DNA of 64,000 bases, from assembly GCF_035974275.1 (NCBI RefSeq), contig NZ_CP142422.1, positions 1,302,001 to 1,366,000 on the forward strand. Reading direction: 5' to 3'. Below, piece by piece: positions 1-64,000 of the stretch (positions within the stretch are counted from its first letter, which is position 1; each line of letters starts with the position of its first letter). The translations under genes were made by a program, and so were the position numbers. Source of the DNA: Chryseobacterium sp. MYb264 (GTDB lineage: Bacteria > Bacteroidota > Bacteroidia > Flavobacteriales > Weeksellaceae). The notes under the pieces are model-generated. The model did not search any database. It saw only the letters and a list, made by a program, of their open reading frames with translations, and was not told the origin of the DNA.

Positions 1-930
1 TACATTTTTATCTTTGATCTGATCTCTATACTGCTCCAATGCTGAAATAGACAGAGCACCCGCCGGCTCCAGAACAATTGCTTCTTTATTATAGAGCTGA
101 AGAATGGTATCACACACTTTCCCTTCATCCACAGAAATACAGTCAGAAAGCACATTTCTGCAAATTTCAAAATTCAGGTCGCCTACTCTTTTAACGGCTG
201 CACCATCCACAAAACCATCAATTTCAGAGAGTTCCGTATTAACACCGTTGTGAATAGATGTTTTCATGGAAGGAGCTCCCTTCGGCTCAACTCCAATCAG
301 TTGGGTTTCTTTGGATAATTCTTTAAAAACCGTCGCAATTCCTGATGCTAAACCACCGCCACCAATCGGAATGAAAATATAGTCTGATTTTTCTTTTTGC
401 TGTTCTAAAATTTCCAAAGCCAAAGTCGCCTGCCCTTCAATGATCTGAACATCATCAAAAGGATGGATAAACGCTGCGCCTGAAGTTTCAGCAAAATCGA
501 AAGCCGCTTTTTTTGATGCATCAAAAGTATCTCCCACCAATCTTATTTCAGCATACGTTCCTCCAAACATTTCCACCTGTTCAAGCTTCTGCTTTGGAGT
601 CGTTACAGGCATAAAAATCGTCCCTTTGATCCGAAGCTGTTTGCATGAAAAAGCAACTCCCTGTGCGTGATTTCCTGCACTTGCACATACAATTCCGTCT
701 GAAATTTTGCCTTCATTGAAAAGACTTTTGATCTTGTTGTAAGCGCCTCTTAATTTATAGGATCTGACAGGCTGTAAATCTTCTCTTTTCAGAAAAATAT
801 TCGCTCCAAACTGTTCTGATAATCGGGCATTATATTGCAGTGGTGTATAATTCACCACATTTTCTATACTTTTTCTGGCTGTTTTTACCGCTTCCAAAGC
901 AGGTAAATTAAGTGTTTTGTTTATCTTCAT
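1..930 (-). CDS. ilvA: Threonine dehydratase (threonine deaminase), 3' end cut by window edge
   Basis: PLP enzyme converting threonine to 2-oxobutanoate, the committed step of isoleucine synthesis. The visible 310 codons start MKINKTLNLPALEAV and contain the PLP-lysine region RSYKLRGAYN, the substrate loop SAGNHAQG and the phosphate-binding GGGGLASG, all typical of IlvA. The ATG lies at 928-930, directly abutting the stop codon of the upstream ABC gene, so the two are co-transcribed and probably translationally coupled. The C-terminus lies outside the window, so the presence of a regulatory ACT-like domain cannot be judged. Its position behind ilvE-D-B-N-C supports a biosynthetic rather than catabolic role. 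Confidence 0.95.
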   Translation of the reverse strand, partial: MKINKTLNLPALEAVKTARKSIENVVNYTPLQYNARLSEQFGANIFLKREDLQPVRSYKLRGAYNKIKSLFNEGKISDGIVCASAGNHAQGVAFSCKQLRIKGTIFMPVTTPKQKLEQVEMFGGTYAEIRLVGDTFDASKKAAFDFAETSGAAFIHPFDDVQIIEGQATLALEILEQQKEKSDYIFIPIGGGGLASGIATVFKELSKETQLIGVEPKGAPSMKTSIHNGVNTELSEIDGFVDGAAVKRVGDLNFEICRNVLSDCISVDEGKVCDTILQLYNKEAIVLEPAGALSISALEQYRDQIKDKNV

Positions 931-2397
931 TTATAGTATGTGTTCTTTTATTTTAGTTTTAATTGTTGTGCGACCGTTTTCCAGAACGAGTTTATGGCTT
1001 AATTTTTGGGGTAATTGGGATTCAAAATGTCCTACATAAATCAAGGATTGTCCCTGATTTGCCAGATCATCAATCACCTGATTAAAATATTGGGTCTGCT
1101 CGCCATCCATTCCCTGACAGGGTTCATCCAGAATCAGAAGTTTCGGTTTTTTTATTAAAGTTCTCGCAAGCAATGCCAATCTTTGTTTACCTAAGGGCAG
1201 TGTATGCAGTTTTTTGTTTTTAACCTCTTTTAAATCGAAGAAAAAAAGAATCTGTTCCAACTGCTGGTGCTGATCAAAGCTCAGTTTCTGATACAGACTC
1301 ATCGAATCAAAAAAGCCGGAAGCGATGGTTTGTCCCACATTCGCATTCATATCAAAATACCAATGCAATTCCGGGGAAATCATGCCAATTTTTTCTTTAA
1401 TGTCCCAAATACTTTCTCCACTTCCCCGTTTCTGTCCGAAAAGATAGATTTCGTTCGCATACGCCTGTGGATGATCTCCATTGAGCAGACTTAATAATGT
1501 TGATTTACCCGAACCGTTATGCCCCTGCAACAACCACTGTTCTCCGGAGTTTACTTCCCAATCAATATTTCGTAAAACCTGTTTTTCGCCGTAAGAAATA
1601 TTGATATTGTTTAATCTGATAAGATTTTCGCCTTCATTTTCCTGATTATTTTTAAGGAAAAAAGGCAGTGGTTTCGGCGTTCTTTCCTCTCCTTTAGAAA
1701 ATTCTTTCGGAGAGTTCCGGTGAAGGAGTTTTCCGTTTTCTATTTCTACAAAATACTGAACGATTTCCGGATATTCGTCGTCATTACTGATTAAGATTAA
1801 TGTTATATTTTCCTTCATAAAATCTTCCAAAGCCTGATTCAGAAACTGCCTCGATTTCACATCCAACCCTGTATATGGTTGATCGATCATCAAAATCTGA
1901 GGTTTCAGCCAAAGGGCTTTCAGCAATTGTAATTTTTTGTGCTCACCACTTGATAATTCAATGAGCTGCTGATTTTTAAAATTTTCAAAGCCAAACGGTT
2001 TTAAATACGGCTCTAAAGTCTCAAAATTCAAATCTTCTTCTTTTCCAAAATGATTGAGCTCTGCAAAAACGGTTAACGTATCATTTTTTGCCTGTTGATT
2101 ATACCGCTGCTGATAATAAAAATTGCGGTCGCCTTCCAGATTGCTGAACTGAAACCAATTGGAAACATACATCACTTTCTTCGGCAATGCTGAATTTTCA
2201 TTAAAGCTAACCTCAACGTCTCCCTCATAATTTTTAATTTCTCCCGAAATAATTTTGGCTAACGTTGTTTTTCCGCTTCCGCTTAATCCACCTAACATCC
2301 AGTATTCTCCCGGAGCTATTTCCCAATTGAAATCATTGAAAATGGGTTTATCGTAACGAAAATTCAGGTTTGAAATTTTTAGGATTGAATTTGACAT
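931..2397 (-). CDS. Double-ABC ATPase, ModF-like
   Basis: A 488-residue protein with two complete ABC nucleotide-binding domains and no membrane segments. Domain 1 has Walker A GLSGSGKTTL (about residues 38-47), signature LSSGEHKK and Walker B ILMIDQP. Domain 2 has Walker A GHNGSGKSTLL, a non-canonical signature LPLGKQR and Walker B LLILDEP. This tandem layout matches the ModF/PhrA-like family, often annotated as a molybdate ATPase, but soluble double-ABC proteins also act in translation or regulation. No permease gene is adjacent, so transport is unproven. It ends exactly where ilvA begins. A 703-bp gap separates it from ilvC, so it may have its own promoter. Confidence 0.8.
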   Translation of the reverse strand: MSNSILKISNLNFRYDKPIFNDFNWEIAPGEYWMLGGLSGSGKTTLAKIISGEIKNYEGDVEVSFNENSALPKKVMYVSNWFQFSNLEGDRNFYYQQRYNQQAKNDTLTVFAELNHFGKEEDLNFETLEPYLKPFGFENFKNQQLIELSSGEHKKLQLLKALWLKPQILMIDQPYTGLDVKSRQFLNQALEDFMKENITLILISNDDEYPEIVQYFVEIENGKLLHRNSPKEFSKGEERTPKPLPFFLKNNQENEGENLIRLNNINISYGEKQVLRNIDWEVNSGEQWLLQGHNGSGKSTLLSLLNGDHPQAYANEIYLFGQKRGSGESIWDIKEKIGMISPELHWYFDMNANVGQTIASGFFDSMSLYQKLSFDQHQQLEQILFFFDLKEVKNKKLHTLPLGKQRLALLARTLIKKPKLLILDEPCQGMDGEQTQYFNQVIDDLANQGQSLIYVGHFESQLPQKLSHKLVLENGRTTIKTKIKEHIL

Positions 2398-2690
2398 TTC
2401 TAGGATTTTTTTTTAAACACGGAAACCACATTTTTTTTAGGATCAAGTACAAAAGTTGGGAACCAGGCAAAAAAGTTTAGATCATGTAAGATGAAATTTT
2501 TTGCTCTCGCAGATTTTGCAAATGAAGCGGATTCTTTTCCTTACACTTTACATATTGAACACGAAGCCCCACCAAGTTTTTTGACAACTCCCGTTTTAAG
2601 TCTCACCAAGCCGTTCTATTGATAAAAAACCGGAAAGGTGAAGCAAAGAAAATCAACGATAACATCTGTAATCTGCACCATCTTTGTGAC

Positions 2691-2790
2691 ATAAAATATT
2701 CGCGCATTCGTGGCAAAAAATACATCTAAACAATTTCTCTCCAAGTTTTGAAACGGATCCGTTTTTTATTCCATTGTTTCTTTAGGTTTC
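2691..2790 (-). repeat. ~100-bp dispersed intergenic repeat, copy A
   Basis: Read on the minus strand, this stretch runs GAAACCTAAAGAAACAA, then AATAAAAAACGGATC, GTTTCAAAAC, GAAATTGTTT and TTTTTTGCCACGAATG. It matches 46720-46820 on the plus strand with only scattered differences by eye. The two copies lie 44 kb apart in opposite orientations. No coding potential is apparent, so this is a dispersed non-coding element. Confidence 0.75.
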
Positions 2791-2821
2791 ACTAAGCTGC
2801 TTCACTTTATGATAAGATTAT

Positions 2822-2877
2822 AAAATTAATTCAAATGGGGTGCCACGTCCCTAAAGGGAGCCATTTGAATTAATTTT
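2822..2877. repeat. Perfect 17-bp inverted repeat with 22-nt loop
   Basis: The arms AAAATTAATTCAAATGG (2822-2838) and CCATTTGAATTAATTTT (2861-2877) are exact reverse complements. The loop contains a second small palindrome, TCCCTAAAGGGA. Arms this long are more likely a mobile miniature element or a bidirectional terminator than chance. No flanking target duplication was established. Confidence 0.8.
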
Positions 2878-2973
2878 AATGATTATTCCTCTATTTCATT
2901 AAAAATCAGACAGATTTCTAATAAATAACAGATATGATATTAAATATTGGCTTTTTATTTTACGCCGAAATCT

Positions 2974-3090
2974 GCAGCCCGACTTGAGCGGAGCTCTTTT
3001 TGGCATTGCGAGCGGTTGAGCATTCAACTGATGACCTCATTTCGTTCACAATGACAAAAAAGCGGGAGCGGAAGGCGGATAAAGCTGCCC
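2974..3090. repeat. GC-rich dispersed repeat, copy 1
   Basis: Begins GCAGCCCGACTTGAGCGGA and ends GGGAGCGGAAGGCGGATAAA followed by GCTGCC. The same beginning and end, with a different middle, occur at 7282-7367. The terminal GCAGC and GCTGC are inverted. The copy lies just downstream of ilvC and is clearly more GC-rich than its surroundings. Confidence 0.75.
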
Positions 3091-3100
3091 AAATCATTCT

Positions 3101-4582
3101 TTACACTGTTTTAATCGATTTCATCGCGGTCATTGCCTGACGCAGTTTTCTGCCAACCACTTCTACAGGATGATTTCTCAGAATATCGTTCACATGAACC
3201 AACTGAGCATTGTCAACCGACCCATTTTTGCCTTCGTTAAAGTCTTTTCCAACCCAATCTGTATCCACTGATTTCATAAAATCTGCCAACAAAGGCTTGC
3301 AAGCCTGATCGAAAAGATAGCAGCCATATTCTGCAGTGTCGGAAATCACACGATTCATCTCGAAAAGTTTTTTTCTGGCGATTGTATTGGCAATCAAAGG
3401 CGTTTCGTGAAGCGACTCATAATATGCAGATTCAGGTTTAATTCCTGCTTCCACCATAGTTTCAAAGGCCAGTTCAACACCTGCTCTGATGAATGCTGAC
3501 ATCAAAAGATAATTGTCAAAATATTCCTGTTCATCAATTTTCACATCGCCCGCCGGAGTTTTTTCGAAAGCCGTTTCACCTGTTTCTGCTCGCCATTTCA
3601 AAAGATTAGCGTCCCCATTGGCCCAGTCTTCCATCATGGTTTTCGAGAATTCGCCCGAAATAATATCATCCTGATGTTTTTGGAAAAGCGGTCGCATAAT
3701 TTCTTTCAATTCCTCTGACAACTCGAATGCTTTCAGCTTTGCAGGATTCGAAAGCCGGTCGAGCATTCCGCTTACACCACCGTGTTTTAAGGCTTCGGTG
3801 ATCACCTCAACACCATATTGTACCAATTTTGAGGCATAGCCTGCCTCAACTCCTTTTTCCACCATTTTATCGAATGAAAGAATAGAACCCGTTTGTAAAA
3901 GTCCACACAAAATGGTTTGTTCACCCATTAAATCGGACTTTACTTCGGCTACGAAAGATGATTTTAAAACACCTGCTTTGTGACCGCCCGTTCCCACGCA
4001 ATACGCTTTTGCTTCTGCCCAGCCTTTTCCCTGAGGATCATTTTCAGGATGAACGGCAATCAAAGTGGGAACCCCGAAACCACGAAGATATTCCGCACGA
4101 ACCTCAGAACCGGGACATTTTGGAGCAACCATAATCACGGTAAGATCTTCACGGATCTGCATTCCTTCTTCCACGATATTGAATCCGTGAGAATAAGATA
4201 AAGTGGCACCTTCTTTCATTAAAGGCTGAACGGCGTTGATCACAGAGGTATGCTGTTTGTCGGGAGTTAAATTGATCACCAGATCCGCGGTAGGAATCAA
4301 TTCTTCATAGGTTCCTACTTTGAAATTATTTTCAGTTGCATTTTTCCAGGAATCTCTCTTCTGATCGATAGCTTCCTGACGCAAGGTGTAGGAAACATCC
4401 AGTCCGCTGTCTCTAAGATTTAAACCTTGATTAAGACCTTGTGCACCACATCCTACCACTACGATTTTCTTTCCTTTCAATGCGGAAACGCCATCTGAAA
4501 ACTCTGCGCTATCCATGAATTCTGCCTGTCCTAACTGGTGTAACTGATCTCTTAGTGATAAGGTATTGAAATAATTTGCCAT
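3101..4582 (-). CDS. ilvC: Ketol-acid reductoisomerase (class II, long form)
   Basis: NADPH- and Mg-dependent isomeroreductase making dihydroxyisovalerate and dihydroxymethylvalerate from acetohydroxy acids. At 493 residues it is the long class II form, with two C-terminal knotted domains, as in enterobacteria. The Rossmann motif [17 protein letters not shown] sits near residue 43, and a conserved metal/catalytic region follows ([12 protein letters not shown]). The ATG at 4580-4582 is followed by [14 protein letters not shown], a usual start. It lies 98 bp downstream of ilvN on the same strand, in the ilv operon. Confidence 0.97.
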
Positions 4583-4680
4583 ATTTTTAGTAAAATGTAA
4601 AAAGCATCAGATAAAAAATAGTCCTGTATTGCTTTTCTTGATTAATATTTTGTTTAATTTTTAATTTGTTTATTTGAAAA

Positions 4681-5271
4681 CTACATCGTGAAAACGTTGT
4701 CCTGCTGATCGAGGTACTCGTTTTCTACGATTTCGTGGGAGGGTTCTTTTTTTTCAAATTCAAGAACTTTTTCGTGGATGCCTGCGCTGTCTTTAATAAT
4801 AGCGATCCTTGCTCCTCTTACAAATTCGATGAGACCGTATTTGTTGAGTTCTTCAGTCAGTCGGTCGATTTCTTCACGATGTCCCGCAGTTTCAAAAACG
4901 ATGTAATCCTGGCGGATCACCACTGTAGAAGCTCCGTACTGACGGAGGAGTCTTTCCACATATACTTTTTCGGTCACTACATTCGCGGGAACTTTATAAA
5001 GTGCCTGCTCCTGCCACACGATTTCGTCATCAGTATTGAAGTAAGCTTTCAGAATATCGATCTGCTTTTCCAACTGGCGACAAAGCTTCCTTACCACTTC
5101 CTCACTTTCGTGAATGACTATCGTGAAGCGGTGAATTCCTTCAACCTCGGAAGGTGAAGTGTTCAGACTTTCTATATTGATCTTTCTCCGTGAAAAGATC
5201 CCTGATATTCTGCCGATTAATCCCACAGAATTTTCTGTATATAAGGTGATGGTAAATTCCTGTTTTTCCAT
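4681..5271 (-). CDS. ilvN: Acetolactate synthase small (regulatory) subunit
   Basis: Regulatory subunit of acetohydroxyacid synthase, giving valine feedback and stimulating IlvB. An N-terminal ACT domain spans about residues 5-80 (ITLYTENSVGLIGRISGIF and RKINIESLNTSPSE), followed by the usual second ACT-like half. At 196 residues it is slightly longer than the ~160-residue bacterial norm, with an acidic C-terminal tail. It sits between ilvB, its catalytic partner, and ilvC. The 198-bp gap to ilvB holds an array of hairpins. Confidence 0.95.
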   Translation of the reverse strand: MEKQEFTITLYTENSVGLIGRISGIFSRRKINIESLNTSPSEVEGIHRFTIVIHESEEVVRKLCRQLEKQIDILKAYFNTDDEIVWQEQALYKVPANVVTEKVYVERLLRQYGASTVVIRQDYIVFETAGHREEIDRLTEELNKYGLIEFVRGARIAIIKDSAGIHEKVLEFEKKEPSHEIVENEYLDQQDNVFTM

Positions 5272-5308
5272 TGTTTTGTTTTTCCAAATGCCGTTATCAA
5301 ATTGTTAT

Positions 5309-5432
5309 TAAACCCTTCGGGTTTTATTGGCGGTTGATGCTATATACCATAGGTTTCACCTATGGCTACTGATATTCAACCCTCTGGGTTTTGCATTGCT
5401 TATAATGTTATTGATAGGATTTTCATCCTATC
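5309..5432. repeat. Array of four short hairpins between ilvB and ilvN
   Basis: Four exact small palindromes follow each other in about 120 bp: AAACCC-ttc-GGGTTT (5310-5324), CCATAGGT-ttc-ACCTATGG (5347-5365), AACCC-tct-GGGTT (5378-5390) and GATAGGAT-tttc-ATCCTATC (5413-5432). They resemble the hairpins at 58387-58430. They could stabilise or punctuate the ilv transcript. They look like a dispersed REP-type element rather than a single terminator. Confidence 0.75.
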
Positions 5433-5469
5433 CTATTTTAAATCGTATTTTCAGGATGTTGTTGAAAAT

Positions 5470-7212
5470 TTATTTTAAACGAATTTCAGAAACGGAAGTT
5501 CCCTGAGCTACCATAGGAAATACGTTATTTTCTTTTCCCACCATTACTTCCAGAAGATAGGCATCATCGTGATTCAGCATGGTCTCTAATGCTGTTTTCA
5601 GGTCTTCCCTTTCAGAAATTTTCTGCCCGTCGATATAATATCCTTTTGCTACAGCCACAAAATCGGGACTTGTGATATTCACGAAAGAATAGCGTCTGTC
5701 ATGGAAAAGCTGTTGCCACTGTCTTACCATTCCTAAAAACTCATTGTTAAGAATCATAATTTTAACTTTGGCTCCGAACTGCATAATGGTTCCCAATTCC
5801 TGCAGCGTCATCTGAAATCCACCATCACCAATGATTGCAACTACGGTTTTTTCAGGAGCCCCATACCATGCTCCAATGGCGGCAGGTAAACCGAATCCCA
5901 TTGTTCCTAAACCTCCCGATGTTACACTGGATTGAGAAGAATTGAAATGCGCGTACCGGCAGGCAACCATCTGATGCTGACCGACGTCTGTTGTAATAAT
6001 TGCATCACCTTGGGTCAACTCGTTCAATACTTTGATCACCTCGCCCATCGTCATGACTTCTGTTGTTGGATTTAATTCATCCTGAATGACTTCTTTGATT
6101 TCCTCTTTTTCCAGTTCGCGGAATTTCTCAACCCATTCGGAGTGGTCATTATTTTTCAATAAAGCAGTTAAAAGTGGAAGTGTTTTTTTACAGTTTCCCC
6201 AAACAGGAACCGTAGTTTTCACATTTTTATCAATTTCAGCGGGGTCAATATCAAGATGAATGACCTTCGCCTGCTTTGCATATTTATCTAAACGACCCGT
6301 AACGCGATCATCGAAACGCATTCCGACTGCGATCAGGACATCACATTCGTTGGTCATCACGTTGGGCGCGTAGTTTCCGTGCATCCCTAACATTCCGACA
6401 TGTAATTTGTGATGAGTGGGAAGGGCGCTCAATCCCATTACTGTAGCTGCAGCGGGAAGATTGACCTTCTCAATAAAAGTTTTGAATTCCTCCTCCGCTT
6501 TTCCTAAAATAACGCCCTGCCCAAACAATACAAATGGCTTTTTTGCCTGATTGATGAGCTCTGCCGCCTTTTCAATATATTCATTTCTGATCTCAGGTTC
6601 GGGGCGATAGCTTCTGATATGGCTGCATTTCTGATATCCTTTATAATCAAATAATTGCAGCTGTGCGTTTTTCGTAATATCAATCAAGACCGGACCGGGG
6701 CGGCCTGTGCTTGCGATATGAAAAGCTTTGGCAATGGCTTCAGGAATTTCTGTTGCGTCCGTTACCTGATAATTCCATTTGGTAACCGGCGTTGTAATGT
6801 TAATTACATCCGTTTCCTGAAAGGCATCGGTTCCCAGTAAAGAGGCAAACACCTGACCGGTAATGCAGACAATCGGGTTGCTGTCTATCATCGCATCGGC
6901 CAAACCTGTTACTAAATTGGTCGCACCGGGACCGCTTGTAGCGAATACCACTCCCGTTTTTCCTGAAGTACGGGCAAAGCCCTGTGCAGCGTGAATCGCA
7001 CCTTGTTCGTGGCGAACCAGAATATGCTTCAGTTTTTCTGAATAATCATACAAAGCATCATAAATGGGCATAATAGCACCACCCGGATATCCGAAAATTG
7101 TTGTAACATTTTCCTGTAATAATGCCTCCAAAACAGCTTTGGAACCTGAAATCTCTATCGCTTCCGGCAGTTTGGCTTCTTCATTTTCTATTTTTGATAA
7201 GGTATTATTCAT
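5470..7212 (-). CDS. ilvB: Acetolactate synthase large (catalytic) subunit
   Basis: ThDP- and FAD-dependent synthase condensing pyruvate with pyruvate or 2-oxobutanoate. At 580 residues it has normal length. The ThDP-activating glutamate lies in RHEQGAIHAAQGFAR (about residue 68), the FAD/central domain follows, and the ThDP motif GDGGFQMTLQELGT ends in ILNN. The start MNNTLSKIENEEA is the only good ATG before the conserved IEISGSKAVLEALL. It is followed by ilvN and preceded by ilvD across a 174-bp spacer that contains a GC-rich repeat. Confidence 0.96.
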   Translation of the reverse strand: MNNTLSKIENEEAKLPEAIEISGSKAVLEALLQENVTTIFGYPGGAIMPIYDALYDYSEKLKHILVRHEQGAIHAAQGFARTSGKTGVVFATSGPGATNLVTGLADAMIDSNPIVCITGQVFASLLGTDAFQETDVINITTPVTKWNYQVTDATEIPEAIAKAFHIASTGRPGPVLIDITKNAQLQLFDYKGYQKCSHIRSYRPEPEIRNEYIEKAAELINQAKKPFVLFGQGVILGKAEEEFKTFIEKVNLPAAATVMGLSALPTHHKLHVGMLGMHGNYAPNVMTNECDVLIAVGMRFDDRVTGRLDKYAKQAKVIHLDIDPAEIDKNVKTTVPVWGNCKKTLPLLTALLKNNDHSEWVEKFRELEKEEIKEVIQDELNPTTEVMTMGEVIKVLNELTQGDAIITTDVGQHQMVACRYAHFNSSQSSVTSGGLGTMGFGLPAAIGAWYGAPEKTVVAIIGDGGFQMTLQELGTIMQFGAKVKIMILNNEFLGMVRQWQQLFHDRRYSFVNITSPDFVAVAKGYYIDGQKISEREDLKTALETMLNHDDAYLLEVMVGKENNVFPMVAQGTSVSEIRLK

Positions 7213-7281
7213 TATAAATATAGTTTTTCATTTGTACATAGGTTTTACCCACGGTTATTGATTTTGAAACATCTTTCCATT

Positions 7282-7367
7282 GCAGCCCGACCTGAGCGGA
7301 AATCCTTTTTTGCTGCTGGTGGAGCAAAGGCAAAAAAGATTGGGAGCGGAGGGCGGATAGAGCTGCC
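7282..7367. repeat. GC-rich dispersed repeat, copy 2
   Basis: Starts GCAGCCCGACCTGAGCGGA and ends GGGAGCGGAGGGCGGATAGA followed by GCTGCC, matching both ends of 2974-3090 while differing in the middle. It fills the spacer between ilvD and ilvB. A short reading frame across it shows no family resemblance and is not called as a gene. Confidence 0.75.
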
Positions 7368-7386
7368 ATAAAAATTATTTTAATAG

Positions 7387-9072
7387 TTATAAATCGGTGA
7401 CGCACCCTTGTGAAGCATCGGCAACCGACTTGGCATATTTATACAGAACTCCGCTTTTCACTTTGTATTCAGGTTGTGTAAATTCCGACTTTCTCTTGGC
7501 AATTTCTTCGTCCGATAAAAGGGCATTGATGGTATTTTTTTCTGCATCAAGTTCGATGACATCTCCATCTTTGATCAACCCGATCAATCCGCCAACGAAA
7601 GCTTCGGGAGTAATATGCCCGACGACGAAGCCGTGAGTACCTCCTGAAAACCTGCCGTCGGTGATCAGGGCTACATTTTTACCTAATCCGGAGCCCATTA
7701 ACGCAGAAGTAGGTTTCAGCATTTCCGGCATTCCGGGAGCACCTTTCGGACCTTCATTTTTAATAACGACCACATTTCCTTCCTGAATTTTTTTATCTTC
7801 AATGCCTTTAATGAATTCTTTTTCGCCATCAAAAACAATCGCTGTTCCGCGGAAATAGTTTCCTTCTTTACCTGTAATTTTGGCTACAGATCCTTTCTCA
7901 GCAAGATTTCCGTACATAATTCTGATATGTCCTGTTTCTTTAATCGGATTTTTAATATCATGAATAATGTTCTGCTGTCTCTCAATAATAGAAGTTACAT
8001 GCTCCAGATTTTCGGCAATGGTCTTTCCGGTTACCGTTAAACAATCGCCGTGAAGCAAGCCCAGATCCAGCATATATTTCATCACCGCCGGGACGCCGCC
8101 AACTTTGTGAAGGTCTTCCATCAGGTACTTTCCGCTTGGTTTAAGATCTGCCAGAAAAGGCGTTTCATCACTGATACGACGGAAATCATCTAAAGTAAGG
8201 TCGTAACCTATCGATTTGGCAATCGCTATAAAATGCAGGACGGCATTGGTACTTCCGCCGAGGATCATGATCAACCTTAACGCATTTTCAAACGCTTTCG
8301 GAGTCATAATATCTGACGGTTTGATGTCTTTTTCAAGTAATATTTTAATATAATGCCCTGCAAACTGGCATTCTTCCTTTTTTTCTTTGCTTAATGCCGG
8401 ATACGATGAAGAATAAGGTAAGCTCATTCCCAACGCTTCGATGGCTGAAGCCATGGTATTTGCCGTGTACATTCCGCCACAGGCGCCTGCGCTAGGACAG
8501 GAATTCTGGATCACCCCCTGAAAATCTTCTTCGGAAATTTTTCCAGCAATTTTATTTCCCAATGCCTCAAAAGCCGAAACAATATTGAGGTCTTCACCTT
8601 TGTAATGCCCTGGAGCGATACTTCCGCCGTACACCATGATCGAAGGGCGATCCAATCTCGCCATTGCCATCAGGGAACCTGGCATATTTTTGTCGCAACC
8701 GGGAACTGTAATAAGTCCGTCATAATATTGTCCGGCGCAAACGGCTTCGATAGAATCTGCAATGATGTCACGGCTTACCAAAGAATATCGCATTCCATCG
8801 GTTCCGTTGGTCATTCCGTCGCTGATACCGATGGTGTGGAACATGAGTCCTACTAAATTTTTCTCTTTGACCCCTTTTTTCACAATTTCCGCAAGACCGT
8901 TCAGGTGCATATTACAGGTATTTCCATCATAGCCCATGCTGGCAATTCCGATCTGAGCCTTGTCAAAATCTTCCTTTTGAAAGCCAATTCCGTAAAACAT
9001 CGCCTGTGTTGCCGGCTGCGTGGGATCTTTCGTTAATGTCTTAGAGTATTTGTTCAGTTCTGTATTACACAT
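7387..9072 (-). CDS. ilvD: Dihydroxy-acid dehydratase
   Basis: Fe-S enzyme dehydrating dihydroxy acids to the 2-oxo acids of valine and isoleucine. At 561 residues it has the typical length. The conserved cysteine motifs are visible: [11 protein letters not shown] and [19 protein letters not shown], with the early conserved stretch [13 protein letters not shown]. The start overlaps the ilvE stop by 8 bp (start 9072, ilvE stop 9065-9067), indicating translational coupling within the operon. Confidence 0.97.
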
Positions 9073-9967
9073 ATTGCAGGCTTGATTTTAAGTATGAATA
9101 ATCTTCTTCCAACACCAAATGACGATAGGCCGTCTGAATTTTGGAGGAAATACTTTCTTCCCAATTCAGTTTGAAAGAAACCTCATCGAGTGAATCCAAA
9201 GCCACAATTTCAGCTGCCGTTCCACAGAAAAATCCGGCATCTGCACCCTGCATTTCTTCAGGTTTAAAAAATCTTTCTTCAGCCGGAATCCCTAGCTCCC
9301 CACACAGCTGCAAGACCGTCGCACGGGTGATTCCCGGCAGGATGCTCCCTTTTGCAGGAGTGATCAGTGTTCCGTCTTTCTCAAAGAAAATATTAGCGCC
9401 TGAGCTTTCTGCAACAAACCCATTTTCATCAAGAACCAATGCTTCATCAAATCCTTTATCTTTCGCTTCCTGACAAGCCAGGATTGAATTTACATAATGC
9501 CCGCTAACCTTTGCCTCAACTTTAAATGCTTTTGGATTCGGACGTTGGAAAGACGAAGTCATTACCCGCATTTTATTGGCCATATACCCATTGTCCCAGT
9601 TCCACACTTCTATCGCCAGATAACTTTTCTGTCCTTTTGACAAGGCCATATTGGGAGAACAAATAACAATAGGACGGATGTAAGCGTTGCTCAGATTATT
9701 CATTTCCAATAATTTATAGGTTGCCTCTACCATTTCTTCAGTAGAATAATCGAAAGGCATCAGCATTGTTTCTGCCGACTTTCTCAATCGGTCATAATGC
9801 TCTTCTGCTTTAAAAACTTTGGTCCCGTTTGCTGTTTTATATGATTTTATTCCTTCAAAAACGGCATATCCGTAATGTAACGATTGTCCGTAGAGATCGG
9901 TCTTCGCTTCTTTTGCTTTCATATATTCCCCATCGAAAAAGAGAACACTGTCGTCATTGTAATACAT
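9065..9967 (-). CDS. ilvE: Branched-chain amino acid aminotransferase
   Basis: PLP fold-type IV transaminase for the last step of Ile, Val and Leu synthesis. I place the start at 9967 ([16 protein letters not shown], 300 residues), because the upstream in-frame extension runs through the attenuator terminator and has no family match. Visible landmarks are the substrate motif [14 protein letters not shown], the PLP-lysine region [12 protein letters not shown], and the phosphate-binding [15 protein letters not shown]. It is the first structural gene of the ilv operon, controlled by the leader peptide and attenuator just upstream. Confidence 0.95.
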
Positions 9968-10011
9968 TCTATTTTGATTTTTTATATTTAATTTGTTTAG
10001 TTCTTTTAAAT

Positions 10012-10040
10012 AAAAAAACCATCCTCGTGATGAGAATGGT
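10012..10040 (-). terminator. Rho-independent attenuator terminator ahead of ilvE
   Basis: On the minus strand ACCATTCTC (10040-10032), loop ATCAC and GAGGATGGT (10026-10018) pair with a single T-G mismatch (a wobble in RNA), followed by a run of seven T (10018-10012). It lies between the leader peptide and ilvE, 45 bp before the ilvE ATG, which is the position of an attenuator and not of an end-of-operon terminator. Confidence 0.85.
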
Positions 10041-10081
10041 CTGTATTGTTTCAAAAATTATCACAAGCCATCACTCATCAC
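10027..10081 (-). promoter_or_regulatory. Antiterminator pairing segments of the ilv attenuator
   Basis: The minus-strand segment GTGATGAGTGATGG (10081-10068) covers the leader-peptide stop codon. It can pair with CCATTCTCATCAC (10039-10027), which is the 5' arm and loop of the terminator (8 contiguous pairs plus 4 more after a short bulge). A ribosome stalled on upstream Ile codons would leave this segment free and block termination. A ribosome reaching the stop codon would cover it and allow termination. Confidence 0.7.
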
Positions 10082-10131
10082 CGAAATCCGATAATGACAG
10101 AAATAACTATAATAATAATTGTGGTACTCAT
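10078..10131 (-). CDS. ilv operon leader peptide
   Basis: A 17-codon reading frame encodes MSTTIIIIVISVIIGFR followed by TGA. Nine of 17 residues are Ile or Val in two runs, including five ATT, one ATC and one ATA codon. It starts about 20 nt after a TANNTTTG promoter element and is followed directly by antiterminator and terminator segments and then ilvE. This is the classic layout of amino-acid attenuation, with ribosome stalling on Ile/Val codons reporting charged tRNA-Ile and tRNA-Val levels. Confidence 0.85.
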   Translation of the reverse strand: MSTTIIIIVISVIIGFR

Positions 10132-10149
10132 TCGCTTATATTAACAGTA

Positions 10150-10157
10150 CAAATGTA
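10150..10157 (-). promoter_or_regulatory. Bacteroidota -7 promoter element for the ilv operon
   Basis: The minus strand reads TACATTTG, an exact TANNTTTG match, 18 nt before the leader-peptide ATG. No clear TTG/TTTG -33 box is seen at the expected spacing. Transcription would start near 10143. Confidence 0.6.
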
Positions 10158-10402
10158 TAAACTTTATTGATGTTCCCGTAAAAAAGTTTTAGAAATCTCA
10201 TTAAAAATATATTAAAAAGGCCTTTTTTTACGATATTCACTAAAAGAAAAACTACCCGTAAAATATTGATATTCAAGAGATGAAAACTAGAAAAAATACG
10301 ATGTCTAAAATTTGGATTTTGAAACTTTTGTTTTGATCAATTTCATCTTTCTCATCTTTTCAGGATGTCTTTTTCAGAATCTGATCCCTTAAAAAACGTC
10401 GT

Positions 10403-11383
10403 TTATTTTCTAAAATAGCTCGGAACTACCCCAAATTTTTTCTTAAAAGCCGTTGCAAAATGCCTTGAATTTTTATATCCTACGAGCTCCGCTACATCAC
10501 TGATGCTTTTATTTCCTTCATGTAAAATTTCCTTGGCCTGCTCCATTTTGGCATCATTCCAGAATCCGAAAACTGTGGTTCCAAATAATTCTTTGAAACC
10601 TTTTTTTAATTTAAACTCGTTGGTTCCCACCATGTGAGCCAGCTCGATAAGGGAGCTTGTGGTATCTATATTTTCCAGCATATATTCCTTTACGGCATAC
10701 ATTCTCTCGACATCTGCTTTTGGAATGGGATAATGACTTTCATTATGATTTGTAAACTGTTCCAGCTGAAGTAAGATGAGCTCAATCACTTTCGCTTCCA
10801 GATAGATACGTTTAAAAATCCCTTTTCGGTTGCAGTTTAATATTTCCTGAATCAGCTGATACATATTGTAAGAGATCTGCTGGTTATGCTTATCTAGCAG
10901 ATCAGTTTTCCGGTTGTGAAGAGCCTCCCGAAAACGGCTGATCAAGGTCGATTCATCTGATAAAAAACGGTCAAAAAACGGGGGTGAAATATTGATCTCG
11001 AAAATCTGCATCGCCTCCGACATCCATTCCATTTCGCCTCTCAGCTGATGAGAATACACGATATTATGCTGATAATCATCGAAAGCAAAATTCCTCAGGG
11101 TACAGTCGCAGCTCGTTTTACTTTTACCTTTTAAGGCAAAATACATTTCGACTGTTTCGCCACTGCTTTCGAACTGCATTCTTATTTTTTCAGATAAATA
11201 GCCGTCCCCAAAGCCAATATGAACGTTCTCAAAATAGATTTCACGATAATATCCTTTACCAATCGGGAGATCCAGCTGGGTAACGCTTTCCTTAATATCA
11301 CCGTCTTCGGTGTAGTAAATGCTAAGATATTCTTTTTCAACAAGAACAGCATTTCTATTCTGATCATATAATTTTACATTCAT
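10403..11383 (-). CDS. PchR-like AraC-family transcriptional regulator
   Basis: A 326-residue regulator. The N-terminal ~220 residues lack a classical cupin motif but have the layout of PchR/YbtA-type siderophore sensors. The C-terminal ~100 residues form the double helix-turn-helix of AraC proteins: SLIELAHMVGTNEFKLKKGF is helix-turn-helix 1 and SISDVAELVGYKNSRHFATAF is helix-turn-helix 2, then FGVVPSYFRK. Family members bind the ferri-siderophore and activate receptor and biosynthesis genes. It diverges from the TonB receptor across a 420-bp region with two AT-rich inverted repeats, so it is the likely local regulator of the metallophore locus. Confidence 0.85.
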   Translation of the reverse strand: MNVKLYDQNRNAVLVEKEYLSIYYTEDGDIKESVTQLDLPIGKGYYREIYFENVHIGFGDGYLSEKIRMQFESSGETVEMYFALKGKSKTSCDCTLRNFAFDDYQHNIVYSHQLRGEMEWMSEAMQIFEINISPPFFDRFLSDESTLISRFREALHNRKTDLLDKHNQQISYNMYQLIQEILNCNRKGIFKRIYLEAKVIELILLQLEQFTNHNESHYPIPKADVERMYAVKEYMLENIDTTSSLIELAHMVGTNEFKLKKGFKELFGTTVFGFWNDAKMEQAKEILHEGNKSISDVAELVGYKNSRHFATAFKKKFGVVPSYFRK

Positions 11384-11471
11384 ACTGTTGCCTCTTTACA
11401 ATTAATCCGTATTGCGGACTTTTTTATCCTTTTGGGAAACCAGCCTCCGTTTTCTTCCTTTTACATTTGCA

Positions 11472-11479
11472 CAAAGTTA
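11472..11479 (-). promoter_or_regulatory. -7 promoter element for the AraC regulator
   Basis: The minus strand reads TAACTTTG, an exact TANNTTTG match about 90 nt upstream of the regulator ATG. No -33 TTG is visible, consistent with an activator-dependent or regulated promoter. Confidence 0.45.
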
Positions 11480-11498
11480 ATTATTATTTAGAATAATT
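11479..11498. promoter_or_regulatory. Inverted repeat next to the regulator promoter, candidate operator
   Basis: AATTATT (11479-11485) and AATAATT (11492-11498) are exact inverted copies separated by 6 nt. The repeat lies immediately upstream of the regulator -7 element on the minus strand. It could bind Fur or the AraC protein, but AT-rich DNA makes chance occurrence possible. Confidence 0.4.
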
Positions 11499-11771
11499 CT
11501 TAATAAAGAAAATATTTAGTCAGTTTTTGAATCATTGTGATCTATTTTCAAAGCCCTGAATAGATAAAATATAAACTAAAAAATTGTATTTCAGTATCTT
11601 AATACAAATCAATGCCAGAAAGTGTAAAGAAAAATTTATTATAAAAAACACTTCATTAGAGAAGAAAAATAAAGAGCATCTATAGTGATAAATTAAAAAA
11701 ATATCAAGCTAGAGCCCGAAAAATGCAGCTAACAATTATCAGGTATAAATAATTCTTCACAAGTTAAATTA

Positions 11772-11800
11772 TTATTTATATTTGGACTAATTATAAATAA
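11772..11800. promoter_or_regulatory. 9-bp inverted repeat overlapping the TonB receptor promoter, candidate operator
   Basis: TTATTTATA (11772-11780) and TATAAATAA (11792-11800) are exact inverted copies separated by 11 nt. They flank and overlap the -7 element TATATTTG (11777-11784) and end 3 nt before the receptor ATG. A protein bound here would block transcription directly. In the RNA it would also form a hairpin at the start codon. Confidence 0.55.
11777..11784 (+). promoter_or_regulatory. -7 promoter element for the TonB receptor and metallophore genes
   Basis: TATATTTG matches TANNTTTG 20 nt upstream of the ATG at 11804. This gives a very short 5' leader. No TTG box is seen upstream at normal spacing, so activation by another factor is likely. 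Confidence 0.5.
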
Positions 11801-11803
11801 GGA

Positions 11804-14194
11804 ATGGAAATATTTTTTAATCGTTTAAATACAAGTAAGGCAATATTTATGATTTTCGCCTGCACTACCGTATTTAATTTAATTGATGCTCAAACGATTA
11901 TAAAAATAAAAAAAGACAATAATATTCTTTTTTCTAAAGAAAAAATCACTGTTGAAGGAAGAGACAACACTTATGATTTAAATACCGACAGCAACGGACA
12001 GATTAAAATTTACGAAAAAGAAGGCAATTATTTTATTTTAATACATAATTCATCATACAGCAAAAGACGTTATCCTATAAAAATCACTTCCGATCACCAA
12101 TCGATTGAAATTGTCCTTAAAAATTCAGCACATGAGATTGAAGAGGTTACCCTTGAAGGGAATAAGTACTCTCCCATTCAAAAAATGAAGGAATCTCCCT
12201 ACACACCTGAAATCATTGATTTTAAAGAACTTAAAACGACTACCAAAACCGTTGTGGAAGCCTTAAATCTGGCATCAGGGATCCGCATTCAGCAGCAAGG
12301 AGGCATGGGAAGCACTCCCAATGTGATTCTTAACGGGATTGATGGTAAAGATGTACGCATTTTTGTGGATGAAATTCCGGTTTATCTCTTAGGACGCGGA
12401 TTTGAACTTCAGAACCTTACCACCAATATGATCGAACGTGTTGAAATATACAAGGGTATTATTCCTGTGCAGTTTGGAGCCGATGCGCTGGGTGGGGTCA
12501 TCAATATCGTGACCAAAAAGAGTGAAAAGGATATTTTAGGGATGAGCTATATGTACGGTTCATGGAATTCTCATGAAGCCACATTCAACGCTTCAGGTCA
12601 TCCGTTTGAAAATAAAAAAATCTATGCCGGATTTGATGCCGCTTACCGTCATTCAGACAATAATTACCGCATGGATGATGTGGATGTAGTTGTGGACGAT
12701 CTTTACAATACACGAAAAGGCCAGGCCAGAAGATTCAATGATCAGTATGATTTCGGAATGGCTAAAGTGCAGATGGGCATCAAAGATCTGAGCTGGGCAG
12801 ATGATCTCAGACTGATCGCTTCTTTCACTGAAACCTACAAAGAATGGCAGCATGGAGTTACCGCATTGAGACCATGGGGCGAGCCTTTTTCAAGAGAACA
12901 TACGTTCGGAGCGGCGATCAACTGGAAAAAATCGGATGCCGAAAAAAATAAATGGCAGATGAATGTCACTGCGGGATATAATTTTGAACATACTTACTTT
13001 GAAGATATTTCCTCCAGAATTTACTTTTGGGACGGCTCTTATATACAAGGCAGTACCAAAGGTGAAAGCGGACTTTACAGTCAGGGAAGAACTCCGAAAA
13101 TTAATCAGAATGTGTTCTATGCCAGAGAAAATGCCTTTTTCAAATTGGGAGACCAATATAAAATCAATATCAATCTATTGACAAGCCTTATGGAGCTCAG
13201 TGGAGAAGACCAGGCGGGTACGGCAACTTATGGAAAAGACCCCTTTACCATACCGCAGAAGTTATTTAATAATTTTCTTGGAGCCTCATTGGAATCAAAA
13301 TTTTTCCAAGGGCAGCTAACTTCCAATACTTCTTTCAAGCATTATTACAATCAGGTGAAAGGCGTTAGTTTTAAGATCAATAATGAATTTGATCAGCTGA
13401 ATTCGTCATCTTCTTCCGATATTGGTTTCGGTCAGGTATTCAAATGGACACCAACTTCTGTAATTTCTATTCTTCCGGGTTATGAATATACGGTACGACA
13501 GCCCGACAGCAAGGAAATTTTTGGAGATTATATTACGGTAAGTCCGAATCCTAATTTACAATCAGCTAAAAGTCATAATATCAATTTCAAAGTACAATAC
13601 CATTCGGTCAACAGGAAAATTTTTACGGGCATCGGAGCTTTTTACAGAAACTCAAAAAACCGCATCCTGCTTACTTCATTTTCCAATGCACTGGCTGCCT
13701 ATACCAATCTTTTAAAGACCTCTACCATCGGCGGTGAATGGTTTATGGAATATAAACTCAACAATAATGCAGGTTTCAATCTTAATGCAACCTATTTAGA
13801 TACCCGATTAAGAGGAACTGACAATTCAGGGATTTTCAATAGCGATTATATCGGGGCGAGAATTCCGAATACCCCTTACCTATTCGGAAATGCACAGATT
13901 TATTATAGGCTGGATCCGGGCGATCAAAAAAAATATTACCTCAGATTTCTATATACAGCTTCTTATGTGCACGAATATTTTCTTACCTGGGCCATGAATG
14001 GTATTAAATCTTCCAAGACTACCATTCCATCGCAGTTTGTCAATGATATTTCGATTTCTGTCAACTCCAAAAACGACCGTTGGAGTCTGGGAATAGACTG
14101 TAAAAATCTGACCAACGCAAAGGTATACGACAACTTCTCGGTACAGAGGCCGGGACGTAGCTTTTACGGAAAAATAACGTACTCATTCAACTAA
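11804..14194 (+). CDS. TonB-dependent outer-membrane receptor (siderophore type)
   Basis: A 796-residue outer-membrane receptor, probably for the ferri-form of the product of this locus. An N-terminal signal peptide ends near residue 30 (NLIDA-Q). A short carboxypeptidase-regulatory-like domain (about residues 30-110) follows. A TonB-box-like stretch is IEEVTLEG, and the plug domain contains NVILNGIDGKDVRIFVDEIP, ERVEIYKG and GADALGGVINIVTKK. The rest is beta-barrel ending KITYSFN. It is the first gene of the rightward locus, divergent from the PchR-like regulator and followed after 27 bp by a DUF4374 lipoprotein, a pairing typical of iron uptake in Bacteroidota. The substrate is inferred from context only. 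Confidence 0.9.
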   Translation: MEIFFNRLNTSKAIFMIFACTTVFNLIDAQTIIKIKKDNNILFSKEKITVEGRDNTYDLNTDSNGQIKIYEKEGNYFILIHNSSYSKRRYPIKITSDHQSIEIVLKNSAHEIEEVTLEGNKYSPIQKMKESPYTPEIIDFKELKTTTKTVVEALNLASGIRIQQQGGMGSTPNVILNGIDGKDVRIFVDEIPVYLLGRGFELQNLTTNMIERVEIYKGIIPVQFGADALGGVINIVTKKSEKDILGMSYMYGSWNSHEATFNASGHPFENKKIYAGFDAAYRHSDNNYRMDDVDVVVDDLYNTRKGQARRFNDQYDFGMAKVQMGIKDLSWADDLRLIASFTETYKEWQHGVTALRPWGEPFSREHTFGAAINWKKSDAEKNKWQMNVTAGYNFEHTYFEDISSRIYFWDGSYIQGSTKGESGLYSQGRTPKINQNVFYARENAFFKLGDQYKININLLTSLMELSGEDQAGTATYGKDPFTIPQKLFNNFLGASLESKFFQGQLTSNTSFKHYYNQVKGVSFKINNEFDQLNSSSSSDIGFGQVFKWTPTSVISILPGYEYTVRQPDSKEIFGDYITVSPNPNLQSAKSHNINFKVQYHSVNRKIFTGIGAFYRNSKNRILLTSFSNALAAYTNLLKTSTIGGEWFMEYKLNNNAGFNLNATYLDTRLRGTDNSGIFNSDYIGARIPNTPYLFGNAQIYYRLDPGDQKKYYLRFLYTASYVHEYFLTWAMNGIKSSKTTIPSQFVNDISISVNSKNDRWSLGIDCKNLTNAKVYDNFSVQRPGRSFYGKITYSFN

Positions 14195-14221
14195 ACAAAT
14201 TATCATAAAAAATCAAAAAAA

Positions 14222-15499
14222 ATGAAGAACAGACTTATTGCTTTAAGTGTCATGCTGCTGGCATTTGTTTCATGTAACAGCAAAGATGACGAGGCTACAG
14301 ATCCTTCAACAGACAGTGGTTCTGCCAATTTTGCTTTAATTACAAGACCACAGAATTCAGATGGAATGTCTTTTTCCGCTTATATGCAGAAAATTGAATC
14401 TCCTGATGTTACCGGAACCATAGACAATGCAAAAGCTCATGAAATATCGGCTTCTCATTCAGGAGGAGTGTACGAATTTCAGAAATCAGTTTTTGTTAAT
14501 GATTATCAAAACAAATCCATTACGAAATGGAGCCTATCAAACGCCAATAACGGCGAGAATAAAGGTTCGATCATGGTACCGGAACTTGGATTTCAGGGAA
14601 ATATTGCATTTAAAGATGAAAATACTGCGTACATCGGGGGATCAGGAAAAATCGTGATTTTCAACCCCAGTACCATGACAAAAACCGGAGTGATCGACTG
14701 GAGTTCAATGTCAAGAGTCGGGCAGGTGACCAACTTTCCGACGACCGGAGCCGCCATTCAGGCCGATGGAGTCACTGAAATTATCATCAACGGTAATTAT
14801 ATGTATGCCGCATTATATTATATGAATGATTTTAACACCTTCACTCCTGCTACAACAACCTGTGATATCCTTGTGATCGACCTTACGAAAGTGAACAATG
14901 CTTCAAGCAACAACGCAGATGCACTCGTAAAAATCATCAGCGATACAAGAGGATCATTTACAGGCGCATGGAATACCGGAGGCGGTGTCTATTATATGAA
15001 TAAAACGGAAAACGGAGACCTTTATGTGCTGTGTCACAATGTATTCGGAGGTGCCCGAAACATCATTGGTAAGCCGGCGTGTATGCTTAGAATCAAAAAC
15101 GGAGCTACCGAGTTCGATCCTGATTATTATTTTAATCTGGAAGCAGCCTCTCAAGGAAACGGCAATCCGGTGACCAATTTTGAATATTACGGAAACGGAA
15201 AATTCCTGGCAACAGTTCTGGATCCTTCAAAACTGGATCCATCCAACCCTTACTCATACAATACAGATGCGATTTTCCGCTGGTGGAGCTTTGATCTTAA
15301 TACGAAAACAGCAACAAAGGTAGATGACGACTATACCATCGGCGGAAAAGTGGCGAGATGCTATTTCTCCAATGGCTTTGCCTATGTGCCTTTTGCCAGT
15401 AAAACAAGCAATTATATCAATAAGATCAACTTAAGTACTTTAAGTAAAACCAAAACAATTACCACAACGGGGATGTCTCATATATTGAAGCTTAACTAA
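14222..15499 (+). CDS. DUF4374 surface lipoprotein (XusB-like siderophore binder)
   Basis: A 425-residue lipoprotein with lipobox LAFVSC (Cys about residue 19) followed by an acidic Asp/Ser-rich linker (NSKDDEATDPSTDS) suited to surface export. The remainder has repeated beta-propeller-like blades (for example NTAYIGGSGKIVIFNPSTM). It fits the DUF4374 family, whose Bacteroides member XusB is a siderophore-binding surface lipoprotein paired with a TonB receptor (from memory). Here it directly follows the TonB receptor, so it probably captures the ferri-metallophore. No PepSY-type XusC partner follows; a small DoxX-like membrane protein takes that place. Confidence 0.8.
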   Translation: MKNRLIALSVMLLAFVSCNSKDDEATDPSTDSGSANFALITRPQNSDGMSFSAYMQKIESPDVTGTIDNAKAHEISASHSGGVYEFQKSVFVNDYQNKSITKWSLSNANNGENKGSIMVPELGFQGNIAFKDENTAYIGGSGKIVIFNPSTMTKTGVIDWSSMSRVGQVTNFPTTGAAIQADGVTEIIINGNYMYAALYYMNDFNTFTPATTTCDILVIDLTKVNNASSNNADALVKIISDTRGSFTGAWNTGGGVYYMNKTENGDLYVLCHNVFGGARNIIGKPACMLRIKNGATEFDPDYYFNLEAASQGNGNPVTNFEYYGNGKFLATVLDPSKLDPSNPYSYNTDAIFRWWSFDLNTKTATKVDDDYTIGGKVARCYFSNGFAYVPFASKTSNYINKINLSTLSKTKTITTTGMSHILKLN

Positions 15500-15509
15500 C
15501 TGCATGACG

Positions 15510-15549
15510 AGGATTTGAGCATCTGATCACAACATCCGATGCTCATCCT
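15510..15549 (+). terminator. Hairpin after the DUF4374 gene, partial terminator candidate
   Basis: AGGATTTGAGCATC (15510-15523) pairs with GATGCTCATCCT (15538-15549) apart from a two-T bulge. Only a short T-rich tail follows. It may partly separate receptor expression from the downstream biosynthetic genes. Confidence 0.5.
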
Positions 15550-15587
15550 TTATCATGTTAAAACTTTTCTATTTAAAATCAAATATT

Positions 15588-16013
15588 ATGAGAAAAACGA
15601 TGACCATACTGCGATATATTTTTGCGGTAGTTCTTATCCTTTTCGGAATTATAGGAACTTATGCCATGATCACAGAAGGCTACAACCCGCAAAGCGAGGG
15701 AATTTTATTATTCGGAAAAACCTTCAGGCAGCTGCACGATGCTATTATGATGAGCTACTTGGGTGTTATTGTCCGTGTGGCACAACTGATCGCCGGAGTA
15801 TTGCTTTTAACCCGAAAATACTGGTGGATCGGTCTGCTGTTCTACCTTCCGTTTGCGGTCAATATTTTCCTGATTCACATCATTCATGATATGCCGCCTG
15901 CGCATCCCGGGTTTTTCGCTTCAGGAATGATTGTCTCACTAATGAATTTCATTTTGGTGTTGTATGAAAAAGACCGACTGAAGCAACTTATCGTCAATCC
16001 TCAGAAAAAATAA
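15588..16013 (+). CDS. Small four-helix membrane protein, DoxX-like
   Basis: A 141-residue integral membrane protein, starting MRKTMTILRYIFAVVLILFG at 15588. An ATG 33 bp upstream is in frame but gives a charged extension and is less likely. Four hydrophobic helices are visible, at about residues 8-28, 58-77, 81-100 and 110-130, with an HDMPPAHPG loop before the last helix. The general plan resembles DoxX/DoxD-like proteins. Function is unknown. It stands 5 bp before the flavin monooxygenase gene and follows the uptake pair, so a role at the inner membrane in uptake or redox is possible. Confidence 0.65.
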   Translation: MRKTMTILRYIFAVVLILFGIIGTYAMITEGYNPQSEGILLFGKTFRQLHDAIMMSYLGVIVRVAQLIAGVLLLTRKYWWIGLLFYLPFAVNIFLIHIIHDMPPAHPGFFASGMIVSLMNFILVLYEKDRLKQLIVNPQKK

Positions 16014-16018
16014 ACAAA

Positions 16019-17470
16019 ATGGCCGATCATCAAAAAATATACGAAGTCATTATCGTAGGATCAGGATTTTCGGGAATTTCGATGGCGATAAGCCTGAAGA
16101 AATTGGGAATTGATTCTTTTTTCATCATGGAAAAAGCCAAAGACATAGGCGGAACCTGGAGGGATAACAGCTATCCGGGTGCGCAGTGTGATGTGCCGTC
16201 TGCTCTTTACAGCTATTCTTTTGAACCCTTTCCAGGATGGAAGAAAAAATGGTCGGATCAGCCTCAAATTCTTGATTATCTCCGCTTTAATGTAGAAAAA
16301 AACGAACTGGATAAACATATCTTTTATGAAAAAGAGTTTTGTTCATCTTTATTTAAAGCAGAGCAGGGAATCTGGGAAGTGAAGACCAAGCAGGGTAATG
16401 TTTACCTCACAAAATCATTAATTATGGCAATCGGGCAGCTTCATCATCCGAAAATCCCTGATATTAAAGGCAAAGAAATCTTCGATGGAATCAGTTGGCA
16501 TTCTGCCCGGTGGAATCATGATTTTGATATCAGTGGAAAACGTATCGGTGTGATAGGAAATGCGGCCAGTGCGATCCAGTTTATTCCTGAAATCATTGAT
16601 AAAACTAAATCTCTGACGGTTTTTCAAAGAAGTGCCAAATGGTTACTGCCCAAGAAAAATACGTTATACAGTAAAAACCTTCAGCGAAAACCATTTCTGC
16701 TGAATTGGGACAGATATTCCAATAACGCATTCAATGGGATATTTTATCATTTAATGGGCCAGAACCCGATCTGGAAAAAAATGTGGCAGCAGGTGAGCTT
16801 AAGCCATCTGAAAAAGCATATTAAGGATCCTGAACTTCTGAAGAAGCTGACCCCGGACTATCCGATGGGAGCGGTGCGCGTGCTTTTATCAGATGAATAT
16901 TATCCGGCCATGGCAAAAGAAAAGACTGAGCTATGCACAGAAGGTATCTCACATTTCGTGAAAGATGGAATTGTAACGAGTTCAGGCAAAGAAATTCAAT
17001 TGGATGCCGTTATTTATGCAACGGGATTTGAAAGCAATCCTTTTCTGAAAGACCTTGATATCCACGGAATAAACGGGATCTCCATCAGTAACGCCTGGCA
17101 AGAGTCTACGGAAACCTATCTCGGAATCACCACAGCCGGTTTCCCAAATTTCTTTATGATGTTTGGACCGAATACGAATCTTGCGCACAGCTCCGTCCTT
17201 CTGATGATTGAAAGCCAGACCCGATACATTACAGAATGCCTGACCTACCTTTCAGCAAACCGACTGAAATATATGGATGTAAAACCTGAGTTTCAGCAAA
17301 AATTTACCCGACAGGTCAATCAAAGAATGAAGAAAAAAGCCTGGGTGCAGGTAAAAGACAGTTGGTACAAAAACGGAGATATCATCCTCAACAATTGGCC
17401 CGGCAAAGCTAAAGAATATCAAAAACTAACAAAGAAGATAGACGAATCTGCCTATACTTTTTGTCCGTAA
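16019..17470 (+). CDS. Flavin-containing monooxygenase, Baeyer-Villiger type
   Basis: A 483-residue FAD/NADPH oxygenase. The FAD-binding motif IIVGSGFSGISMAI begins at residue 9. The second Rossmann motif IGVIGNAASAIQFI lies near residue 180. Between them is a Baeyer-Villiger fingerprint-like stretch, FDGISWHSARWN (about residues 153-164), with N where P or D is usual. A C-terminal ATGFESNP motif is typical of the wider family. It is the first enzyme gene of the biosynthetic run, 29 bp before the FAAL gene. It may oxidise a ketone, sulfur or nitrogen on the product. N-hydroxylation for metal binding is also possible, though it does not look like an ornithine or lysine hydroxylase. Confidence 0.8.
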   Translation: MADHQKIYEVIIVGSGFSGISMAISLKKLGIDSFFIMEKAKDIGGTWRDNSYPGAQCDVPSALYSYSFEPFPGWKKKWSDQPQILDYLRFNVEKNELDKHIFYEKEFCSSLFKAEQGIWEVKTKQGNVYLTKSLIMAIGQLHHPKIPDIKGKEIFDGISWHSARWNHDFDISGKRIGVIGNAASAIQFIPEIIDKTKSLTVFQRSAKWLLPKKNTLYSKNLQRKPFLLNWDRYSNNAFNGIFYHLMGQNPIWKKMWQQVSLSHLKKHIKDPELLKKLTPDYPMGAVRVLLSDEYYPAMAKEKTELCTEGISHFVKDGIVTSSGKEIQLDAVIYATGFESNPFLKDLDIHGINGISISNAWQESTETYLGITTAGFPNFFMMFGPNTNLAHSSVLLMIESQTRYITECLTYLSANRLKYMDVKPEFQQKFTRQVNQRMKKKAWVQVKDSWYKNGDIILNNWPGKAKEYQKLTKKIDESAYTFCP

Positions 17471-17499
17471 CAAATTAAAATTAAACTCATAAAACTAAT

Positions 17500-20400
17500 A
17501 TGGAAAAAAATCATGTTCAGGATATACCAGTCCTTTCTGATCACCATCACCATACCGACAAGTGTCTGATTGATTTTTTGATCAAGAGAACAATCCAATA
17601 TCCTCATAAAACCGCCTTTTCTGAAGTTGACATTGATCTTGAAGAAAAACCGTTTACCTATTCGGAACTTTTGTTTCAGGTAAAAGCGTCTGCTCAGAAC
17701 TTTAAACAACAAAATATAGAAAAAGGAGATCGCTGCCTGCTGATCTTCAACCAAGGAGTAGAATTCATTGTCGCCTTTCTGGCTTGTCAGTGGATCGGTG
17801 CTATTCCCGTGCCGCTGAACATTCCGGGGCGCTCAAAATCATTGGATAAATGGAAAAATATTGCTAAAGAATGTTATCCTAAAGCCATAATGACGGGATC
17901 GAAAACCGCGGCAAGGCTCAGCCAGTCGTTTGGAAAATCTGAGCTGCTGGGTAAAATCCCCATGATCAGCATTCAGTTATGCGAATCAGAAAGCCTTGAT
18001 ACCCCGTTTACTGTGGAGCCTGATATTCATCCGACTGCCTTTCTGCAATATACTTCAGGTTCTACAGGAAATCCCAAAGGAGTTGTTGTAACTCAGGATT
18101 CACTGATCAAAAATTCAAAAGAATCGAAAAAAAATATGAATGCCGGTCCGGACAGTATTTTTGTGAGCTGGCTTCCCTTCTATCACGATATGGGACTTAT
18201 TCTATTTATCGTGCAGACTATTTACAACGGAAACAGTCTTTATCTTATGAAACCTGAAGATTTCATGAGCAGACCCATGAACTGGATGCACGCCCTCAGC
18301 AAATGGAAAGCCACCCATACCGGAGGTCCTAATTTCGCCTATCAGCTTGTCGCAGATAAACTGATGCAGCTGCATGAAGAACTCAAAAAAAATAAAAAAA
18401 AGGCAGATATTTCTCTGAAAACACTCAGAATGTGTGCTTCGGGGGCTGAACCCATCCGTTTTAAAACAATCGCTGATTTCCAAAATGCCATCTCACTGTT
18501 CGGAGCTCCCGATCATGTGATTTCACCGGGATACGGACTGGCAGAAGCGACCTTAACCGTGACCTTGAACAAAGAAGGTGAAAAAGTAAAATGGCTGAAG
18601 GTAGATCAGGAAGTACTGAAAAAAAATAAGGTCATTGTAAAGGAAAGCGGCTTTTTGGAAGCCGGGAAGCATTTTCCTGAAGACGAAGATTATGTTTATC
18701 TGGTTGGTAACGGAGTATGTATTGATAACCATTCAGTTGACATTATAAAAAATTATGATTTCGAAGGAGAATTTGCTGGAACAGTCTCTGAGATCCTTCA
18801 GACAGAGCCCTACTCCATTGGTGAATTATGGTATTCTGGACCTTCGGTAACCAATGGTTATTATGAAAACAAGAAAGCAACTTCTGAAACGTATATCTAT
18901 TCAAATCAGGGCGATACCGTTTATTTAAGAACGGGAGATCTCGCATTTAAAGATGAAGAGGGACAGCTGTATATCGTGGGGAGAATAAAAGACTTAATTA
19001 TTATTCGTGGTTTAAACTATTATCCTCAGGACATCGAACGGACAGCCTGCTATGCCCATCCCGATCTTAGAATTGACGGAGCCGCCGCCTTTTCATTAAC
19101 CGAAAACGGAAATGAATCATGTTGTATTGTGCAGGAACTCAACAGAAGTGCCTTGCCTTCCCCAACATTCGATGAGTACACAAAAGCCATACGCAATGCT
19201 GTTTTACAGGAACATGGTATTGCGGTAGAAACTATCCTTTTTGTAGCTCCTATGCACGTTCCGAGAACGACAAGCGGTAAAATTCAAAGACGGTTGGCAA
19301 AACGCATGACTGAAAACGGAGAATGGGAAAACCTCTTACATTCTTCAGCTTTACATTTAAAAAAAAACCAGAAGAAAGAAACGCCAATATATTCTCCTCT
19401 TTCCGAAGAGCTACTGAAAAGTAAGATACTGGAGCTCAGACACTTCCTTAAAACAAGGGTGGACAGCTATATAATTGATGAAAGGCGCACTATTCCTCCT
19501 TACATCATGACCGAATTTTCGCATATGGGACTGATGGGTCTTCTGATTCCAGTCGAACATGGCGGAATGGGCTGTACCCTGGATCAGGCACGGAATTTTA
19601 TAGAAATTATTTCTTCTGCGGATCTCACCTTAGGCTTAATGGTAAGTCTTCATAATCTGCTGGGGCTCCATCCTATCGCAAAATTTGCGGGTGAAGAGAT
19701 CAGAGAAAAAATAGTGAGAGAATTGGCAGAAGGCAAAGGAACCGCAAGCTTTGCTTTAAGTGAACCAGGTGCAGGAAGCAATCCTAATGCGGGTAGAACT
19801 TTAGCCCAAAAAAGCAATGACGGATGGATCTTAAACGGCGAAAAATGCTGGGTAGGATCTTCATCCTGGGCGAGCTATCTTACGGTAATTGCCCATACTC
19901 AGGACGAAAACGGAAAATATATGGGACAGTCTGCTTTTCTTGTTCCACAAGGAAGCCCCGGACTAAAACATATTGAGGAATGCATGACCATGGGAATGCG
20001 GGGAACCGTGCAGGGGCATTTTATTCTGAAGGATGTAAAAATTTCTGATTCGCATGTATTGGGGGGGATTGGTAAAGGAGCAGAAATTCTTCATGAAGTT
20101 GTTTCTATGGGTCGTATCGGAATCAATTCTATGTGTATCGGAATTCTCAAAACGGTGTTATCAAGATCCAAAAGATGGGCAGAAAACAGAACCGTCAATT
20201 CGGGCACGCTCATCGATCAACCCATCGTCCTTAAAAAACTCACTGAATTTCTGGGCATTCTGGAAATCATCGAAACTTATCAGTCCAAATTGGTAGAATG
20301 GAAAGATGAAGGACTTGTAGTTCCTGATATTTTAATAAGTGCCGGAAAGATATTTTCCACGGAAGAAACATGGAAAGGCGTAGATTTTCTGATGCAGTTG

Positions 20401-21357
20401 ACTGCAGCCAGAGGCTATTCTGAACCTAACGGCATTGCCCAGCTTTTCCGTGATACCCGGGTACTGAGAATATTTGAAGGACCTACCGAATCATTAATAG
20501 CTGATCTTGGAGGGCGTACTGAGGACACCATTATGGAAACTTTAAACTTCCTGACCTATCAACATTTGGCTATTAACGCCGCCGTACAGCAGGAAAAAAT
20601 TCAACAGATCAGACATCAGTTTGAAAAGAACAATATCACTTCCGATTATCAAAATAAAAAATTGGCAAGGTATGCCTTCGGAGAAGTACTGACCTATCAG
20701 CTGATTTCGTGGTTGTGTCAGGATGACATTTCGTCTTATGCCAAAAACTGGCTGGAGAAAAAAATGGAAACCATTATTTCTGAGACCATGGAAATGAATA
20801 CGTCGCTATTAACGAAACAACGGTTTGAGTTACAGTTCAATCAAGCCATGAAGGATCATGAAGTAATTTACACACAGTCTCAACATCCTGAAGTTTCAAT
20901 CAGTCATCCTTTCCGGGATCTGCACTCCATAGAAAATCACCGTATCTCTAATGAAATAATTGAAAATCAATTCATCCCAAAAATTTCTGAACAGAATTAC
21001 CCATCAGTCTATACCCAGCCTAAAATCAATACGAAGAACATTTCAGAAGTTGAAAACTGGATTTTCAGATGGTTGTCCCAAGAGGCAGGGATAGAAAGCA
21101 GCCAGTTTCTTCCCTCCGCTTCTTTTTCAGAATACGGTCTTGATTCATCACTTTCGATACGGTTTATCAGTGATCTTAACAGCCAATATTCGATTCATAT
21201 AGAGCCTTCAATTATCTGGAGTTATTCGACAGTAGATGAACTCGCAACTTACCTGTGTACGTACGAAATAACCGACTCCAAACAACCGGAAAGCAAAGAA
21301 AGCAGGTTGAATGACGATTTTCTGAAAGGACTGCTTGATGAAGAAATCCCATCATAA
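17500..21357 (+). CDS. Starter enzyme: fatty acyl-AMP ligase - acyl-CoA dehydrogenase - ACP fusion
   Basis: A 1285-residue three-domain protein. Residues ~20-610 are a FAAL: LQYTSGSTGNPKGVVVT (about 180), SWLPFYHDMGL and the late GRIKDLIIIRG. Residues ~640-1030 are an acyl-CoA dehydrogenase, with FAD/substrate motif FALSEPGAGSNPNAG (about 752-766) and the catalytic-base region RIFEGPTES (Glu993). Residues ~1180-1260 are a carrier domain with GLDSS (phosphopantetheine Ser1216). FAALs adenylate free fatty acids for loading onto carriers, and the fused dehydrogenase would introduce a 2,3-double bond while the chain is carrier-bound. This supplies the starter of the assembly line in place of salicylate. 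The next gene starts 16 bp later. Confidence 0.88.
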   Translation: MEKNHVQDIPVLSDHHHHTDKCLIDFLIKRTIQYPHKTAFSEVDIDLEEKPFTYSELLFQVKASAQNFKQQNIEKGDRCLLIFNQGVEFIVAFLACQWIGAIPVPLNIPGRSKSLDKWKNIAKECYPKAIMTGSKTAARLSQSFGKSELLGKIPMISIQLCESESLDTPFTVEPDIHPTAFLQYTSGSTGNPKGVVVTQDSLIKNSKESKKNMNAGPDSIFVSWLPFYHDMGLILFIVQTIYNGNSLYLMKPEDFMSRPMNWMHALSKWKATHTGGPNFAYQLVADKLMQLHEELKKNKKKADISLKTLRMCASGAEPIRFKTIADFQNAISLFGAPDHVISPGYGLAEATLTVTLNKEGEKVKWLKVDQEVLKKNKVIVKESGFLEAGKHFPEDEDYVYLVGNGVCIDNHSVDIIKNYDFEGEFAGTVSEILQTEPYSIGELWYSGPSVTNGYYENKKATSETYIYSNQGDTVYLRTGDLAFKDEEGQLYIVGRIKDLIIIRGLNYYPQDIERTACYAHPDLRIDGAAAFSLTENGNESCCIVQELNRSALPSPTFDEYTKAIRNAVLQEHGIAVETILFVAPMHVPRTTSGKIQRRLAKRMTENGEWENLLHSSALHLKKNQKKETPIYSPLSEELLKSKILELRHFLKTRVDSYIIDERRTIPPYIMTEFSHMGLMGLLIPVEHGGMGCTLDQARNFIEIISSADLTLGLMVSLHNLLGLHPIAKFAGEEIREKIVRELAEGKGTASFALSEPGAGSNPNAGRTLAQKSNDGWILNGEKCWVGSSSWASYLTVIAHTQDENGKYMGQSAFLVPQGSPGLKHIEECMTMGMRGTVQGHFILKDVKISDSHVLGGIGKGAEILHEVVSMGRIGINSMCIGILKTVLSRSKRWAENRTVNSGTLIDQPIVLKKLTEFLGILEIIETYQSKLVEWKDEGLVVPDILISAGKIFSTEETWKGVDFLMQLTAARGYSEPNGIAQLFRDTRVLRIFEGPTESLIADLGGRTEDTIMETLNFLTYQHLAINAAVQQEKIQQIRHQFEKNNITSDYQNKKLARYAFGEVLTYQLISWLCQDDISSYAKNWLEKKMETIISETMEMNTSLLTKQRFELQFNQAMKDHEVIYTQSQHPEVSISHPFRDLHSIENHRISNEIIENQFIPKISEQNYPSVYTQPKINTKNISEVENWIFRWLSQEAGIESSQFLPSASFSEYGLDSSLSIRFISDLNSQYSIHIEPSIIWSYSTVDELATYLCTYEITDSKQPESKESRLNDDFLKGLLDEEIPS

Positions 21358-21373
21358 TCTTAAACAAGACAAT

Positions 21374-24300
21374 ATGAACACCATCAAAAAAAATAAGATA
21401 GCGGTCATTGGTTTAGATTGCAAATTCCCCGGAGAATCGAATAGTCCTGATCAATTCTGGCAGACATTGACCGATAAAAAAGACGGAATCACTCCCATTC
21501 CTCCCGATCGTTGGGATCATTCTTTTTATTACGATGCAAAAGGTGGAAAAGGGAAAACATTTGTGGACCGTGCCGGATTTATTTCAGGAGTTTTTGACTT
21601 TTCCCCCGGAAGTTTCGGTATTTCAGAAAAAGATGCCGCCGATATTGATCCTCAACAACGTCTTTTGATCCAGTCATCCTGGAATACGATTCAGAATGCA
21701 GGTTATAAAATAGAAACCATTAAGGAAAAAACGGGCGTCTTCTTTGGAATGAGCTACCGCGATTATTACGATTTCGATATTGCTCCTCAAGGTGTAGATG
21801 GCTTTACAGCCTCCAATCCTTTAGGTAATTTCAATGCTGTTGCAGCGGGAAGAGTGGCTTATCTATTAGGTTTAAATGGCCCTGCCATTCAACTGGATAC
21901 CATTTGTTCTTCTTCACTAATGACCCTGCATTTAGCCTGTCAGAGTCTACTGAATGAGGAATGTGATTATGCTCTTTCAGGTGGCGTAAACTGCATTCTG
22001 TCACCTCATGCTCTGGTTGCATTGGCTCAAATGGGCGCTTTATCACGGTCTGCCCGATGTCAAGCTTTCTCTAAAAATGCAGACGGCTATATCCGTGGCG
22101 AAGGCGTGGGTACTCTATTGCTTAAACGGCTGGAAGATGCAGAAAGAGATGGCGACGCTATTTACGGCATTGTGGAAGGAACAGCGACCAATCATGACGG
22201 ACGAAGCAACGGGCTGACAGCACCTAACGGAAAAGCGCAGGTTCGACTTATGGAAGCCTGCCTGAAAAAAGCAGGACTTTCACCAAGCGATATTGGCTAC
22301 GTGGAAGCCCATGGAACAGGAACTTACCTTGGAGATCCTGTGGAGCTGGAATCTCTTCATCAGGTATTCGGAGCATCAAAATCGTTAGAATATCCTCTTT
22401 TGGTGGGATCTGTAAAATCAAATATCGGGCATCTGGAACCTGCTGCCGGAGTGGCTTCATTGATAAAATCCCTGCTAATTCTAAAAAATAAAGTGATCCC
22501 CGCCGGATTGTATCTTGAAGAACTAAATCCTGGATTCAAATGGCATGAAAAGCCTATTTTACTGGTAAAAGAAAATAAACGCTGGGAAGCAAAAAATGCC
22601 CGTATCGGAGTGAGTGCATTCAGCATGACCGGAGCGAATGTGCATGCCATATTGGGACAGGCACCTCAACGGGAAACTAATGAGTATTCACCATTACCAA
22701 ACCCCCAAAAGTATCCTTTTATCCTCTCTGCACAGAATGAAAGTACATTGAATCAATACGTGACTACCCTACTCTTAAGTATGGATGAAAAGATGCCTAT
22801 TACAGATCTTTCCAACACGTTTGTCAATGGTCGCGAAATATTTGAACAGTCGATTTTCGGCAGTTTTTCAAGTACCAAAGAACTGCTGGATGAGCTTAAA
22901 AAATATAAGGAAGGTACTCAGAATACATTTCATCAGGTTTCATTAAAAGGAAAAAGGAAACAAAATCAGGTGATTCTGAATATTAAAGGTATCACCGATT
23001 TCAATTCCGACCATCTTAAAGCATGGAAAAAAGAAGAAGCACTGAAACCATTGGTGATAAAAGCAGATAAGATTCTGCAAAAACTTTTAGGTAAATCGCT
23101 GGAGCAGATTTCTGAAGAAAAATCCAGTTTGTTGGAAAAAAAAGCTCTTCATTTTATTCAGGTATGGATCTGGAGCAGTCATTTACGATCTCTGTTCCAA
23201 TCCGACTTCATGATAAAAACATCCGGACAGGGTGATTATATCGGCGCTGTATTGAGTGGAATTTTTCCTGTTGAAGAGGCATTACTGCTTTTTATGCTTG
23301 AAAACGGGGACAAACGCCTTCAGCTCCTCGACAGAATGACGTTCCATCCCGAAAATATGGATTGGGAAAAAGCTGAAGAGGCTTCAAATAAAGAATTCTG
23401 GCTCGAAAAAAGACAGAATGACCAACAAGAAATGAACCTTCATATCCTCAACGATGATCAAATTTTTTCTGTTTCGCCCTTCGAAAAAACAGAAATTTTA
23501 CAAGATATTCTTCTCGAATGTTATGCCAAAGGTGCCCGCATTCACTGGTCTTCTGTTTTAGGAAATAAACTGCTGAGAAAAATAGCACTTCCACCCGCTC
23601 CGCTTGCCATGGCTGCATACATTTCAGAATCTTACAAGATTAACAGCAGAAAAAATCCTGATGCATCGGTTCATAGCAATTCAACAGAAAAAAAAGAAAA
23701 TATAAACTCTGTTTTGCATCAGCAACAGGAAAACGATGACGATCACAGGAAAGCATTTAATTCTGTCTTCAGCCCTGAAAAATATGGTTTTATTAAAGAT
23801 CATATCGTCAACGGGCATTATATTTTCCCAGGATCAGGATATATTTCCATGATTTCCGAGGCATTGCTTTATCTGGAAAAAAGTCATCTGATCACCTTAA
23901 AAAACGTGCAGATCTTTCAGCCGATGAGTTTTTCGTCCATTAACGAAGAGAAAGAAGTAGAGCTGAGTGTGAACTATGATTTTGCTGACCTTCATGATTC
24001 TTTTATAAAAAAGGGGGGTTGGGAAATTAAAAGCAAAAAATCTCAGGAAGACTGGACTCTTCATATCAAAGGAAGCTTCGGGATCCGTCGGGAAAATGCG
24101 GCACAGGATCATAATAATTTATTAGCTTATAGTGACGAAACTACACTGAAAACTGTAGAAGTACAAGCTTTCTATGATCATTTAAGTCGATGGGGTGTTG
24201 AATATGGATCTGAATTCCGTCTGGTAAAGCAATTAAAAGCTGATACAGACCACATGAAAGCCGCCATCGAGCAATCACCTAAAATCGAACGTCTGATGGC

Positions 24301-26383
24301 TGCTCCCAATTTGCTGGATGCCTGTATGCACGCTTTATTTTCAGCAAAGACATTTGAACAGTTTTCGGAGCCTTTTGTTCCTGCACGCTATGATGAAATC
24401 ACTTTCTATCAGCCACTTCCCGATTCCATAAATGCCTCAGGTCTTTTACTAACAACAGATCAGGATTCGATGAAGGCACAGTTTAGCTTTAATGATACTT
24501 CAGGAAAACCTGTTATGGAAATTTCTTCGATGGAAATAAGAAAAATTTTAAATGAATTTTTAAACTCCGGAAAAGAAACCGAAATGATTTATACCGAACA
24601 ATGGAAAGCACTTGAAATCAACACAGAAAACACGCAAAAGAAGCAGCCGGTTAAAGAGCAATGGATTTTCTATGATGTACAGCAGGCTCAGGAAGCCATT
24701 TCAATTCTCGTAAAAACAGATGATCCTGTTCCGTTTGTGAAATTAATAGGCTCTCATGAAGGGCTGTCACAAGAACATAAGCTCTCTGTATTCAGCAGTA
24801 TATCAGAATTGATAAAACATCAGAAAAACGAAGAAATACATTTTCTTCTCTTTGCACCGCCTATTCAGGATATCAAGGGATTATCGGAAATGTTCAGCAG
24901 CTTTAAAGATGTATTGCTCGATATTCCAAAAAATATAAGCTTCAGTCTGTGTACCCGTAATGGAATTGCGGTTGATACTGAAGATGTAAATCCGTTTCAT
25001 ACCGCTCTTTGGGGACTCGCCAGAACCATGCCTGTAGAAGCCAGACAGAGATGGAAACAAGTGATTGACATCAGTTCAGCTGAGGATCTATCATGGGTTT
25101 CAAAACTTAAAAACAGATCAACTCCCGATCAGCTGGCGATACGAAATCAAACGGTTTATACTCCTGTTCTCCTTGAAGAAGCTCTGAACATTTCCAAAAA
25201 CACTCGGACTTTGAGCAAATGGGAAAATCCGGTGCTTATCACTGGTGGTTTGGGGCAAATGGGCAGGATATTTACTGAACAGCTCGTGAAACTAGGCTGT
25301 AAGAAAATTCATCTTCTTTCCCGTAATCCTTCATGGTTTCAGGATAAAGATAACTCAGGAAAGATTTCACTCAGCGATTCTCAGAAAGATTTTCTTAAGT
25401 ATGCGGAACAGTGCCAATCTAAAGGAATTTCTATTGAAGCTATTGCAGGAAAAGTAGATTGTGAAGAAGATATGAAAGCCATTGCTTTACTGCTTAAAAA
25501 TAAAGGAATTGAAGAGATCAATTTCGTTCATGCTGCCGGGGCTATCACCCGAAATAAGGTAACAGAAGCCGACCGTAAAGAACTGGAAGCAGAATGGAAC
25601 GCCAAATATGAAGGGGCACTTCAACTGGATCAACAATTCGCAGATTTCAAGGTCGGATATACTTTATACACCTCTTCCATTGCTTCGTTGTGGTCGGGAG
25701 ATGGTGTTGCGGGATATTCGAGTGCCAATCTTTTACTGGATGGTCTTGCTACAAAGAAAAATCGTTCAGGGCAAAGAACAGTTTCTGTTCGCTTTGGAAG
25801 ATTTAGTGAAAAAGGATTAATGAAAGATGAAGAAGCAAAAGAACTTGAAAATTCAGGAGTTCTGACACTTCCGATGAGTTCGGCCATAAAAAAAGCACTG
25901 GAACTGACGGTTCAATCCGAATTGGTAATTCCTTCTATTATGAATATAGACTGGAAACGTTTTGCACCGCTCTATCAGCTGTTAAATCACAATCAATTGC
26001 TGTCGTCAGTAGAAACGGGAGCAGAAAATAGTCGAGAGAAAAAAAGTGAGATTCTACACCGCTCTGCAGACCGACCTTTAAGCGAGATCATTCAGGAAAT
26101 GGTTGCAGAAGAACTTGAAATTGAAATCGATGAAGTAGATCCCGACATTCCTCTCTTTGAACTCGGGCTTGATTCTATTCATTCCTTAGGAATCCGCACC
26201 GATCTTGAAGAGCTGCTTCAAATTAAATTATCAGTAAGCCTTATCTATGATTTCAATACCGTTACCCTTTTAAGCAGACATCTGGAAGAGTTAACCCAAA
26301 AAGAAACCGATTCTCCTTCTGAAAAGAATGAAGAAGAAAGTGAAGAAAAGCTTCTAAAGCTCTTGATGCAGGAATTACAGTAA
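21374..26383 (+). CDS. PKS module KS-(eroded AT)-DH-KR-ACP
   Basis: A 1669-residue polyketide synthase read from the ATG at 21374 (MNTIKKNKIAVIG); an in-frame ATG at 21335 would overlap the upstream gene. KS residues 1-430 have Cys178 in DTICSSS, EAHGTGTYLGDP and SNIGHLEPAAG. Residues ~530-725 align with an AT, but GQG is absent and GHSxGE is replaced by SGQGD at about 615. DH (~795-1080) has DHIVNGHYIFPG (His810) and LLDACMHAL (Asp982). KR (~1130-1500) has TGGLGQMG and Tyr1448. The ACP carries GLDSI (Ser1601). There is no ER. One enoyl extension, or an iterative 6-MSAS-like reaction, is expected, with malonyl supplied in trans. Confidence 0.88.
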   Translation: MNTIKKNKIAVIGLDCKFPGESNSPDQFWQTLTDKKDGITPIPPDRWDHSFYYDAKGGKGKTFVDRAGFISGVFDFSPGSFGISEKDAADIDPQQRLLIQSSWNTIQNAGYKIETIKEKTGVFFGMSYRDYYDFDIAPQGVDGFTASNPLGNFNAVAAGRVAYLLGLNGPAIQLDTICSSSLMTLHLACQSLLNEECDYALSGGVNCILSPHALVALAQMGALSRSARCQAFSKNADGYIRGEGVGTLLLKRLEDAERDGDAIYGIVEGTATNHDGRSNGLTAPNGKAQVRLMEACLKKAGLSPSDIGYVEAHGTGTYLGDPVELESLHQVFGASKSLEYPLLVGSVKSNIGHLEPAAGVASLIKSLLILKNKVIPAGLYLEELNPGFKWHEKPILLVKENKRWEAKNARIGVSAFSMTGANVHAILGQAPQRETNEYSPLPNPQKYPFILSAQNESTLNQYVTTLLLSMDEKMPITDLSNTFVNGREIFEQSIFGSFSSTKELLDELKKYKEGTQNTFHQVSLKGKRKQNQVILNIKGITDFNSDHLKAWKKEEALKPLVIKADKILQKLLGKSLEQISEEKSSLLEKKALHFIQVWIWSSHLRSLFQSDFMIKTSGQGDYIGAVLSGIFPVEEALLLFMLENGDKRLQLLDRMTFHPENMDWEKAEEASNKEFWLEKRQNDQQEMNLHILNDDQIFSVSPFEKTEILQDILLECYAKGARIHWSSVLGNKLLRKIALPPAPLAMAAYISESYKINSRKNPDASVHSNSTEKKENINSVLHQQQENDDDHRKAFNSVFSPEKYGFIKDHIVNGHYIFPGSGYISMISEALLYLEKSHLITLKNVQIFQPMSFSSINEEKEVELSVNYDFADLHDSFIKKGGWEIKSKKSQEDWTLHIKGSFGIRRENAAQDHNNLLAYSDETTLKTVEVQAFYDHLSRWGVEYGSEFRLVKQLKADTDHMKAAIEQSPKIERLMAAPNLLDACMHALFSAKTFEQFSEPFVPARYDEITFYQPLPDSINASGLLLTTDQDSMKAQFSFNDTSGKPVMEISSMEIRKILNEFLNSGKETEMIYTEQWKALEINTENTQKKQPVKEQWIFYDVQQAQEAISILVKTDDPVPFVKLIGSHEGLSQEHKLSVFSSISELIKHQKNEEIHFLLFAPPIQDIKGLSEMFSSFKDVLLDIPKNISFSLCTRNGIAVDTEDVNPFHTALWGLARTMPVEARQRWKQVIDISSAEDLSWVSKLKNRSTPDQLAIRNQTVYTPVLLEEALNISKNTRTLSKWENPVLITGGLGQMGRIFTEQLVKLGCKKIHLLSRNPSWFQDKDNSGKISLSDSQKDFLKYAEQCQSKGISIEAIAGKVDCEEDMKAIALLLKNKGIEEINFVHAAGAITRNKVTEADRKELEAEWNAKYEGALQLDQQFADFKVGYTLYTSSIASLWSGDGVAGYSSANLLLDGLATKKNRSGQRTVSVRFGRFSEKGLMKDEEAKELENSGVLTLPMSSAIKKALELTVQSELVIPSIMNIDWKRFAPLYQLLNHNQLLSSVETGAENSREKKSEILHRSADRPLSEIIQEMVAEELEIEIDEVDPDIPLFELGLDSIHSLGIRTDLEELLQIKLSVSLIYDFNTVTLLSRHLEELTQKETDSPSEKNEEESEEKLLKLLMQELQ

Positions 26384-26398
26384 ACAAAAAAGTACAGA

Positions 26399-28234
26399 AT
26401 GGAAAACAATAATACAGATCGTTCAGATATTATCAGGAAAGCCCTCGAAGAAATCCGACGATTGAAAAAACAGCTGGAAGAAAAGCAGGAATCCACCTTT
26501 GAACCCATAGCAGTCATAGGAATGGCCTGCCGCTTTCCAAAAGGAGCGCAAAATCCGGAAAAATTTTGGAAAGCCCTTAAAAATCAGGAAGACCTTATCG
26601 GCGCAGTTCCGGAAAAGAGATCCGAAGAAATTCTGGGTGGATCTTGGGAAGGAAGTCCTTTTTTAAAGGAAGCCGGATATCTGGAAGAGGATATAGATGC
26701 TTTTGACCACCGATTATTCCGTTTTTCTCCGCGTGAAGCAGAACGCACTGATCCTCAACAAAGGTTATTCCTGAAAGTATGTTGGGAAGCCCTTGAGAAT
26801 GCGGGTTATCCCCCCGATTCCTTACGAGGAAGCAAGACAGGTGTATATGCCGGAGTGATGCTGATGGAATATATGCAGCAACTCGCCAGTGAAAGAAAAC
26901 TGACCGCCCAGTTTGAACCTTATGATGTTTCAGGCAACGGATTTTCATTTATGTCAGGAAGAGCCAGCTATTTCTTTGGATTTCAGGGACCGGGTATGAC
27001 CACCGACACCGCCTGTTCTTCTTCTTTGGTAAGTATTGATCAGGCCTGCAAAGGATTATGGATGGGTGACTGCGATATGGCACTGGCGGGAGGAGTCAAT
27101 CTTCTTCTTTCTCAGGAGTCTACCGCTTTGTTTTCATCTTTGAATATCCTTTCTCCGGAATGCAGAAGCAAATCCTTTGATGCGGAAGCCAATGGTACGG
27201 TACGCGGTGAAGGTTGCGGCATCGTTATCCTGAAAAAATTATCAGATGCCCAGAAAGCAGGCGATCATATTCACGCTGTGATTAAAGCATCGGGAGTCAA
27301 TCAGGGAGGTCTTTCTTCCGGCCCGACTGTTCCGCACGGTCCTTCGCAGGAAATGTTGCTGAAAGAGGTCTGGAAAAAAGCAGGCATCAGCGAAACTGGT
27401 CCTGATTATATTGAAGCACATGGTACGGGAACTGAAATTGGTGATCCCATTGAAATGAATTCAATTATTCATTTACTACCCAAACAAAGGGAAACTCCGG
27501 TATATGTGGGAACGGTAAAATCTAATCTCGGACATCTTGAAGCAGCTGCCGGAGTTGCCGGATTTATAAAGACCGTACTTGCACTGGAGCATAAAAAAAT
27601 TCCTGGAAACCTTCATTTTAATACACCTTCGGCTCATATCAACTGGGAAGATTCGTGTATTGAAATACCAAAGAAAACCGTAGAATGGGAATCAGAAAAA
27701 CCAAGAACAGCCGCCATAAGTTCTTTTGGACTCAGCGGAACCAATGCGCATATCGTTCTTCAGGAATATGAATCTCCTTTCTCGTCCGATGAAGAGACAT
27801 CGAAAAAAGCTTTACTGTGGCCGCTTCGTTTCAGTGCCCGAAATCAATCATGCCTAAGGGATCAATGGGCTGCTTTTGCACTTTTCCTAAAAGAAAATGA
27901 AAACGTGAATATAAAAGAGCTTTCCTACAGCCAAAATACATCCAGAGCTGATTTTAAGGAAAAGCAGATGGTGTGGGCAGCAAGCCGGGATGAAGCACTC
28001 GAAATACTGGAAGCTGCGCTTGCCGATGAATCAGATAGCGTAAATATCCATGGATTATGGAGAAGCAGCAACGATGTACCGGAAGATATTCATTCGACAC
28101 AAAAAATATTCGCAGAGTGGATAGCGGGAAAAAAGATTGATTGGAAAACCTTTTATCAGGGATCCAATACACGTAGAATTATGGTTCCGAACTACCAGTT
28201 CAGGGAAAAAGTATTTGGTTTAAAAACAACCTGA
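26399..28234 (+). CDS. Stand-alone ketosynthase (AT deleted)
   Basis: A 611-residue KS protein. The N-terminal ~40 residues form a charged coiled coil (IIRKALEEIRRLKKQLEEK) like cis-AT docking helices. The KS (residues ~40-460) is complete: Cys206 in DTACSSS, EAHGTGTEIGDP and SNLGHLEAAAG. After the KS come the usual KS-AT linker and then, with no AT between, a post-AT-linker-like end (AGKKIDWKTFYQ, MVPNYQFREKVFGL). No carrier is encoded, so its partner is probably the ACP that opens the next protein. It could add another malonyl unit or only transfer the acyl chain. It starts 15 bp after the PKS gene. Confidence 0.85.
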   Translation: MENNNTDRSDIIRKALEEIRRLKKQLEEKQESTFEPIAVIGMACRFPKGAQNPEKFWKALKNQEDLIGAVPEKRSEEILGGSWEGSPFLKEAGYLEEDIDAFDHRLFRFSPREAERTDPQQRLFLKVCWEALENAGYPPDSLRGSKTGVYAGVMLMEYMQQLASERKLTAQFEPYDVSGNGFSFMSGRASYFFGFQGPGMTTDTACSSSLVSIDQACKGLWMGDCDMALAGGVNLLLSQESTALFSSLNILSPECRSKSFDAEANGTVRGEGCGIVILKKLSDAQKAGDHIHAVIKASGVNQGGLSSGPTVPHGPSQEMLLKEVWKKAGISETGPDYIEAHGTGTEIGDPIEMNSIIHLLPKQRETPVYVGTVKSNLGHLEAAAGVAGFIKTVLALEHKKIPGNLHFNTPSAHINWEDSCIEIPKKTVEWESEKPRTAAISSFGLSGTNAHIVLQEYESPFSSDEETSKKALLWPLRFSARNQSCLRDQWAAFALFLKENENVNIKELSYSQNTSRADFKEKQMVWAASRDEALEILEAALADESDSVNIHGLWRSSNDVPEDIHSTQKIFAEWIAGKKIDWKTFYQGSNTRRIMVPNYQFREKVFGLKTT

Positions 28235-28280
28235 TACCAAGGAAAAATATCAGAATAAAGAAAACAATTAAAACAATAAT

Positions 28281-31200
28281 GTGACTACAATAGAACAAGA
28301 ATCTCCAAAACTAATACTGACAAGTGTTTCAGAAGCTTTCGAGTATCTTCAGAAGAACCTCATGGAGGAACTGAAGCTTGACGAAGATGAACTTGACGAG
28401 CTGGAAAATGATGAAAACCTCTTTACCATTGGTCTGGACTCTATTGCCATGGCCGATCTTACCGCAAGATGGAAGAAAGAGCTGGGCATTGAGGTGAGAA
28501 GCACAGATTTTCTGAGAGAACCTACTTTGCAGAGCTGGGCAGAATTTATATTTGAACAAATCGACACCCAAAACGACATACTGGCCTCCGAAGATCCTAT
28601 TTTTAATTTATATGAAAATGATACCGAATCACGCCATGACCAGTTTAAACTAAGCGAGATACAGAATGCTTATGTGGTCGGCAGAAATACAGAATTACCC
28701 TGGGGCGGCATCAGCTGCTACGGATATTTTGAAATGAATACCACCCATCTCGATACCAATGCGTTGCAGCTTGCAGTAAATGATCTGGTCAAAAGGCATG
28801 AAATGCTTCGTATAAGAATCGACAACAATGGTTTTCAGAGGATTTTACCTACAATGAATTATCATGTAACAATCTACAGATTACAGGAAAACAGCGATCT
28901 GGAAGTACATTTAAAAGAAATCAGAAATCAGATGAAAAGCCAGATCATTCCTTTGGATCACCCATTATTTGATCTTCGGGTCAGCGAAATGGAAAAAGGA
29001 ACGTGGCGTATCCATTTCGGAATGGATTTTATTGCGAGTGACGCGTTGAGCCTTCGTCTTTTCTGGAGGGATCTGTCTGTTTTATATTCACAGAGGCTTA
29101 AAAATGATCCCTATCAAAAACCGTTACCGGAAATTAAAGCTTCCTACAAGGATTATCTCAACTATCTTGAGCTCAGAAAAAATACCGACCGTTATCATGA
29201 AGATCGCAATTACTGGCTGAACAGGCTGGATACATTATCTGCTCCTCCCCGATTACCTTTAAAAAAACAGATCAGCGCTTTCGGTCATACCGCAGAAGAA
29301 TTTTCTCATTTTGAACAAACTTTTACCCGGAAGCAATGGGAAAAATTCTGCCTTCATGCAGCACAGAAGAAACTGACTCCCACAGCAGCCCTGATGAGCC
29401 TTTTTTCTGAAGTACTTTCCGCATGGGGTGCAGGATCTCAGTTTGGATTAATGCTTACGGTTTTCGAAAGAGATCCCGTGCATCTGGATATTGATCAGGT
29501 AATTGGTGATTTTACACATCTATCTCTTCTGAGCATTAACCGACTTGAAAAAAGTCTGGAAGAAAACGCTATCGCTTTGCAGTGGCAGATACAGGAGGAT
29601 TTAGAACATACCACCTATTCTGCCGTGGAAGTTGTGAAAGAACTTAACCGTATCAATCCCTCCGCGGAACTTTTTTATCCGGTTGTTTTCACAAGCGCAC
29701 TGGGTTTAAGCAAAGACGGAAATGATTTGGGAGATCCCTCTTTATTTGGAAATGTAGGATATTCTTCCTCGCAAACACCACAAGTCTGGCTGGATGCTCA
29801 GGTCATGACCAAAAACGGAGACATGATCATAGCGTGGGATGCTTTAAATACCATATTTCCTGAAAGTCTTATCTCTAAAATGTTTGACGCGTATGCCAAC
29901 CTCATCGAAAAATCAATACGGGAAATATCCTTTTGGGAAACAACCATAACTGACCTTAGACCTCAGGATCAGACTGATATTCAGAATTTAGTAAACAAGA
30001 CCTTTCATGACAATCCGGATTTGCGGCTGCACCAACAGATCTTGGAGCACGCAAAAAATAATCCTGAGAGTACGGCTATTATTTATGAAGGAAAAACCTA
30101 CTCTTATCGGGAATTGATTGAAAGAGCAAACCATATTTCATCATTACTGCAAAAACAGAATGTCCAGAAAGGAGCCCGAATTGTCATTCAGATGAAAAAA
30201 TCATTTGATTCTGTGGCTGTGATTCTTGGTATTGTTCAGTATGGGGCATCGTATATTCCCATGTCACACAATAATCCTGAAATCAGGACGATAGAAATCA
30301 TTCAGCAGTCAGAAGCACATGGTTTCATTACAGATCAGGAATTTGATATTCAATCGATACAATATGAAAGCTTCTTTTACGTAAAACACGCTGATATTGC
30401 ATGGGATTTTGTTGATTTTAAACCCAATCCTATTTCTAAGGATGACGTTGCCTATATCATTTTCACCTCCGGATCTACAGGGAAACCTAAAGGGGTTGTC
30501 ATTACCCATGAGGCAGCCATTAATACTGTATTGGATGTCAACAGACGCTTTCAGGTAAGCAGCCGGGATTCCGTATTGGGAGTTTCTGCCTACAGCTTTG
30601 ACCTGTCTGTATATGATATTTTCGGGGTGCTGGGAGCGGGAGGAAAGCTCATTGTTCCCACTGAAGAAGAACGCATTGACCCTATTGCATGGAAATCTCT
30701 GATCCATCAGCATCAGATCACGGTATGGAACTCTGTTCCCGCTTTGTTCAATATCCTGCTGGATTCCCTTTCGGAGCAAACGCAGCTTCCGATTCAAAAA
30801 GTTTTTTTATCTGGAGACTGGATTCCGTTATCTACCTTTGAACGGATGAAAAAACGTATGCCGCAAGCTGATCTTGTGAGCATGGGAGGGGCTACCGAGG
30901 CTTCTATATGGTCGAATTATTATAAAGTGACGGAAATCAAAGAAGGCTGGACTTCCATTCCTTACGGTTTTCCTCTGTCCAACCAGGCATTTTATATTCT
31001 GGATGAATTTGGAAAACCTTGCCCTGAATTTGTTAAAGGAAAACTTCATATTGCAGGAAAAGGCCTTGCCAAAGGATATTGGGGACGTGAAGATTTAACA
31101 CAAAAAACATTTTATATCCACCCTTCGCTTCATATCAGACTTTACGATACGGGAGATTACGGACAGTATTTGGAAGGAGGACTTATAGAATTTCTGGGAC

Positions 31201-34085
31201 GAAAAGATGATCAGCTCAAAATCAATGGCTACCGTATAGAGATCGGAGAAATACAGATGGCTTTTCAGCAGTGTGATCCTGCTTTAGACCCTGTAATTCT
31301 TTCTATAGGTGAAAAGGAGGCTCATAAAAAACTCGTCGCGTTTGTCAAATCAGATGAAGCTAACTTTTCTGAATCTGAATTAAAAAGCAAACTCGCTAAT
31401 TATCTTCCGCCTTATTTTATTCCCGATGCTATCATTGCATTGGCAAGCTATCCCGTAACCGCCAACGGAAAGATAGACCGTACTCAATTGGTACAAATTG
31501 CCACAGAACGAACCTCTTCCCAACCGGAAAAAACAATTCTGAAAACAGAAATGCAAAACAGAAATACCCATCCTGTTCTGAAAGTAGTCCGCGATGTATT
31601 TAATATGCCGGAACTGACTGATCAGGATCAATTCAACGAACTGGGCGTTTCTTCTATGGATATTATCCGCTTGGCAAATCAGCTGGAAACCCAGTTTCTT
31701 GACCGCCCTACAGTGGGTGATATGGTAAGACTGTCTTCTGCAGCTGAACTTATCGATTATTATCTTGATAAAAATATTCAATTGGATAAACTGGAAGATA
31801 ATCCAATTCACTCTGTTCCGCCTCAGTATCTTTTATATTCGGCAGAACAGATGAACTATCTGAACGGATTACCCCTTATGGATCAGTTGGAAGAAAGACA
31901 ACGTTATAAAAAAAGCCGTATTGCACAGCGTAAAGATTTGGGTGCTAACGATCGGATTTCATTAGCTGAAACATCAAAAAATGAAACCCACAGCTCCTGG
32001 AGAAAAAGTTATAGAAATTTCCTTGACCGAATGGTTCTTTTTGAAGAATTCAAAGCCTATTTAAACTTATGTTCTGCTCAGCTTATGGATCAGCGGGCAC
32101 GTTTTAATTACGCTTCATCGGGAGGAATTTATCCTGTACAGATTTACATCACCGTTTTCGGGAATAAAGTAGAACATGTGAAGGAAGGTTATTATTATTT
32201 TGATCCTTATCAGCAGGAACTGATATTCATTTCGGATGATCATGTAATCCATCCTTCTCAGCTTAATTTTAATCATGAATGGCTGGATCAGGGTGCTTTT
32301 GCAATACATCTTGTTGCTGATATGCAGGCTATTTACCCTGTTTATCAGAAAGAATCTCTTCGATTCTCAATGCTGGAAGCCGGATTTATGGCACAACTGC
32401 TGGAAGCGGACGGAGCACAATATCAGATTGGAAGCTGCCAGTTGGGAGGTTATGATTTTGAACAGATCAGAAAAAATCTTCATCTTTCAGAACAGCATTA
32501 TTACCTGCACACCTTAATTGCCGGACCTATCGATTTTCAATCTGAAAAAGCCAAGATGCAGGCAGAACGTGATGCCTTTGAATGGCAGAAACACACAGCT
32601 TCATTAAACATTTTGGTATCCGAATGCGAAGAAAAAGAAATTCAGCTTTGGGTGGAAGATGAGAAATTGAAATTCAGAGCACCTGAAGGAGCACTTACCC
32701 CCGATCTTCTGGAAAAATTAAAATTTCAAAAGACATTTCTGATTCCTTATCTGCATTCAGAAACCTTTAAGCTTTACCAGGAAAAGCACGGCAGATTTGA
32801 GCTTACCCCAATACAGTCGGCATTTCTGATGGGAAGAGATCATTCTTTTGAACTGGGAAATGTAGGCTCCCATTACTACAGCGAACTGAAATGGCCTCAT
32901 CTGGATGTTGAGAAACTTGAAAAAACTGTCAACCGCATCATAGGACTTCACGATGCACTGAGAACAGTCATTTATGAAGACGGCACCCAAGCCGTTTTAC
33001 CGGAACAGCCTTATTATAAGATTAAATTGTCAGATGAGCGCCCTGAGAATATCCGCAAAGAAAGATCTCATCATAAATATCCTCTGGGCAAATGGCCGAT
33101 GTTTCATTTTGAAGTGAGCAGACCGGATACGGAAAATACACTCCTGCATTTGAGTGTAGACCTGCTTTTACTTGATGCGTGGAGTGCCGATCTGCTGATG
33201 CGGGAAATTATTAAAGCTTATCAGGGGCATGAAATTAAAAAGCCTTCCTATACCGTAAAACAGTATATCGCGGATGAAAAAAAATGGCATCTGAATCATA
33301 AACATTTTATTGAGAAAGCCGAAGAATATTGGTTATCCAAATTAAATAACATCCCATCCGGACCAGAACTTCCGTTCTCAAAACCTTTGTCGGAGATTGA
33401 AAACCCAAAGTTCAGGAGATACACCTTCGCCATTCAGGAAAAGGATATTCAGACCCTGAATACCAGAGCCGGGCAATACGGTCTGAGTGCTACCGCAGTA
33501 TTTGCCACCCTATTTTCCAAACTCCTGTCTTTATGGAGCAACGGAAAAGCCCTCACTCTGAATATGACCTTATTCAACCGTTTAGGTCTGCATCCTGATG
33601 TCAACGAGGTGATGGGAGATTTTACCAATGTCGCATTCATATCCTATTTCCCGGAACTCAAAGCCAGTTTCCTACAGGAATCTACCGCTATTCAGGAACA
33701 GATATGGCAGGCTGTAGAGCACAGGGCTAAAAACGGACTGGAAGTTTTAAGAGCTCTTAACAAAAACAATCCTGGTAAAGCTGTTATGCCCGTCGTATTC
33801 ACCAGCTTGCTGAGCAGCGAGTCTGCCGATATGGAAAACAATTTTTTCCCTGAAGGCGTAAAAGAAGTATTTGCCGTGAGCCAGACACCTCAGGTGGTTA
33901 TCGACCATCAGATCTACCGTCGGGGAGATGAATATTTAATCAACTGGGACGTGGTGGAAGAAGCTTTCGATCTTCATCAGCCCGAAAAAATAATGGCTCT
34001 TTATGAGCAGTGGATCCATCAGATCATTTCAGCAGAACGCTGGGATTTTCAGCTGGATACAAATTCTTTCAAAACTATATTTTAA
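28281..34085 (+). CDS. NRPS: ACP-Cy-A(Cys)-PCP-Ox-TubC-like-Cy
   Basis: A 1934-residue synthetase with a likely GTG start at 28281. An N-terminal ACP has GLDSI (Ser54). Cy1 (~120-560) has LSEIQNAYVVGR and Asp249/Asp254 of DxxxxD. The A domain (~580-1085) has FTSGSTGKPKG; pocket residues DLxxY, N (WNSVP), S (LSGDW) and IW (ASIWS) fit cysteine. The PCP has GVSSMD (Ser1125). Residues ~1160-1430 are an FMN nitroreductase/SagB-like oxidase (RFNYASSGGIYPVQ), so a thiazole is expected. A TubC-like segment (~1440-1490) precedes Cy2 (LTPIQSAFLMGR; Asp1627/Asp1632), which ends the protein, leaving its A domain on the next synthetase. Confidence 0.9.
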   Translation: MTTIEQESPKLILTSVSEAFEYLQKNLMEELKLDEDELDELENDENLFTIGLDSIAMADLTARWKKELGIEVRSTDFLREPTLQSWAEFIFEQIDTQNDILASEDPIFNLYENDTESRHDQFKLSEIQNAYVVGRNTELPWGGISCYGYFEMNTTHLDTNALQLAVNDLVKRHEMLRIRIDNNGFQRILPTMNYHVTIYRLQENSDLEVHLKEIRNQMKSQIIPLDHPLFDLRVSEMEKGTWRIHFGMDFIASDALSLRLFWRDLSVLYSQRLKNDPYQKPLPEIKASYKDYLNYLELRKNTDRYHEDRNYWLNRLDTLSAPPRLPLKKQISAFGHTAEEFSHFEQTFTRKQWEKFCLHAAQKKLTPTAALMSLFSEVLSAWGAGSQFGLMLTVFERDPVHLDIDQVIGDFTHLSLLSINRLEKSLEENAIALQWQIQEDLEHTTYSAVEVVKELNRINPSAELFYPVVFTSALGLSKDGNDLGDPSLFGNVGYSSSQTPQVWLDAQVMTKNGDMIIAWDALNTIFPESLISKMFDAYANLIEKSIREISFWETTITDLRPQDQTDIQNLVNKTFHDNPDLRLHQQILEHAKNNPESTAIIYEGKTYSYRELIERANHISSLLQKQNVQKGARIVIQMKKSFDSVAVILGIVQYGASYIPMSHNNPEIRTIEIIQQSEAHGFITDQEFDIQSIQYESFFYVKHADIAWDFVDFKPNPISKDDVAYIIFTSGSTGKPKGVVITHEAAINTVLDVNRRFQVSSRDSVLGVSAYSFDLSVYDIFGVLGAGGKLIVPTEEERIDPIAWKSLIHQHQITVWNSVPALFNILLDSLSEQTQLPIQKVFLSGDWIPLSTFERMKKRMPQADLVSMGGATEASIWSNYYKVTEIKEGWTSIPYGFPLSNQAFYILDEFGKPCPEFVKGKLHIAGKGLAKGYWGREDLTQKTFYIHPSLHIRLYDTGDYGQYLEGGLIEFLGRKDDQLKINGYRIEIGEIQMAFQQCDPALDPVILSIGEKEAHKKLVAFVKSDEANFSESELKSKLANYLPPYFIPDAIIALASYPVTANGKIDRTQLVQIATERTSSQPEKTILKTEMQNRNTHPVLKVVRDVFNMPELTDQDQFNELGVSSMDIIRLANQLETQFLDRPTVGDMVRLSSAAELIDYYLDKNIQLDKLEDNPIHSVPPQYLLYSAEQMNYLNGLPLMDQLEERQRYKKSRIAQRKDLGANDRISLAETSKNETHSSWRKSYRNFLDRMVLFEEFKAYLNLCSAQLMDQRARFNYASSGGIYPVQIYITVFGNKVEHVKEGYYYFDPYQQELIFISDDHVIHPSQLNFNHEWLDQGAFAIHLVADMQAIYPVYQKESLRFSMLEAGFMAQLLEADGAQYQIGSCQLGGYDFEQIRKNLHLSEQHYYLHTLIAGPIDFQSEKAKMQAERDAFEWQKHTASLNILVSECEEKEIQLWVEDEKLKFRAPEGALTPDLLEKLKFQKTFLIPYLHSETFKLYQEKHGRFELTPIQSAFLMGRDHSFELGNVGSHYYSELKWPHLDVEKLEKTVNRIIGLHDALRTVIYEDGTQAVLPEQPYYKIKLSDERPENIRKERSHHKYPLGKWPMFHFEVSRPDTENTLLHLSVDLLLLDAWSADLLMREIIKAYQGHEIKKPSYTVKQYIADEKKWHLNHKHFIEKAEEYWLSKLNNIPSGPELPFSKPLSEIENPKFRRYTFAIQEKDIQTLNTRAGQYGLSATAVFATLFSKLLSLWSNGKALTLNMTLFNRLGLHPDVNEVMGDFTNVAFISYFPELKASFLQESTAIQEQIWQAVEHRAKNGLEVLRALNKNNPGKAVMPVVFTSLLSSESADMENNFFPEGVKEVFAVSQTPQVVIDHQIYRRGDEYLINWDVVEEAFDLHQPEKIMALYEQWIHQIISAERWDFQLDTNSFKTIF

Positions 34086-34107
34086 AACTATTACAAATTA
34101 AAACGCT

Positions 34108-34908
34108 ATGAATCATCTACAAAAATGGTTTCCCTTTAACCATAGAAAAATATTGGAAGAAAATGAAAAAGGAAATACCTTCCGCCATTCGGAAGAGCGA
34201 ATTCAGGTTTTTTGTTTTCCTTCAGCAGGAAGCAGTGCAGGCCTTTACAGAGCCTGGTGCGAGGCTACTAAAAATAACGAGGAAATTGATTTTATTCCTG
34301 TAGAAATCCCCGGACGCGGAAATCATATCTCGTCGCCAGCCGCACGCTCTATTAATGAGCTGACCGAAGCTTTTTTAGAAGTATTTCCAGAGGTGGTACG
34401 TGCTCCTTATATTATTTACGGACACAGTTTTGGCGCGGCAGTCGCATTTCAGGTAGCTTATGCTTTGCAGGAAAAAGGTTTCCGGTTGCCTGAAAAACTG
34501 ATTGTTGCAGGAAGACACGCTCCCCACATGAAAGATCCTAATCCTCTAAGCAGCACCAGCACAGATGCTGAAATCATTGAAGAGATTAAAAAGATGGGCG
34601 GTACTCCTGCTGCCATCCTGAATCATCCTGAAATGTTGCAGTTTACCCTTTCCCAACTGCGTGCAGACCTTCGCACCCATGAATCATTACGGTATGTAGG
34701 GCAACAGCTTCACATCCCTATTGAAGCCCACTGCGCCACACAGGATGATGCCCATAAAGCTATTGTGGAATACTGGAAAGATGTGACAACAGAGGAGTTT
34801 AAGATCAAAGAATTTGAAGGTCATCATTTTTTCATACAGGCATTGGGAAACCAATATCTGAACGAATTAATGGATACCGTTTACCAGACTAAAAAATCAC
34901 TTTTCTAA
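34108..34908 (+). CDS. Type II thioesterase
   Basis: A 266-residue alpha/beta hydrolase of the GrsT/YbtT type, which clears misloaded or stalled thioesters from carrier domains. Visible features are FCFPSAGSSAGLYRAW near residue 37, the nucleophile GHSFGA (Ser107) and the C-terminal catalytic His in FEGHHFFI. It lies between two NRPS genes with 22- and 14-bp gaps and is clearly in the operon. YbtT and PchC hold comparable places in yersiniabactin and pyochelin clusters. Confidence 0.9.
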   Translation: MNHLQKWFPFNHRKILEENEKGNTFRHSEERIQVFCFPSAGSSAGLYRAWCEATKNNEEIDFIPVEIPGRGNHISSPAARSINELTEAFLEVFPEVVRAPYIIYGHSFGAAVAFQVAYALQEKGFRLPEKLIVAGRHAPHMKDPNPLSSTSTDAEIIEEIKKMGGTPAAILNHPEMLQFTLSQLRADLRTHESLRYVGQQLHIPIEAHCATQDDAHKAIVEYWKDVTTEEFKIKEFEGHHFFIQALGNQYLNELMDTVYQTKKSLF

Positions 34909-34922
34909 ATTTATTTAAACCT

Positions 34923-37900
34923 ATGACAAACGAATCAACTCATTATAAAACAACAGCTCAGATGATTCATGACGGAAGTTGGCATGTGGAAAAATTTCAC
35001 ATTTCACAGGAATCATGGAAGCAGATCCTGAATAAGTCTGAGGAGCATCACTTACCCGCTGAGATGATGCTGGCTTTTACAGCAGCATTTTCTTTAAATA
35101 CCTGGCTTGATCTTCAGGATCAGAAAGCGGGAGAACAGATGAATATCATCAGTAAAAATGATTTTACTTCTATTACGGTCAATCCTGTACATCCGGATTT
35201 TGGACAGCCCACAGATTTTCTGAAGCATTGCCAAAAGTTACAACAATCCGTTTCATCGGAATTCGGAAAAGCTTCTGAACTGCTTTCAAATCCATTCTCG
35301 GTCATTCTTCAGAACGGGTCTGCTGACTTTAGAATTCCTGTCCTTTCTTCCTCAGTTTTGATCACGATTACAATCGCTGAAGACATTCACATCGGCTGGT
35401 ATGCAAATCCCGATTTTTTAAGCAGGAAAAAACTGAAAGCTCTGACAGAAACTCATCATAATTTAGCACACTGGATCTTAGAGGAAAATTGGGAGACCTC
35501 TTTCCCGGATCTTTTACCAAAAGACGAAAGAAAAGTCAGAAATGAAGTCAACCAGACTTCCACTGAAATAGAGTCAAAACCTATCCATCAGGCATTTTTT
35601 AATCATGCTTCAAAACATCCGGAAGACATTGCTCTCTATTTAGAGAACGGTGATTCTTCACCTATCAGCTATGGAAATTTGGCAAAATCAGCTTTACAAT
35701 TAGCCCGAATTTTAAAAGATAACGGTGCAGATTCTCACAGTGGTGCGGCTGTTATTCTTCCCAAAAGCATTTCTCAAATTACTGCTGTAATGGGAATTTT
35801 AGCAGGCGGAACGCATTATATTCCTGTTGGTGTCGATCAGCCGGAAGCCCGTCAGGAAAAAATCTTCAAAAAAGCAGATATTCAGTTTATTGTGACTGAT
35901 ACTGCCGTACTTTCCTATTTTCCGCATCTTAAAAGTATTGCGCAGGAACTCAATATGATGATCATTAATCTTGATGAGATCTCAGACACACTTCCTTTAG
36001 AAGAGCCCATCAAACCCGAGGTTGAGCAGACTGCTTATATTATATTCACTTCAGGATCTACAGGAGAGCCCAAAGGAGTGGAAATTACCCATGTCGCCGC
36101 GTGGAATACCATTCAGGATATCAATACTAAATTTAATATTAATCCTAATGATCGTGCTTTAGCAGTATCTACACTCGATTTTGACCTTTCCGTTTATGAT
36201 ATTTTCGGTCTGCTCTCAGTAGGTGGTAGTGTTGTTCTTATCCGTGAAGAAGAAAAAAAGGAAGCATCTGTTTGGGCCAGGTTAATAGAAAAGTATAAAA
36301 TTACTGTCTGGAATTCAGTTCCTGCCCTTTTTGACATGCTGCTTTTAGGCGCCTCAGCAGGCAATGACCTCTCTACCCTTCGCGTGGTTATGGTTTCCGG
36401 AGACTGGGTCGGACTGGATCTTATAGACAGGCTGAAAGAAAAATCTGAAAAGGCACAGTTTATCGCACTGGGAGGTGCTACAGAGGCTTCCATCTGGTCT
36501 AATTTTTTCATCGTCAATAAGGTTGACCCGAATTGGGTTTCTATTCCCTACGGAAAACCTTTGGCCAATCAGAAATACAGAGTGGTCAACCCTCTCGGTA
36601 TGGATTGCCCTAACGGCGTTGCCGGAGAATTATGGATTGGTGGAAAAGGTGTAGCATCAGGCTATATAAATAATGCTGAGCTTACACAAAACCGCTTTGT
36701 GACGGCAGAAAATGAAAAATGGTATCGCACCGGTGATCTTGGTCGATATTTAAAAGATGGAAATCTCGAATTTTTAGGTCGAATGGATCATCAGGTGAAA
36801 GTCAATGGTTTCAGAATAGAACTTGGGGAAATTGAATCTGCTTTAAAGACATTTCCAGGAGTTGCCCAGGCGACAGCATCTGTCGTTTCCATCAACCAAT
36901 CTTTACATCTGGCTGCCGGAATTGTAGCGGAGAAAAATCTTACTATTAAAGAAAAAAAAGGTGATGTTGTAACCACAGTTTCTACAGCTGCCCAATCGGA
37001 ATATGAGCTTCAAAAACAGATGGTTGCCCGCTTCCTGTATGACTTATTGGATCTTTCAAAATATACGATATCCGTTCCATCAATCTCTTCTCTTAAAGAT
37101 CTGAAATCTGAACTGATTATCACCTTAGGAATTGCTTCTGAACAGATTCCGATATTGGAAATGTGGCTGAACTGGCTTAATAAAGAGCATATTTTAATTG
37201 AAAAAGAAAATAAGCTTATATTCGAAACAGTATCGACTCCTGACAACAGTTCTTTCCTCCAGGACTTTACTGAAAAGCTTTACGAGCGGAAGCCAAGGAT
37301 TATGCAGATGTTAAACAACGCGCTGCCTACCGTTTCTTTACTCGATGATGAATTGTTATCTCCTGAAATTTTAAGCACAAAGGATTATGGCACCCTGAAA
37401 GGAATTGAACAGACGGTTGAAAAAATCAAACAGCACGCTGAGAAATCTCAAAAAATATTAAAAATTGTCATTTTGGGTGCTCGATCCGGAATTTTAACCG
37501 AAAAACTTCTTCACGCTACTCGTCATCATACCATAGAATACTCGGTGATTGATGAAGGTCGTGCAATGGTTCGAAGCTGTATCAACCGATTATCTGAATC
37601 AGGATTTGCCGTCAATGGAATTGAACTGAAAAACAATCAGGTACCAGAAGAATATCTTTATCATTTTGATCTTGTGATCGCTATCAATACCCTTCATCGA
37701 TTCCCTCAGCCTGAGCAGGGGTTATTCATCGGTCATTTACTTTTAAAAAATAGCGGAAGTCTTTTAGCCCTAGAATCTTCTCAGTTGATGCCTGTTGCAC
37801 GGGTAAGTTCAGGAATTATTGATCAGGGATTCCGACATTTTGACCGTATTAGAAAAGAAGCCTACAGTCCGATGTTGGAAAAGGCATCCTGGGAAAATCA

Positions 37901-38456
37901 TTTCCTTAATATGGGGTATACGAATGTCTCTGCAGAGGATATTCAGGATTCGTTTCATGTGCTTTATGATGCAGGCATTTCTAAAAACCGCCCTGAGCTG
38001 AAGGAAAAAGAAGTCCTTGCTCATATTCAGAAATTACTGCCAAAACATATGTTGCCTGAAAAACTGGTGATTCTTCCGTGGATGCCATTAAGCAATAACG
38101 GAAAAGTAGACCGGAAATCATTCACAGAACTGCTCAAAAGCATGATGGAATCTGAAGTAAAGAAAGATGCTGAAGATTTTGAAAAGCCTAAAGGAAATAT
38201 AGAAGAACAAATCGCTGAAATATGGAAAGAGCTTTTGGCATTGGAAGAGATCGGAAGAAATGATGTTTTCTTTGAAATTGGGGGCGACAGCCTTTCTGCA
38301 ACGCGTTTTCTTACCGAAACAAAAAAGCAGTTTGACATCAATCTTTCTCTGAGAGAACTGTTCGGAGCTACCTTAAAAGAAGTGGCTACAAAGGTGGAAA
38401 CAGATCACATAAGATGGCAGCAGGAATTGGAAACCATGGAAATAGGAGAAATTTAA
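34923..38456 (+). CDS. NRPS: half-Cy - A(Cys) with embedded MT/epimerase-like domain - PCP
   Basis: A 1177-residue synthetase. Residues 1-195 resemble only the C-terminal half of a Cy domain (VEKFHISQESWKQIL; later IHIGWYANPDFLSRKKLKAL) and lack DxxxxD. The A domain (~205-640) has FTSGSTGEPKG and the same cysteine pocket residues as the other two. After the LGEIESAL motif, a ~320-residue methyltransferase-like domain is inserted before the A10 lysine motif NNGKVDRK. Its SAM loop reads ILGARSG (residues 850-856), lacking the usual acidic residue and one glycine. PchE and HMWP2 carry such an insert acting as a thiazoline epimerase. The PCP has GGDSLS (Ser1123). Confidence 0.88.
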   Translation: MTNESTHYKTTAQMIHDGSWHVEKFHISQESWKQILNKSEEHHLPAEMMLAFTAAFSLNTWLDLQDQKAGEQMNIISKNDFTSITVNPVHPDFGQPTDFLKHCQKLQQSVSSEFGKASELLSNPFSVILQNGSADFRIPVLSSSVLITITIAEDIHIGWYANPDFLSRKKLKALTETHHNLAHWILEENWETSFPDLLPKDERKVRNEVNQTSTEIESKPIHQAFFNHASKHPEDIALYLENGDSSPISYGNLAKSALQLARILKDNGADSHSGAAVILPKSISQITAVMGILAGGTHYIPVGVDQPEARQEKIFKKADIQFIVTDTAVLSYFPHLKSIAQELNMMIINLDEISDTLPLEEPIKPEVEQTAYIIFTSGSTGEPKGVEITHVAAWNTIQDINTKFNINPNDRALAVSTLDFDLSVYDIFGLLSVGGSVVLIREEEKKEASVWARLIEKYKITVWNSVPALFDMLLLGASAGNDLSTLRVVMVSGDWVGLDLIDRLKEKSEKAQFIALGGATEASIWSNFFIVNKVDPNWVSIPYGKPLANQKYRVVNPLGMDCPNGVAGELWIGGKGVASGYINNAELTQNRFVTAENEKWYRTGDLGRYLKDGNLEFLGRMDHQVKVNGFRIELGEIESALKTFPGVAQATASVVSINQSLHLAAGIVAEKNLTIKEKKGDVVTTVSTAAQSEYELQKQMVARFLYDLLDLSKYTISVPSISSLKDLKSELIITLGIASEQIPILEMWLNWLNKEHILIEKENKLIFETVSTPDNSSFLQDFTEKLYERKPRIMQMLNNALPTVSLLDDELLSPEILSTKDYGTLKGIEQTVEKIKQHAEKSQKILKIVILGARSGILTEKLLHATRHHTIEYSVIDEGRAMVRSCINRLSESGFAVNGIELKNNQVPEEYLYHFDLVIAINTLHRFPQPEQGLFIGHLLLKNSGSLLALESSQLMPVARVSSGIIDQGFRHFDRIRKEAYSPMLEKASWENHFLNMGYTNVSAEDIQDSFHVLYDAGISKNRPELKEKEVLAHIQKLLPKHMLPEKLVILPWMPLSNNGKVDRKSFTELLKSMMESEVKKDAEDFEKPKGNIEEQIAEIWKELLALEEIGRNDVFFEIGGDSLSATRFLTETKKQFDINLSLRELFGATLKEVATKVETDHIRWQQELETMEIGEI

Positions 38457-38458
38457 TT

Positions 38459-39556
38459 ATGATCGGAATAATAGGAGGATACGGAGAAGTAGGCCATCAT
38501 GCCTGCCTTACGTTACAACAATATAATATCGGTCCTTTAAAAATCGGAGGCCGAAATCCTGAAAAAGGAAAAGCCAGACAATCGGATGTATTGCCCGGAG
38601 CAATATGGGAAAAAGTAGATGTAGAAGACGATAAGAGTCTGGCTGATTTTATGGTCGGCTGTGATCTTATCCTGAACTGCGCAGCCCCTTCGCACCGTTA
38701 TTCCCGACGGATTGCCCAAATATGCGTACAACAGGGCATTCATCTGGTAGATGCGGGGACAGATAATGATTATCACAGTAATCCCATCGATAGCGGAAAT
38801 CAGATCATCGTATATGCAGCCGGGGCAACTCCGGGTTTTTCGGGACTTTTTCCTGTATGGTTCGGAAAGAAGTTTCAGAAAGTGCATTCGCTGCTCAGTT
38901 ATTATGGGACTTCAGGGCAGCTTTCAAGAGCCGGAGCCGAAGATTATCTGGAAGGATCCCTGCATTCCAACAATATTCCGCGTGCCGCCTGGCGAAATGG
39001 AATTGTTCCGAATGTATTATTAAGAAAAAGCGGAGTCACGCTTCCTTTTTTTCCGGGAGAGGTTACCTTATTTCCTCTTTTTGATGATGAAACTACTATC
39101 GTAGCTCAAAGACTTGAGCTTGATTATGGAGAATGGTACGCTGCAGTAGAGGGAGAAAAATCCATTGCTGCCTTAGACAGCGCAAGCTTTGAGTACAGAA
39201 CAAATCCTGAGGCCATGATCGAAAAACTATGCTTCGTTGTAGAAATGGATACTCTGGGAAGAAGCCCGTATTTTATTCTGATGGTTCAGCTTACGGGAGA
39301 AAAGGAGGACGAAGAAAAAGTGCAGACCGCTATTTATGAGGTGGGGCAAATCATTCCTTTTTGCGGAAAAATGGCAGCCGTCATTGTAAAAACAATCTTG
39401 GACGGCAAGGTAAAACCGGGACTGCATCATACCGCTTCCATTGAAGATACAGACTATGTGATGGAGCATTTGGAAAAAACAGATTCCCGCCACAGCATTC
39501 AGATTATCGATTATTCTGTTGAAGAACTTTCAGTAGAGGAAGAAGGAACATTATAA
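38459..39556 (+). CDS. Saccharopine-dehydrogenase-like NAD(P)H oxidoreductase
   Basis: A 365-residue protein starting at the ATG at 38459 (MIGIIGGYGEVG), 2 bp after the NRPS stop. An earlier in-frame ATG lies inside the NRPS gene. The N-terminal Rossmann fold (GGYGEVGHHACLTL, then IGGRNPEK and LILNCAAPSHRY) and the DAGTDNDY stretch fit the saccharopine dehydrogenase NADP-binding family. That family includes trans-acting enoyl reductases of mycobacterial polyketide pathways. It could reduce an enoyl or imine intermediate here. The substrate cannot be told from sequence. The tight spacing makes it an integral part of the operon. Confidence 0.75.
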   Translation: MIGIIGGYGEVGHHACLTLQQYNIGPLKIGGRNPEKGKARQSDVLPGAIWEKVDVEDDKSLADFMVGCDLILNCAAPSHRYSRRIAQICVQQGIHLVDAGTDNDYHSNPIDSGNQIIVYAAGATPGFSGLFPVWFGKKFQKVHSLLSYYGTSGQLSRAGAEDYLEGSLHSNNIPRAAWRNGIVPNVLLRKSGVTLPFFPGEVTLFPLFDDETTIVAQRLELDYGEWYAAVEGEKSIAALDSASFEYRTNPEAMIEKLCFVVEMDTLGRSPYFILMVQLTGEKEDEEKVQTAIYEVGQIIPFCGKMAAVIVKTILDGKVKPGLHHTASIEDTDYVMEHLEKTDSRHSIQIIDYSVEELSVEEEGTL

Positions 39557-39566
39557 AATGTAAAAA

Positions 39567-40691
39567 ATGAATACAAAAAAACAATATACATCACAAAAAA
39601 TAAGAACCGTCGTTATCGGCTCCACTTTCGGGCAGTTCTATCTGGAAGCGTTGAGCAATCTTTCGGATGATTTCGAAATTGTTGCCCTGATTGCCAGCGG
39701 AAGTGACCGTTCAAAAAAATGTGCGGCGGCATACGGAATTCCTCTTTTAAATGATATCAAAGAGCTTGATCCCAATGATATTGACCTCGCCTGCATCATC
39801 CTCCGCTCGGGAGTGATGGGCGGTAAAGGAACCGAATTTGCGCTTTACTGCATGGAAAAAGGAATTCACGTGATACAGGAGCACCCTGTTCACCACAATG
39901 ATCTCGCTTCATGTCTGCGAGCTGCCAAATCCAATAATGTTCATTTCATCACAGGCAATCTTTACGTACATCTTCCGGCTTTTAAACGTTTTGCAGAAGT
40001 TGCGCAACATCTTTTCGAAACCGGAAAAGTAGCTTATCTCGATATAGCACTTGCTACACAGGTATCTTTTCCTTTGGTACAAATGATGATCGACCTGCTT
40101 CCCAATCCGAGACCTCTGGAAATACGACAGGTTATAAAAGATTCGGGACCGTTTCAGGTTTTAACTGGTGAATGGGGAGGCATTCCTCTAACCCTAAGGG
40201 CTCATAATGAGGTAAACCCTAATGATCCCGATAATCATCAGCATTTGCTGCATACCATTTCCATCGGCTGTTCGGGAGGAACTTTGTCTCTTACCGATAC
40301 CCACGGGCCAGTTGTCTGGAAAACACAGCTTCATATTCCGCATAATGAACTGTTAAGAAATGTCTCTGCTGAACATCAGCTGGATGAAAAAAGCACCCTG
40401 ATTTTGGGGCCTGAATTTCCACCCACTTATCAGGAGATCCTTCAGAAACAGTGGCCGAGAGCTATCGGAAAAGACCTCATCATGATGAAAAACCTGATTA
40501 CAGGAAAAGAAAAGCCCGAGCAAAGGGCTCATCTGGAGCTGCTATGTTCGCGCCTGTGGCATGATCTTACCCACGCATTAGGATCTCCCACTTTAAGACC
40601 TGATACCTCATACGAAAAGATTGAAATCAGCACCCTGATTGAACTCGCCGGAAAAATCCCGGCAGAACCTGAGGAAATATGCATTTCCTGA
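39567..40691 (+). CDS. Thiazolinyl imide reductase (Irp3/YbtU/PchG-like)
   Basis: A 374-residue Gfo/Idh/MocA-fold reductase acting in trans on carrier-bound thiazolines, giving thiazolidine rings in yersiniabactin and pyochelin synthesis. The dinucleotide-binding start is VVIGSTFGQFYLEAL. Family signatures RSGVMGGKGTEFAL and GIHVIQEHPVHHNDL (about residues 90-120) are plain, and the middle has WGGIPLTLRAHNEVNP. It lies between the second and third NRPS genes. Its presence makes one reduced ring in the product likely. Confidence 0.9.
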   Translation: MNTKKQYTSQKIRTVVIGSTFGQFYLEALSNLSDDFEIVALIASGSDRSKKCAAAYGIPLLNDIKELDPNDIDLACIILRSGVMGGKGTEFALYCMEKGIHVIQEHPVHHNDLASCLRAAKSNNVHFITGNLYVHLPAFKRFAEVAQHLFETGKVAYLDIALATQVSFPLVQMMIDLLPNPRPLEIRQVIKDSGPFQVLTGEWGGIPLTLRAHNEVNPNDPDNHQHLLHTISIGCSGGTLSLTDTHGPVVWKTQLHIPHNELLRNVSAEHQLDEKSTLILGPEFPPTYQEILQKQWPRAIGKDLIMMKNLITGKEKPEQRAHLELLCSRLWHDLTHALGSPTLRPDTSYEKIEISTLIELAGKIPAEPEEICIS

Positions 40692-40737
40692 TCAGAATTT
40701 CAATCGAATATCAATTTAACAATCTACTATTTTTTAT

Positions 40738-43700
40738 ATGATAACTTCTATAGAATCAGTTGATGTCCAGGAACTCATGAATACTTTCAGAAAAAAGAAA
40801 ATTCAACTCTGGACAGAAGAAGGAAAATTAAAATTCAAAGCTCCGAAAGGAGTGATGGAACCACAGGATATTGAATTACTTAAGGCACATAAAACCCAGA
40901 TTCTTGAATTTCTGGAATCTGAAAACAGATCCGTTACTATTCAGAATGATCTTGCCAGCCGCTATAGCCCGTTTCCGCTTACCGATGTGCAATCGGCCTA
41001 CCTTTTAGGAAGAAATCCAGGATTCAGATACGGCGGGGTGGCGTGTCATCTTTATATGGAAATGAAATACAGTGATCTGAATCATGATCTTGTAGAAAAT
41101 GTATGGAACCGCCTCATGGAAAGACATGAAATGCTAAGAGCTACCGTAAGCAATCATGGATTTCAGACCATTCACCAGAAAACACCGCGATTTGAGGTAC
41201 ATTATGAAGATGTTTCACTGTTGCCAACGTCCGGGCAGAACTCTGCTTTGAATAAGGTACGAGATAGGATGAGCCACCATGTATATGATACGGAAAAGTG
41301 GCCTTTATTTGACATCGCCGTTACCACCACGACCCGATTGGATAACAAAAAGGAATCTGTGCTTCATTTCTCCATGGAATTTCTAATTGCAGACTGGATC
41401 AGCATGTGGATGCTCATGGCAGAGTTCGAAAAATTGTATTTCAATCCGGAAACGGAGCTTTCTCCTCTGAGCCTAAGCTTCAGAGATTACGTCATTGCTG
41501 AAAGAGGAGTCCGTGAAACTCCCGCATATTCCAAAGATAAAAATTACTGGATGAACCGTGTCGCGACACTACCGGCAGGCCCTATTCTTCCGGTCTCCCG
41601 CCGTGAAGATATTTCTTCTAATCATTTCACCAGAAACAGTACCCTTATTGAAAAAGATAAATGGGAAAATTTTAAAACGATTGCTCAATCAAACGGAATT
41701 ACTCCAACCTCCGCTGTTGCTGCGGTATATGCTTCCGTATTGGAACGATGGAGTGAAACAGCACATTTCTGTCTAAATCTTACCGTACTCAACCGTATGC
41801 CTCTTCATCCCGAAGTTCATCAAATTGTGGGCGATTTTACCTCAGTCAGTCTGCTTGAAGTAGATTATAGACAGCCAAAGACATTCTCTGAAGCAGCGAA
41901 GGAAATGAATATTCAACTTTTCGACGATCTTGACCATCCTTTATTTACCGGAGTTGAGGTACTAAGGGAAATGACGAAAAAACAACAGAACGGAAGAGTT
42001 CTTTTACCGGTCGTTCTTACAAGTGCAATCGGGCTGTTGGATACCGGAGAAGGATCAGGATTAAAAGGGCAAGTGGGAGATTATAATATCAGCCAGACCC
42101 CTCAGGTATTCATTGACTGTCAGGTTGTGGATACTGCACAGGGACTTTCAGTCAATTGGGACACCCGCGACGGTATTTTCCCCGAAAAAATGATCGATGA
42201 TATGTTTTCAACTTTTGAAAACCTTCTTAATGAACTTTCAGATCATCCTGAAGCATGGCTGAAAAAAGAGTTGGTTTCGTTACCTGTAAGACATCAGGAA
42301 GAAAGAGATCTTCTTAACCACGAACCGCAGGTACTTCCACAAATGCTTCTTCACGAGCCCGTCATCAGAAACTTTAGAATTAATGGAAATAAAACGGCTA
42401 TAATCGATCAATATGGTTCATTCAGCTATCAGGACATCGAACAAAAGGCTGCTTCCGTAGCTCTGCAGCTGAAACAATTAGGTTTCAGTCCGAAGGATAA
42501 AGCAGCGATCACTCTTCCCAAATCTCATCATCAGGTAAGTGCCGTTCTTGCAGTACTGGCTCTGGGTGGAATTTATGTTCCGATAGATCTTAATCAGCCT
42601 GCTCAAAGAAGGCAGAAAATCATCGCCAATGCCGGAATTCAATATATTCTGACCTCCGAGGAAATCCTACAGGAGGAGAATGGGATTAATGATAGCGTTA
42701 ATAGAATCGCTGTTGATGCATTAAAAAGCAATACCGAAATACATTTAGAGACCATTTCAGCAGATTTCACTAAAGATCATAATGCTGCAGCGTATATCAT
42801 CTATACTTCAGGTTCTACAGGAGCGCCTAAAGGCGTTGTAATCTCTCATTCAGGCGCTTTGAATACGATAGAAGATATGAACAGACGCTTTGAAATTGAT
42901 CAGAAAGATTCTGTTCTGGCATTATCACAGCTCGGATTTGATCTTTCGGTTTATGACCTGTTCGGAATCCTGGGGAGCGGAGGAACCATTATTTATCCTG
43001 ATCCCGACCGTCAGCGCGATCCTTCCCACTGGCTGGAACTGATGCAAAAAAATAAGATCACGGTGTGGAATACGGCTCCAGCGCTCATGCAGATGTTCGT
43101 TAACTTCCTCGAAAATGAGAAACAGTATATCCCCCACCTCAGGATCTCTTTCAGACTTGCCTTTTTATCAGGAGACTGGATTCCTCTGAATCTTCCGGAT
43201 ACCCTGAAAAAACTTGTCCCTTCTATACAGCTGATCAGTCTTGGTGGTGCTACGGAAGCTTCGATTTGGTCTAATTTCCATATTTATAAAGGACTTCAGC
43301 CGGACTGGAACAGCATTCCTTACGGCAGACCGCTTTCAAATCAGGGATTCCGTATCCTTGATGAACAAATGCGCGACTGCCCGGAATGGAAATCAGGAGA
43401 TCTTTTTATTACCGGAAAAGGTCTGGCTTTAGAATATTTTAATGATGCTGAACTGACGCTGGACCGCTTTTTCCCTCACCCTTCCGATGGTGAACGCATG
43501 TACAAAACGGGTGACCTGGGAAGATATATGCCCGGTGGTGAAATTGAGTTTTTAGGAAGAAGAGACAAGCAGGTTAAAATACGAGGTCACCGCATTGAAC
43601 TCGGAGAAATTGAATCAGCATTAATGCTGCATCCAGAGGTTTTCCATGCCGTGGTGATTGCTAAATCTCCTTCTGAAAATAGCAGGATAAAAAATTTATT

Positions 43701-45150
43701 TGGCTTCATTGTAACTTCAGGGAAACAGGCGGATTCAACTCCAACTTCTGATCTGTCGAAGTTTTTAGCTGAAAAATTACCTTCATACATGATTCCGACT
43801 CACCTTCAGAAAATTGATACAATCCCCGTAACCGTTAATGGGAAAGTTGACATCAAAAAACTGGAGTCTCTTTGCATTATGGAAACCGCTCATCACAAAG
43901 AAGGACATCAGAACTTTAAAGATGAGCTTGAAAAAATGATCCACGACCTCTGGAGCAGCGCTCTTGGGGCAGATCATATTGATCTTTATCAGAACCTTAA
44001 CGATTATGGAGCAGATTCTCTGATATCGGCACAGATGGCAGGAAAGCTGCGTGATATTTTTGCTGAGAAAGGACAGAGTAATCTGACTTTTGATTTGATT
44101 TTAAGGCAAATTCTGACTTCTCCTACTATTGCAGAATTATCTGATTTCTTCAGGGATCAGGAACAAAACTCGAAAGGTTCTGAACCGACTAAAAAACCAC
44201 ATAAAGCCTCACGTATAGGAACATTAACCCATTTTGGCGGCGATTCCTCAGAAATCCACCGGATCATACTTCATGCCGGCGGAGGAACTCTGGACCGATA
44301 CAAACACCTGATCCGGGAAATGGTTAATCAGGAATCCGGAGCCGTTTACGGAATTTCGGTGGGCGATTTTGAGGGATATTGTGCGATAGACAGTGAACAG
44401 CTGTTAGAACGTATTGCCGACGATTACTGCGCTTCCATCCTTGAAAACGGAGTGCGAAAAGTACAGCTGATCGGATATTCCATCGGAAGTATGATCGCGG
44501 TTGAAATGGCAAGACGACTTAGCGAAAAAGGAATTGAAGTAACTGATCTCTGCATTATTGATGCCATCAGGGTTCCTTTCAAAGTGTATGATGATCTTTT
44601 CATAGAATTCCGTTTTCTTCCGAATTTAGGAATTACTCCTGCTGATGCCGGTTTTGGTGAAATGAACGGATCTGTTTTTATGGAATGGGTTACGAAAACC
44701 CTTCAGGAAAATAAGAATGAGCTTCCCGAAGGTGCTATTTTTAATATGCAGGATAACAGTGATTTAATTCAGGTAAGTTCTGTTTTCACAAAGATGAATT
44801 CCGTCACGCAATCTGAACGATTTGATGCCTATCTGCAAGCGATGAAGCGACTTTCTGATCGGGAAATGCCAAAAGAATTGCTGGAAAGGACGTTTAACAC
44901 CTTTGCTCAGAACTTTAAAGCATCGCGCTTTGTCTCACCTCCGTACTTTGGTGATATCCGTTATTTTAAAGCGAAGGATCAGCGTACGACAACGGCTACA
45001 GGAATCAATGACGATATTCTTGAACTGTGGTCTGAAATAAGTTTGGGAACACTTCATATCACCGATATCGAAGGCGACCATCTTGGATGCGTAGGTGAAG
45101 AATATGCTCCTGATCTTGCAAAATATTTAAATCTCTTTTCCAAAGCATAG
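40738..45150 (+). CDS. NRPS: TubC docking - Cy - A(Cys) - PCP - TE
   Basis: A 1470-residue terminal module. Residues 1-58 form a TubC-like docking domain (KKIQLWTEEGKLKFKAP), similar to the segment before Cy2 upstream. Cy3 (~75-510) has LTDVQSAYLLGR, but the first Asp of DxxxxD is Glu (Glu214, Asp219). The A domain (~540-1030) has YTSGSTGAPKG and the cysteine pocket pattern DLxxY, N, S, IW. The PCP has YGADSL (Ser1094). A type I thioesterase closes the protein, with nucleophile Ser1248 in GYSIGS and a late EGDHLG histidine. It should add the third cysteine, cyclise it and release the product by hydrolysis or macrocyclisation. Confidence 0.9.
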   Translation: MITSIESVDVQELMNTFRKKKIQLWTEEGKLKFKAPKGVMEPQDIELLKAHKTQILEFLESENRSVTIQNDLASRYSPFPLTDVQSAYLLGRNPGFRYGGVACHLYMEMKYSDLNHDLVENVWNRLMERHEMLRATVSNHGFQTIHQKTPRFEVHYEDVSLLPTSGQNSALNKVRDRMSHHVYDTEKWPLFDIAVTTTTRLDNKKESVLHFSMEFLIADWISMWMLMAEFEKLYFNPETELSPLSLSFRDYVIAERGVRETPAYSKDKNYWMNRVATLPAGPILPVSRREDISSNHFTRNSTLIEKDKWENFKTIAQSNGITPTSAVAAVYASVLERWSETAHFCLNLTVLNRMPLHPEVHQIVGDFTSVSLLEVDYRQPKTFSEAAKEMNIQLFDDLDHPLFTGVEVLREMTKKQQNGRVLLPVVLTSAIGLLDTGEGSGLKGQVGDYNISQTPQVFIDCQVVDTAQGLSVNWDTRDGIFPEKMIDDMFSTFENLLNELSDHPEAWLKKELVSLPVRHQEERDLLNHEPQVLPQMLLHEPVIRNFRINGNKTAIIDQYGSFSYQDIEQKAASVALQLKQLGFSPKDKAAITLPKSHHQVSAVLAVLALGGIYVPIDLNQPAQRRQKIIANAGIQYILTSEEILQEENGINDSVNRIAVDALKSNTEIHLETISADFTKDHNAAAYIIYTSGSTGAPKGVVISHSGALNTIEDMNRRFEIDQKDSVLALSQLGFDLSVYDLFGILGSGGTIIYPDPDRQRDPSHWLELMQKNKITVWNTAPALMQMFVNFLENEKQYIPHLRISFRLAFLSGDWIPLNLPDTLKKLVPSIQLISLGGATEASIWSNFHIYKGLQPDWNSIPYGRPLSNQGFRILDEQMRDCPEWKSGDLFITGKGLALEYFNDAELTLDRFFPHPSDGERMYKTGDLGRYMPGGEIEFLGRRDKQVKIRGHRIELGEIESALMLHPEVFHAVVIAKSPSENSRIKNLFGFIVTSGKQADSTPTSDLSKFLAEKLPSYMIPTHLQKIDTIPVTVNGKVDIKKLESLCIMETAHHKEGHQNFKDELEKMIHDLWSSALGADHIDLYQNLNDYGADSLISAQMAGKLRDIFAEKGQSNLTFDLILRQILTSPTIAELSDFFRDQEQNSKGSEPTKKPHKASRIGTLTHFGGDSSEIHRIILHAGGGTLDRYKHLIREMVNQESGAVYGISVGDFEGYCAIDSEQLLERIADDYCASILENGVRKVQLIGYSIGSMIAVEMARRLSEKGIEVTDLCIIDAIRVPFKVYDDLFIEFRFLPNLGITPADAGFGEMNGSVFMEWVTKTLQENKNELPEGAIFNMQDNSDLIQVSSVFTKMNSVTQSERFDAYLQAMKRLSDREMPKELLERTFNTFAQNFKASRFVSPPYFGDIRYFKAKDQRTTTATGINDDILELWSEISLGTLHITDIEGDHLGCVGEEYAPDLAKYLNLFSKA

Positions 45151-45153
45151 TAT

Positions 45154-45831
45154 ATGAAAAATTTACCTGAAGGGCTGGAAGCTGCTTATTTTGACGTAGA
45201 CGGTACGCTGAGTAAAAGTAATATTGTGAATCCCCTTCTTTATATTAAAAAAATGGTAATGTCGCGCTCCGGATATATGATCTGGAGGGCGGTACTGCCG
45301 TTTCGTTTTCTCTACTGGACTGTACTCGACAAGATCAGTCGAAAGAGGTCTACAGCCGCTATTTACAATCAGTATAAAGGAATTTCTGTCGAAAAAATGA
45401 AACTGTTAATACCCGATTGTTATCATCAACAATATCAAAAGAAGCTGTTCACAAAAGCGATTGAAGTCGTTCGTTCTTTACAGGAAAAGGGTATTCCTAT
45501 CGTGTTGGTATCGGGATCTTTGGATCTGTTTTTAAATCCTTTAGCTAAAGAATTTGGTGCTGAATTACTTTGTTCGAGCCTTGAAGTAAAAAACGGAATG
45601 TACACAGGAAAGGTAAAAGGTCCGGTCGTATCGGGGATTCAAAAAGCAGTGATGATTGATACGCACGCCAGTAAAAATAAGATCAATCTGGAAAAGTCTA
45701 TTTCCTTCGGGGACTCGGCGGATGATCTGCCTATGCTGCGATCTGTAAGATATGCAGTGGCTATCAATCCTGATAGAATTCTTACGCTTGCTGCTGAAAA
45801 AAATCAATGGAATATTGAAAAATGGTTCTGA
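45154..45831 (+). CDS. HAD-IB family phosphatase (SerB/CicA-like)
   Basis: A 225-residue hydrolase with all HAD motifs: FDVDGTL (Asp14 nucleophile, Asp16), VLVSGS, a lysine region and GDSADDLPML. A helical cap with a hydrophobic patch (YMIWRAVLPFRFLYW) resembles HAD-IB members that act on lipids or membrane-associated phosphoesters. It starts 3 bp after the terminal NRPS and ends 1 bp before the phosphopantetheinyl transferase, so it is co-translated with both. HAD-IB enzymes are not standard in thiazoline siderophore clusters. A phosphorylated intermediate, or a coincidental passenger, are both possible. Confidence 0.8.
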   Translation: MKNLPEGLEAAYFDVDGTLSKSNIVNPLLYIKKMVMSRSGYMIWRAVLPFRFLYWTVLDKISRKRSTAAIYNQYKGISVEKMKLLIPDCYHQQYQKKLFTKAIEVVRSLQEKGIPIVLVSGSLDLFLNPLAKEFGAELLCSSLEVKNGMYTGKVKGPVVSGIQKAVMIDTHASKNKINLEKSISFGDSADDLPMLRSVRYAVAINPDRILTLAAEKNQWNIEKWF

Positions 45832-45832
45832 T

Positions 45833-46546
45833 ATGAAAATATATGCTGTAAAAATTGATCAGAATTTCGCTGAAAATCTGATCCGGGAGTTGATGCCGTA
45901 TGTTTCTCGTGAAAAACAGGAAAAAATAGGTCGTTTTCGAAAACCGATAGACTCGCTGAGATCTCTTTTGGGAGATCTTATTATCCGGTTGCTTTTATGT
46001 AGCCATTACGGTTTTCAGAATGAGAAAATCAGCTACGAATATGGGCAATACGGAAAACCTTTCCTCTCAGAATCTCCCCATCTTCACTTCAATATTTCCC
46101 ATTCCGGAAATTGGGTGATTGGCGTTGTTGCGGAGCATAAAGTGGGTATTGATATTGAAAAGATAACCGATATGAAACCGGAACTTTGCTCATTAGCCTT
46201 TACTGAAAAGGAAAATGAAATGCTCCAAAAGCTTTCTCCCCAGGAAAGGAAAAAAATGTTTTTTGAACTTTGGACAGTGAAAGAAAGCTATATAAAAGCG
46301 ACGGGAAAAGGGCTCTCTGAGGGGCTTAATACACTTGAAGTTATGAAAGAACGAGACCTTATCCGCATTCAAAAAGATGGCAAAAATACAACCTCTTATT
46401 TTGAAACCTTTGAAATGATCGGAGGGTATATGATCTCCTTATGTTCATTCTCCCTTATTTTTAATAAAAATATTGAGCTGACAACTCTGGATAGCTTCAT
46501 GAATCAGGTACAGTCAATTTTCAAACCTACAATATTCAAAGTGTGA
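45833..46546 (+). CDS. 4'-phosphopantetheinyl transferase, Sfp type
   Basis: A 237-residue enzyme transferring phosphopantetheine from CoA to carrier domains. The start at 45833 (MKIYAVKIDQN) is 1 bp after the HAD stop. An in-frame ATG at 45752 lies inside the HAD gene. Sfp motifs are clear: FNISHSGNWVI, VGIDIEKI (about residue 104), then FTEKENEML and WTVKESYIKATGKGLSEGL. It would activate all six carriers of the locus (ACPs at Ser1216, Ser1601 and Ser54; PCPs at Ser1125, Ser1123 and Ser1094). It is the last gene of the operon, followed by a strong terminator. Confidence 0.93.
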   Translation: MKIYAVKIDQNFAENLIRELMPYVSREKQEKIGRFRKPIDSLRSLLGDLIIRLLLCSHYGFQNEKISYEYGQYGKPFLSESPHLHFNISHSGNWVIGVVAEHKVGIDIEKITDMKPELCSLAFTEKENEMLQKLSPQERKKMFFELWTVKESYIKATGKGLSEGLNTLEVMKERDLIRIQKDGKNTTSYFETFEMIGGYMISLCSFSLIFNKNIELTTLDSFMNQVQSIFKPTIFKV

Positions 46547-46574
46547 ACGGTTCATTCTATTCAAATTAAAAAAT

Positions 46575-46607
46575 GCCGGAAAATGTTTTGTTTTCCGGTG
46601 TTTTTTT
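46575..46607 (+). terminator. Rho-independent terminator of the metallophore operon
   Basis: CCGGAAAA (46576-46583) and TTTTCCGG (46591-46598) are exact inverted arms with a 7-nt loop, followed by TG and seven T. It lies 29 bp after the phosphopantetheinyl transferase stop. Confidence 0.9.
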
Positions 46608-46719
46608 GCTTAGACGCAATGGCTTTTTAAGTGAAATCACATGGTTTATATTGATAATGCTATTGATTTTCCTTCTCTGACAGTTCTTTGTAGCCTTATA
46701 GAAGTGGATACAGTGTCGC

Positions 46720-46820
46720 GAAACCTAAAGAAACAATTAAATAAAAAACGGATCAGTTTCAAAACTTTGGAAGAAATTGTTTGCATGTATTTTTTGCCAC
46801 GAATGTACCAATATTTTTAT
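46720..46820 (+). repeat. ~100-bp dispersed intergenic repeat, copy B
   Basis: Runs GAAACCTAAAGAAACAA, AATAAAAAACGGATC, GTTTCAAAAC, GAAATTGTTT and TTTTTTGCCACGAATG, matching the minus strand of 2691-2790. The end continues into the ACGAATG...ATATTTTTATTTCCC unit, which recurs at 46961 and 47139. Confidence 0.75.
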
Positions 46821-46960
46821 TTCCCATAGATTGATATGATTGTCGTTGGTGGGGCTATTTCTGTTGGTTTTTCGCAAAGTCGCAAAGATATTTTTTAATA
46901 CTCTATGTTTTTAAGACGCAAGGATTTTATCAAAGATAAAATTGAGGGCAGCATATTATG

Positions 46961-47190
46961 GCTACGAATGCACGAATATTTTTATTTCCCGCAGATTACT
47001 CAGATTTCGCAGATTTAGAACAAATCAGCAGAAAATCAAAGATCTTCAAAAACTTAGTTGCACTTCTACGCAGCTTAATATTAAGCTTAAATAACTAAAG
47101 TGTTAAAAAGCTTTTGTGACTTTTGTGGTTAAATTTTAGCTACGAATGCACGAATATTTTATTTCCCGCAGATACACAGATTTTAACAGA
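46961..47190 (+). repeat. Two further ACGAATGCACGAATATTT-type repeat units
   Basis: GCTACGAATGCACGAATATT followed by TTTATTTCCCGCAGATTAC begins at 46961. AGCTACGAATGCACGAATAT followed by TTTATTTCCCGCAGATACAC begins at 47139. With the tail of copy B (46798-46828) they make three related units spaced about 170 bp. Only the 3' part of the longer repeat is shared. Confidence 0.7.
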
Positions 47191-47405
47191 TGATGATGCC
47201 GATTTTTTATTGCTTAAACTTTGGTGTTCAATATTTAAAGTGTAAGGAAAAAAACTGCATCATTTGCAAAATCTGCGAGAGTAGCAAAAAACGTTCTGAT
47301 GAGTTAAACTTTTTGCTTAGTCCCCAAGTTTTGATACTGATCCCATTTAAGGAATAAAAAACAAAAAAGAGAAAATGTAATATTACAAATTCTCTTTTTA
47401 TGAAG

Positions 47406-47479
47406 TGACTTCGGAGGGGTTCGAACCCCCAACCCTCGGAGCCGAAATCCGATATTCTATCCAGTTGAACTACGAAGCC
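47406..47479 (-). tRNA. tRNA-Arg (anticodon TCG)
   Basis: The 74-nt minus-strand sequence folds as a cloverleaf. Acceptor GGCTTCG pairs with CGAAGTC with one G-T pair, and the D stem is GTTC/GAAT. Anticodon stem TCGGA/TCCGA encloses loop TTTCGGC with TCG at positions 34-36. The T arm is GGGGG-TTCGAAC-CCCTC, and the discriminator is A. It reads CGA and probably other CGN codons by wobble. CCA is not encoded. Confidence 0.93.
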
Positions 47480-47493
47480 ATTTTCATTAAGTA

Positions 47494-47538
47494 ATGAGTA
47501 ATTGATAATAAAAATATTGCTCATTATCAATTACTCAT
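47494..47538. repeat. Perfect 16-bp inverted repeat between outer-membrane gene and tRNA-Arg
   Basis: ATGAGTAATTGATAAT (47494-47509) and ATTATCAATTACTCAT (47523-47538) are exact inverted copies with a 13-nt loop. It lies 10 bp after the end of the upstream minus-strand gene and 15 bp before the tRNA 5' end. It could end the protein transcript or mark a processing site, but it lacks a long T-run on the minus strand. Confidence 0.75.
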
Positions 47539-47547
47539 CATTCATAT

Positions 47548-49314
47548 TTAGAAAGTAATCTTCACACCTCCCAAAATCTGTGCACCAAGAACTTTATATC
47601 CTTTGTACGTTTGATATTTTGAGCTTGTAAGATTGTTTCCGAGTGCGAAAATACTAAAATTTTTGTGAATTTTATACTCTGCTGAAAGATTTATATCTGC
47701 ATACCCCCCCACTTTATCATTGGTATTCTCTGTAGACTGATAAAGCATAGGTGCGCCAACTCCTTCAATAGCAAATGAATTAGCAGTTCTGTCGCTGGCA
47801 AAAATCCCTTTAAAACCAAGCAATAATTTTTTATCAAACATGGTGTATTTTGCACCGATACTGGCATTCAGCAACGGAACATTGTAGATATTTTCGTAGT
47901 TTTTAAGGTCATATTTGGTGAAACCAATCTCTCCGTCGATGATTAAATTAGCCAAAGGGAAATACTGTAAATTCGCCTTGATATTGCTTACATTTCCATC
48001 ATCATAAACGGCAGAGAATGTATTGGCAAAGTTGTATGCAGAGCGGTTTAGCGTATAATCATTGGTGAAAAGATCGTTTCCTTTAAAGAACATCACATCA
48101 CGCATTTTTGCATATCCTGCAGAAATGTCATATTTAAACATTTCATCGATATCACCTCTTAAACCAACATAAAAATGATACTTCGTTTCCGTTGGTTTCA
48201 AATATTGGTCAGAAAGGATAAACGGGTTCTGCTGAAGTAAATCACTGTACGTATTCAGTTTTAAACCTCCGTCAATTCCTGCGTAAAATTTAAATCCATT
48301 TGCTGCTGCCAATTGAAATTCTGCTTGAGGAAACCAATAGGTCTTGTTATTCTTCAACTGTTCAGATAAAATAAGATTAGAATTTTTAGCATTCAGGAAC
48401 GAGAAAGAAGAACCAACCATCAAATAAGACTCTCCTTTTCTGAACGTTACCTTAGGCGCTAAATTCATATTGAAAAAAGTGGACGAATTTTTATTTTCCA
48501 ATGCAAAATCTGTCTTCACACTTTCTAATCCAACCCCCAAATCAGCATTTAAATTAATACCTGATTTTCCTAATTCTACAGCGTGTTTTGAAAAATTAGC
48601 TAATATAGAAACCTGATTTTCCTGCGCATCAAAATGATCGTTTAAAAATGAAGATTTTACCCTTACATCATTTAAAATTTCATTAGAATAGAAATCATAA
48701 TATCCATTGACTTTAAACTGATTCACTCTCTGATCCAAATCTACATCTGCTGAAGGCTGTAAAGCATAGATTCCATAATATTTATAGCTATCCAGGCCAT
48801 ATTCGGCATTTAAATTAAATTTTCCTTTATCTCCGTAAGAGTTTAAGAAAGCTCCAATTTTAGTTGAGCTTTGCTTAGAATCCCAATCATATTCTTTTTT
48901 CAGACCTTGAGTAGATAGAAAATGAGCATCTAATCCCACTTCAAGTTTATTTTTCAACGTTTTGGAAATATTGGCATCACCTAAAATTTTGCCATAATTT
49001 CCCATTCCGAACTGCACATAATTATTCTGGGCACTACCTTCAAATTTCGGAGTTACATCTTCGCCCTGAATGGTTGATGTTTTGAAATCAGAAACCGCAG
49101 GAACATCTGTAATGGTATATTTTACAGGATTCTGAGACTTCTCTTCCGGCGGATAATTCTTAATGGTTTCTACAGAAGTTTTCTTTTTTTCGATCTTCTT
49201 CACTTCCGGTTCTCTTTTTTTAGTAAGAATCAGTTTTTCTTCTTTGATCTGGGAAAACGCCACCGACGAAAACCCTAAAAATATGATGGATAATAATTGA
49301 ATTCTTTTATTCAT
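47548..49314 (-). CDS. TonB-receptor-like outer-membrane beta-barrel protein without plug
   Basis: A 588-residue protein with a signal peptide (MNKRIQLLSIIFLGFSSVAFS) and then a Lys/Glu-rich proline-containing linker (KKREPEVKKIEKKK, ~25-60). A long barrel of alternating strands ends GGVKITF, with a terminal Phe typical of outer-membrane proteins. No plug domain is seen. The last third resembles the C-terminal barrel of TonB receptors (SAEYKIHKNFSIFALGNNLTSSKYQTYKGY). It lies 112 bp downstream of a large TPR protein on the same strand, so the pair may work together in outer-membrane assembly or transport. Specific function is unknown. Confidence 0.7.
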   Translation of the reverse strand: MNKRIQLLSIIFLGFSSVAFSQIKEEKLILTKKREPEVKKIEKKKTSVETIKNYPPEEKSQNPVKYTITDVPAVSDFKTSTIQGEDVTPKFEGSAQNNYVQFGMGNYGKILGDANISKTLKNKLEVGLDAHFLSTQGLKKEYDWDSKQSSTKIGAFLNSYGDKGKFNLNAEYGLDSYKYYGIYALQPSADVDLDQRVNQFKVNGYYDFYSNEILNDVRVKSSFLNDHFDAQENQVSILANFSKHAVELGKSGINLNADLGVGLESVKTDFALENKNSSTFFNMNLAPKVTFRKGESYLMVGSSFSFLNAKNSNLILSEQLKNNKTYWFPQAEFQLAAANGFKFYAGIDGGLKLNTYSDLLQQNPFILSDQYLKPTETKYHFYVGLRGDIDEMFKYDISAGYAKMRDVMFFKGNDLFTNDYTLNRSAYNFANTFSAVYDDGNVSNIKANLQYFPLANLIIDGEIGFTKYDLKNYENIYNVPLLNASIGAKYTMFDKKLLLGFKGIFASDRTANSFAIEGVGAPMLYQSTENTNDKVGGYADINLSAEYKIHKNFSIFALGNNLTSSKYQTYKGYKVLGAQILGGVKITF

Positions 49315-49426
49315 TACTTTTTGTATTAATAATGTACCAATTTATTGATATACCAATCTGGTAATGTATCCAATCGTTTAAATTGGTAAACTGCTACATT
49401 TTTAGATTGATACATTAAATATAATT

Positions 49427-52390
49427 TTACTTTTTAATCGCCTTCTTTACTTCTTTCGCTTCTGCCACAATTTCAGGAAAATCTTTATAATTTTCTATGA
49501 TTTGATCGCAGGTATAACTCGCCTGATAATTGTCTTTCAATCCGACATAGTTTTTCGCCATCAGCACCAATGCTTTTGCGCCCCAAAACTCTTCTGAAGC
49601 ATAATTATTTGCCAGTTTAAAGATGGTTTCGTTGGAAGATTTGAAAGCTTTTCCTTTGTTCTGATAATATGCTTTTGCATAAAGTGCTTCTGCTGCGACC
49701 GAAGTGTTAGAAGATTTTTCAAGAGAGGTATAAGCTGCTTGTGCCTCTTTATCTTTTCCTGCATTCATAAGACTTCTCGCCTTGATTACTTTTGCTGTTT
49801 CAATTACCGCTGCCGAGTTTTTATTATTAGCAATTACCGCGTCTGCCAGTTTTTCAGCCTGAGAGAAATTCTTTTCATCAGCATAAATTTTCATCAACTC
49901 TACATTAGCATAATTTTTAATGCTGATATTAGATGAATTTCTGATGTTTTCAAGATATTTTTTCGCTTCATTATTATCGCCCTGAGTAATATAGATCTGG
50001 GCAATACGAGTCTGCGCGTCATCCTGATAATCGTTCTGAACGCTTGCTACTTCCTGCAATACAAGTAATGCTTTGGTTGTATTTTTAGTTTGGTAATAGC
50101 TTTCTCCCAGCTCATATTTAGCCTGATAAAGACCTTCGCCTGTCGGGTTTTGTGTTAAATATTTCTCGTAATAAGAAATTGCGTTTTTGTAATCTTTTTT
50201 AGCAAAATATTGCTTCCCTGTAGAAAGGTTGATCTCATCGATTTCAGCCGCATCTACGTTTACCCCAGCATTTCTTGCGAAACTTTCATATCCGGCAACA
50301 TCTCCGCTTTTCGTAAAGATTGGTTTTGCAGCCTGAACAATTTTCTCTGCGTATGCCGTATTTTTATACTGCTCACCCAACGTTTTCAATTCAGACAACG
50401 CTTTATCATTCTGATTCTGATCGATATAATTCTGCGCTCTGTAAATAGATGCATTGGCTATCAAATCTTTGTCAGAAGACGTTTTAATCACTTTTCCGAA
50501 GAAGTCGTTTGAATTGGTAAAATCATCCTGAGCCGCGTAAGCTGTTCCTATTTCATATTGAGCATCATCATAATATTCTGATCCCGGATATTTTGATAAT
50601 AAATTTTTAAGGTTGGTAATTTTCGCCTGGGTATCTCCTTTAAATCCTAAAGCCATTGCTTTTTGGTATAAAGTATAATCTGTTGCATCTTCATTTTTAT
50701 CGTAGATCGCGATGGCTTCATTCAGATTATTGTTGGCATAATTAATATCTGCTAAACGAAGCTCAGCATCATTTTTAAACTCAGGTTTCGGATTGCTTAG
50801 ATATTGTTTGAAATACGTTTCCGCCTGATCAAATTTTTTAGATTTAAAATAAGCATACCCCAAATCGTAAGGCAGTTGCTGTTTTTCAGGGAATGTCTGA
50901 TTGATCAGTTTTTCATAACGTGCAATTGCGGAAGGATAATTTCCTTTTTGATAATAGACCTGACCCAGCCAATACAACGCTCGGTTGTTGAATTCTTTAT
51001 TAATATTAAAAGCTAAGCTTCTCAGGAAATACTGTTCCGCTTCGTCATAATTTCCTTTGTTAAATTCCTCTGTTCCCAATAAATAAGAAACTTCCTGATC
51101 CACTTTATCAATGTCAGGAGATGAATTCTGAAGTCTGTCGATTGCGTTTAGCGTTTCCTTATAATTTCCGGAATACAGATAGGATTTCACCAAAAGCGAT
51201 CTCATCTCAGGAGAATTCGCATCATTTTGGTTTTCATTGATGTATTTTTGAATCACCGTCGATGCGCTTTCAAACGGGTTTCCGATGTCGTAACTCAATT
51301 TAGCATATTGTTCATGCGCCAGTTTTTTTACCTTCGCATCATAATCCATCTGGTAAGACGAACGGAATGCCGATAATGCTTCCTGCTTTTTATCAACTGC
51401 TAAATACGCATTTCCAAGCTGATAATAGGCATTTTGAGCCAATGCAGAATTGCTGTTCAATAATTGGTTGTAATAAGAAACCGCTTCATCATATTTTTTA
51501 AGCTGAGCCGCCACAAATCCTATCTCGTAAAGGTCATTTTCAGACGGATTCTGCTGAACGTTCAGATAATCTTTCAAATGAGGATATGCCGAAGTATAAT
51601 CCTTCTTCATAAAATAACTTTCCCCGATGATCTTGTGGACTTCCGCTTTGTAAGAATCTGAAATACTTTCGTTCAGCAAAGCATTTCCCTCAGAAATAGC
51701 CCTGTCATAATCCTTATCATTATAATACATCTGAACATAGTAAGGACGCACCAGTTTAGAATATTTCGGCTGATCTTTTACCGAATCGAAATACTGAAAA
51801 GCCTTATCATTCTGTCTGTTCGAATAATAAAGATGTCCCAGCATATACGCAATATCTCCTCTCTGAGAATCGTCAGCCGTTTTATAAGCTTCTTCCAGGG
51901 CATCTGTTGCGCCTTTAGAATCCCCCATCATAAATTTAGCATATCCCAATTTCAGAATATACTGTGTATTCTCTTCTTTTGAAAGCTGATATTGGTTTAC
52001 TTTTTTCAAAGTTTCCAACGCTTTTTCAAAATCTTTTTTAGCTAAATAATAATCCGCCAACGGTAAATTTGCCTGCGCAAAATAGGCCGAGTTCGGATAT
52101 TCTTTGATGAAAGCAGTTAACCCTTCTTCCGCGTGATTTTTCTGAAGAATAACACCTATCACATTATCAAAAAACTGCGCAGCTTCTTTTTTCGAGCGCG
52201 ACAGATTCTGGTTATAGAAATATTGTCTTGCATACTCGAATTGGGAAGCGTTGTATATTTTAGTCTGATAAAGATTTTCTGCCAGATTGATCCTGTAATT
52301 TTCCTTTTGGGTAAAGTATTGTGACTGCTGAGCTTCGGATACACCGAAATACAGCACCGCAGTCGCTAGAAGTATTTTTCTTGATTTCAT
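49427..52390 (-). CDS. Large periplasmic tetratricopeptide-repeat protein
   Basis: A 987-residue protein with signal peptide MKSRKILLATAVLYFGVSEA followed by QQ. It is made of TPR units along its whole length; clear ones include AYFAQANLPLADYYLAKKDF, ALYWLGQVYYQKGNYPSAI and AQNAYYQLGNAYLAVDKKQEA. TPR arrays mediate protein-protein contacts, and long exported ones in Bacteroidota are often tied to envelope assembly or surface lipoprotein traffic. It is followed on the same strand by a plug-less barrel protein, which suggests a two-gene unit. No catalytic domain is seen. Confidence 0.8.
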   Translation of the reverse strand: MKSRKILLATAVLYFGVSEAQQSQYFTQKENYRINLAENLYQTKIYNASQFEYARQYFYNQNLSRSKKEAAQFFDNVIGVILQKNHAEEGLTAFIKEYPNSAYFAQANLPLADYYLAKKDFEKALETLKKVNQYQLSKEENTQYILKLGYAKFMMGDSKGATDALEEAYKTADDSQRGDIAYMLGHLYYSNRQNDKAFQYFDSVKDQPKYSKLVRPYYVQMYYNDKDYDRAISEGNALLNESISDSYKAEVHKIIGESYFMKKDYTSAYPHLKDYLNVQQNPSENDLYEIGFVAAQLKKYDEAVSYYNQLLNSNSALAQNAYYQLGNAYLAVDKKQEALSAFRSSYQMDYDAKVKKLAHEQYAKLSYDIGNPFESASTVIQKYINENQNDANSPEMRSLLVKSYLYSGNYKETLNAIDRLQNSSPDIDKVDQEVSYLLGTEEFNKGNYDEAEQYFLRSLAFNINKEFNNRALYWLGQVYYQKGNYPSAIARYEKLINQTFPEKQQLPYDLGYAYFKSKKFDQAETYFKQYLSNPKPEFKNDAELRLADINYANNNLNEAIAIYDKNEDATDYTLYQKAMALGFKGDTQAKITNLKNLLSKYPGSEYYDDAQYEIGTAYAAQDDFTNSNDFFGKVIKTSSDKDLIANASIYRAQNYIDQNQNDKALSELKTLGEQYKNTAYAEKIVQAAKPIFTKSGDVAGYESFARNAGVNVDAAEIDEINLSTGKQYFAKKDYKNAISYYEKYLTQNPTGEGLYQAKYELGESYYQTKNTTKALLVLQEVASVQNDYQDDAQTRIAQIYITQGDNNEAKKYLENIRNSSNISIKNYANVELMKIYADEKNFSQAEKLADAVIANNKNSAAVIETAKVIKARSLMNAGKDKEAQAAYTSLEKSSNTSVAAEALYAKAYYQNKGKAFKSSNETIFKLANNYASEEFWGAKALVLMAKNYVGLKDNYQASYTCDQIIENYKDFPEIVAEAKEVKKAIKK

Positions 52391-52792
52391 TTAATTTTAA
52401 ATTTTAAAACGTGTAAGCCTGAAAATCAGGACCAAATATTTAAAATTCCGGGGACAATTTATCCACAATTTAAAAACGAAAATATTGAAAAGATATTGCA
52501 TATACAAGCGTTTTAACACATTGTTGATAAGTACATTATTTTTTAAGATTTGTTAACTTTTCGAATCACATCCGAGGACGGCAGATCAAAATGGGAACCA
52601 TCAACAGAAACTAAAAAAATAAAAAAGTTATAAAGTGAAATGGATATTTTAATAAAAATTAAAAAAGATGATAAGAAGATTATGAGAAAATAATTTCATA
52701 AAACCTTAAAAACCAAAATCATCAATTAGGTATAATTTAATGTTTTGATAAGCTGATGGTAAAGAAAATCTAAATTATTTCTTAGAAATAAT

Positions 52793-52800
52793 TACTTTTG
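52793..52800 (+). promoter_or_regulatory. -7 promoter element for the amino acid permease
   Basis: TACTTTTG is an exact TANNTTTG match 30 nt upstream of the permease ATG. An AT-rich inverted repeat (52773-52793) lies just upstream and a 22-bp palindrome overlaps its downstream edge. No -33 TTG is seen. Confidence 0.45.
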
Positions 52801-52818
52801 TTTTTTGCAAAAAACAAA
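52797..52818. promoter_or_regulatory. Perfect 22-bp palindrome at the permease promoter
   Basis: A perfect palindrome centred between 52807 and 52808, with arms TTTGTTTTTTG and CAAAAAACAAA and no loop. It overlaps the -7 element and the expected transcription start and ends 12 bp before the ATG. A dimeric repressor site is the natural reading. With no loop it is unlikely to act as an RNA hairpin. Confidence 0.6.
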
Positions 52819-52829
52819 TATAGAATTGA

Positions 52830-54500
52830 ATGAGTCAACTTTTTAGAAGAAAAATCTATTCAGAAACAGATACATCTACCAATCTGCTAAGGGTTTTGGG
52901 TGTTTGGGACATCGTATTTTTTGGTATTGCGGCCATTATTGGTGCCGGCAGTTTTAGTAGTTTGGGAGAAGCCGTTTTCAGAGGAGGGCCCGGTGTAATT
53001 CTGCTATATTTGATCTGTGGCTTCGCTTGCGGTTTTACAGCACTTTGCTATGCGGAATTCGCGAGTAGAATTCCCACGGCAGGATCTGCTTATACCTACG
53101 CTTACGCCAGTTTCGGTGAACTAATTGCCTGGATCATCGGTTGGGCACTCATCATGGAATACTCTTTTGGTAATATTTATGTGGCCTTTTCATGGTCGGA
53201 TTATTTTACAAGCTTCCTGCATCGTTTGGGTATGCATATCCCGGATTATTTAACCTGCAGTTATACCGAGGCCAAAAAAGCCATCATGAACGGTTCCGAA
53301 AACAAAGAATTGCTTAACGCATGGAAATCAGCACCCATTATCGGTAACCTGAGAATTATTTTTGACCTTCCGGCACTGGTGATCAACGGATTAATAACCT
53401 GGCTGTGTTACATTGGCGTAAAGGAAAGCAAAAATTTCAACAACTCTTTGGTCATCTTAAAATTGGCTGTTATTATCTTAGTCGTCTTAGTGGGATTTTC
53501 ATACATCAATACCGAAAACTGGACACCTGTCAGTCTGGAAACCGGCACGCCTTCATTTATGCCTAATGGTTTTGTAGGCGTAATGAGTGCTGTTTCGGGG
53601 GTTTTCTTCGCCTACATCGGTTTTGACGCGCTAAGCGTGCTTTCTGAAGAAACAAAAGATCCTCAGAAGACTTTACCAAAAGGAATGATTATTTCTCTGG
53701 TGCTGTGTACGTTTATCTATATCGCTCTAACATTGGTATTAACCGGAATGGTAGATTACAGAAAATTCGATGGCGTGGGTGATCCGCTTTCTTTCATCTT
53801 TGAAAAAGGCAATGCTAATGTTGCCTGGATGGAACTTACCGTATCATTTATAGCCATTGTTGCCATCACCACCGTATTATTGGTTTTCCAGATGGGACAG
53901 CCAAGAATCTGGTATGCGATGAGCCGTGACGGACTGATGCCTCAGCGATTTCAGTCTGTTCATCCAAAATATAAAACACCTGCTTTCGCTACAATTGTGA
54001 CAGGTATCGTTGTGGGAATTCCTATCTTATTTACAGATAAAACCTTTATCCTTGATTTTACCAGTATAGGAACCATTTTTGCTTTTGTACTGGTTTGTGC
54101 AGGAGTTTTAATGCTTCCGCCGAAGGAAAAAATCAAAGGAAGATTCCACCTTCCATATGTCAACGGAAAAATTATTTTCCCCATCATTTTCATCGGTGGA
54201 TTAATTGCTTTTTACTATTGGCAACCTGAGTTTTTCCATAATCTCATGGACTGGAAAGACCCGAAAGAGGGTGAGTTCAGAGCTTCTATTTTCTTTTTTA
54301 TCTTAATTAATTTAGCTCTTTGCCTCTGGACTTTCATTAAAAATCTATCTTTAATTCCATTGATTGGATTAAGCTCATGTTTATATCTTTTAACGGGAAT
54401 GAGCCATGAAAACTGGTTCTGGTTCGGACTTTGGTTCGCCATTGGATTGGTCATTTACTTTTTCTACGGTTATAAAAACAGTAAGCTGAATAAGGCGTAA
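52830..54500 (+). CDS. APC-superfamily amino acid permease
   Basis: A 556-residue inner-membrane transporter with about 12-14 hydrophobic helices. The N-terminal IAAIIGAGSFSSLGEAV matches the substrate-binding GAGIF-type motif of APC transporters. A conserved SGVFFAYIGFDALSVLSEETKDPQKTLPKG follows, typical of the CAT-type cationic amino acid/YfnA group. C-terminal helices extend beyond the usual 12. It is monocistronic, with a palindromic promoter and a terminator hairpin after it. The substrate is unknown; cationic or neutral amino acids are likely from the family. Confidence 0.88.
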   Translation: MSQLFRRKIYSETDTSTNLLRVLGVWDIVFFGIAAIIGAGSFSSLGEAVFRGGPGVILLYLICGFACGFTALCYAEFASRIPTAGSAYTYAYASFGELIAWIIGWALIMEYSFGNIYVAFSWSDYFTSFLHRLGMHIPDYLTCSYTEAKKAIMNGSENKELLNAWKSAPIIGNLRIIFDLPALVINGLITWLCYIGVKESKNFNNSLVILKLAVIILVVLVGFSYINTENWTPVSLETGTPSFMPNGFVGVMSAVSGVFFAYIGFDALSVLSEETKDPQKTLPKGMIISLVLCTFIYIALTLVLTGMVDYRKFDGVGDPLSFIFEKGNANVAWMELTVSFIAIVAITTVLLVFQMGQPRIWYAMSRDGLMPQRFQSVHPKYKTPAFATIVTGIVVGIPILFTDKTFILDFTSIGTIFAFVLVCAGVLMLPPKEKIKGRFHLPYVNGKIIFPIIFIGGLIAFYYWQPEFFHNLMDWKDPKEGEFRASIFFFILINLALCLWTFIKNLSLIPLIGLSSCLYLLTGMSHENWFWFGLWFAIGLVIYFFYGYKNSKLNKA

Positions 54501-54521
54501 AGTCTTTATCAAAAATAAGCG

Positions 54522-54581
54522 AAATCGCGAAAAGACAGCAGCAAATCATCACGTATTTGCGAATCTGTTTTTTCGCGATTT
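54522..54581 (+). terminator. Terminator-like hairpin after the permease
   Basis: AAATCGCGAAAA (54522-54533) and TTTTCGCGATTT (54570-54581) are inverted arms, followed by T-rich TTGTTTTTA. The loop of about 36 nt contains GCAAATC and a GATTCGC-like second pairing, so it may fold as a branched structure. Confidence 0.65.
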
Positions 54582-54642
54582 TTGTTTTTATTTTGGCGAA
54601 CTTATTGCTTTAGCTTTCAGGAACTTTAAACTGAAAAACGCC

Positions 54643-54978
54643 ATGCCTGAAAGAATAAAAACCTTCAAAGAATTTTATCAATTCTATCTTACCGAGCATA
54701 GCAAAACCGGAACGCGTATCTTTCATTTTCTGGGAACCCTGCTCGTATTTTTCGTGATCGGATACGTAATAAGCTCAGGAAAAGAACGGTTCCTGTGGTA
54801 TATTCCTATTTTCGGGTACGGGTTTGCCTGGTTCAGTCATGCCGTAATTGAAAAGAATAAACCTGCCACTTTCAAATATCCGCTATGGTCATTAATTTCC
54901 GATTTCCGACTGTTTTTTGAACTATTGATCGGAAAGCAAAAATTTACGGGAATGCCGGTGGAGAAAAAATCTGAATAG
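54643..54978 (+). CDS. DUF962 / Mpo1-like membrane protein
   Basis: A 111-residue protein with the DUF962 pattern: KTFKEFYQFYLTEHSKTGTRIFHFLGTLL, with its paired histidines, then a second helix, YIPIFGYGFAWFSHAVIEKNKP, and a final YPLWSLISDFRLFFELL. Yeast Mpo1 of this family is an Fe-dependent dioxygenase in fatty acid alpha-oxidation, and the H..H and SHAVIEKN motifs are retained here. Bacterial roles are unclear. It stands alone. Confidence 0.8.
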   Translation: MPERIKTFKEFYQFYLTEHSKTGTRIFHFLGTLLVFFVIGYVISSGKERFLWYIPIFGYGFAWFSHAVIEKNKPATFKYPLWSLISDFRLFFELLIGKQKFTGMPVEKKSE

Positions 54979-55394
54979 TTCCCTTAATGACTCTGTTTTT
55001 TTGACAAAAAACTCTTGTATCTTCAAGGTTAATGCAAAGATTATATTTATTGAATATTTTATATCATTTAATCTTTGAAATTTCCTTTAAATTATGTAAC
55101 TCCTTCAGGGCTATAACATCATTGAATACGTATTCATCGGATTTCACCCGACACTACTTGCATTTAATTCCTTTGGGGGTTTTAAGGCAAATTCAAAAAA
55201 ACAGTATTATTTAAGGGAGTAAAGTGAAGCGATAAAGTCGCTCATGAAGCGCTTCTTCAAATCAACTTGCTGATTCTTCTTTACTCCCCCAAAATACTCA
55301 GTTATTTAAGATAAAACGTTGCGTTGAAATTAAGAATCTGCTAAACCATACAATATTCTAAACATCAACTTCATTCTTCGAGCTTTCAAACCAA
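54979..55394. other. 416-bp intergenic region with hairpins
   Basis: A 60-codon frame at 55032-55214 has no family resemblance and overlaps repeat-like DNA, so it is not called. The region contains a 14-bp palindrome TGAATACGTATTCA (55123-55136), neighbouring imperfect hairpins, and a long inverted repeat at 55215-55288. Confidence 0.6.
55215..55288. repeat. Long inverted repeat downstream of the transglutaminase-like gene
   Basis: GGGAGTAAAG (55215-55224) and CTTTACTCCC (55279-55288) are exact inverted arms, continued inward by GTGAAG/CTTC with a bulge. The inside holds CGATAAAGTCG and GAAGCGCTTC small palindromes. Between convergent genes it may act as a bidirectional terminator, or it may be a mobile miniature element. 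Confidence 0.65.
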
Positions 55395-57416
55395 CTACTT
55401 AAACTTCTTTTTAAAGCCAAACTTCAGCATATTCATCAATCCGGGTTCAATGATATCAACTCCGATTCCGAAATTACTGTCTGCGACTGTATGGTGAGCC
55501 GTTCTGAAATCTTCAAACTGCTCCTGAGGAATTTCAATATTCACCAGAGGATTGTATTCAATATACACCGTTCCTCCGTTTTTATTGATCTTTTTTCGGC
55601 TTTGATAATCAAAATAAGCATTGGAGATCGAGCTTTCCTGAATTGTATATTTTTCGCCGGCATCAATTTTTTGATCGGTATGAAGAGAAATCTCATATTT
55701 CTCACTGTCGTAATTATGCCAGAAAGGTAAGTCTTTATGCATAAAATCCCTTGCGCCCGCCTTCACCACATTTCTGTCAAAATACATTAAAAATCGGTTC
55801 TGCTGGGGGTCTGTAAAATAAGGATTATCGATGGTTGATTGATACTGAATTTTAAACTCATTCAGTTTTTTATCATCACTAACGACATCTATTACGGCAT
55901 CTTTGAAAACATTCCTGACATCTGTACCGCTTCGGTCATTAGAATAATTTAAACTGTAAAACAGAAAATTATTCCAGCTGTCCAGGATTTCTCTTTTATT
56001 GGTATTTTTAAAATATCTCCTCATTGCGTTAGCGCGATTTCCTCGGTAAACGGTTGTAAGCTTAAGATCTCCTGTCGATTGTTTTGCAGTGAATTCCACT
56101 TTTTCATCCACACAGTAATAAGGATACTGATAGGCTTTTCTTACATTCAGCTCCTGATCGGGCTTGATCTCCAGGTAATGCATGAAATAGGTAAACCCAC
56201 GATTTTCAAGAAAGCCAAACTCATCACGCAATGTTGCATCCACAAAATGATCTTCTCCTTTATGATTGATTTTCACGATCACATGATTGAAAGTAAGCAA
56301 AGACGGCAGATAATATTTAATATAAAAATCGGTATGGAAATTAACCAAAACGATTGACGAATCAACGCCGATATAATCAAGAACAGATTTCAGCAACACA
56401 GATTTTGCCTTACAGTCTCCCTGCTTGGTTTCATACGTTACAGATGGCTCCTGTGGCTTGTGACCGTTCATTTCATTAGCATTGAAAATATAATAAATAT
56501 TATTCTGCACATATTCAATGGCGAACTGAAGCTTTTCGTCTGCATCCGTGATAGCGTCCAGTTTTTCGACCAGATTCGGAGCATAATCTTTTAAAGAAGC
56601 CTTATTGAAAATCTCTTCATAGAGCGGCGCAATATAATTGGAAAGATCTTTCCAGTTGCTGTCTGTTGCAAAATCGATAAAAGGAAAAATTTCACGGTTG
56701 GCGTCAACCGGATTTATATAGTTATTCTCATCAATCACAAAGCGCTCTCCTTTTTTAAGGTAACGAACTTCTGGCTTCAAAACATTCCCCTGTTCATCTC
56801 TGAAAAAGGTCTTTTTGTAGGCAATAACTCTGTCTCTATCATTAATAAAAGTAAACTTAAAATTCCCATAAGCCCAATAATTATCAGGACTTACCCATAC
56901 ATGCTTTGAAAATTCTTTTCTGAGGAAATCTCTTTCTGAAAAAGCTTTAACGCGAGAATCTTCTAAGATCAAAACATCATATAATCTAAGATCCTTTATC
57001 GTGATATTAATTTTTTTATTGCTACTCAACACTCCGCCGGCACTTTGGTTTTCGCTATCAAAGACTTTAATACTGGTGTCCGGAATTTTATCGATAAGAA
57101 CTCCGTCTCTCAAAACACTGATGCGATGGATGATATATATTTCATTTTCTTCCACCACAACCTCTGACACCGAAGCTCTTTCAAGGTTGGCCGGCTCATT
57201 CAGCGTGTAGGCCATACAAACATACTCGCTGTTCTCGGTATTGCAGGTATAATATTTTTTATCTAAAAAGTAACAGTAATCCCTTCCCTCATCAATCTGT
57301 TTTTTAGCAAATTCAGACTCTTTAATACGATCGATAAGTTCCTGATCTTCAATAAACCCTGCCCATTCTTCCGGTTTTTGAATTTTGTAGTTTTCAACTT
57401 GAATTTGATTATCCAT
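55395..57416 (-). CDS. DUF3857/transglutaminase-like domain protein
   Basis: A 673-residue protein. The first ~270 residues fit the DUF3857 domain (immunoglobulin-like). The middle (~300-410) is a transglutaminase-like cysteine-protease fold with the triad visible as Cys in TKQGDCKAKSVLL (about 335), His in FNHVIVKI and Asp in HFVDATLRD. A beta-rich C-terminal part follows. Family members are usually exported, but here the N-terminus (MDNQIQVENYKIQKPEEW) has no signal peptide, so either it acts in the cytoplasm or export is non-classical. Function is unknown. Confidence 0.75.
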   Translation of the reverse strand: MDNQIQVENYKIQKPEEWAGFIEDQELIDRIKESEFAKKQIDEGRDYCYFLDKKYYTCNTENSEYVCMAYTLNEPANLERASVSEVVVEENEIYIIHRISVLRDGVLIDKIPDTSIKVFDSENQSAGGVLSSNKKINITIKDLRLYDVLILEDSRVKAFSERDFLRKEFSKHVWVSPDNYWAYGNFKFTFINDRDRVIAYKKTFFRDEQGNVLKPEVRYLKKGERFVIDENNYINPVDANREIFPFIDFATDSNWKDLSNYIAPLYEEIFNKASLKDYAPNLVEKLDAITDADEKLQFAIEYVQNNIYYIFNANEMNGHKPQEPSVTYETKQGDCKAKSVLLKSVLDYIGVDSSIVLVNFHTDFYIKYYLPSLLTFNHVIVKINHKGEDHFVDATLRDEFGFLENRGFTYFMHYLEIKPDQELNVRKAYQYPYYCVDEKVEFTAKQSTGDLKLTTVYRGNRANAMRRYFKNTNKREILDSWNNFLFYSLNYSNDRSGTDVRNVFKDAVIDVVSDDKKLNEFKIQYQSTIDNPYFTDPQQNRFLMYFDRNVVKAGARDFMHKDLPFWHNYDSEKYEISLHTDQKIDAGEKYTIQESSISNAYFDYQSRKKINKNGGTVYIEYNPLVNIEIPQEQFEDFRTAHHTVADSNFGIGVDIIEPGLMNMLKFGFKKKFK

Positions 57417-57568
57417 ATTTATATTTTACTATTTTAATTGGTTTTGGTTAAAAAATTTAGGGCATCCAAATTAATTAATTAAAAAATAAAAAGCAAGTAT
57501 AAAAGCGTGACAAATGCTCACATAGACTTCGGCACAATAATTGACAGCTATGGATTAAATCATAATGC

Positions 57569-57922
57569 ATGAGAATTTTAAAAACAATTTTAACAGGATG
57601 TATTCCTGTAGTAGCATTTTTTTCACTTGCTCAATGTACAGCCACTTCGGATGCTGTATCTTCAAACGGAAATGAAAAGACTTTTATTGTAGGCCCTCAA
57701 ACTGCCGACTGTACAGGAGTGGTTCCCATGAAATGTCTTCAGGTAAAGGAAACACCAGGTGGTGACTGGACCAACTTTTACACCAATATTGACGGCTTCA
57801 CCTATGAACCTGGATATGAATATGTTTTAAAAGTAAAAACAGAAAAAATTAAGAATCCTCCTGCAGATGGTTCATCAATAAAATATACTTTAGTAAAACA
57901 GATTTCTAAAACAAAAAAATAA
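57569..57922 (+). CDS. DUF4377 lipoprotein
   Basis: A 117-residue lipoprotein with lipobox LAQC (Cys about residue 23). The DUF4377 core follows: IVGPQTADCTGVVPMKCLQVKE, W..FY..IDGFTYEPGYEYVLKVKTEK, and a lysine-rich end. DUF4377 domains are small beta-rich exported modules often next to META domains. No enzymatic role is known. It is followed after 26 bp by a second DUF4377 protein, a tandem duplication. Confidence 0.75.
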   Translation: MRILKTILTGCIPVVAFFSLAQCTATSDAVSSNGNEKTFIVGPQTADCTGVVPMKCLQVKETPGGDWTNFYTNIDGFTYEPGYEYVLKVKTEKIKNPPADGSSIKYTLVKQISKTKK

Positions 57923-57948
57923 TCAGTAACAATTAAATTATTACACAG

Positions 57949-58305
57949 ATGAAAAGTAAAACTTTAATTTTGACCGGGTTTCTTGCCCTTTCATCATTAG
58001 CTGTATCAGCTCAGAAAAAAACGAAAGCACCAAAAGCAAAAGCGAATTTGAAAACGTTCATCATTGGGCCAAAGAAAAGCCCATGTATGAGCATCAACCA
58101 ACGAGGCGACTGTTATGAACTGAAGACGTCAAAATCTCAGAAAGAATGGGATAATCTTTCCCAGCCCATCAAAGGTTTCAACTATACACCCGGGTATGAG
58201 TACGTAATTCAGGTGAGAGCTGACAAACCGAAAGAGCAGTTAGAAGGTGCTAAAGAAGAATACACTTTCGTAAAAACCGTTTCTAAGAAAAAAGTTAAAT
58301 CATAA
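57949..58305 (+). CDS. DUF4377 exported protein, paralogue of the preceding gene
   Basis: A 118-residue protein with a cleavable signal peptide (MKSKTLILTGFLALSSLAVSA) instead of a lipobox, a lysine/alanine-rich linker, then FIIGPKKSPCMSINQRGDCYELK, W..LSQPIKGFNYTPGYEYVIQV and EYTFVKTVSKKK. The two conserved cysteines match those of the upstream paralogue and could form a disulfide. One copy is membrane-anchored and the other soluble, suggesting divided roles. Confidence 0.75.
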   Translation: MKSKTLILTGFLALSSLAVSAQKKTKAPKAKANLKTFIIGPKKSPCMSINQRGDCYELKTSKSQKEWDNLSQPIKGFNYTPGYEYVIQVRADKPKEQLEGAKEEYTFVKTVSKKKVKS

Positions 58306-58311
58306 ACATTC

Positions 58312-58352
58312 AATAGCGAACCCCTCGAGATTTCGGGGGGTTCGCTATTTTT
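58312..58352 (+). terminator. Rho-independent terminator after the DUF4377 pair
   Basis: AATAGCGAACCCC (58312-58324) and GGGGTTCGCTATT (58337-58349) are exact 13-bp inverted arms, followed by T-rich sequence. Confidence 0.9.
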
Positions 58353-58386
58353 ATAGTGCTGCATTCGTTTTTGCTATTAAATGTTA

Positions 58387-58430
58387 ATCGGATTAACATC
58401 CGATCCTGATATAAATCGCCCCGTTGGGGC
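58387..58430. repeat. Two short hairpins, REP-like
   Basis: ATCGGAT-taac-ATCCGAT (58387-58404) and GCCCC-gtt-GGGGC (58418-58430) are exact hairpins in tandem. Size and style match the array at 5309-5432, so they are probably members of one dispersed family. Confidence 0.6.
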
Positions 58431-58493
58431 TCTTACAGGCAATTTTGATAAAAATAATCACGTGTTAAAAACATTAATTTCATCCACTTGGCT

Positions 58494-58521
58494 CCTTTTA
58501 CCTTTTACCTTTTACCTTTTA
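58494..58521. repeat. 7-bp tandem repeat, four copies
   Basis: CCTTTTA is repeated four times without change, 36 bp past the 3' end of the SPFH gene on the other strand. A length-variable microsatellite is likely. Confidence 0.85.
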
Positions 58522-58556
58522 ACATGACAAAGCACGATCAAATTCATACCATCGAA

Positions 58557-59498
58557 TTACCCGTTATGTTCATGATCTTTCGGAGGTTTAGGATAACTTC
58601 CCTTGTTCGCTTCTCCTACAGTGTTTGCCGTGGTCATTGCCACAACCAGATCATTCAGCATTCCGCTGGCTGCTGTTGGCGAATTAGGTAATAAAACCAA
58701 ATTACTTCTGTTGCTTGCCCCTACAGAATGCAAGGTATCGTAATGTTGTGTAACCACGATCAATGCAGAAGCTTCATGAGAATTGATATCTACATTATTC
58801 AGCATTCTTACCGATTCTTCAAGACCTTTCGCAATTTCTCTTCTTTGGTCTGCAATCCCCTGCCCTTGTAGCTTTTTAGATTCTGCCTCAGCTTTTGCTA
58901 CTGCAACAATTCTTATTCTCTGAGCTTCAGATTCATATTCTGCAGCCGTTTTTTCTCTTTCTGCAGCGTTGATCCTGTTCATGGCGTGTTTCACCTGTTC
59001 GTCCGGATCAATATCTGTTACCAACGCTTTAATAATATCATAACCGTAGCTGTTCATTGCTTCCTGTAATTCACTTTTTACAGCAATCGCTACATCATCC
59101 TTTCTCACAAAAACATCATCAAGCTTCAATTTCGGAACTTCTGCTCTTACCACATCAAAAACAAAAGAAGTAATCTGATTTTCAGGATTTTCCAGTCGAT
59201 AATAAGCATCAGCAACCTGATTTCTAATTACCTGATACTGAACAGAAACCTTCATTCTGATGAAAACATTATCTAACGTTTTAGTATCAATAATTACATC
59301 TAATTGTTGAATTCTCAGATTCAATCTTTTAGCGATTTGATCTATGATGGGTAGCTTAAGATGTAATCCCGAATGCTTTACTGAAGTAAATTTACCGAAA
59401 CGTTCAACGATTGCCGCCGTTTCCTGCTTCACCACAAAAAAGGAAGCAAATAGAATAATAAGCCCGAAAAATATAACGGGAACTAATAGATATGTCAT
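58557..59498 (-). CDS. SPFH/band 7 (stomatin-like) membrane protein
   Basis: A 313-residue protein. I choose the start at 59498 (MTYLLVPVIFFGLIILFASFF), which places the N-terminal membrane helix at the start as in the family; the frame extends upstream to 59600 without family support. The band 7 core runs from QETAAIVERFGKF through LDVIIDTKTLDNVFI, DIDPDEQVKHAMNRINAAEREK and the Ala/Glu-rich coiled coil AEYESEAQRIRIVAVAKAEAES. Such proteins form membrane microdomain scaffolds and modulate proteases. No NfeD partner is adjacent. Confidence 0.88.
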   Translation of the reverse strand: MTYLLVPVIFFGLIILFASFFVVKQETAAIVERFGKFTSVKHSGLHLKLPIIDQIAKRLNLRIQQLDVIIDTKTLDNVFIRMKVSVQYQVIRNQVADAYYRLENPENQITSFVFDVVRAEVPKLKLDDVFVRKDDVAIAVKSELQEAMNSYGYDIIKALVTDIDPDEQVKHAMNRINAAEREKTAAEYESEAQRIRIVAVAKAEAESKKLQGQGIADQRREIAKGLEESVRMLNNVDINSHEASALIVVTQHYDTLHSVGASNRSNLVLLPNSPTAASGMLNDLVVAMTTANTVGEANKGSYPKPPKDHEHNG

Positions 59499-59673
59499 AG
59501 TTTTTAATTTTTTAATGTGTCGTAATAATTTTATTTCCAAACAAGTAATATGTTTTTTTTTAAATATACTAAAAATAATTGTATAGATGAATGACATCAA
59601 TCAACATCGTATTTGGAAAAGGACGGTTTAAATTGATTAATTTTATTCGTGTTTTACTAAAATCAGCTATATC

Positions 59674-60747
59674 ATGTGGAATAAAAACAGAATTACAGAA
59701 TTATTAGGAATTGAATATCCCATCATGCAGGGTCCTTTTGGCGGAGGTTTATCAACGGTTGAATTAACAACAACAGTCAGCAATCTCGGTGGTTTGGGTG
59801 GATTTGGAGCTTATACTTTATCGCCACAGGAAATTTACGATATTCATCAACAAATACAATCAAAAACTGACAAACCTTACAACCTCAATCTTTGGGTGAA
59901 TGACCACGATATTATTGACGAAGAACACACGCAAAAGCAATACGAGAAGGCAGTTGAGACTTTTAAACCTTATTTTGATTTATTAAATATGGAAGTTCCG
60001 CAACCTCCCCCCTCTTTTGAATCGAGATTTCAGAATCAGTTGCAGGTTGTTTTTGATATTAAACCTAAAGTTTTCAGCTTTATGTTTGGGCTTTTAGATC
60101 CAAATATTATTGAAGATCTTCACAAACAGGGAACTATCGTTCTTGGAAATGCGACGACTTTGGATGAAGCCATCGCTTTGGAAAATCTGGGCGTTGATAT
60201 TATTGTCGCTTCCGGTTTTGAAAGTGGCGGTCACCGACCTTCGTTTTTGGATAAATCTGAGCTTTCGACGACGGGAACTTTTGCGTTGATTCAATTGGTT
60301 AAAGATAAAGTGAGAATCCCTGTGATTGCAGCCGGAGGAATTGCCAACGGTCGCGGTATTGCCGGAGCTTTCACATTAGGAGCTGAAGCTGTACAAATCG
60401 GAACTGCTTTCTTAGCAACCGAAGAATCCGGCGCCTTGCCGATCCACAAAGAGTTTTTGTTTTCCGATGCAGCAAAATCTACGACACTTTCCAGAGCTTA
60501 CACCGGAAGATTAGGACGTGGAATTACCACAAAAATCACAAGAAATGTATTGACAGCAACAGACAAAACGTTGCCGTTTCCTTTACAGACAACCTTCATG
60601 GGAGCATTGAGAAAAGCCGCTCTGGAACAGCAAAAAAATGATTTAGTTTTCTTTTGGAGTGGACAGATAGCTCCAATTTTAAAGCATAAAAAAGCATCAA
60701 TTTTAATGAAATCATTGATCGAGGAAGCAAATGGGTTACTTGCTTGA
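59674..60747 (+). CDS. Nitronate monooxygenase-like FMN enzyme
   Basis: A 357-residue TIM-barrel flavoprotein of the NPD/nitronate monooxygenase family, which oxidises nitronates such as propionate 3-nitronate. It starts MWNKNRITELLGIEYPIMQGPFGGG, the FMN-binding N-terminus. Further landmarks are VASGFESGGHRPS, with the family Gly-Gly-His, then PVIAAGGIANGRGIAGAFTLGAEAVQIGTAFL and a TLSRAYTGRLGRGI tail. It is monocistronic, convergent with the dGTPase gene. Some relatives are enoyl reductases (FabK), so the substrate is not certain. Confidence 0.82.
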   Translation: MWNKNRITELLGIEYPIMQGPFGGGLSTVELTTTVSNLGGLGGFGAYTLSPQEIYDIHQQIQSKTDKPYNLNLWVNDHDIIDEEHTQKQYEKAVETFKPYFDLLNMEVPQPPPSFESRFQNQLQVVFDIKPKVFSFMFGLLDPNIIEDLHKQGTIVLGNATTLDEAIALENLGVDIIVASGFESGGHRPSFLDKSELSTTGTFALIQLVKDKVRIPVIAAGGIANGRGIAGAFTLGAEAVQIGTAFLATEESGALPIHKEFLFSDAAKSTTLSRAYTGRLGRGITTKITRNVLTATDKTLPFPLQTTFMGALRKAALEQQKNDLVFFWSGQIAPILKHKKASILMKSLIEEANGLLA

Positions 60748-60759
60748 CTTAATGGAAGT

Positions 60760-60825
60760 TTGAAGATGGAAGCTTGAAGTTGATAACGTTCGCAAAAACT
60801 TCCCGCTTCCAGCCTCCATCTTCCC
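60760..60825. terminator. Bidirectional hairpin-like region between convergent genes
   Basis: GAAGATGGAAGC near 60762-60775 has an imperfect inverted counterpart, GCTTCCAGCCTCCATCTTC, near 60804-60823. It lies between the 3' ends of the nitronate monooxygenase-like gene and the dGTPase gene. The purine-rich GGAAG words recur within it, so it may be repeat DNA serving as a terminator. Confidence 0.45.
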
Positions 60826-60828
60826 TAC

Positions 60829-62187
60829 TTAAACCGTCATTCCAATATCAATTCCTTTGATTTTTCGGTAAAGGTCGGTTGCGTAATTATCGGTCATTCC
60901 GGAAACAAAATCGATCACGCCCAAAACCTTTTGGTAGTCGGTTCCTTCGTCGTAAACGAATTGTTTTGGAAGTAATTTTAATGCTTTTGTATCGTAAGAT
61001 TTTCTATTTTCTTTAGATTTTAAAATCGATGGAATAAAATGATCTAACAACTCATACATTACGTTGTAGCCAGCATTTTCGATTTCCACAACTGCTTTAT
61101 GATTATAAATTTTTTCGATGGAAAAAGATTCTATGTCCTGTAAAGCGCTGTTTTCAGATTTGTAAATATCTAAAAGTCCTTTATCTAAATTCCCTTCAAG
61201 AATTGTTGTAAAGTTATTTCTATAAAGCTCAAGTGATTTATTGATTAATGCATTAATTACTTTCGCTCTTAAATAAGAAATTTGTTCGTTTTCATTTCCA
61301 ATGGAATCCAGCTTATCTTTTACTCTTTTGATATCATCCGTTTCAGATTTTACCAGTTCGAAAAACAAATTTTTACAGTCAGCCGTGGAAACAATTCCCA
61401 ATCGATGAGCATCTTCCATGTCGATAATATTGTAACAAATATCATCGGCCGCTTCTACCAGCCAAACGAACGGATGTCTTTTGAAAATATGCGGTTCTTC
61501 GCTTTCTGAAATTAAATTCGTTCCTTTTGCAATTTCTAAGAAAATATCCTTTTCATTTTGAAAAAAACCGAACTTTTTTCTATGAATAATTCCTTTCTTT
61601 TTCGCAATCGCTTCACAAGGATATTTTGCAATACTCGCCAACGTTGAAAATGTCAACTGAATTCCTCCCGCATCTTTCCCTTGTTGTTGCTGAGCTAAAA
61701 CCCTTATTGCATTGGCATTTCCTTCAAAATTCACCAAATCGGCCCATTCCTTTTCGTTGAATTTTGGCTTTAAATCTGATTCATTTCTTTCAAAATAACT
61801 AGCAATCGCATCTTCTCCGGAATGTCCAAAAGCCGGATTTCCAACATCATGGCACAAACAAGCCGCCGCAATTACATTTCCTAAATTATGAAGGTAAAAA
61901 CTTTTAGCATCTTCCGTGAGATCATTTTTATATTCGTCATGAATAAACTCCCCCATCACACTTCCCAAACTTCTTCCAACAGACGAAACCTCAAGCGAAT
62001 GCGTCAAACGATTGTGTACAAAAACACTGCCCGGAAGTGGAAAAACCTGCGTTTTATTCTGCAGTCTGCGAAAAGCCGATGAAAAAATGATTCTGTCAAA
62101 ATCTCTCTGAAAATCCGTTCTGGACGCTTTTGTATGTGGATTGTTTCCTGTACGCTGATTGGTGAAAATCTGGTTTACGTTCATCAT
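60829..62187 (-). CDS. dgt: dGTPase (deoxyguanosinetriphosphate triphosphohydrolase family)
   Basis: A 452-residue HD-superfamily hydrolase that removes triphosphate from dNTPs. The N-terminal signature RTDFQRDFDRIIFSSAFRRLQNKTQVFPL is followed by NRLTHSLEVSSVGRSLG and the HD motif CLCHDVGNPAFGHSGEDAI. A later WLVEAADDICYNIIDMEDAHRLG carries the final metal-binding Asp. Length fits type 1 bacterial dGTPases. Two adjacent ATGs (62187 and 62184) are equally possible starts. It diverges from the DNA glycosylase gene with 67 bp between starts. Confidence 0.92.
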   Translation of the reverse strand: MMNVNQIFTNQRTGNNPHTKASRTDFQRDFDRIIFSSAFRRLQNKTQVFPLPGSVFVHNRLTHSLEVSSVGRSLGSVMGEFIHDEYKNDLTEDAKSFYLHNLGNVIAAACLCHDVGNPAFGHSGEDAIASYFERNESDLKPKFNEKEWADLVNFEGNANAIRVLAQQQQGKDAGGIQLTFSTLASIAKYPCEAIAKKKGIIHRKKFGFFQNEKDIFLEIAKGTNLISESEEPHIFKRHPFVWLVEAADDICYNIIDMEDAHRLGIVSTADCKNLFFELVKSETDDIKRVKDKLDSIGNENEQISYLRAKVINALINKSLELYRNNFTTILEGNLDKGLLDIYKSENSALQDIESFSIEKIYNHKAVVEIENAGYNVMYELLDHFIPSILKSKENRKSYDTKALKLLPKQFVYDEGTDYQKVLGVIDFVSGMTDNYATDLYRKIKGIDIGMTV

Positions 62188-62254
62188 TTTTCAAAATTAC
62201 TTCAAATTTATTTTTTACGGAATAATATTTGAATTTTTCTTAAAAAAGAAAGCT

Positions 62255-62989
62255 ATGCCTGAAGGTCCCACTATTGTTCTGATGAAAGAAGATCTGCAAA
62301 AATTTGTGGGTCAAAGAGTAATTGAAGTTGAGGGAGATTCGATTAAAGACAAATCTGGAATTAAAGATGAAATTTTACGGGAAATAAAAACATTCGGGAA
62401 GCAAACTTACCTTATTTTTGATACAATAAATATTCGAATTCATCTTCTGATGTTCGGTTCTTATAGCTTATTTGAGAAGAAAGATCAGAAAGACAATTTA
62501 CGTTTAGGTTTGATTTTTAAAGATGGCGGAATGTATTTTTACACCTGCAATGTAAAACTTGTGGATTCTAAATTTTTATCAAAAATTGATTGGGAAGCTG
62601 ATGTCATGAGTGATGAATGGAATTCTACAAAAGCTGAAAAAAAGTTAAAATCTCACCCAAAGATGATGGTCTGTGACGCCTTGATGGATCAGGATATTTT
62701 TTCGGGAGTCGGTAATATTATTAAGAATGAAGCATTGTTTAGAATTGGTGTCCATCCTGAAAGTCTCATTGAAAATTTACCTCCAAAAAAATTGGAAGAA
62801 TTAATCGCTGAAGCCAGAAATTACAGTTTCGATTTCAAAAAATGGAAAAAAGCGAATATTCTGAAAAAGAATTTTCAAGTATATCATCAGAAAAACTGTC
62901 CGAAATGCGGTGCAAAAATCATAAAAAAAGACACAGGCTCTGGAAAACGAACAAGTTTTTTCTGTGAGAATGATCAAAAATTATATTAA
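62255..62989 (+). CDS. Fpg/Nei-family DNA glycosylase (endonuclease VIII-like)
   Basis: A 244-residue base-excision repair enzyme. The start at 62255 gives MPEGPTIVLMKEDL with the catalytic Pro2 and Glu3; an earlier ATG at 62159 would bury this N-terminus and is rejected. FGKQTYLIF carries the conserved lysine, and the helix-two-turn-helix reads ALMDQDIFSGVGNIIKNEALF. The C-terminal zinc finger begins CPKCGAK, but its second half reads FFCENDQ, with Asp where the fourth Cys is expected (CxxCQ). Zinc binding may be altered. It oxidises damage repair together with, and diverges from, a dGTPase. Confidence 0.9.
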   Translation: MPEGPTIVLMKEDLQKFVGQRVIEVEGDSIKDKSGIKDEILREIKTFGKQTYLIFDTINIRIHLLMFGSYSLFEKKDQKDNLRLGLIFKDGGMYFYTCNVKLVDSKFLSKIDWEADVMSDEWNSTKAEKKLKSHPKMMVCDALMDQDIFSGVGNIIKNEALFRIGVHPESLIENLPPKKLEELIAEARNYSFDFKKWKKANILKKNFQVYHQKNCPKCGAKIIKKDTGSGKRTSFFCENDQKLY

Positions 62990-62998
62990 AAACATTTT

Positions 62999-64000
62999 AT
63001 GAAAATATTTTATTCATCTCTTCTTTTAATTCTTTTATTTTCCTGTAAACAATACTATATAGAAAAAAATTGTTTCGAAGACGGCAAAGAAAAGAATAAT
63101 AAATATAAAGAATTCAAAATTGACAGTCAGGAAGAAATCTTACGTGCAAATCCATCTCATTTAAGGTTCATCATTAATAAAGAATTGAAAACTTATGATG
63201 AAGAATCCAAAGATGATCGGGTTTTTAGATCAGAAAGTGAATCGAGAAAAAGAATAGAAAAATATAATAAGAAATTCACTGATCTCAGAAAAAACTTTGG
63301 AGAACAGTTTTTCTACAAAAATATTCAGAAAGAAAATAATAACATTTATGGAATTGGCGAAAATCAATTTGGATATTGGTTTCTTGAAGTGAAAAATAAT
63401 ACTCCAAATGCTTATTATTTAGGGTTAAGCAATTTCACTTATTTTAATAATGTCCAACCTGAAAATTTTGTATCCGGTAATAGACTTTTAGCTTACGGAA
63501 GTTTTATCAGAATAAGTGAAAGTTGGGGCTATCCTTTTGGTCCCAAAAAAGAGGCTGTAAAAGATCAATTAGTTTTTGAAATCAATCTTGATTTGGTAAG
63601 AAAAGATAGCGATAAAGACCGTTTCAACGATTTATTTGAAAAATTAATTTTATTAAATCCAAATTCTGCCGATACAGATAATGATGGAATTTCTGATTTT
63701 ATAGATATCAATCCGTTATATAAATCAGAAAAATCTAAATTCACAGATTTGTATTCTCAGGTTGTAGATCATGATTATCAGAACTTTGATTTTTCCAAAA
63801 ACAATTATTCCTTTGCAGGATATTTTTCGGATTGTGACTATTTCCAAAAAATCAATCCTACTCTTGTAAAAGTTCTTATTTATCCTGAAAAAGAAAGATT
63901 TAACCTGAAGTCCGATTACAGATTAGGTATGTTTCCAGATTATATTGGCAAAATTAAAAAAGATAGAGATGATAAAAAATTCTTTATCAACTATGGAAGC
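62999..64000 (+). CDS. Lipoprotein with thrombospondin-type-3-like Ca-binding repeats, 3' end cut
   Basis: An open frame of 334 codons runs off the window. The start MKIFYSSLLLILLFSC has a clear lipobox (LLFSC, Cys16). Two calcium-binding type-3 repeats appear at about residues 203-240: DSDKDRFNDLFE and DTDNDGISDFIDINP. The rest shows no family I recognise. It begins 9 bp after the glycosylase stop, on the same strand, so it may be read through from it. Likely a surface or periplasmic lipoprotein. The C-terminal function is not visible. Confidence 0.75.
   Translation, partial: MKIFYSSLLLILLFSCKQYYIEKNCFEDGKEKNNKYKEFKIDSQEEILRANPSHLRFIINKELKTYDEESKDDRVFRSESESRKRIEKYNKKFTDLRKNFGEQFFYKNIQKENNNIYGIGENQFGYWFLEVKNNTPNAYYLGLSNFTYFNNVQPENFVSGNRLLAYGSFIRISESWGYPFGPKKEAVKDQLVFEINLDLVRKDSDKDRFNDLFEKLILLNPNSADTDNDGISDFIDINPLYKSEKSKFTDLYSQVVDHDYQNFDFSKNNYSFAGYFSDCDYFQKINPTLVKVLIYPEKERFNLKSDYRLGMFPDYIGKIKKDRDDKKFFINYGS

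Follow-up and report, generated by a model that had tools for sequence, protein, structure and literature searches.

A TonB-dependent receptor gene and a lipoprotein gene lie beside a PKS-NRPS assembly line in a Chryseobacterium genome, which raises the question of whether this bacterium both makes and retrieves a metallophore of its own. One report describes Bacteroidota, in the gut context, as not known to be siderophore producers (PMC13142918), and a census published in 2026, covering 59,851 genomes, places NRP-metallophore regions in 14 phyla, Bacteroidota not among them (PMC12971057, Table 2). A further 413 NRP-metallophore regions of unknown taxonomy fall outside that table, and, by the census's own account, its rules pick up neither thiazol(id)ine heterocycles nor an alkylsalicylate chelator derived from a PKS (PMC12971057). 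No description of the locus was found in the literature searched, largely openly available papers.

Here we analyzed a stretch of 64,000 nucleotides (the window), which holds a 37-kb island of biosynthesis and uptake genes. We predict from sequence that the island is probably a horizontally mobile unit for the biosynthesis and uptake of a lipid-tailed, tri-cysteine metallophore.

Gene content of the island

Gene content, domain identity, motifs, colinearity, and co-occurrence were read directly, with domains called by hmmscan (Pfam), NCBIfam, and PDB sequence searches. The domain order is FAAL-ACAD-ACP; KS-(no working AT)-DH-KR-ACP; KS; ACP-Cy-A-PCP-Ox-Cy; half-Cy-A-(MT/epimerase-like)-PCP; Cy-A-PCP-TE. 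Besides the assembly line, there are a type II thioesterase (TEII), a thiazolinyl imine reductase (TIR), a second reductase, a phosphopantetheinyl transferase (PPTase), and a Baeyer-Villiger-like monooxygenase (BVMO). These searches bore out the domain order of the original prediction with several placements corrected, and its gene list, which had lacked the BVMO-like flavoenzyme, the TEII, a HAD protein, the PPTase, and a small hydrophobic protein, was incomplete. The locus was compared with those of six relatives (four Chryseobacterium, Flavobacterium poyangense, and one MAG), giving seven clusters together with that of the window.

Uptake genes and upstream region

The left part of the island holds the following features.

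10403..11383, minus strand: AraC-family regulator, divergent from the receptor gene (PF12833/PF00165)
11773..11800, plus strand: conserved promoter-proximal element TATTTATATTTGGACTAATTATAAATAA (relatives compared by eye)
11804..14194, plus strand: TonB-dependent receptor, XusA homologue (PDB 9gbc_A, residues 57-795, 3.5e-76)
14222..15499, plus strand: DUF4374 lipoprotein, XusB homologue (PF14298; PDB 9hqe)
15588..16013, plus strand: small hydrophobic protein (kept in 6/6 relatives)

The linked receptor genes, already noted as typical of Bacteroidota, are now recognizable as homologues of XusA and XusB. The structure matched by the receptor, 9GBC, is that of XusAB, and the lipoprotein matches B. 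fragilis XusB (9hqe) at 5e-14 over residues 206-407; the receptor scores 419.8 bits against the NCBIfam MxcH model, under its cut-off of 925. The receptor thus adjoins a DUF4374 lipoprotein with a lipobox, as in XusAB-type uptake, and the Cys lipobox stands at the N terminus of the lipoprotein in all seven clusters (by eye). Both genes are homologous to those of the Bacteroides XusABC system, which is described as taking up foreign siderophores and includes the PepSY protein XusC; in contrast, the present locus contains a biosynthetic line, has no PepSY protein, and has the small hydrophobic protein as its third gene. The latter has 141 amino acids from the ATG at 15588, a start chosen from the relatives, or 152 from the ATG at 15555; it has no Pfam match at E 0.01, and its appearance by eye suggests a putative membrane protein. 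No exporter is present in the window's block; of the clusters compared, just those of F. poyangense and the MAG have a MATE-type gene there.

The regulator, previously called PchR-like, is assignable to the AraC family only: Pfam and NCBIfam searches for features such as a PchR-type ligand domain found only an AraC HTH, and besides the window only the MAG has a homologue at the same place (37%). Comparison by eye showed the same 28 upstream bases before the receptor gene in the four other Chryseobacterium and variants in F. poyangense; they were not seen in the MAG. The element includes what we take to be a TAnnTTTG-like -7 box. Its 21-base core has one match in the window at ≤3 mismatches (0.01 expected) and six in the genome, the locus included, compared with three for a reversed control. 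One match adjoins a frame resembling a TonB receptor and the other frames do not look iron related (by eye), so that we make no claim of metal regulation and an iron regulon is not clear. A Fur box upstream of the receptor gene was likewise rejected, as the best scores fall within those of 500 shuffles of that stretch.

Lipid loading and polyketide extension

The monooxygenase, loading, and PKS genes follow.

16019..17470, plus strand: type I Baeyer-Villiger-like flavin monooxygenase (phenylacetone monooxygenase 1w4x, 2e-69)
17500..21357, plus strand: FAAL-ACAD-ACP loading protein (Pfam, NCBIfam, and PDB searches)
21338..26383, plus strand: PKS module 1 (pks1), KS-(AT-sized spacer without GHSxG)-DH-KR-ACP (Pfam, motifs)
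26399..28234, plus strand: PKS module 2 (pks2), stand-alone KS, KS-AT linker, and post-AT-like tail, the tail judged by eye (PF00109, PF22336/PF22621)

Lipid-type loading, as originally proposed, is upheld by the PDB matches of the FAAL-type domain: 7r7e-g (named "Polyketide synthase") and 3kxw rank first, and next come FadD23, FadD28, FadD32, and further fatty acyl-AMP ligases. NCBIfam FAAL models match the domain under their cut-offs. The ACP Ser and the ACAD motif RIFEGP(T/S)E, in which the catalytic Glu presumably lies, are kept in 7/7 clusters, as are the pks2 KS motifs. The FAAL-type domain, the ACAD, and the PKS fill the place of a salicylate (aryl) starter, and chorismate-binding enzymes are absent from the window, with three elsewhere in the genome.

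Hmmscan found no AT domain (PF00698) in the PKS proteins, and GHSxG is missing from pks1 and pks2 in every cluster. The KS modules lack a functional AT, as in trans-AT PKS; the locus contains no dedicated trans AT, and the genome has five AT matches, including a 291-aa frame at 3,910,815, all of them outside the window. Pfam finds only KS linkers in the AT-sized spacer. Its structure prediction (pLDDT 51) gives no confident fold, and its hhalign comparison with the five genomic ATs is not significant (Prob 0.6, E 0.097, the alignment covering the GHSxG position), so we claim only that there is no working AT.

This loading arrangement invites comparison with micacocidin and massiliachelin (an agrochelin epimer), the latter produced under iron deficiency, whose FAAL-primed PKS is followed by Cys modules, with thiazoline/thiazolidine rings and an epimerization domain that resembles a methyltransferase (PMC6604713). 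If KS1 were iterative, the PKS pair might yield a 6-alkenylsalicylate and the product would be an alkylphenol-thiazole metallophore of that type, since thiazoline siderophores primed by a FAAL and bearing a pentylphenol head have been described and the domain legend of that report includes FAAL, ACP, KS, AT, and KR (PMC6604713). However, their AT-bearing PKS (KS-AT-KR-ACP) and pentylphenol head set them apart from the locus, where an ACAD and a DH accompany two KS proteins without an AT and where an Ox domain and a BVMO-like enzyme are present besides the three Cys modules. Two KS on separate proteins, the missing AT, and the ACAD and DH better fit a bimodular dienyl-ketone line, and a colinear reading would supply two malonyl units, one too few for an aromatic ring. 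Hence, we regard an alkylphenol head as unlikely and favor a dienyl ketone.

The type I BVMO fingerprint is FxGxxxHxxxW(P/D). All seven clusters have FxGxxxHxxxWN and GGxWxxxxYPGxxxD, so that the fingerprint fits except at its last residue, which is N throughout.

Cysteine modules and ring-forming enzymes

The remaining genes complete the assembly line.

28281..34085, plus strand: nrps1, ACP-Cy1-A1(Cys)-PCP-Ox-TubC_N-Cy2 (Pfam, PDB, motifs)
34108..34908, plus strand: type II thioesterase (PF00975; GHSFG in 7/7)
34923..38456, plus strand: nrps2, C-lobe half Cy/C, A2(Cys) with inserted methyltransferase/epimerase-like domain, PCP (Pfam, PDB, motifs)
38459..39556, plus strand: Sacchrp_dh_NADP-type trans reductase (PF03435)
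39567..40691, plus strand: thiazolinyl imine reductase (TIGR01761; Irp3/YbtU)
40738..45150, plus strand: nrps3, TubC_N-Cy3-A3(Cys)-PCP-TE (Pfam, motifs)
45154..45831, plus strand: HAD-IB family phosphatase-like protein (TIGR01490 above cut-off; in 6/6 relatives)
45833..46546, plus strand: Sfp-type PPTase (PF01648; start judged from relatives; same place in 5/6 relatives)

Three Cys-type modules had been proposed, and the A domain of each has a code of the Cys type: with motif anchors, DLYN-[FLM]-S-[LM]-IW, which we take to be the Cys code, is read in 21/21 A domains of the seven clusters. In the PDB they match linear gramicidin synthase LgrA best, and the matches to BmdB and PchE are strong as well. 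The module 2 Cy had been misplaced: it sits at the C terminus of nrps1, and nrps2 opens with a half condensation-type domain. The predicted oxidase is indeed present, its position being after PCP1, and it matches BmdC at 6e-25 (PDB). All 21 Cy domains keep SxTPQVxxDxQ, the Thr, Asp, and Gln of which are discussed as catalytic for PchE (PMC8807600); in Cy3, E replaces the first D of DxxxxD in 7/7 clusters.

The embedded domain of nrps2 is present as a Methyltransf_12 match (32.1; cut-off, 30) with a degenerate glycine motif common to PchE, the middle Gly of GxGxG being Arg in 7/7. Searched alone against the PDB, it scores 26.0 bits to PchE versus 23.3 to the DisA methyltransferase; given these close scores and the passed Methyltransf_12 cut-off, the domain may be an epimerase, a role not secured against that of a methyltransferase.

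The yersiniabactin/pyochelin ring chemistry of the original prediction gains from the TIR, which scores 252.9 bits against TIGR01761 (cut-off, 188.8) and matches Irp3/YbtU 4gmg at 2e-39. One Sporomusa homologue of the second reductase is annotated under a name that starts with "Putative reductoisomerase in sider." That the product is instead a lipid-thiazole with antibiotic or cytotoxic action, with the receptor and lipoprotein serving another purpose or importing the compound for other ends, seems improbable to us: among the 120 listed of 262 FAAL-ACAD-ACP homologues, many of the organism-named ones come from cyanobacteria, with no product stated for any, and cytotoxicity is possible among thiazol(in)e metallophores, as in lusichelin B (PMC12210259), but the TIR is a metallophore-type enzyme and the cluster is paired with XusAB homologues.

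Conservation, distribution, and island borders

The block from the receptor gene to the HAD gene is colinear in 6/6 relatives, each with other flanks, which places the locus beyond chance. C. aurantiacum and C. pennipullorum are among the species that have it. The relatives' genes are 48 to 92% identical to those of the window, with catalytic motifs kept. Decay into a nonfunctional cluster could be read from the half-Cy, the AT-sized spacer, and the pks1 genes of C. ureilyticum and the MAG (2/6 relatives), each of which is interrupted by a stop in frame, within KS1 or just past it; these stops are attributable to error or decay. All locus reading frames are open in the window, however, and motifs persist at these identities, making decay very improbable.

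Among 320 family genomes, the TIR (E 1e-10) and the XusB-like gene (E 1e-30; ≤5 candidates per genome scored) occur in the same five and neither occurs in the other 315 (Fisher 3.7e-11, shared ancestry not corrected). Since the lipoprotein gene is found exactly in the genomes with the biosynthetic reductase, it looks like a dedicated partner of the biosynthetic line, and this co-occurrence strengthens the metallophore prediction. One close copy is present per genome in 7/7, and more distant copies occur in 2/7. That piracy genes and a biosynthetic cluster adjoin by accident would agree with the description of XusAB-type systems as xenosiderophore uptake (PMC13142918), but the gene order shared by the window and 6/6 relatives, together with the lack of any lipoprotein match at E 1e-30 in the other 315 genomes, leaves accident the least probable of the explanations weighed here.

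In an order-wide sample, the TIR at E 1e-40 was found in 1/395 genomes, its own; other known carriers did not show in the sample. No plasmid copy was found in PLSDB: TIR relatives (215 records) are all <60% identical, and the best five FAAL-ACAD-ACP places among 2,448 records are 28 to 32% identical. Left-flank homology stops near 10314 in 6/6 relatives, and right-flank homology stops ≤42 bases past the 3' end of the following tRNA gene in 11/11 relatives.

47405..47479, minus strand: tRNA-Arg(TCG) bounding the island (flank homology)

The window contains no repeat of the tRNA-Arg end. A simple empty site is ruled out by genome G034, in which ilvE and the right-flank gene lie 0.9 Mb apart.

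Proposed product and pathway

We consider it likely that the locus encodes a lipid-primed, AT-less PKS-NRPS for a predicted thiazole/thiazol(id)ine metallophore with a beta-keto-thiazole instead of salicylate. Every catalytic step below, as well as the starter length, the trans AT, the ring states, the epimerization, the metal, and the BVMO-like enzyme's site of action, is what we infer from the gene content. A free fatty acid would be adenylated by the FAAL and loaded onto the ACP, and the acyl-ACP dehydrogenase would produce a 2,3-unsaturated chain. PKS module 1, with malonyl supplied in trans, would add two carbons, its KR and DH leaving another double bond in the chain; two further carbons would come from the stand-alone KS acting with the nrps1 head ACP, with the beta-ketone kept because this step has no KR. 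Cy1 would join the chain to Cys and close a thiazoline, which Ox would turn into a thiazole. Cy2 and A2 would add the second Cys, the center of which may be epimerized, as in PchE, by the degenerate methyltransferase-like domain that is inserted in A2. The TIR would act in trans, turning one ring into a thiazolidine, Cy3 and A3 would add the third Cys, and TE would free the acid. The enolizable beta-keto-thiazole could stand in for the O,N donor pair that the salicyl-thiazoline unit provides in pyochelin and yersiniabactin, and the lipid tail would confer membrane affinity. Assuming a saturated C-n starter, a dienyl ketone, one thiazole, two thiazolines, and a free acid, the predicted product family is C(n+13)H(2n+9)N3O3S3; a C8 starter would give [M+H]+ 464.113, or 466.129 if one ring is reduced and 480.108 if one O is added, and a ferric adduct at 517.025. 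The XusB-like lipoprotein would catch the metal complex and pass it to the XusA-like receptor, the ligand being cognate rather than stolen.

The thiazol(id)ine metallophore assembly line is of an already known kind, of which the locus is, by its domains, a variant. As in the pyochelin and yersiniabactin synthetases, there are Cys modules with Cy domains, a TIR (Irp3/YbtU), and a methyltransferase-like domain inserted in an A domain. Those systems also have a TE and a TEII, like the locus. Unlike them, the locus is without a salicylate gene and has a lipid starter and, presumably, a keto head. Equibactin is similar in its YbtU-like reductase and in its three PCP stations, all of them predicted to be loaded with Cys (PMC3672683), but it is salicylate dependent and streptococcal and has an ABC importer. 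The lusichelins are likewise described as products of a PKS-NRPS metallophore pathway, one that combines multiple Cys modules and a single Ox thiazole with an AraC regulator and a TonB receptor (PMC12210259); they differ in their salicylate starter and AT-bearing PKS, in having four Cys modules, and in their cyanobacterial host.

Significance

What appears new here is that a receptor pair so far described in siderophore piracy is tied to a biosynthetic line. The locus is a concrete, conserved candidate in the blind spot of the census, and it leads us to predict that a receptor type known from piracy may serve a self-made siderophore. We only tentatively suggest the larger combination, which we hold to be somewhat doubtful as a whole, of a new chelator class with an enolized dienyl beta-keto-thiazole for salicylate, XusAB-type proteins as cognate receptors of home-made metallophores, piracy derived from self-uptake, and a BVMO-like enzyme that may cut or oxidize the keto head, which would give a controlled-release or acyloxymethyl-thiazole chelator. 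If true, piracy in gut Bacteroides may stem from self-uptake.

Organization and limits of the gene island

The window (G000:C1:1302001-1366000) lies in a genome of one contig, 5.23 Mb, and the predicted metallophore genes are arranged as listed below.

Gene order of the locus, left to right (window coordinates)
Left part: AraC regulator (-), TonB receptor, DUF4374 lipoprotein, small hydrophobic protein, flavin monooxygenase
PKS part: FAAL-ACAD-ACP; KS-spacer-DH-KR-ACP (pks1, 21338-26383, +); KS
NRPS part: ACP-Cy1-A1-PCP-Ox-TubC_N-Cy2 (nrps1, 28281-34085); type II TE; half-Cy-A2-(inserted domain)-PCP (nrps2, 34923-38456)
Right part: Sacchrp_dh reductase; thiazolinyl imine reductase (TIR); TubC_N-Cy3-A3-PCP-TE (nrps3, 40738-45150); HAD; PPTase
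47405-47479: tRNA-Arg(TCG), right island limit

TIR and HAD-IB scored above the NCBIfam cut-offs, and FAAL and the receptor below them. In the PDB, the loading domain matched 7r7e-g (named "Polyketide synthase") and 3kxw, followed by FadD23, FadD28, FadD32, and other fatty acyl-AMP ligases; the Ox domain matched BmdC, the TIR matched Irp3, and the flavoenzyme matched phenylacetone monooxygenase. LgrA was the first match of the A domains, which also matched BmdB and PchE.

Relatives of the loading protein were found in Chryseobacterium aurantiacum, C. ureilyticum, C. pennipullorum, and C. vrystaatense (74-75%), Flavobacterium poyangense (69%), and a Flavobacteriaceae MAG (59%), and all six carry the receptor-to-HAD block in colinear order. 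On the left, homology to the relatives' flanks (ilvE side) stops at about 10314 (6/6); on the right, it stops no more than 42 bases beyond the 3' end of the tRNA-Arg (11/11), and no repeat of the tRNA end occurs in the window. The eight window genes tested from the flanks all lacked a counterpart in the relatives' fetched 48- to 55-kb stretches, where the test returned two weak paralogue matches of about 25% identity. No PPTase was found adjoining the F. poyangense block. A MATE gene (PF01554; L037:3886-5235) lies between nrps3 and HAD in F. poyangense, and a frame that by eye resembles it has the same position in the MAG (L038); such an exporter gene is absent from the five Chryseobacterium blocks.

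Conservation of the assembly line

Across the seven clusters (window plus relatives), the KS, DH, KR, and ACP motifs, the ACAD glutamate, the carrier serines (PCP1 motif GVSS or GISS), the Ox motif YASSGG, and the TE and TEII nucleophile motifs are all kept, as is the A-domain code DLYN-x-S-x-IW (21/21). SxTPQVxxDxQ, whose Thr, Asp, and Gln are discussed as catalytic for PchE in PMC8807600, is present in 21 of 21 Cy domains; in all seven clusters, the first D of the Cy3 DxxxxD motif is replaced by E and the BVMO fingerprint ends in N. The window's own reading frames are open. Single in-frame stops within otherwise aligned pks1 sequence, inside KS1 in C. ureilyticum (L027) and immediately past KS1 in the MAG (L039), count against intactness and reflect either sequencing error or early decay.

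The pks1 KS-DH spacer has the length of an AT, but no confident fold was predicted for it and neither profile comparison nor Pfam gave significant AT homology; GHSxG is absent from both PKS proteins in all seven clusters. Our claim is that no working AT is encoded at the locus, and it goes no further. Malonyl transfer would need supply in trans, perhaps from FabD. Elsewhere in the genome, at about 155-164 kb and 1.692-1.705 Mb of G000:C1, acyltransferase-bearing frames of 2354, 1415, 524, and 746 aa probably belong to further PKS loci and are possible trans sources.

The nrps2 N terminus (residues 1-215) was predicted with fair confidence (pLDDT 75), and its model matches condensation and heterocyclization domains, with BmdB as the top match (E 5e-7, probability 1.00, TM by query 0.59). 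This model suggests that the segment is a C-lobe half preserving the C-A platform, with the whole Cy2 at the nrps1 end. Pfam classes the domain inserted in A2 as a methyltransferase (7/7), and this domain carries Arg instead of the middle motif glycine, as in PchE (7/7). Its own PDB scores, 26.0 bits for PchE and 23.3 for the DisA methyltransferase, are too close to tell the two clearly apart. We prefer to read it as a putative epimerase; the metallophore reading does not rest on this claim.

Known systems and proposed product

Micacocidin/massiliachelin are closest in logic (PMC6604713), and equibactin and lusichelins are closest in ring count; as these are described in the sources consulted, none combines an ACAD, an AT-less bimodular PKS, Ox, three Cys modules, and XusAB-like uptake. 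We found no description of this locus in the open-access literature. A metallophore census (PMC12971057) lists 14 phyla, Bacteroidota not among them, with zero detected regions in unlisted phyla, and its table leaves out 413 regions of unknown taxonomy. For the product, a beta-keto-thiazole head for chelation is inferred, as are the length of the starter, the states of the rings, and the metal.

Both the second reductase family (Sacchrp_dh) and TIR occur in Kribbella deserti and Aquimarina hainanensis. A Sporomusa ovata homologue of the second reductase has a name beginning "Putative reductoisomerase in sider"; Sporomusa termitida appears as a karamomycin-like case in PMC12971057. Among the matches listed, a TIR relative on Klebsiella plasmid CP032834.1 (43% identical) is nearer than those of Streptomyces.

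Uptake genes and their probable link to biosynthesis

Receptor residues 57-795 match 9GBC chain A (3.5e-76) and the lipoprotein matches 9HQE (5e-14), depositions that the PNAS paper identifies as, respectively, the XusAB complex and B. fragilis XusB in its apo form. The Xus system is described as piracy (PMC13142918), and PMC10434189 places the B. theta Xus genes in an iron-dependent stimulon, up 489- to 676-fold. Directly before the receptor gene, the element TATTTATATTTGGACTAATTATAAATAA (11773-11800) is common to the five Chryseobacterium, with two variants in F. poyangense; a related inverted stretch (74% complementary) lies at 11484-11517, and the element is a possible operator.

With at most five lipoprotein candidates scored per genome, the lipoprotein (E 1e-30) and TIR (E 1e-10) turned up together in 5 of 320 family genomes, and neither was found in the other 315; the TIR carriers include four other genomes of the window's genus. 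The p value of this co-occurrence weighs less because the genomes share descent of one island. Each of the seven genomes has one close lipoprotein copy, always at the locus; distant copies number two in F. poyangense and one in C. ureilyticum (G180). This co-occurrence and the single close copy give the strongest evidence for the receptor and synthetase functioning together.
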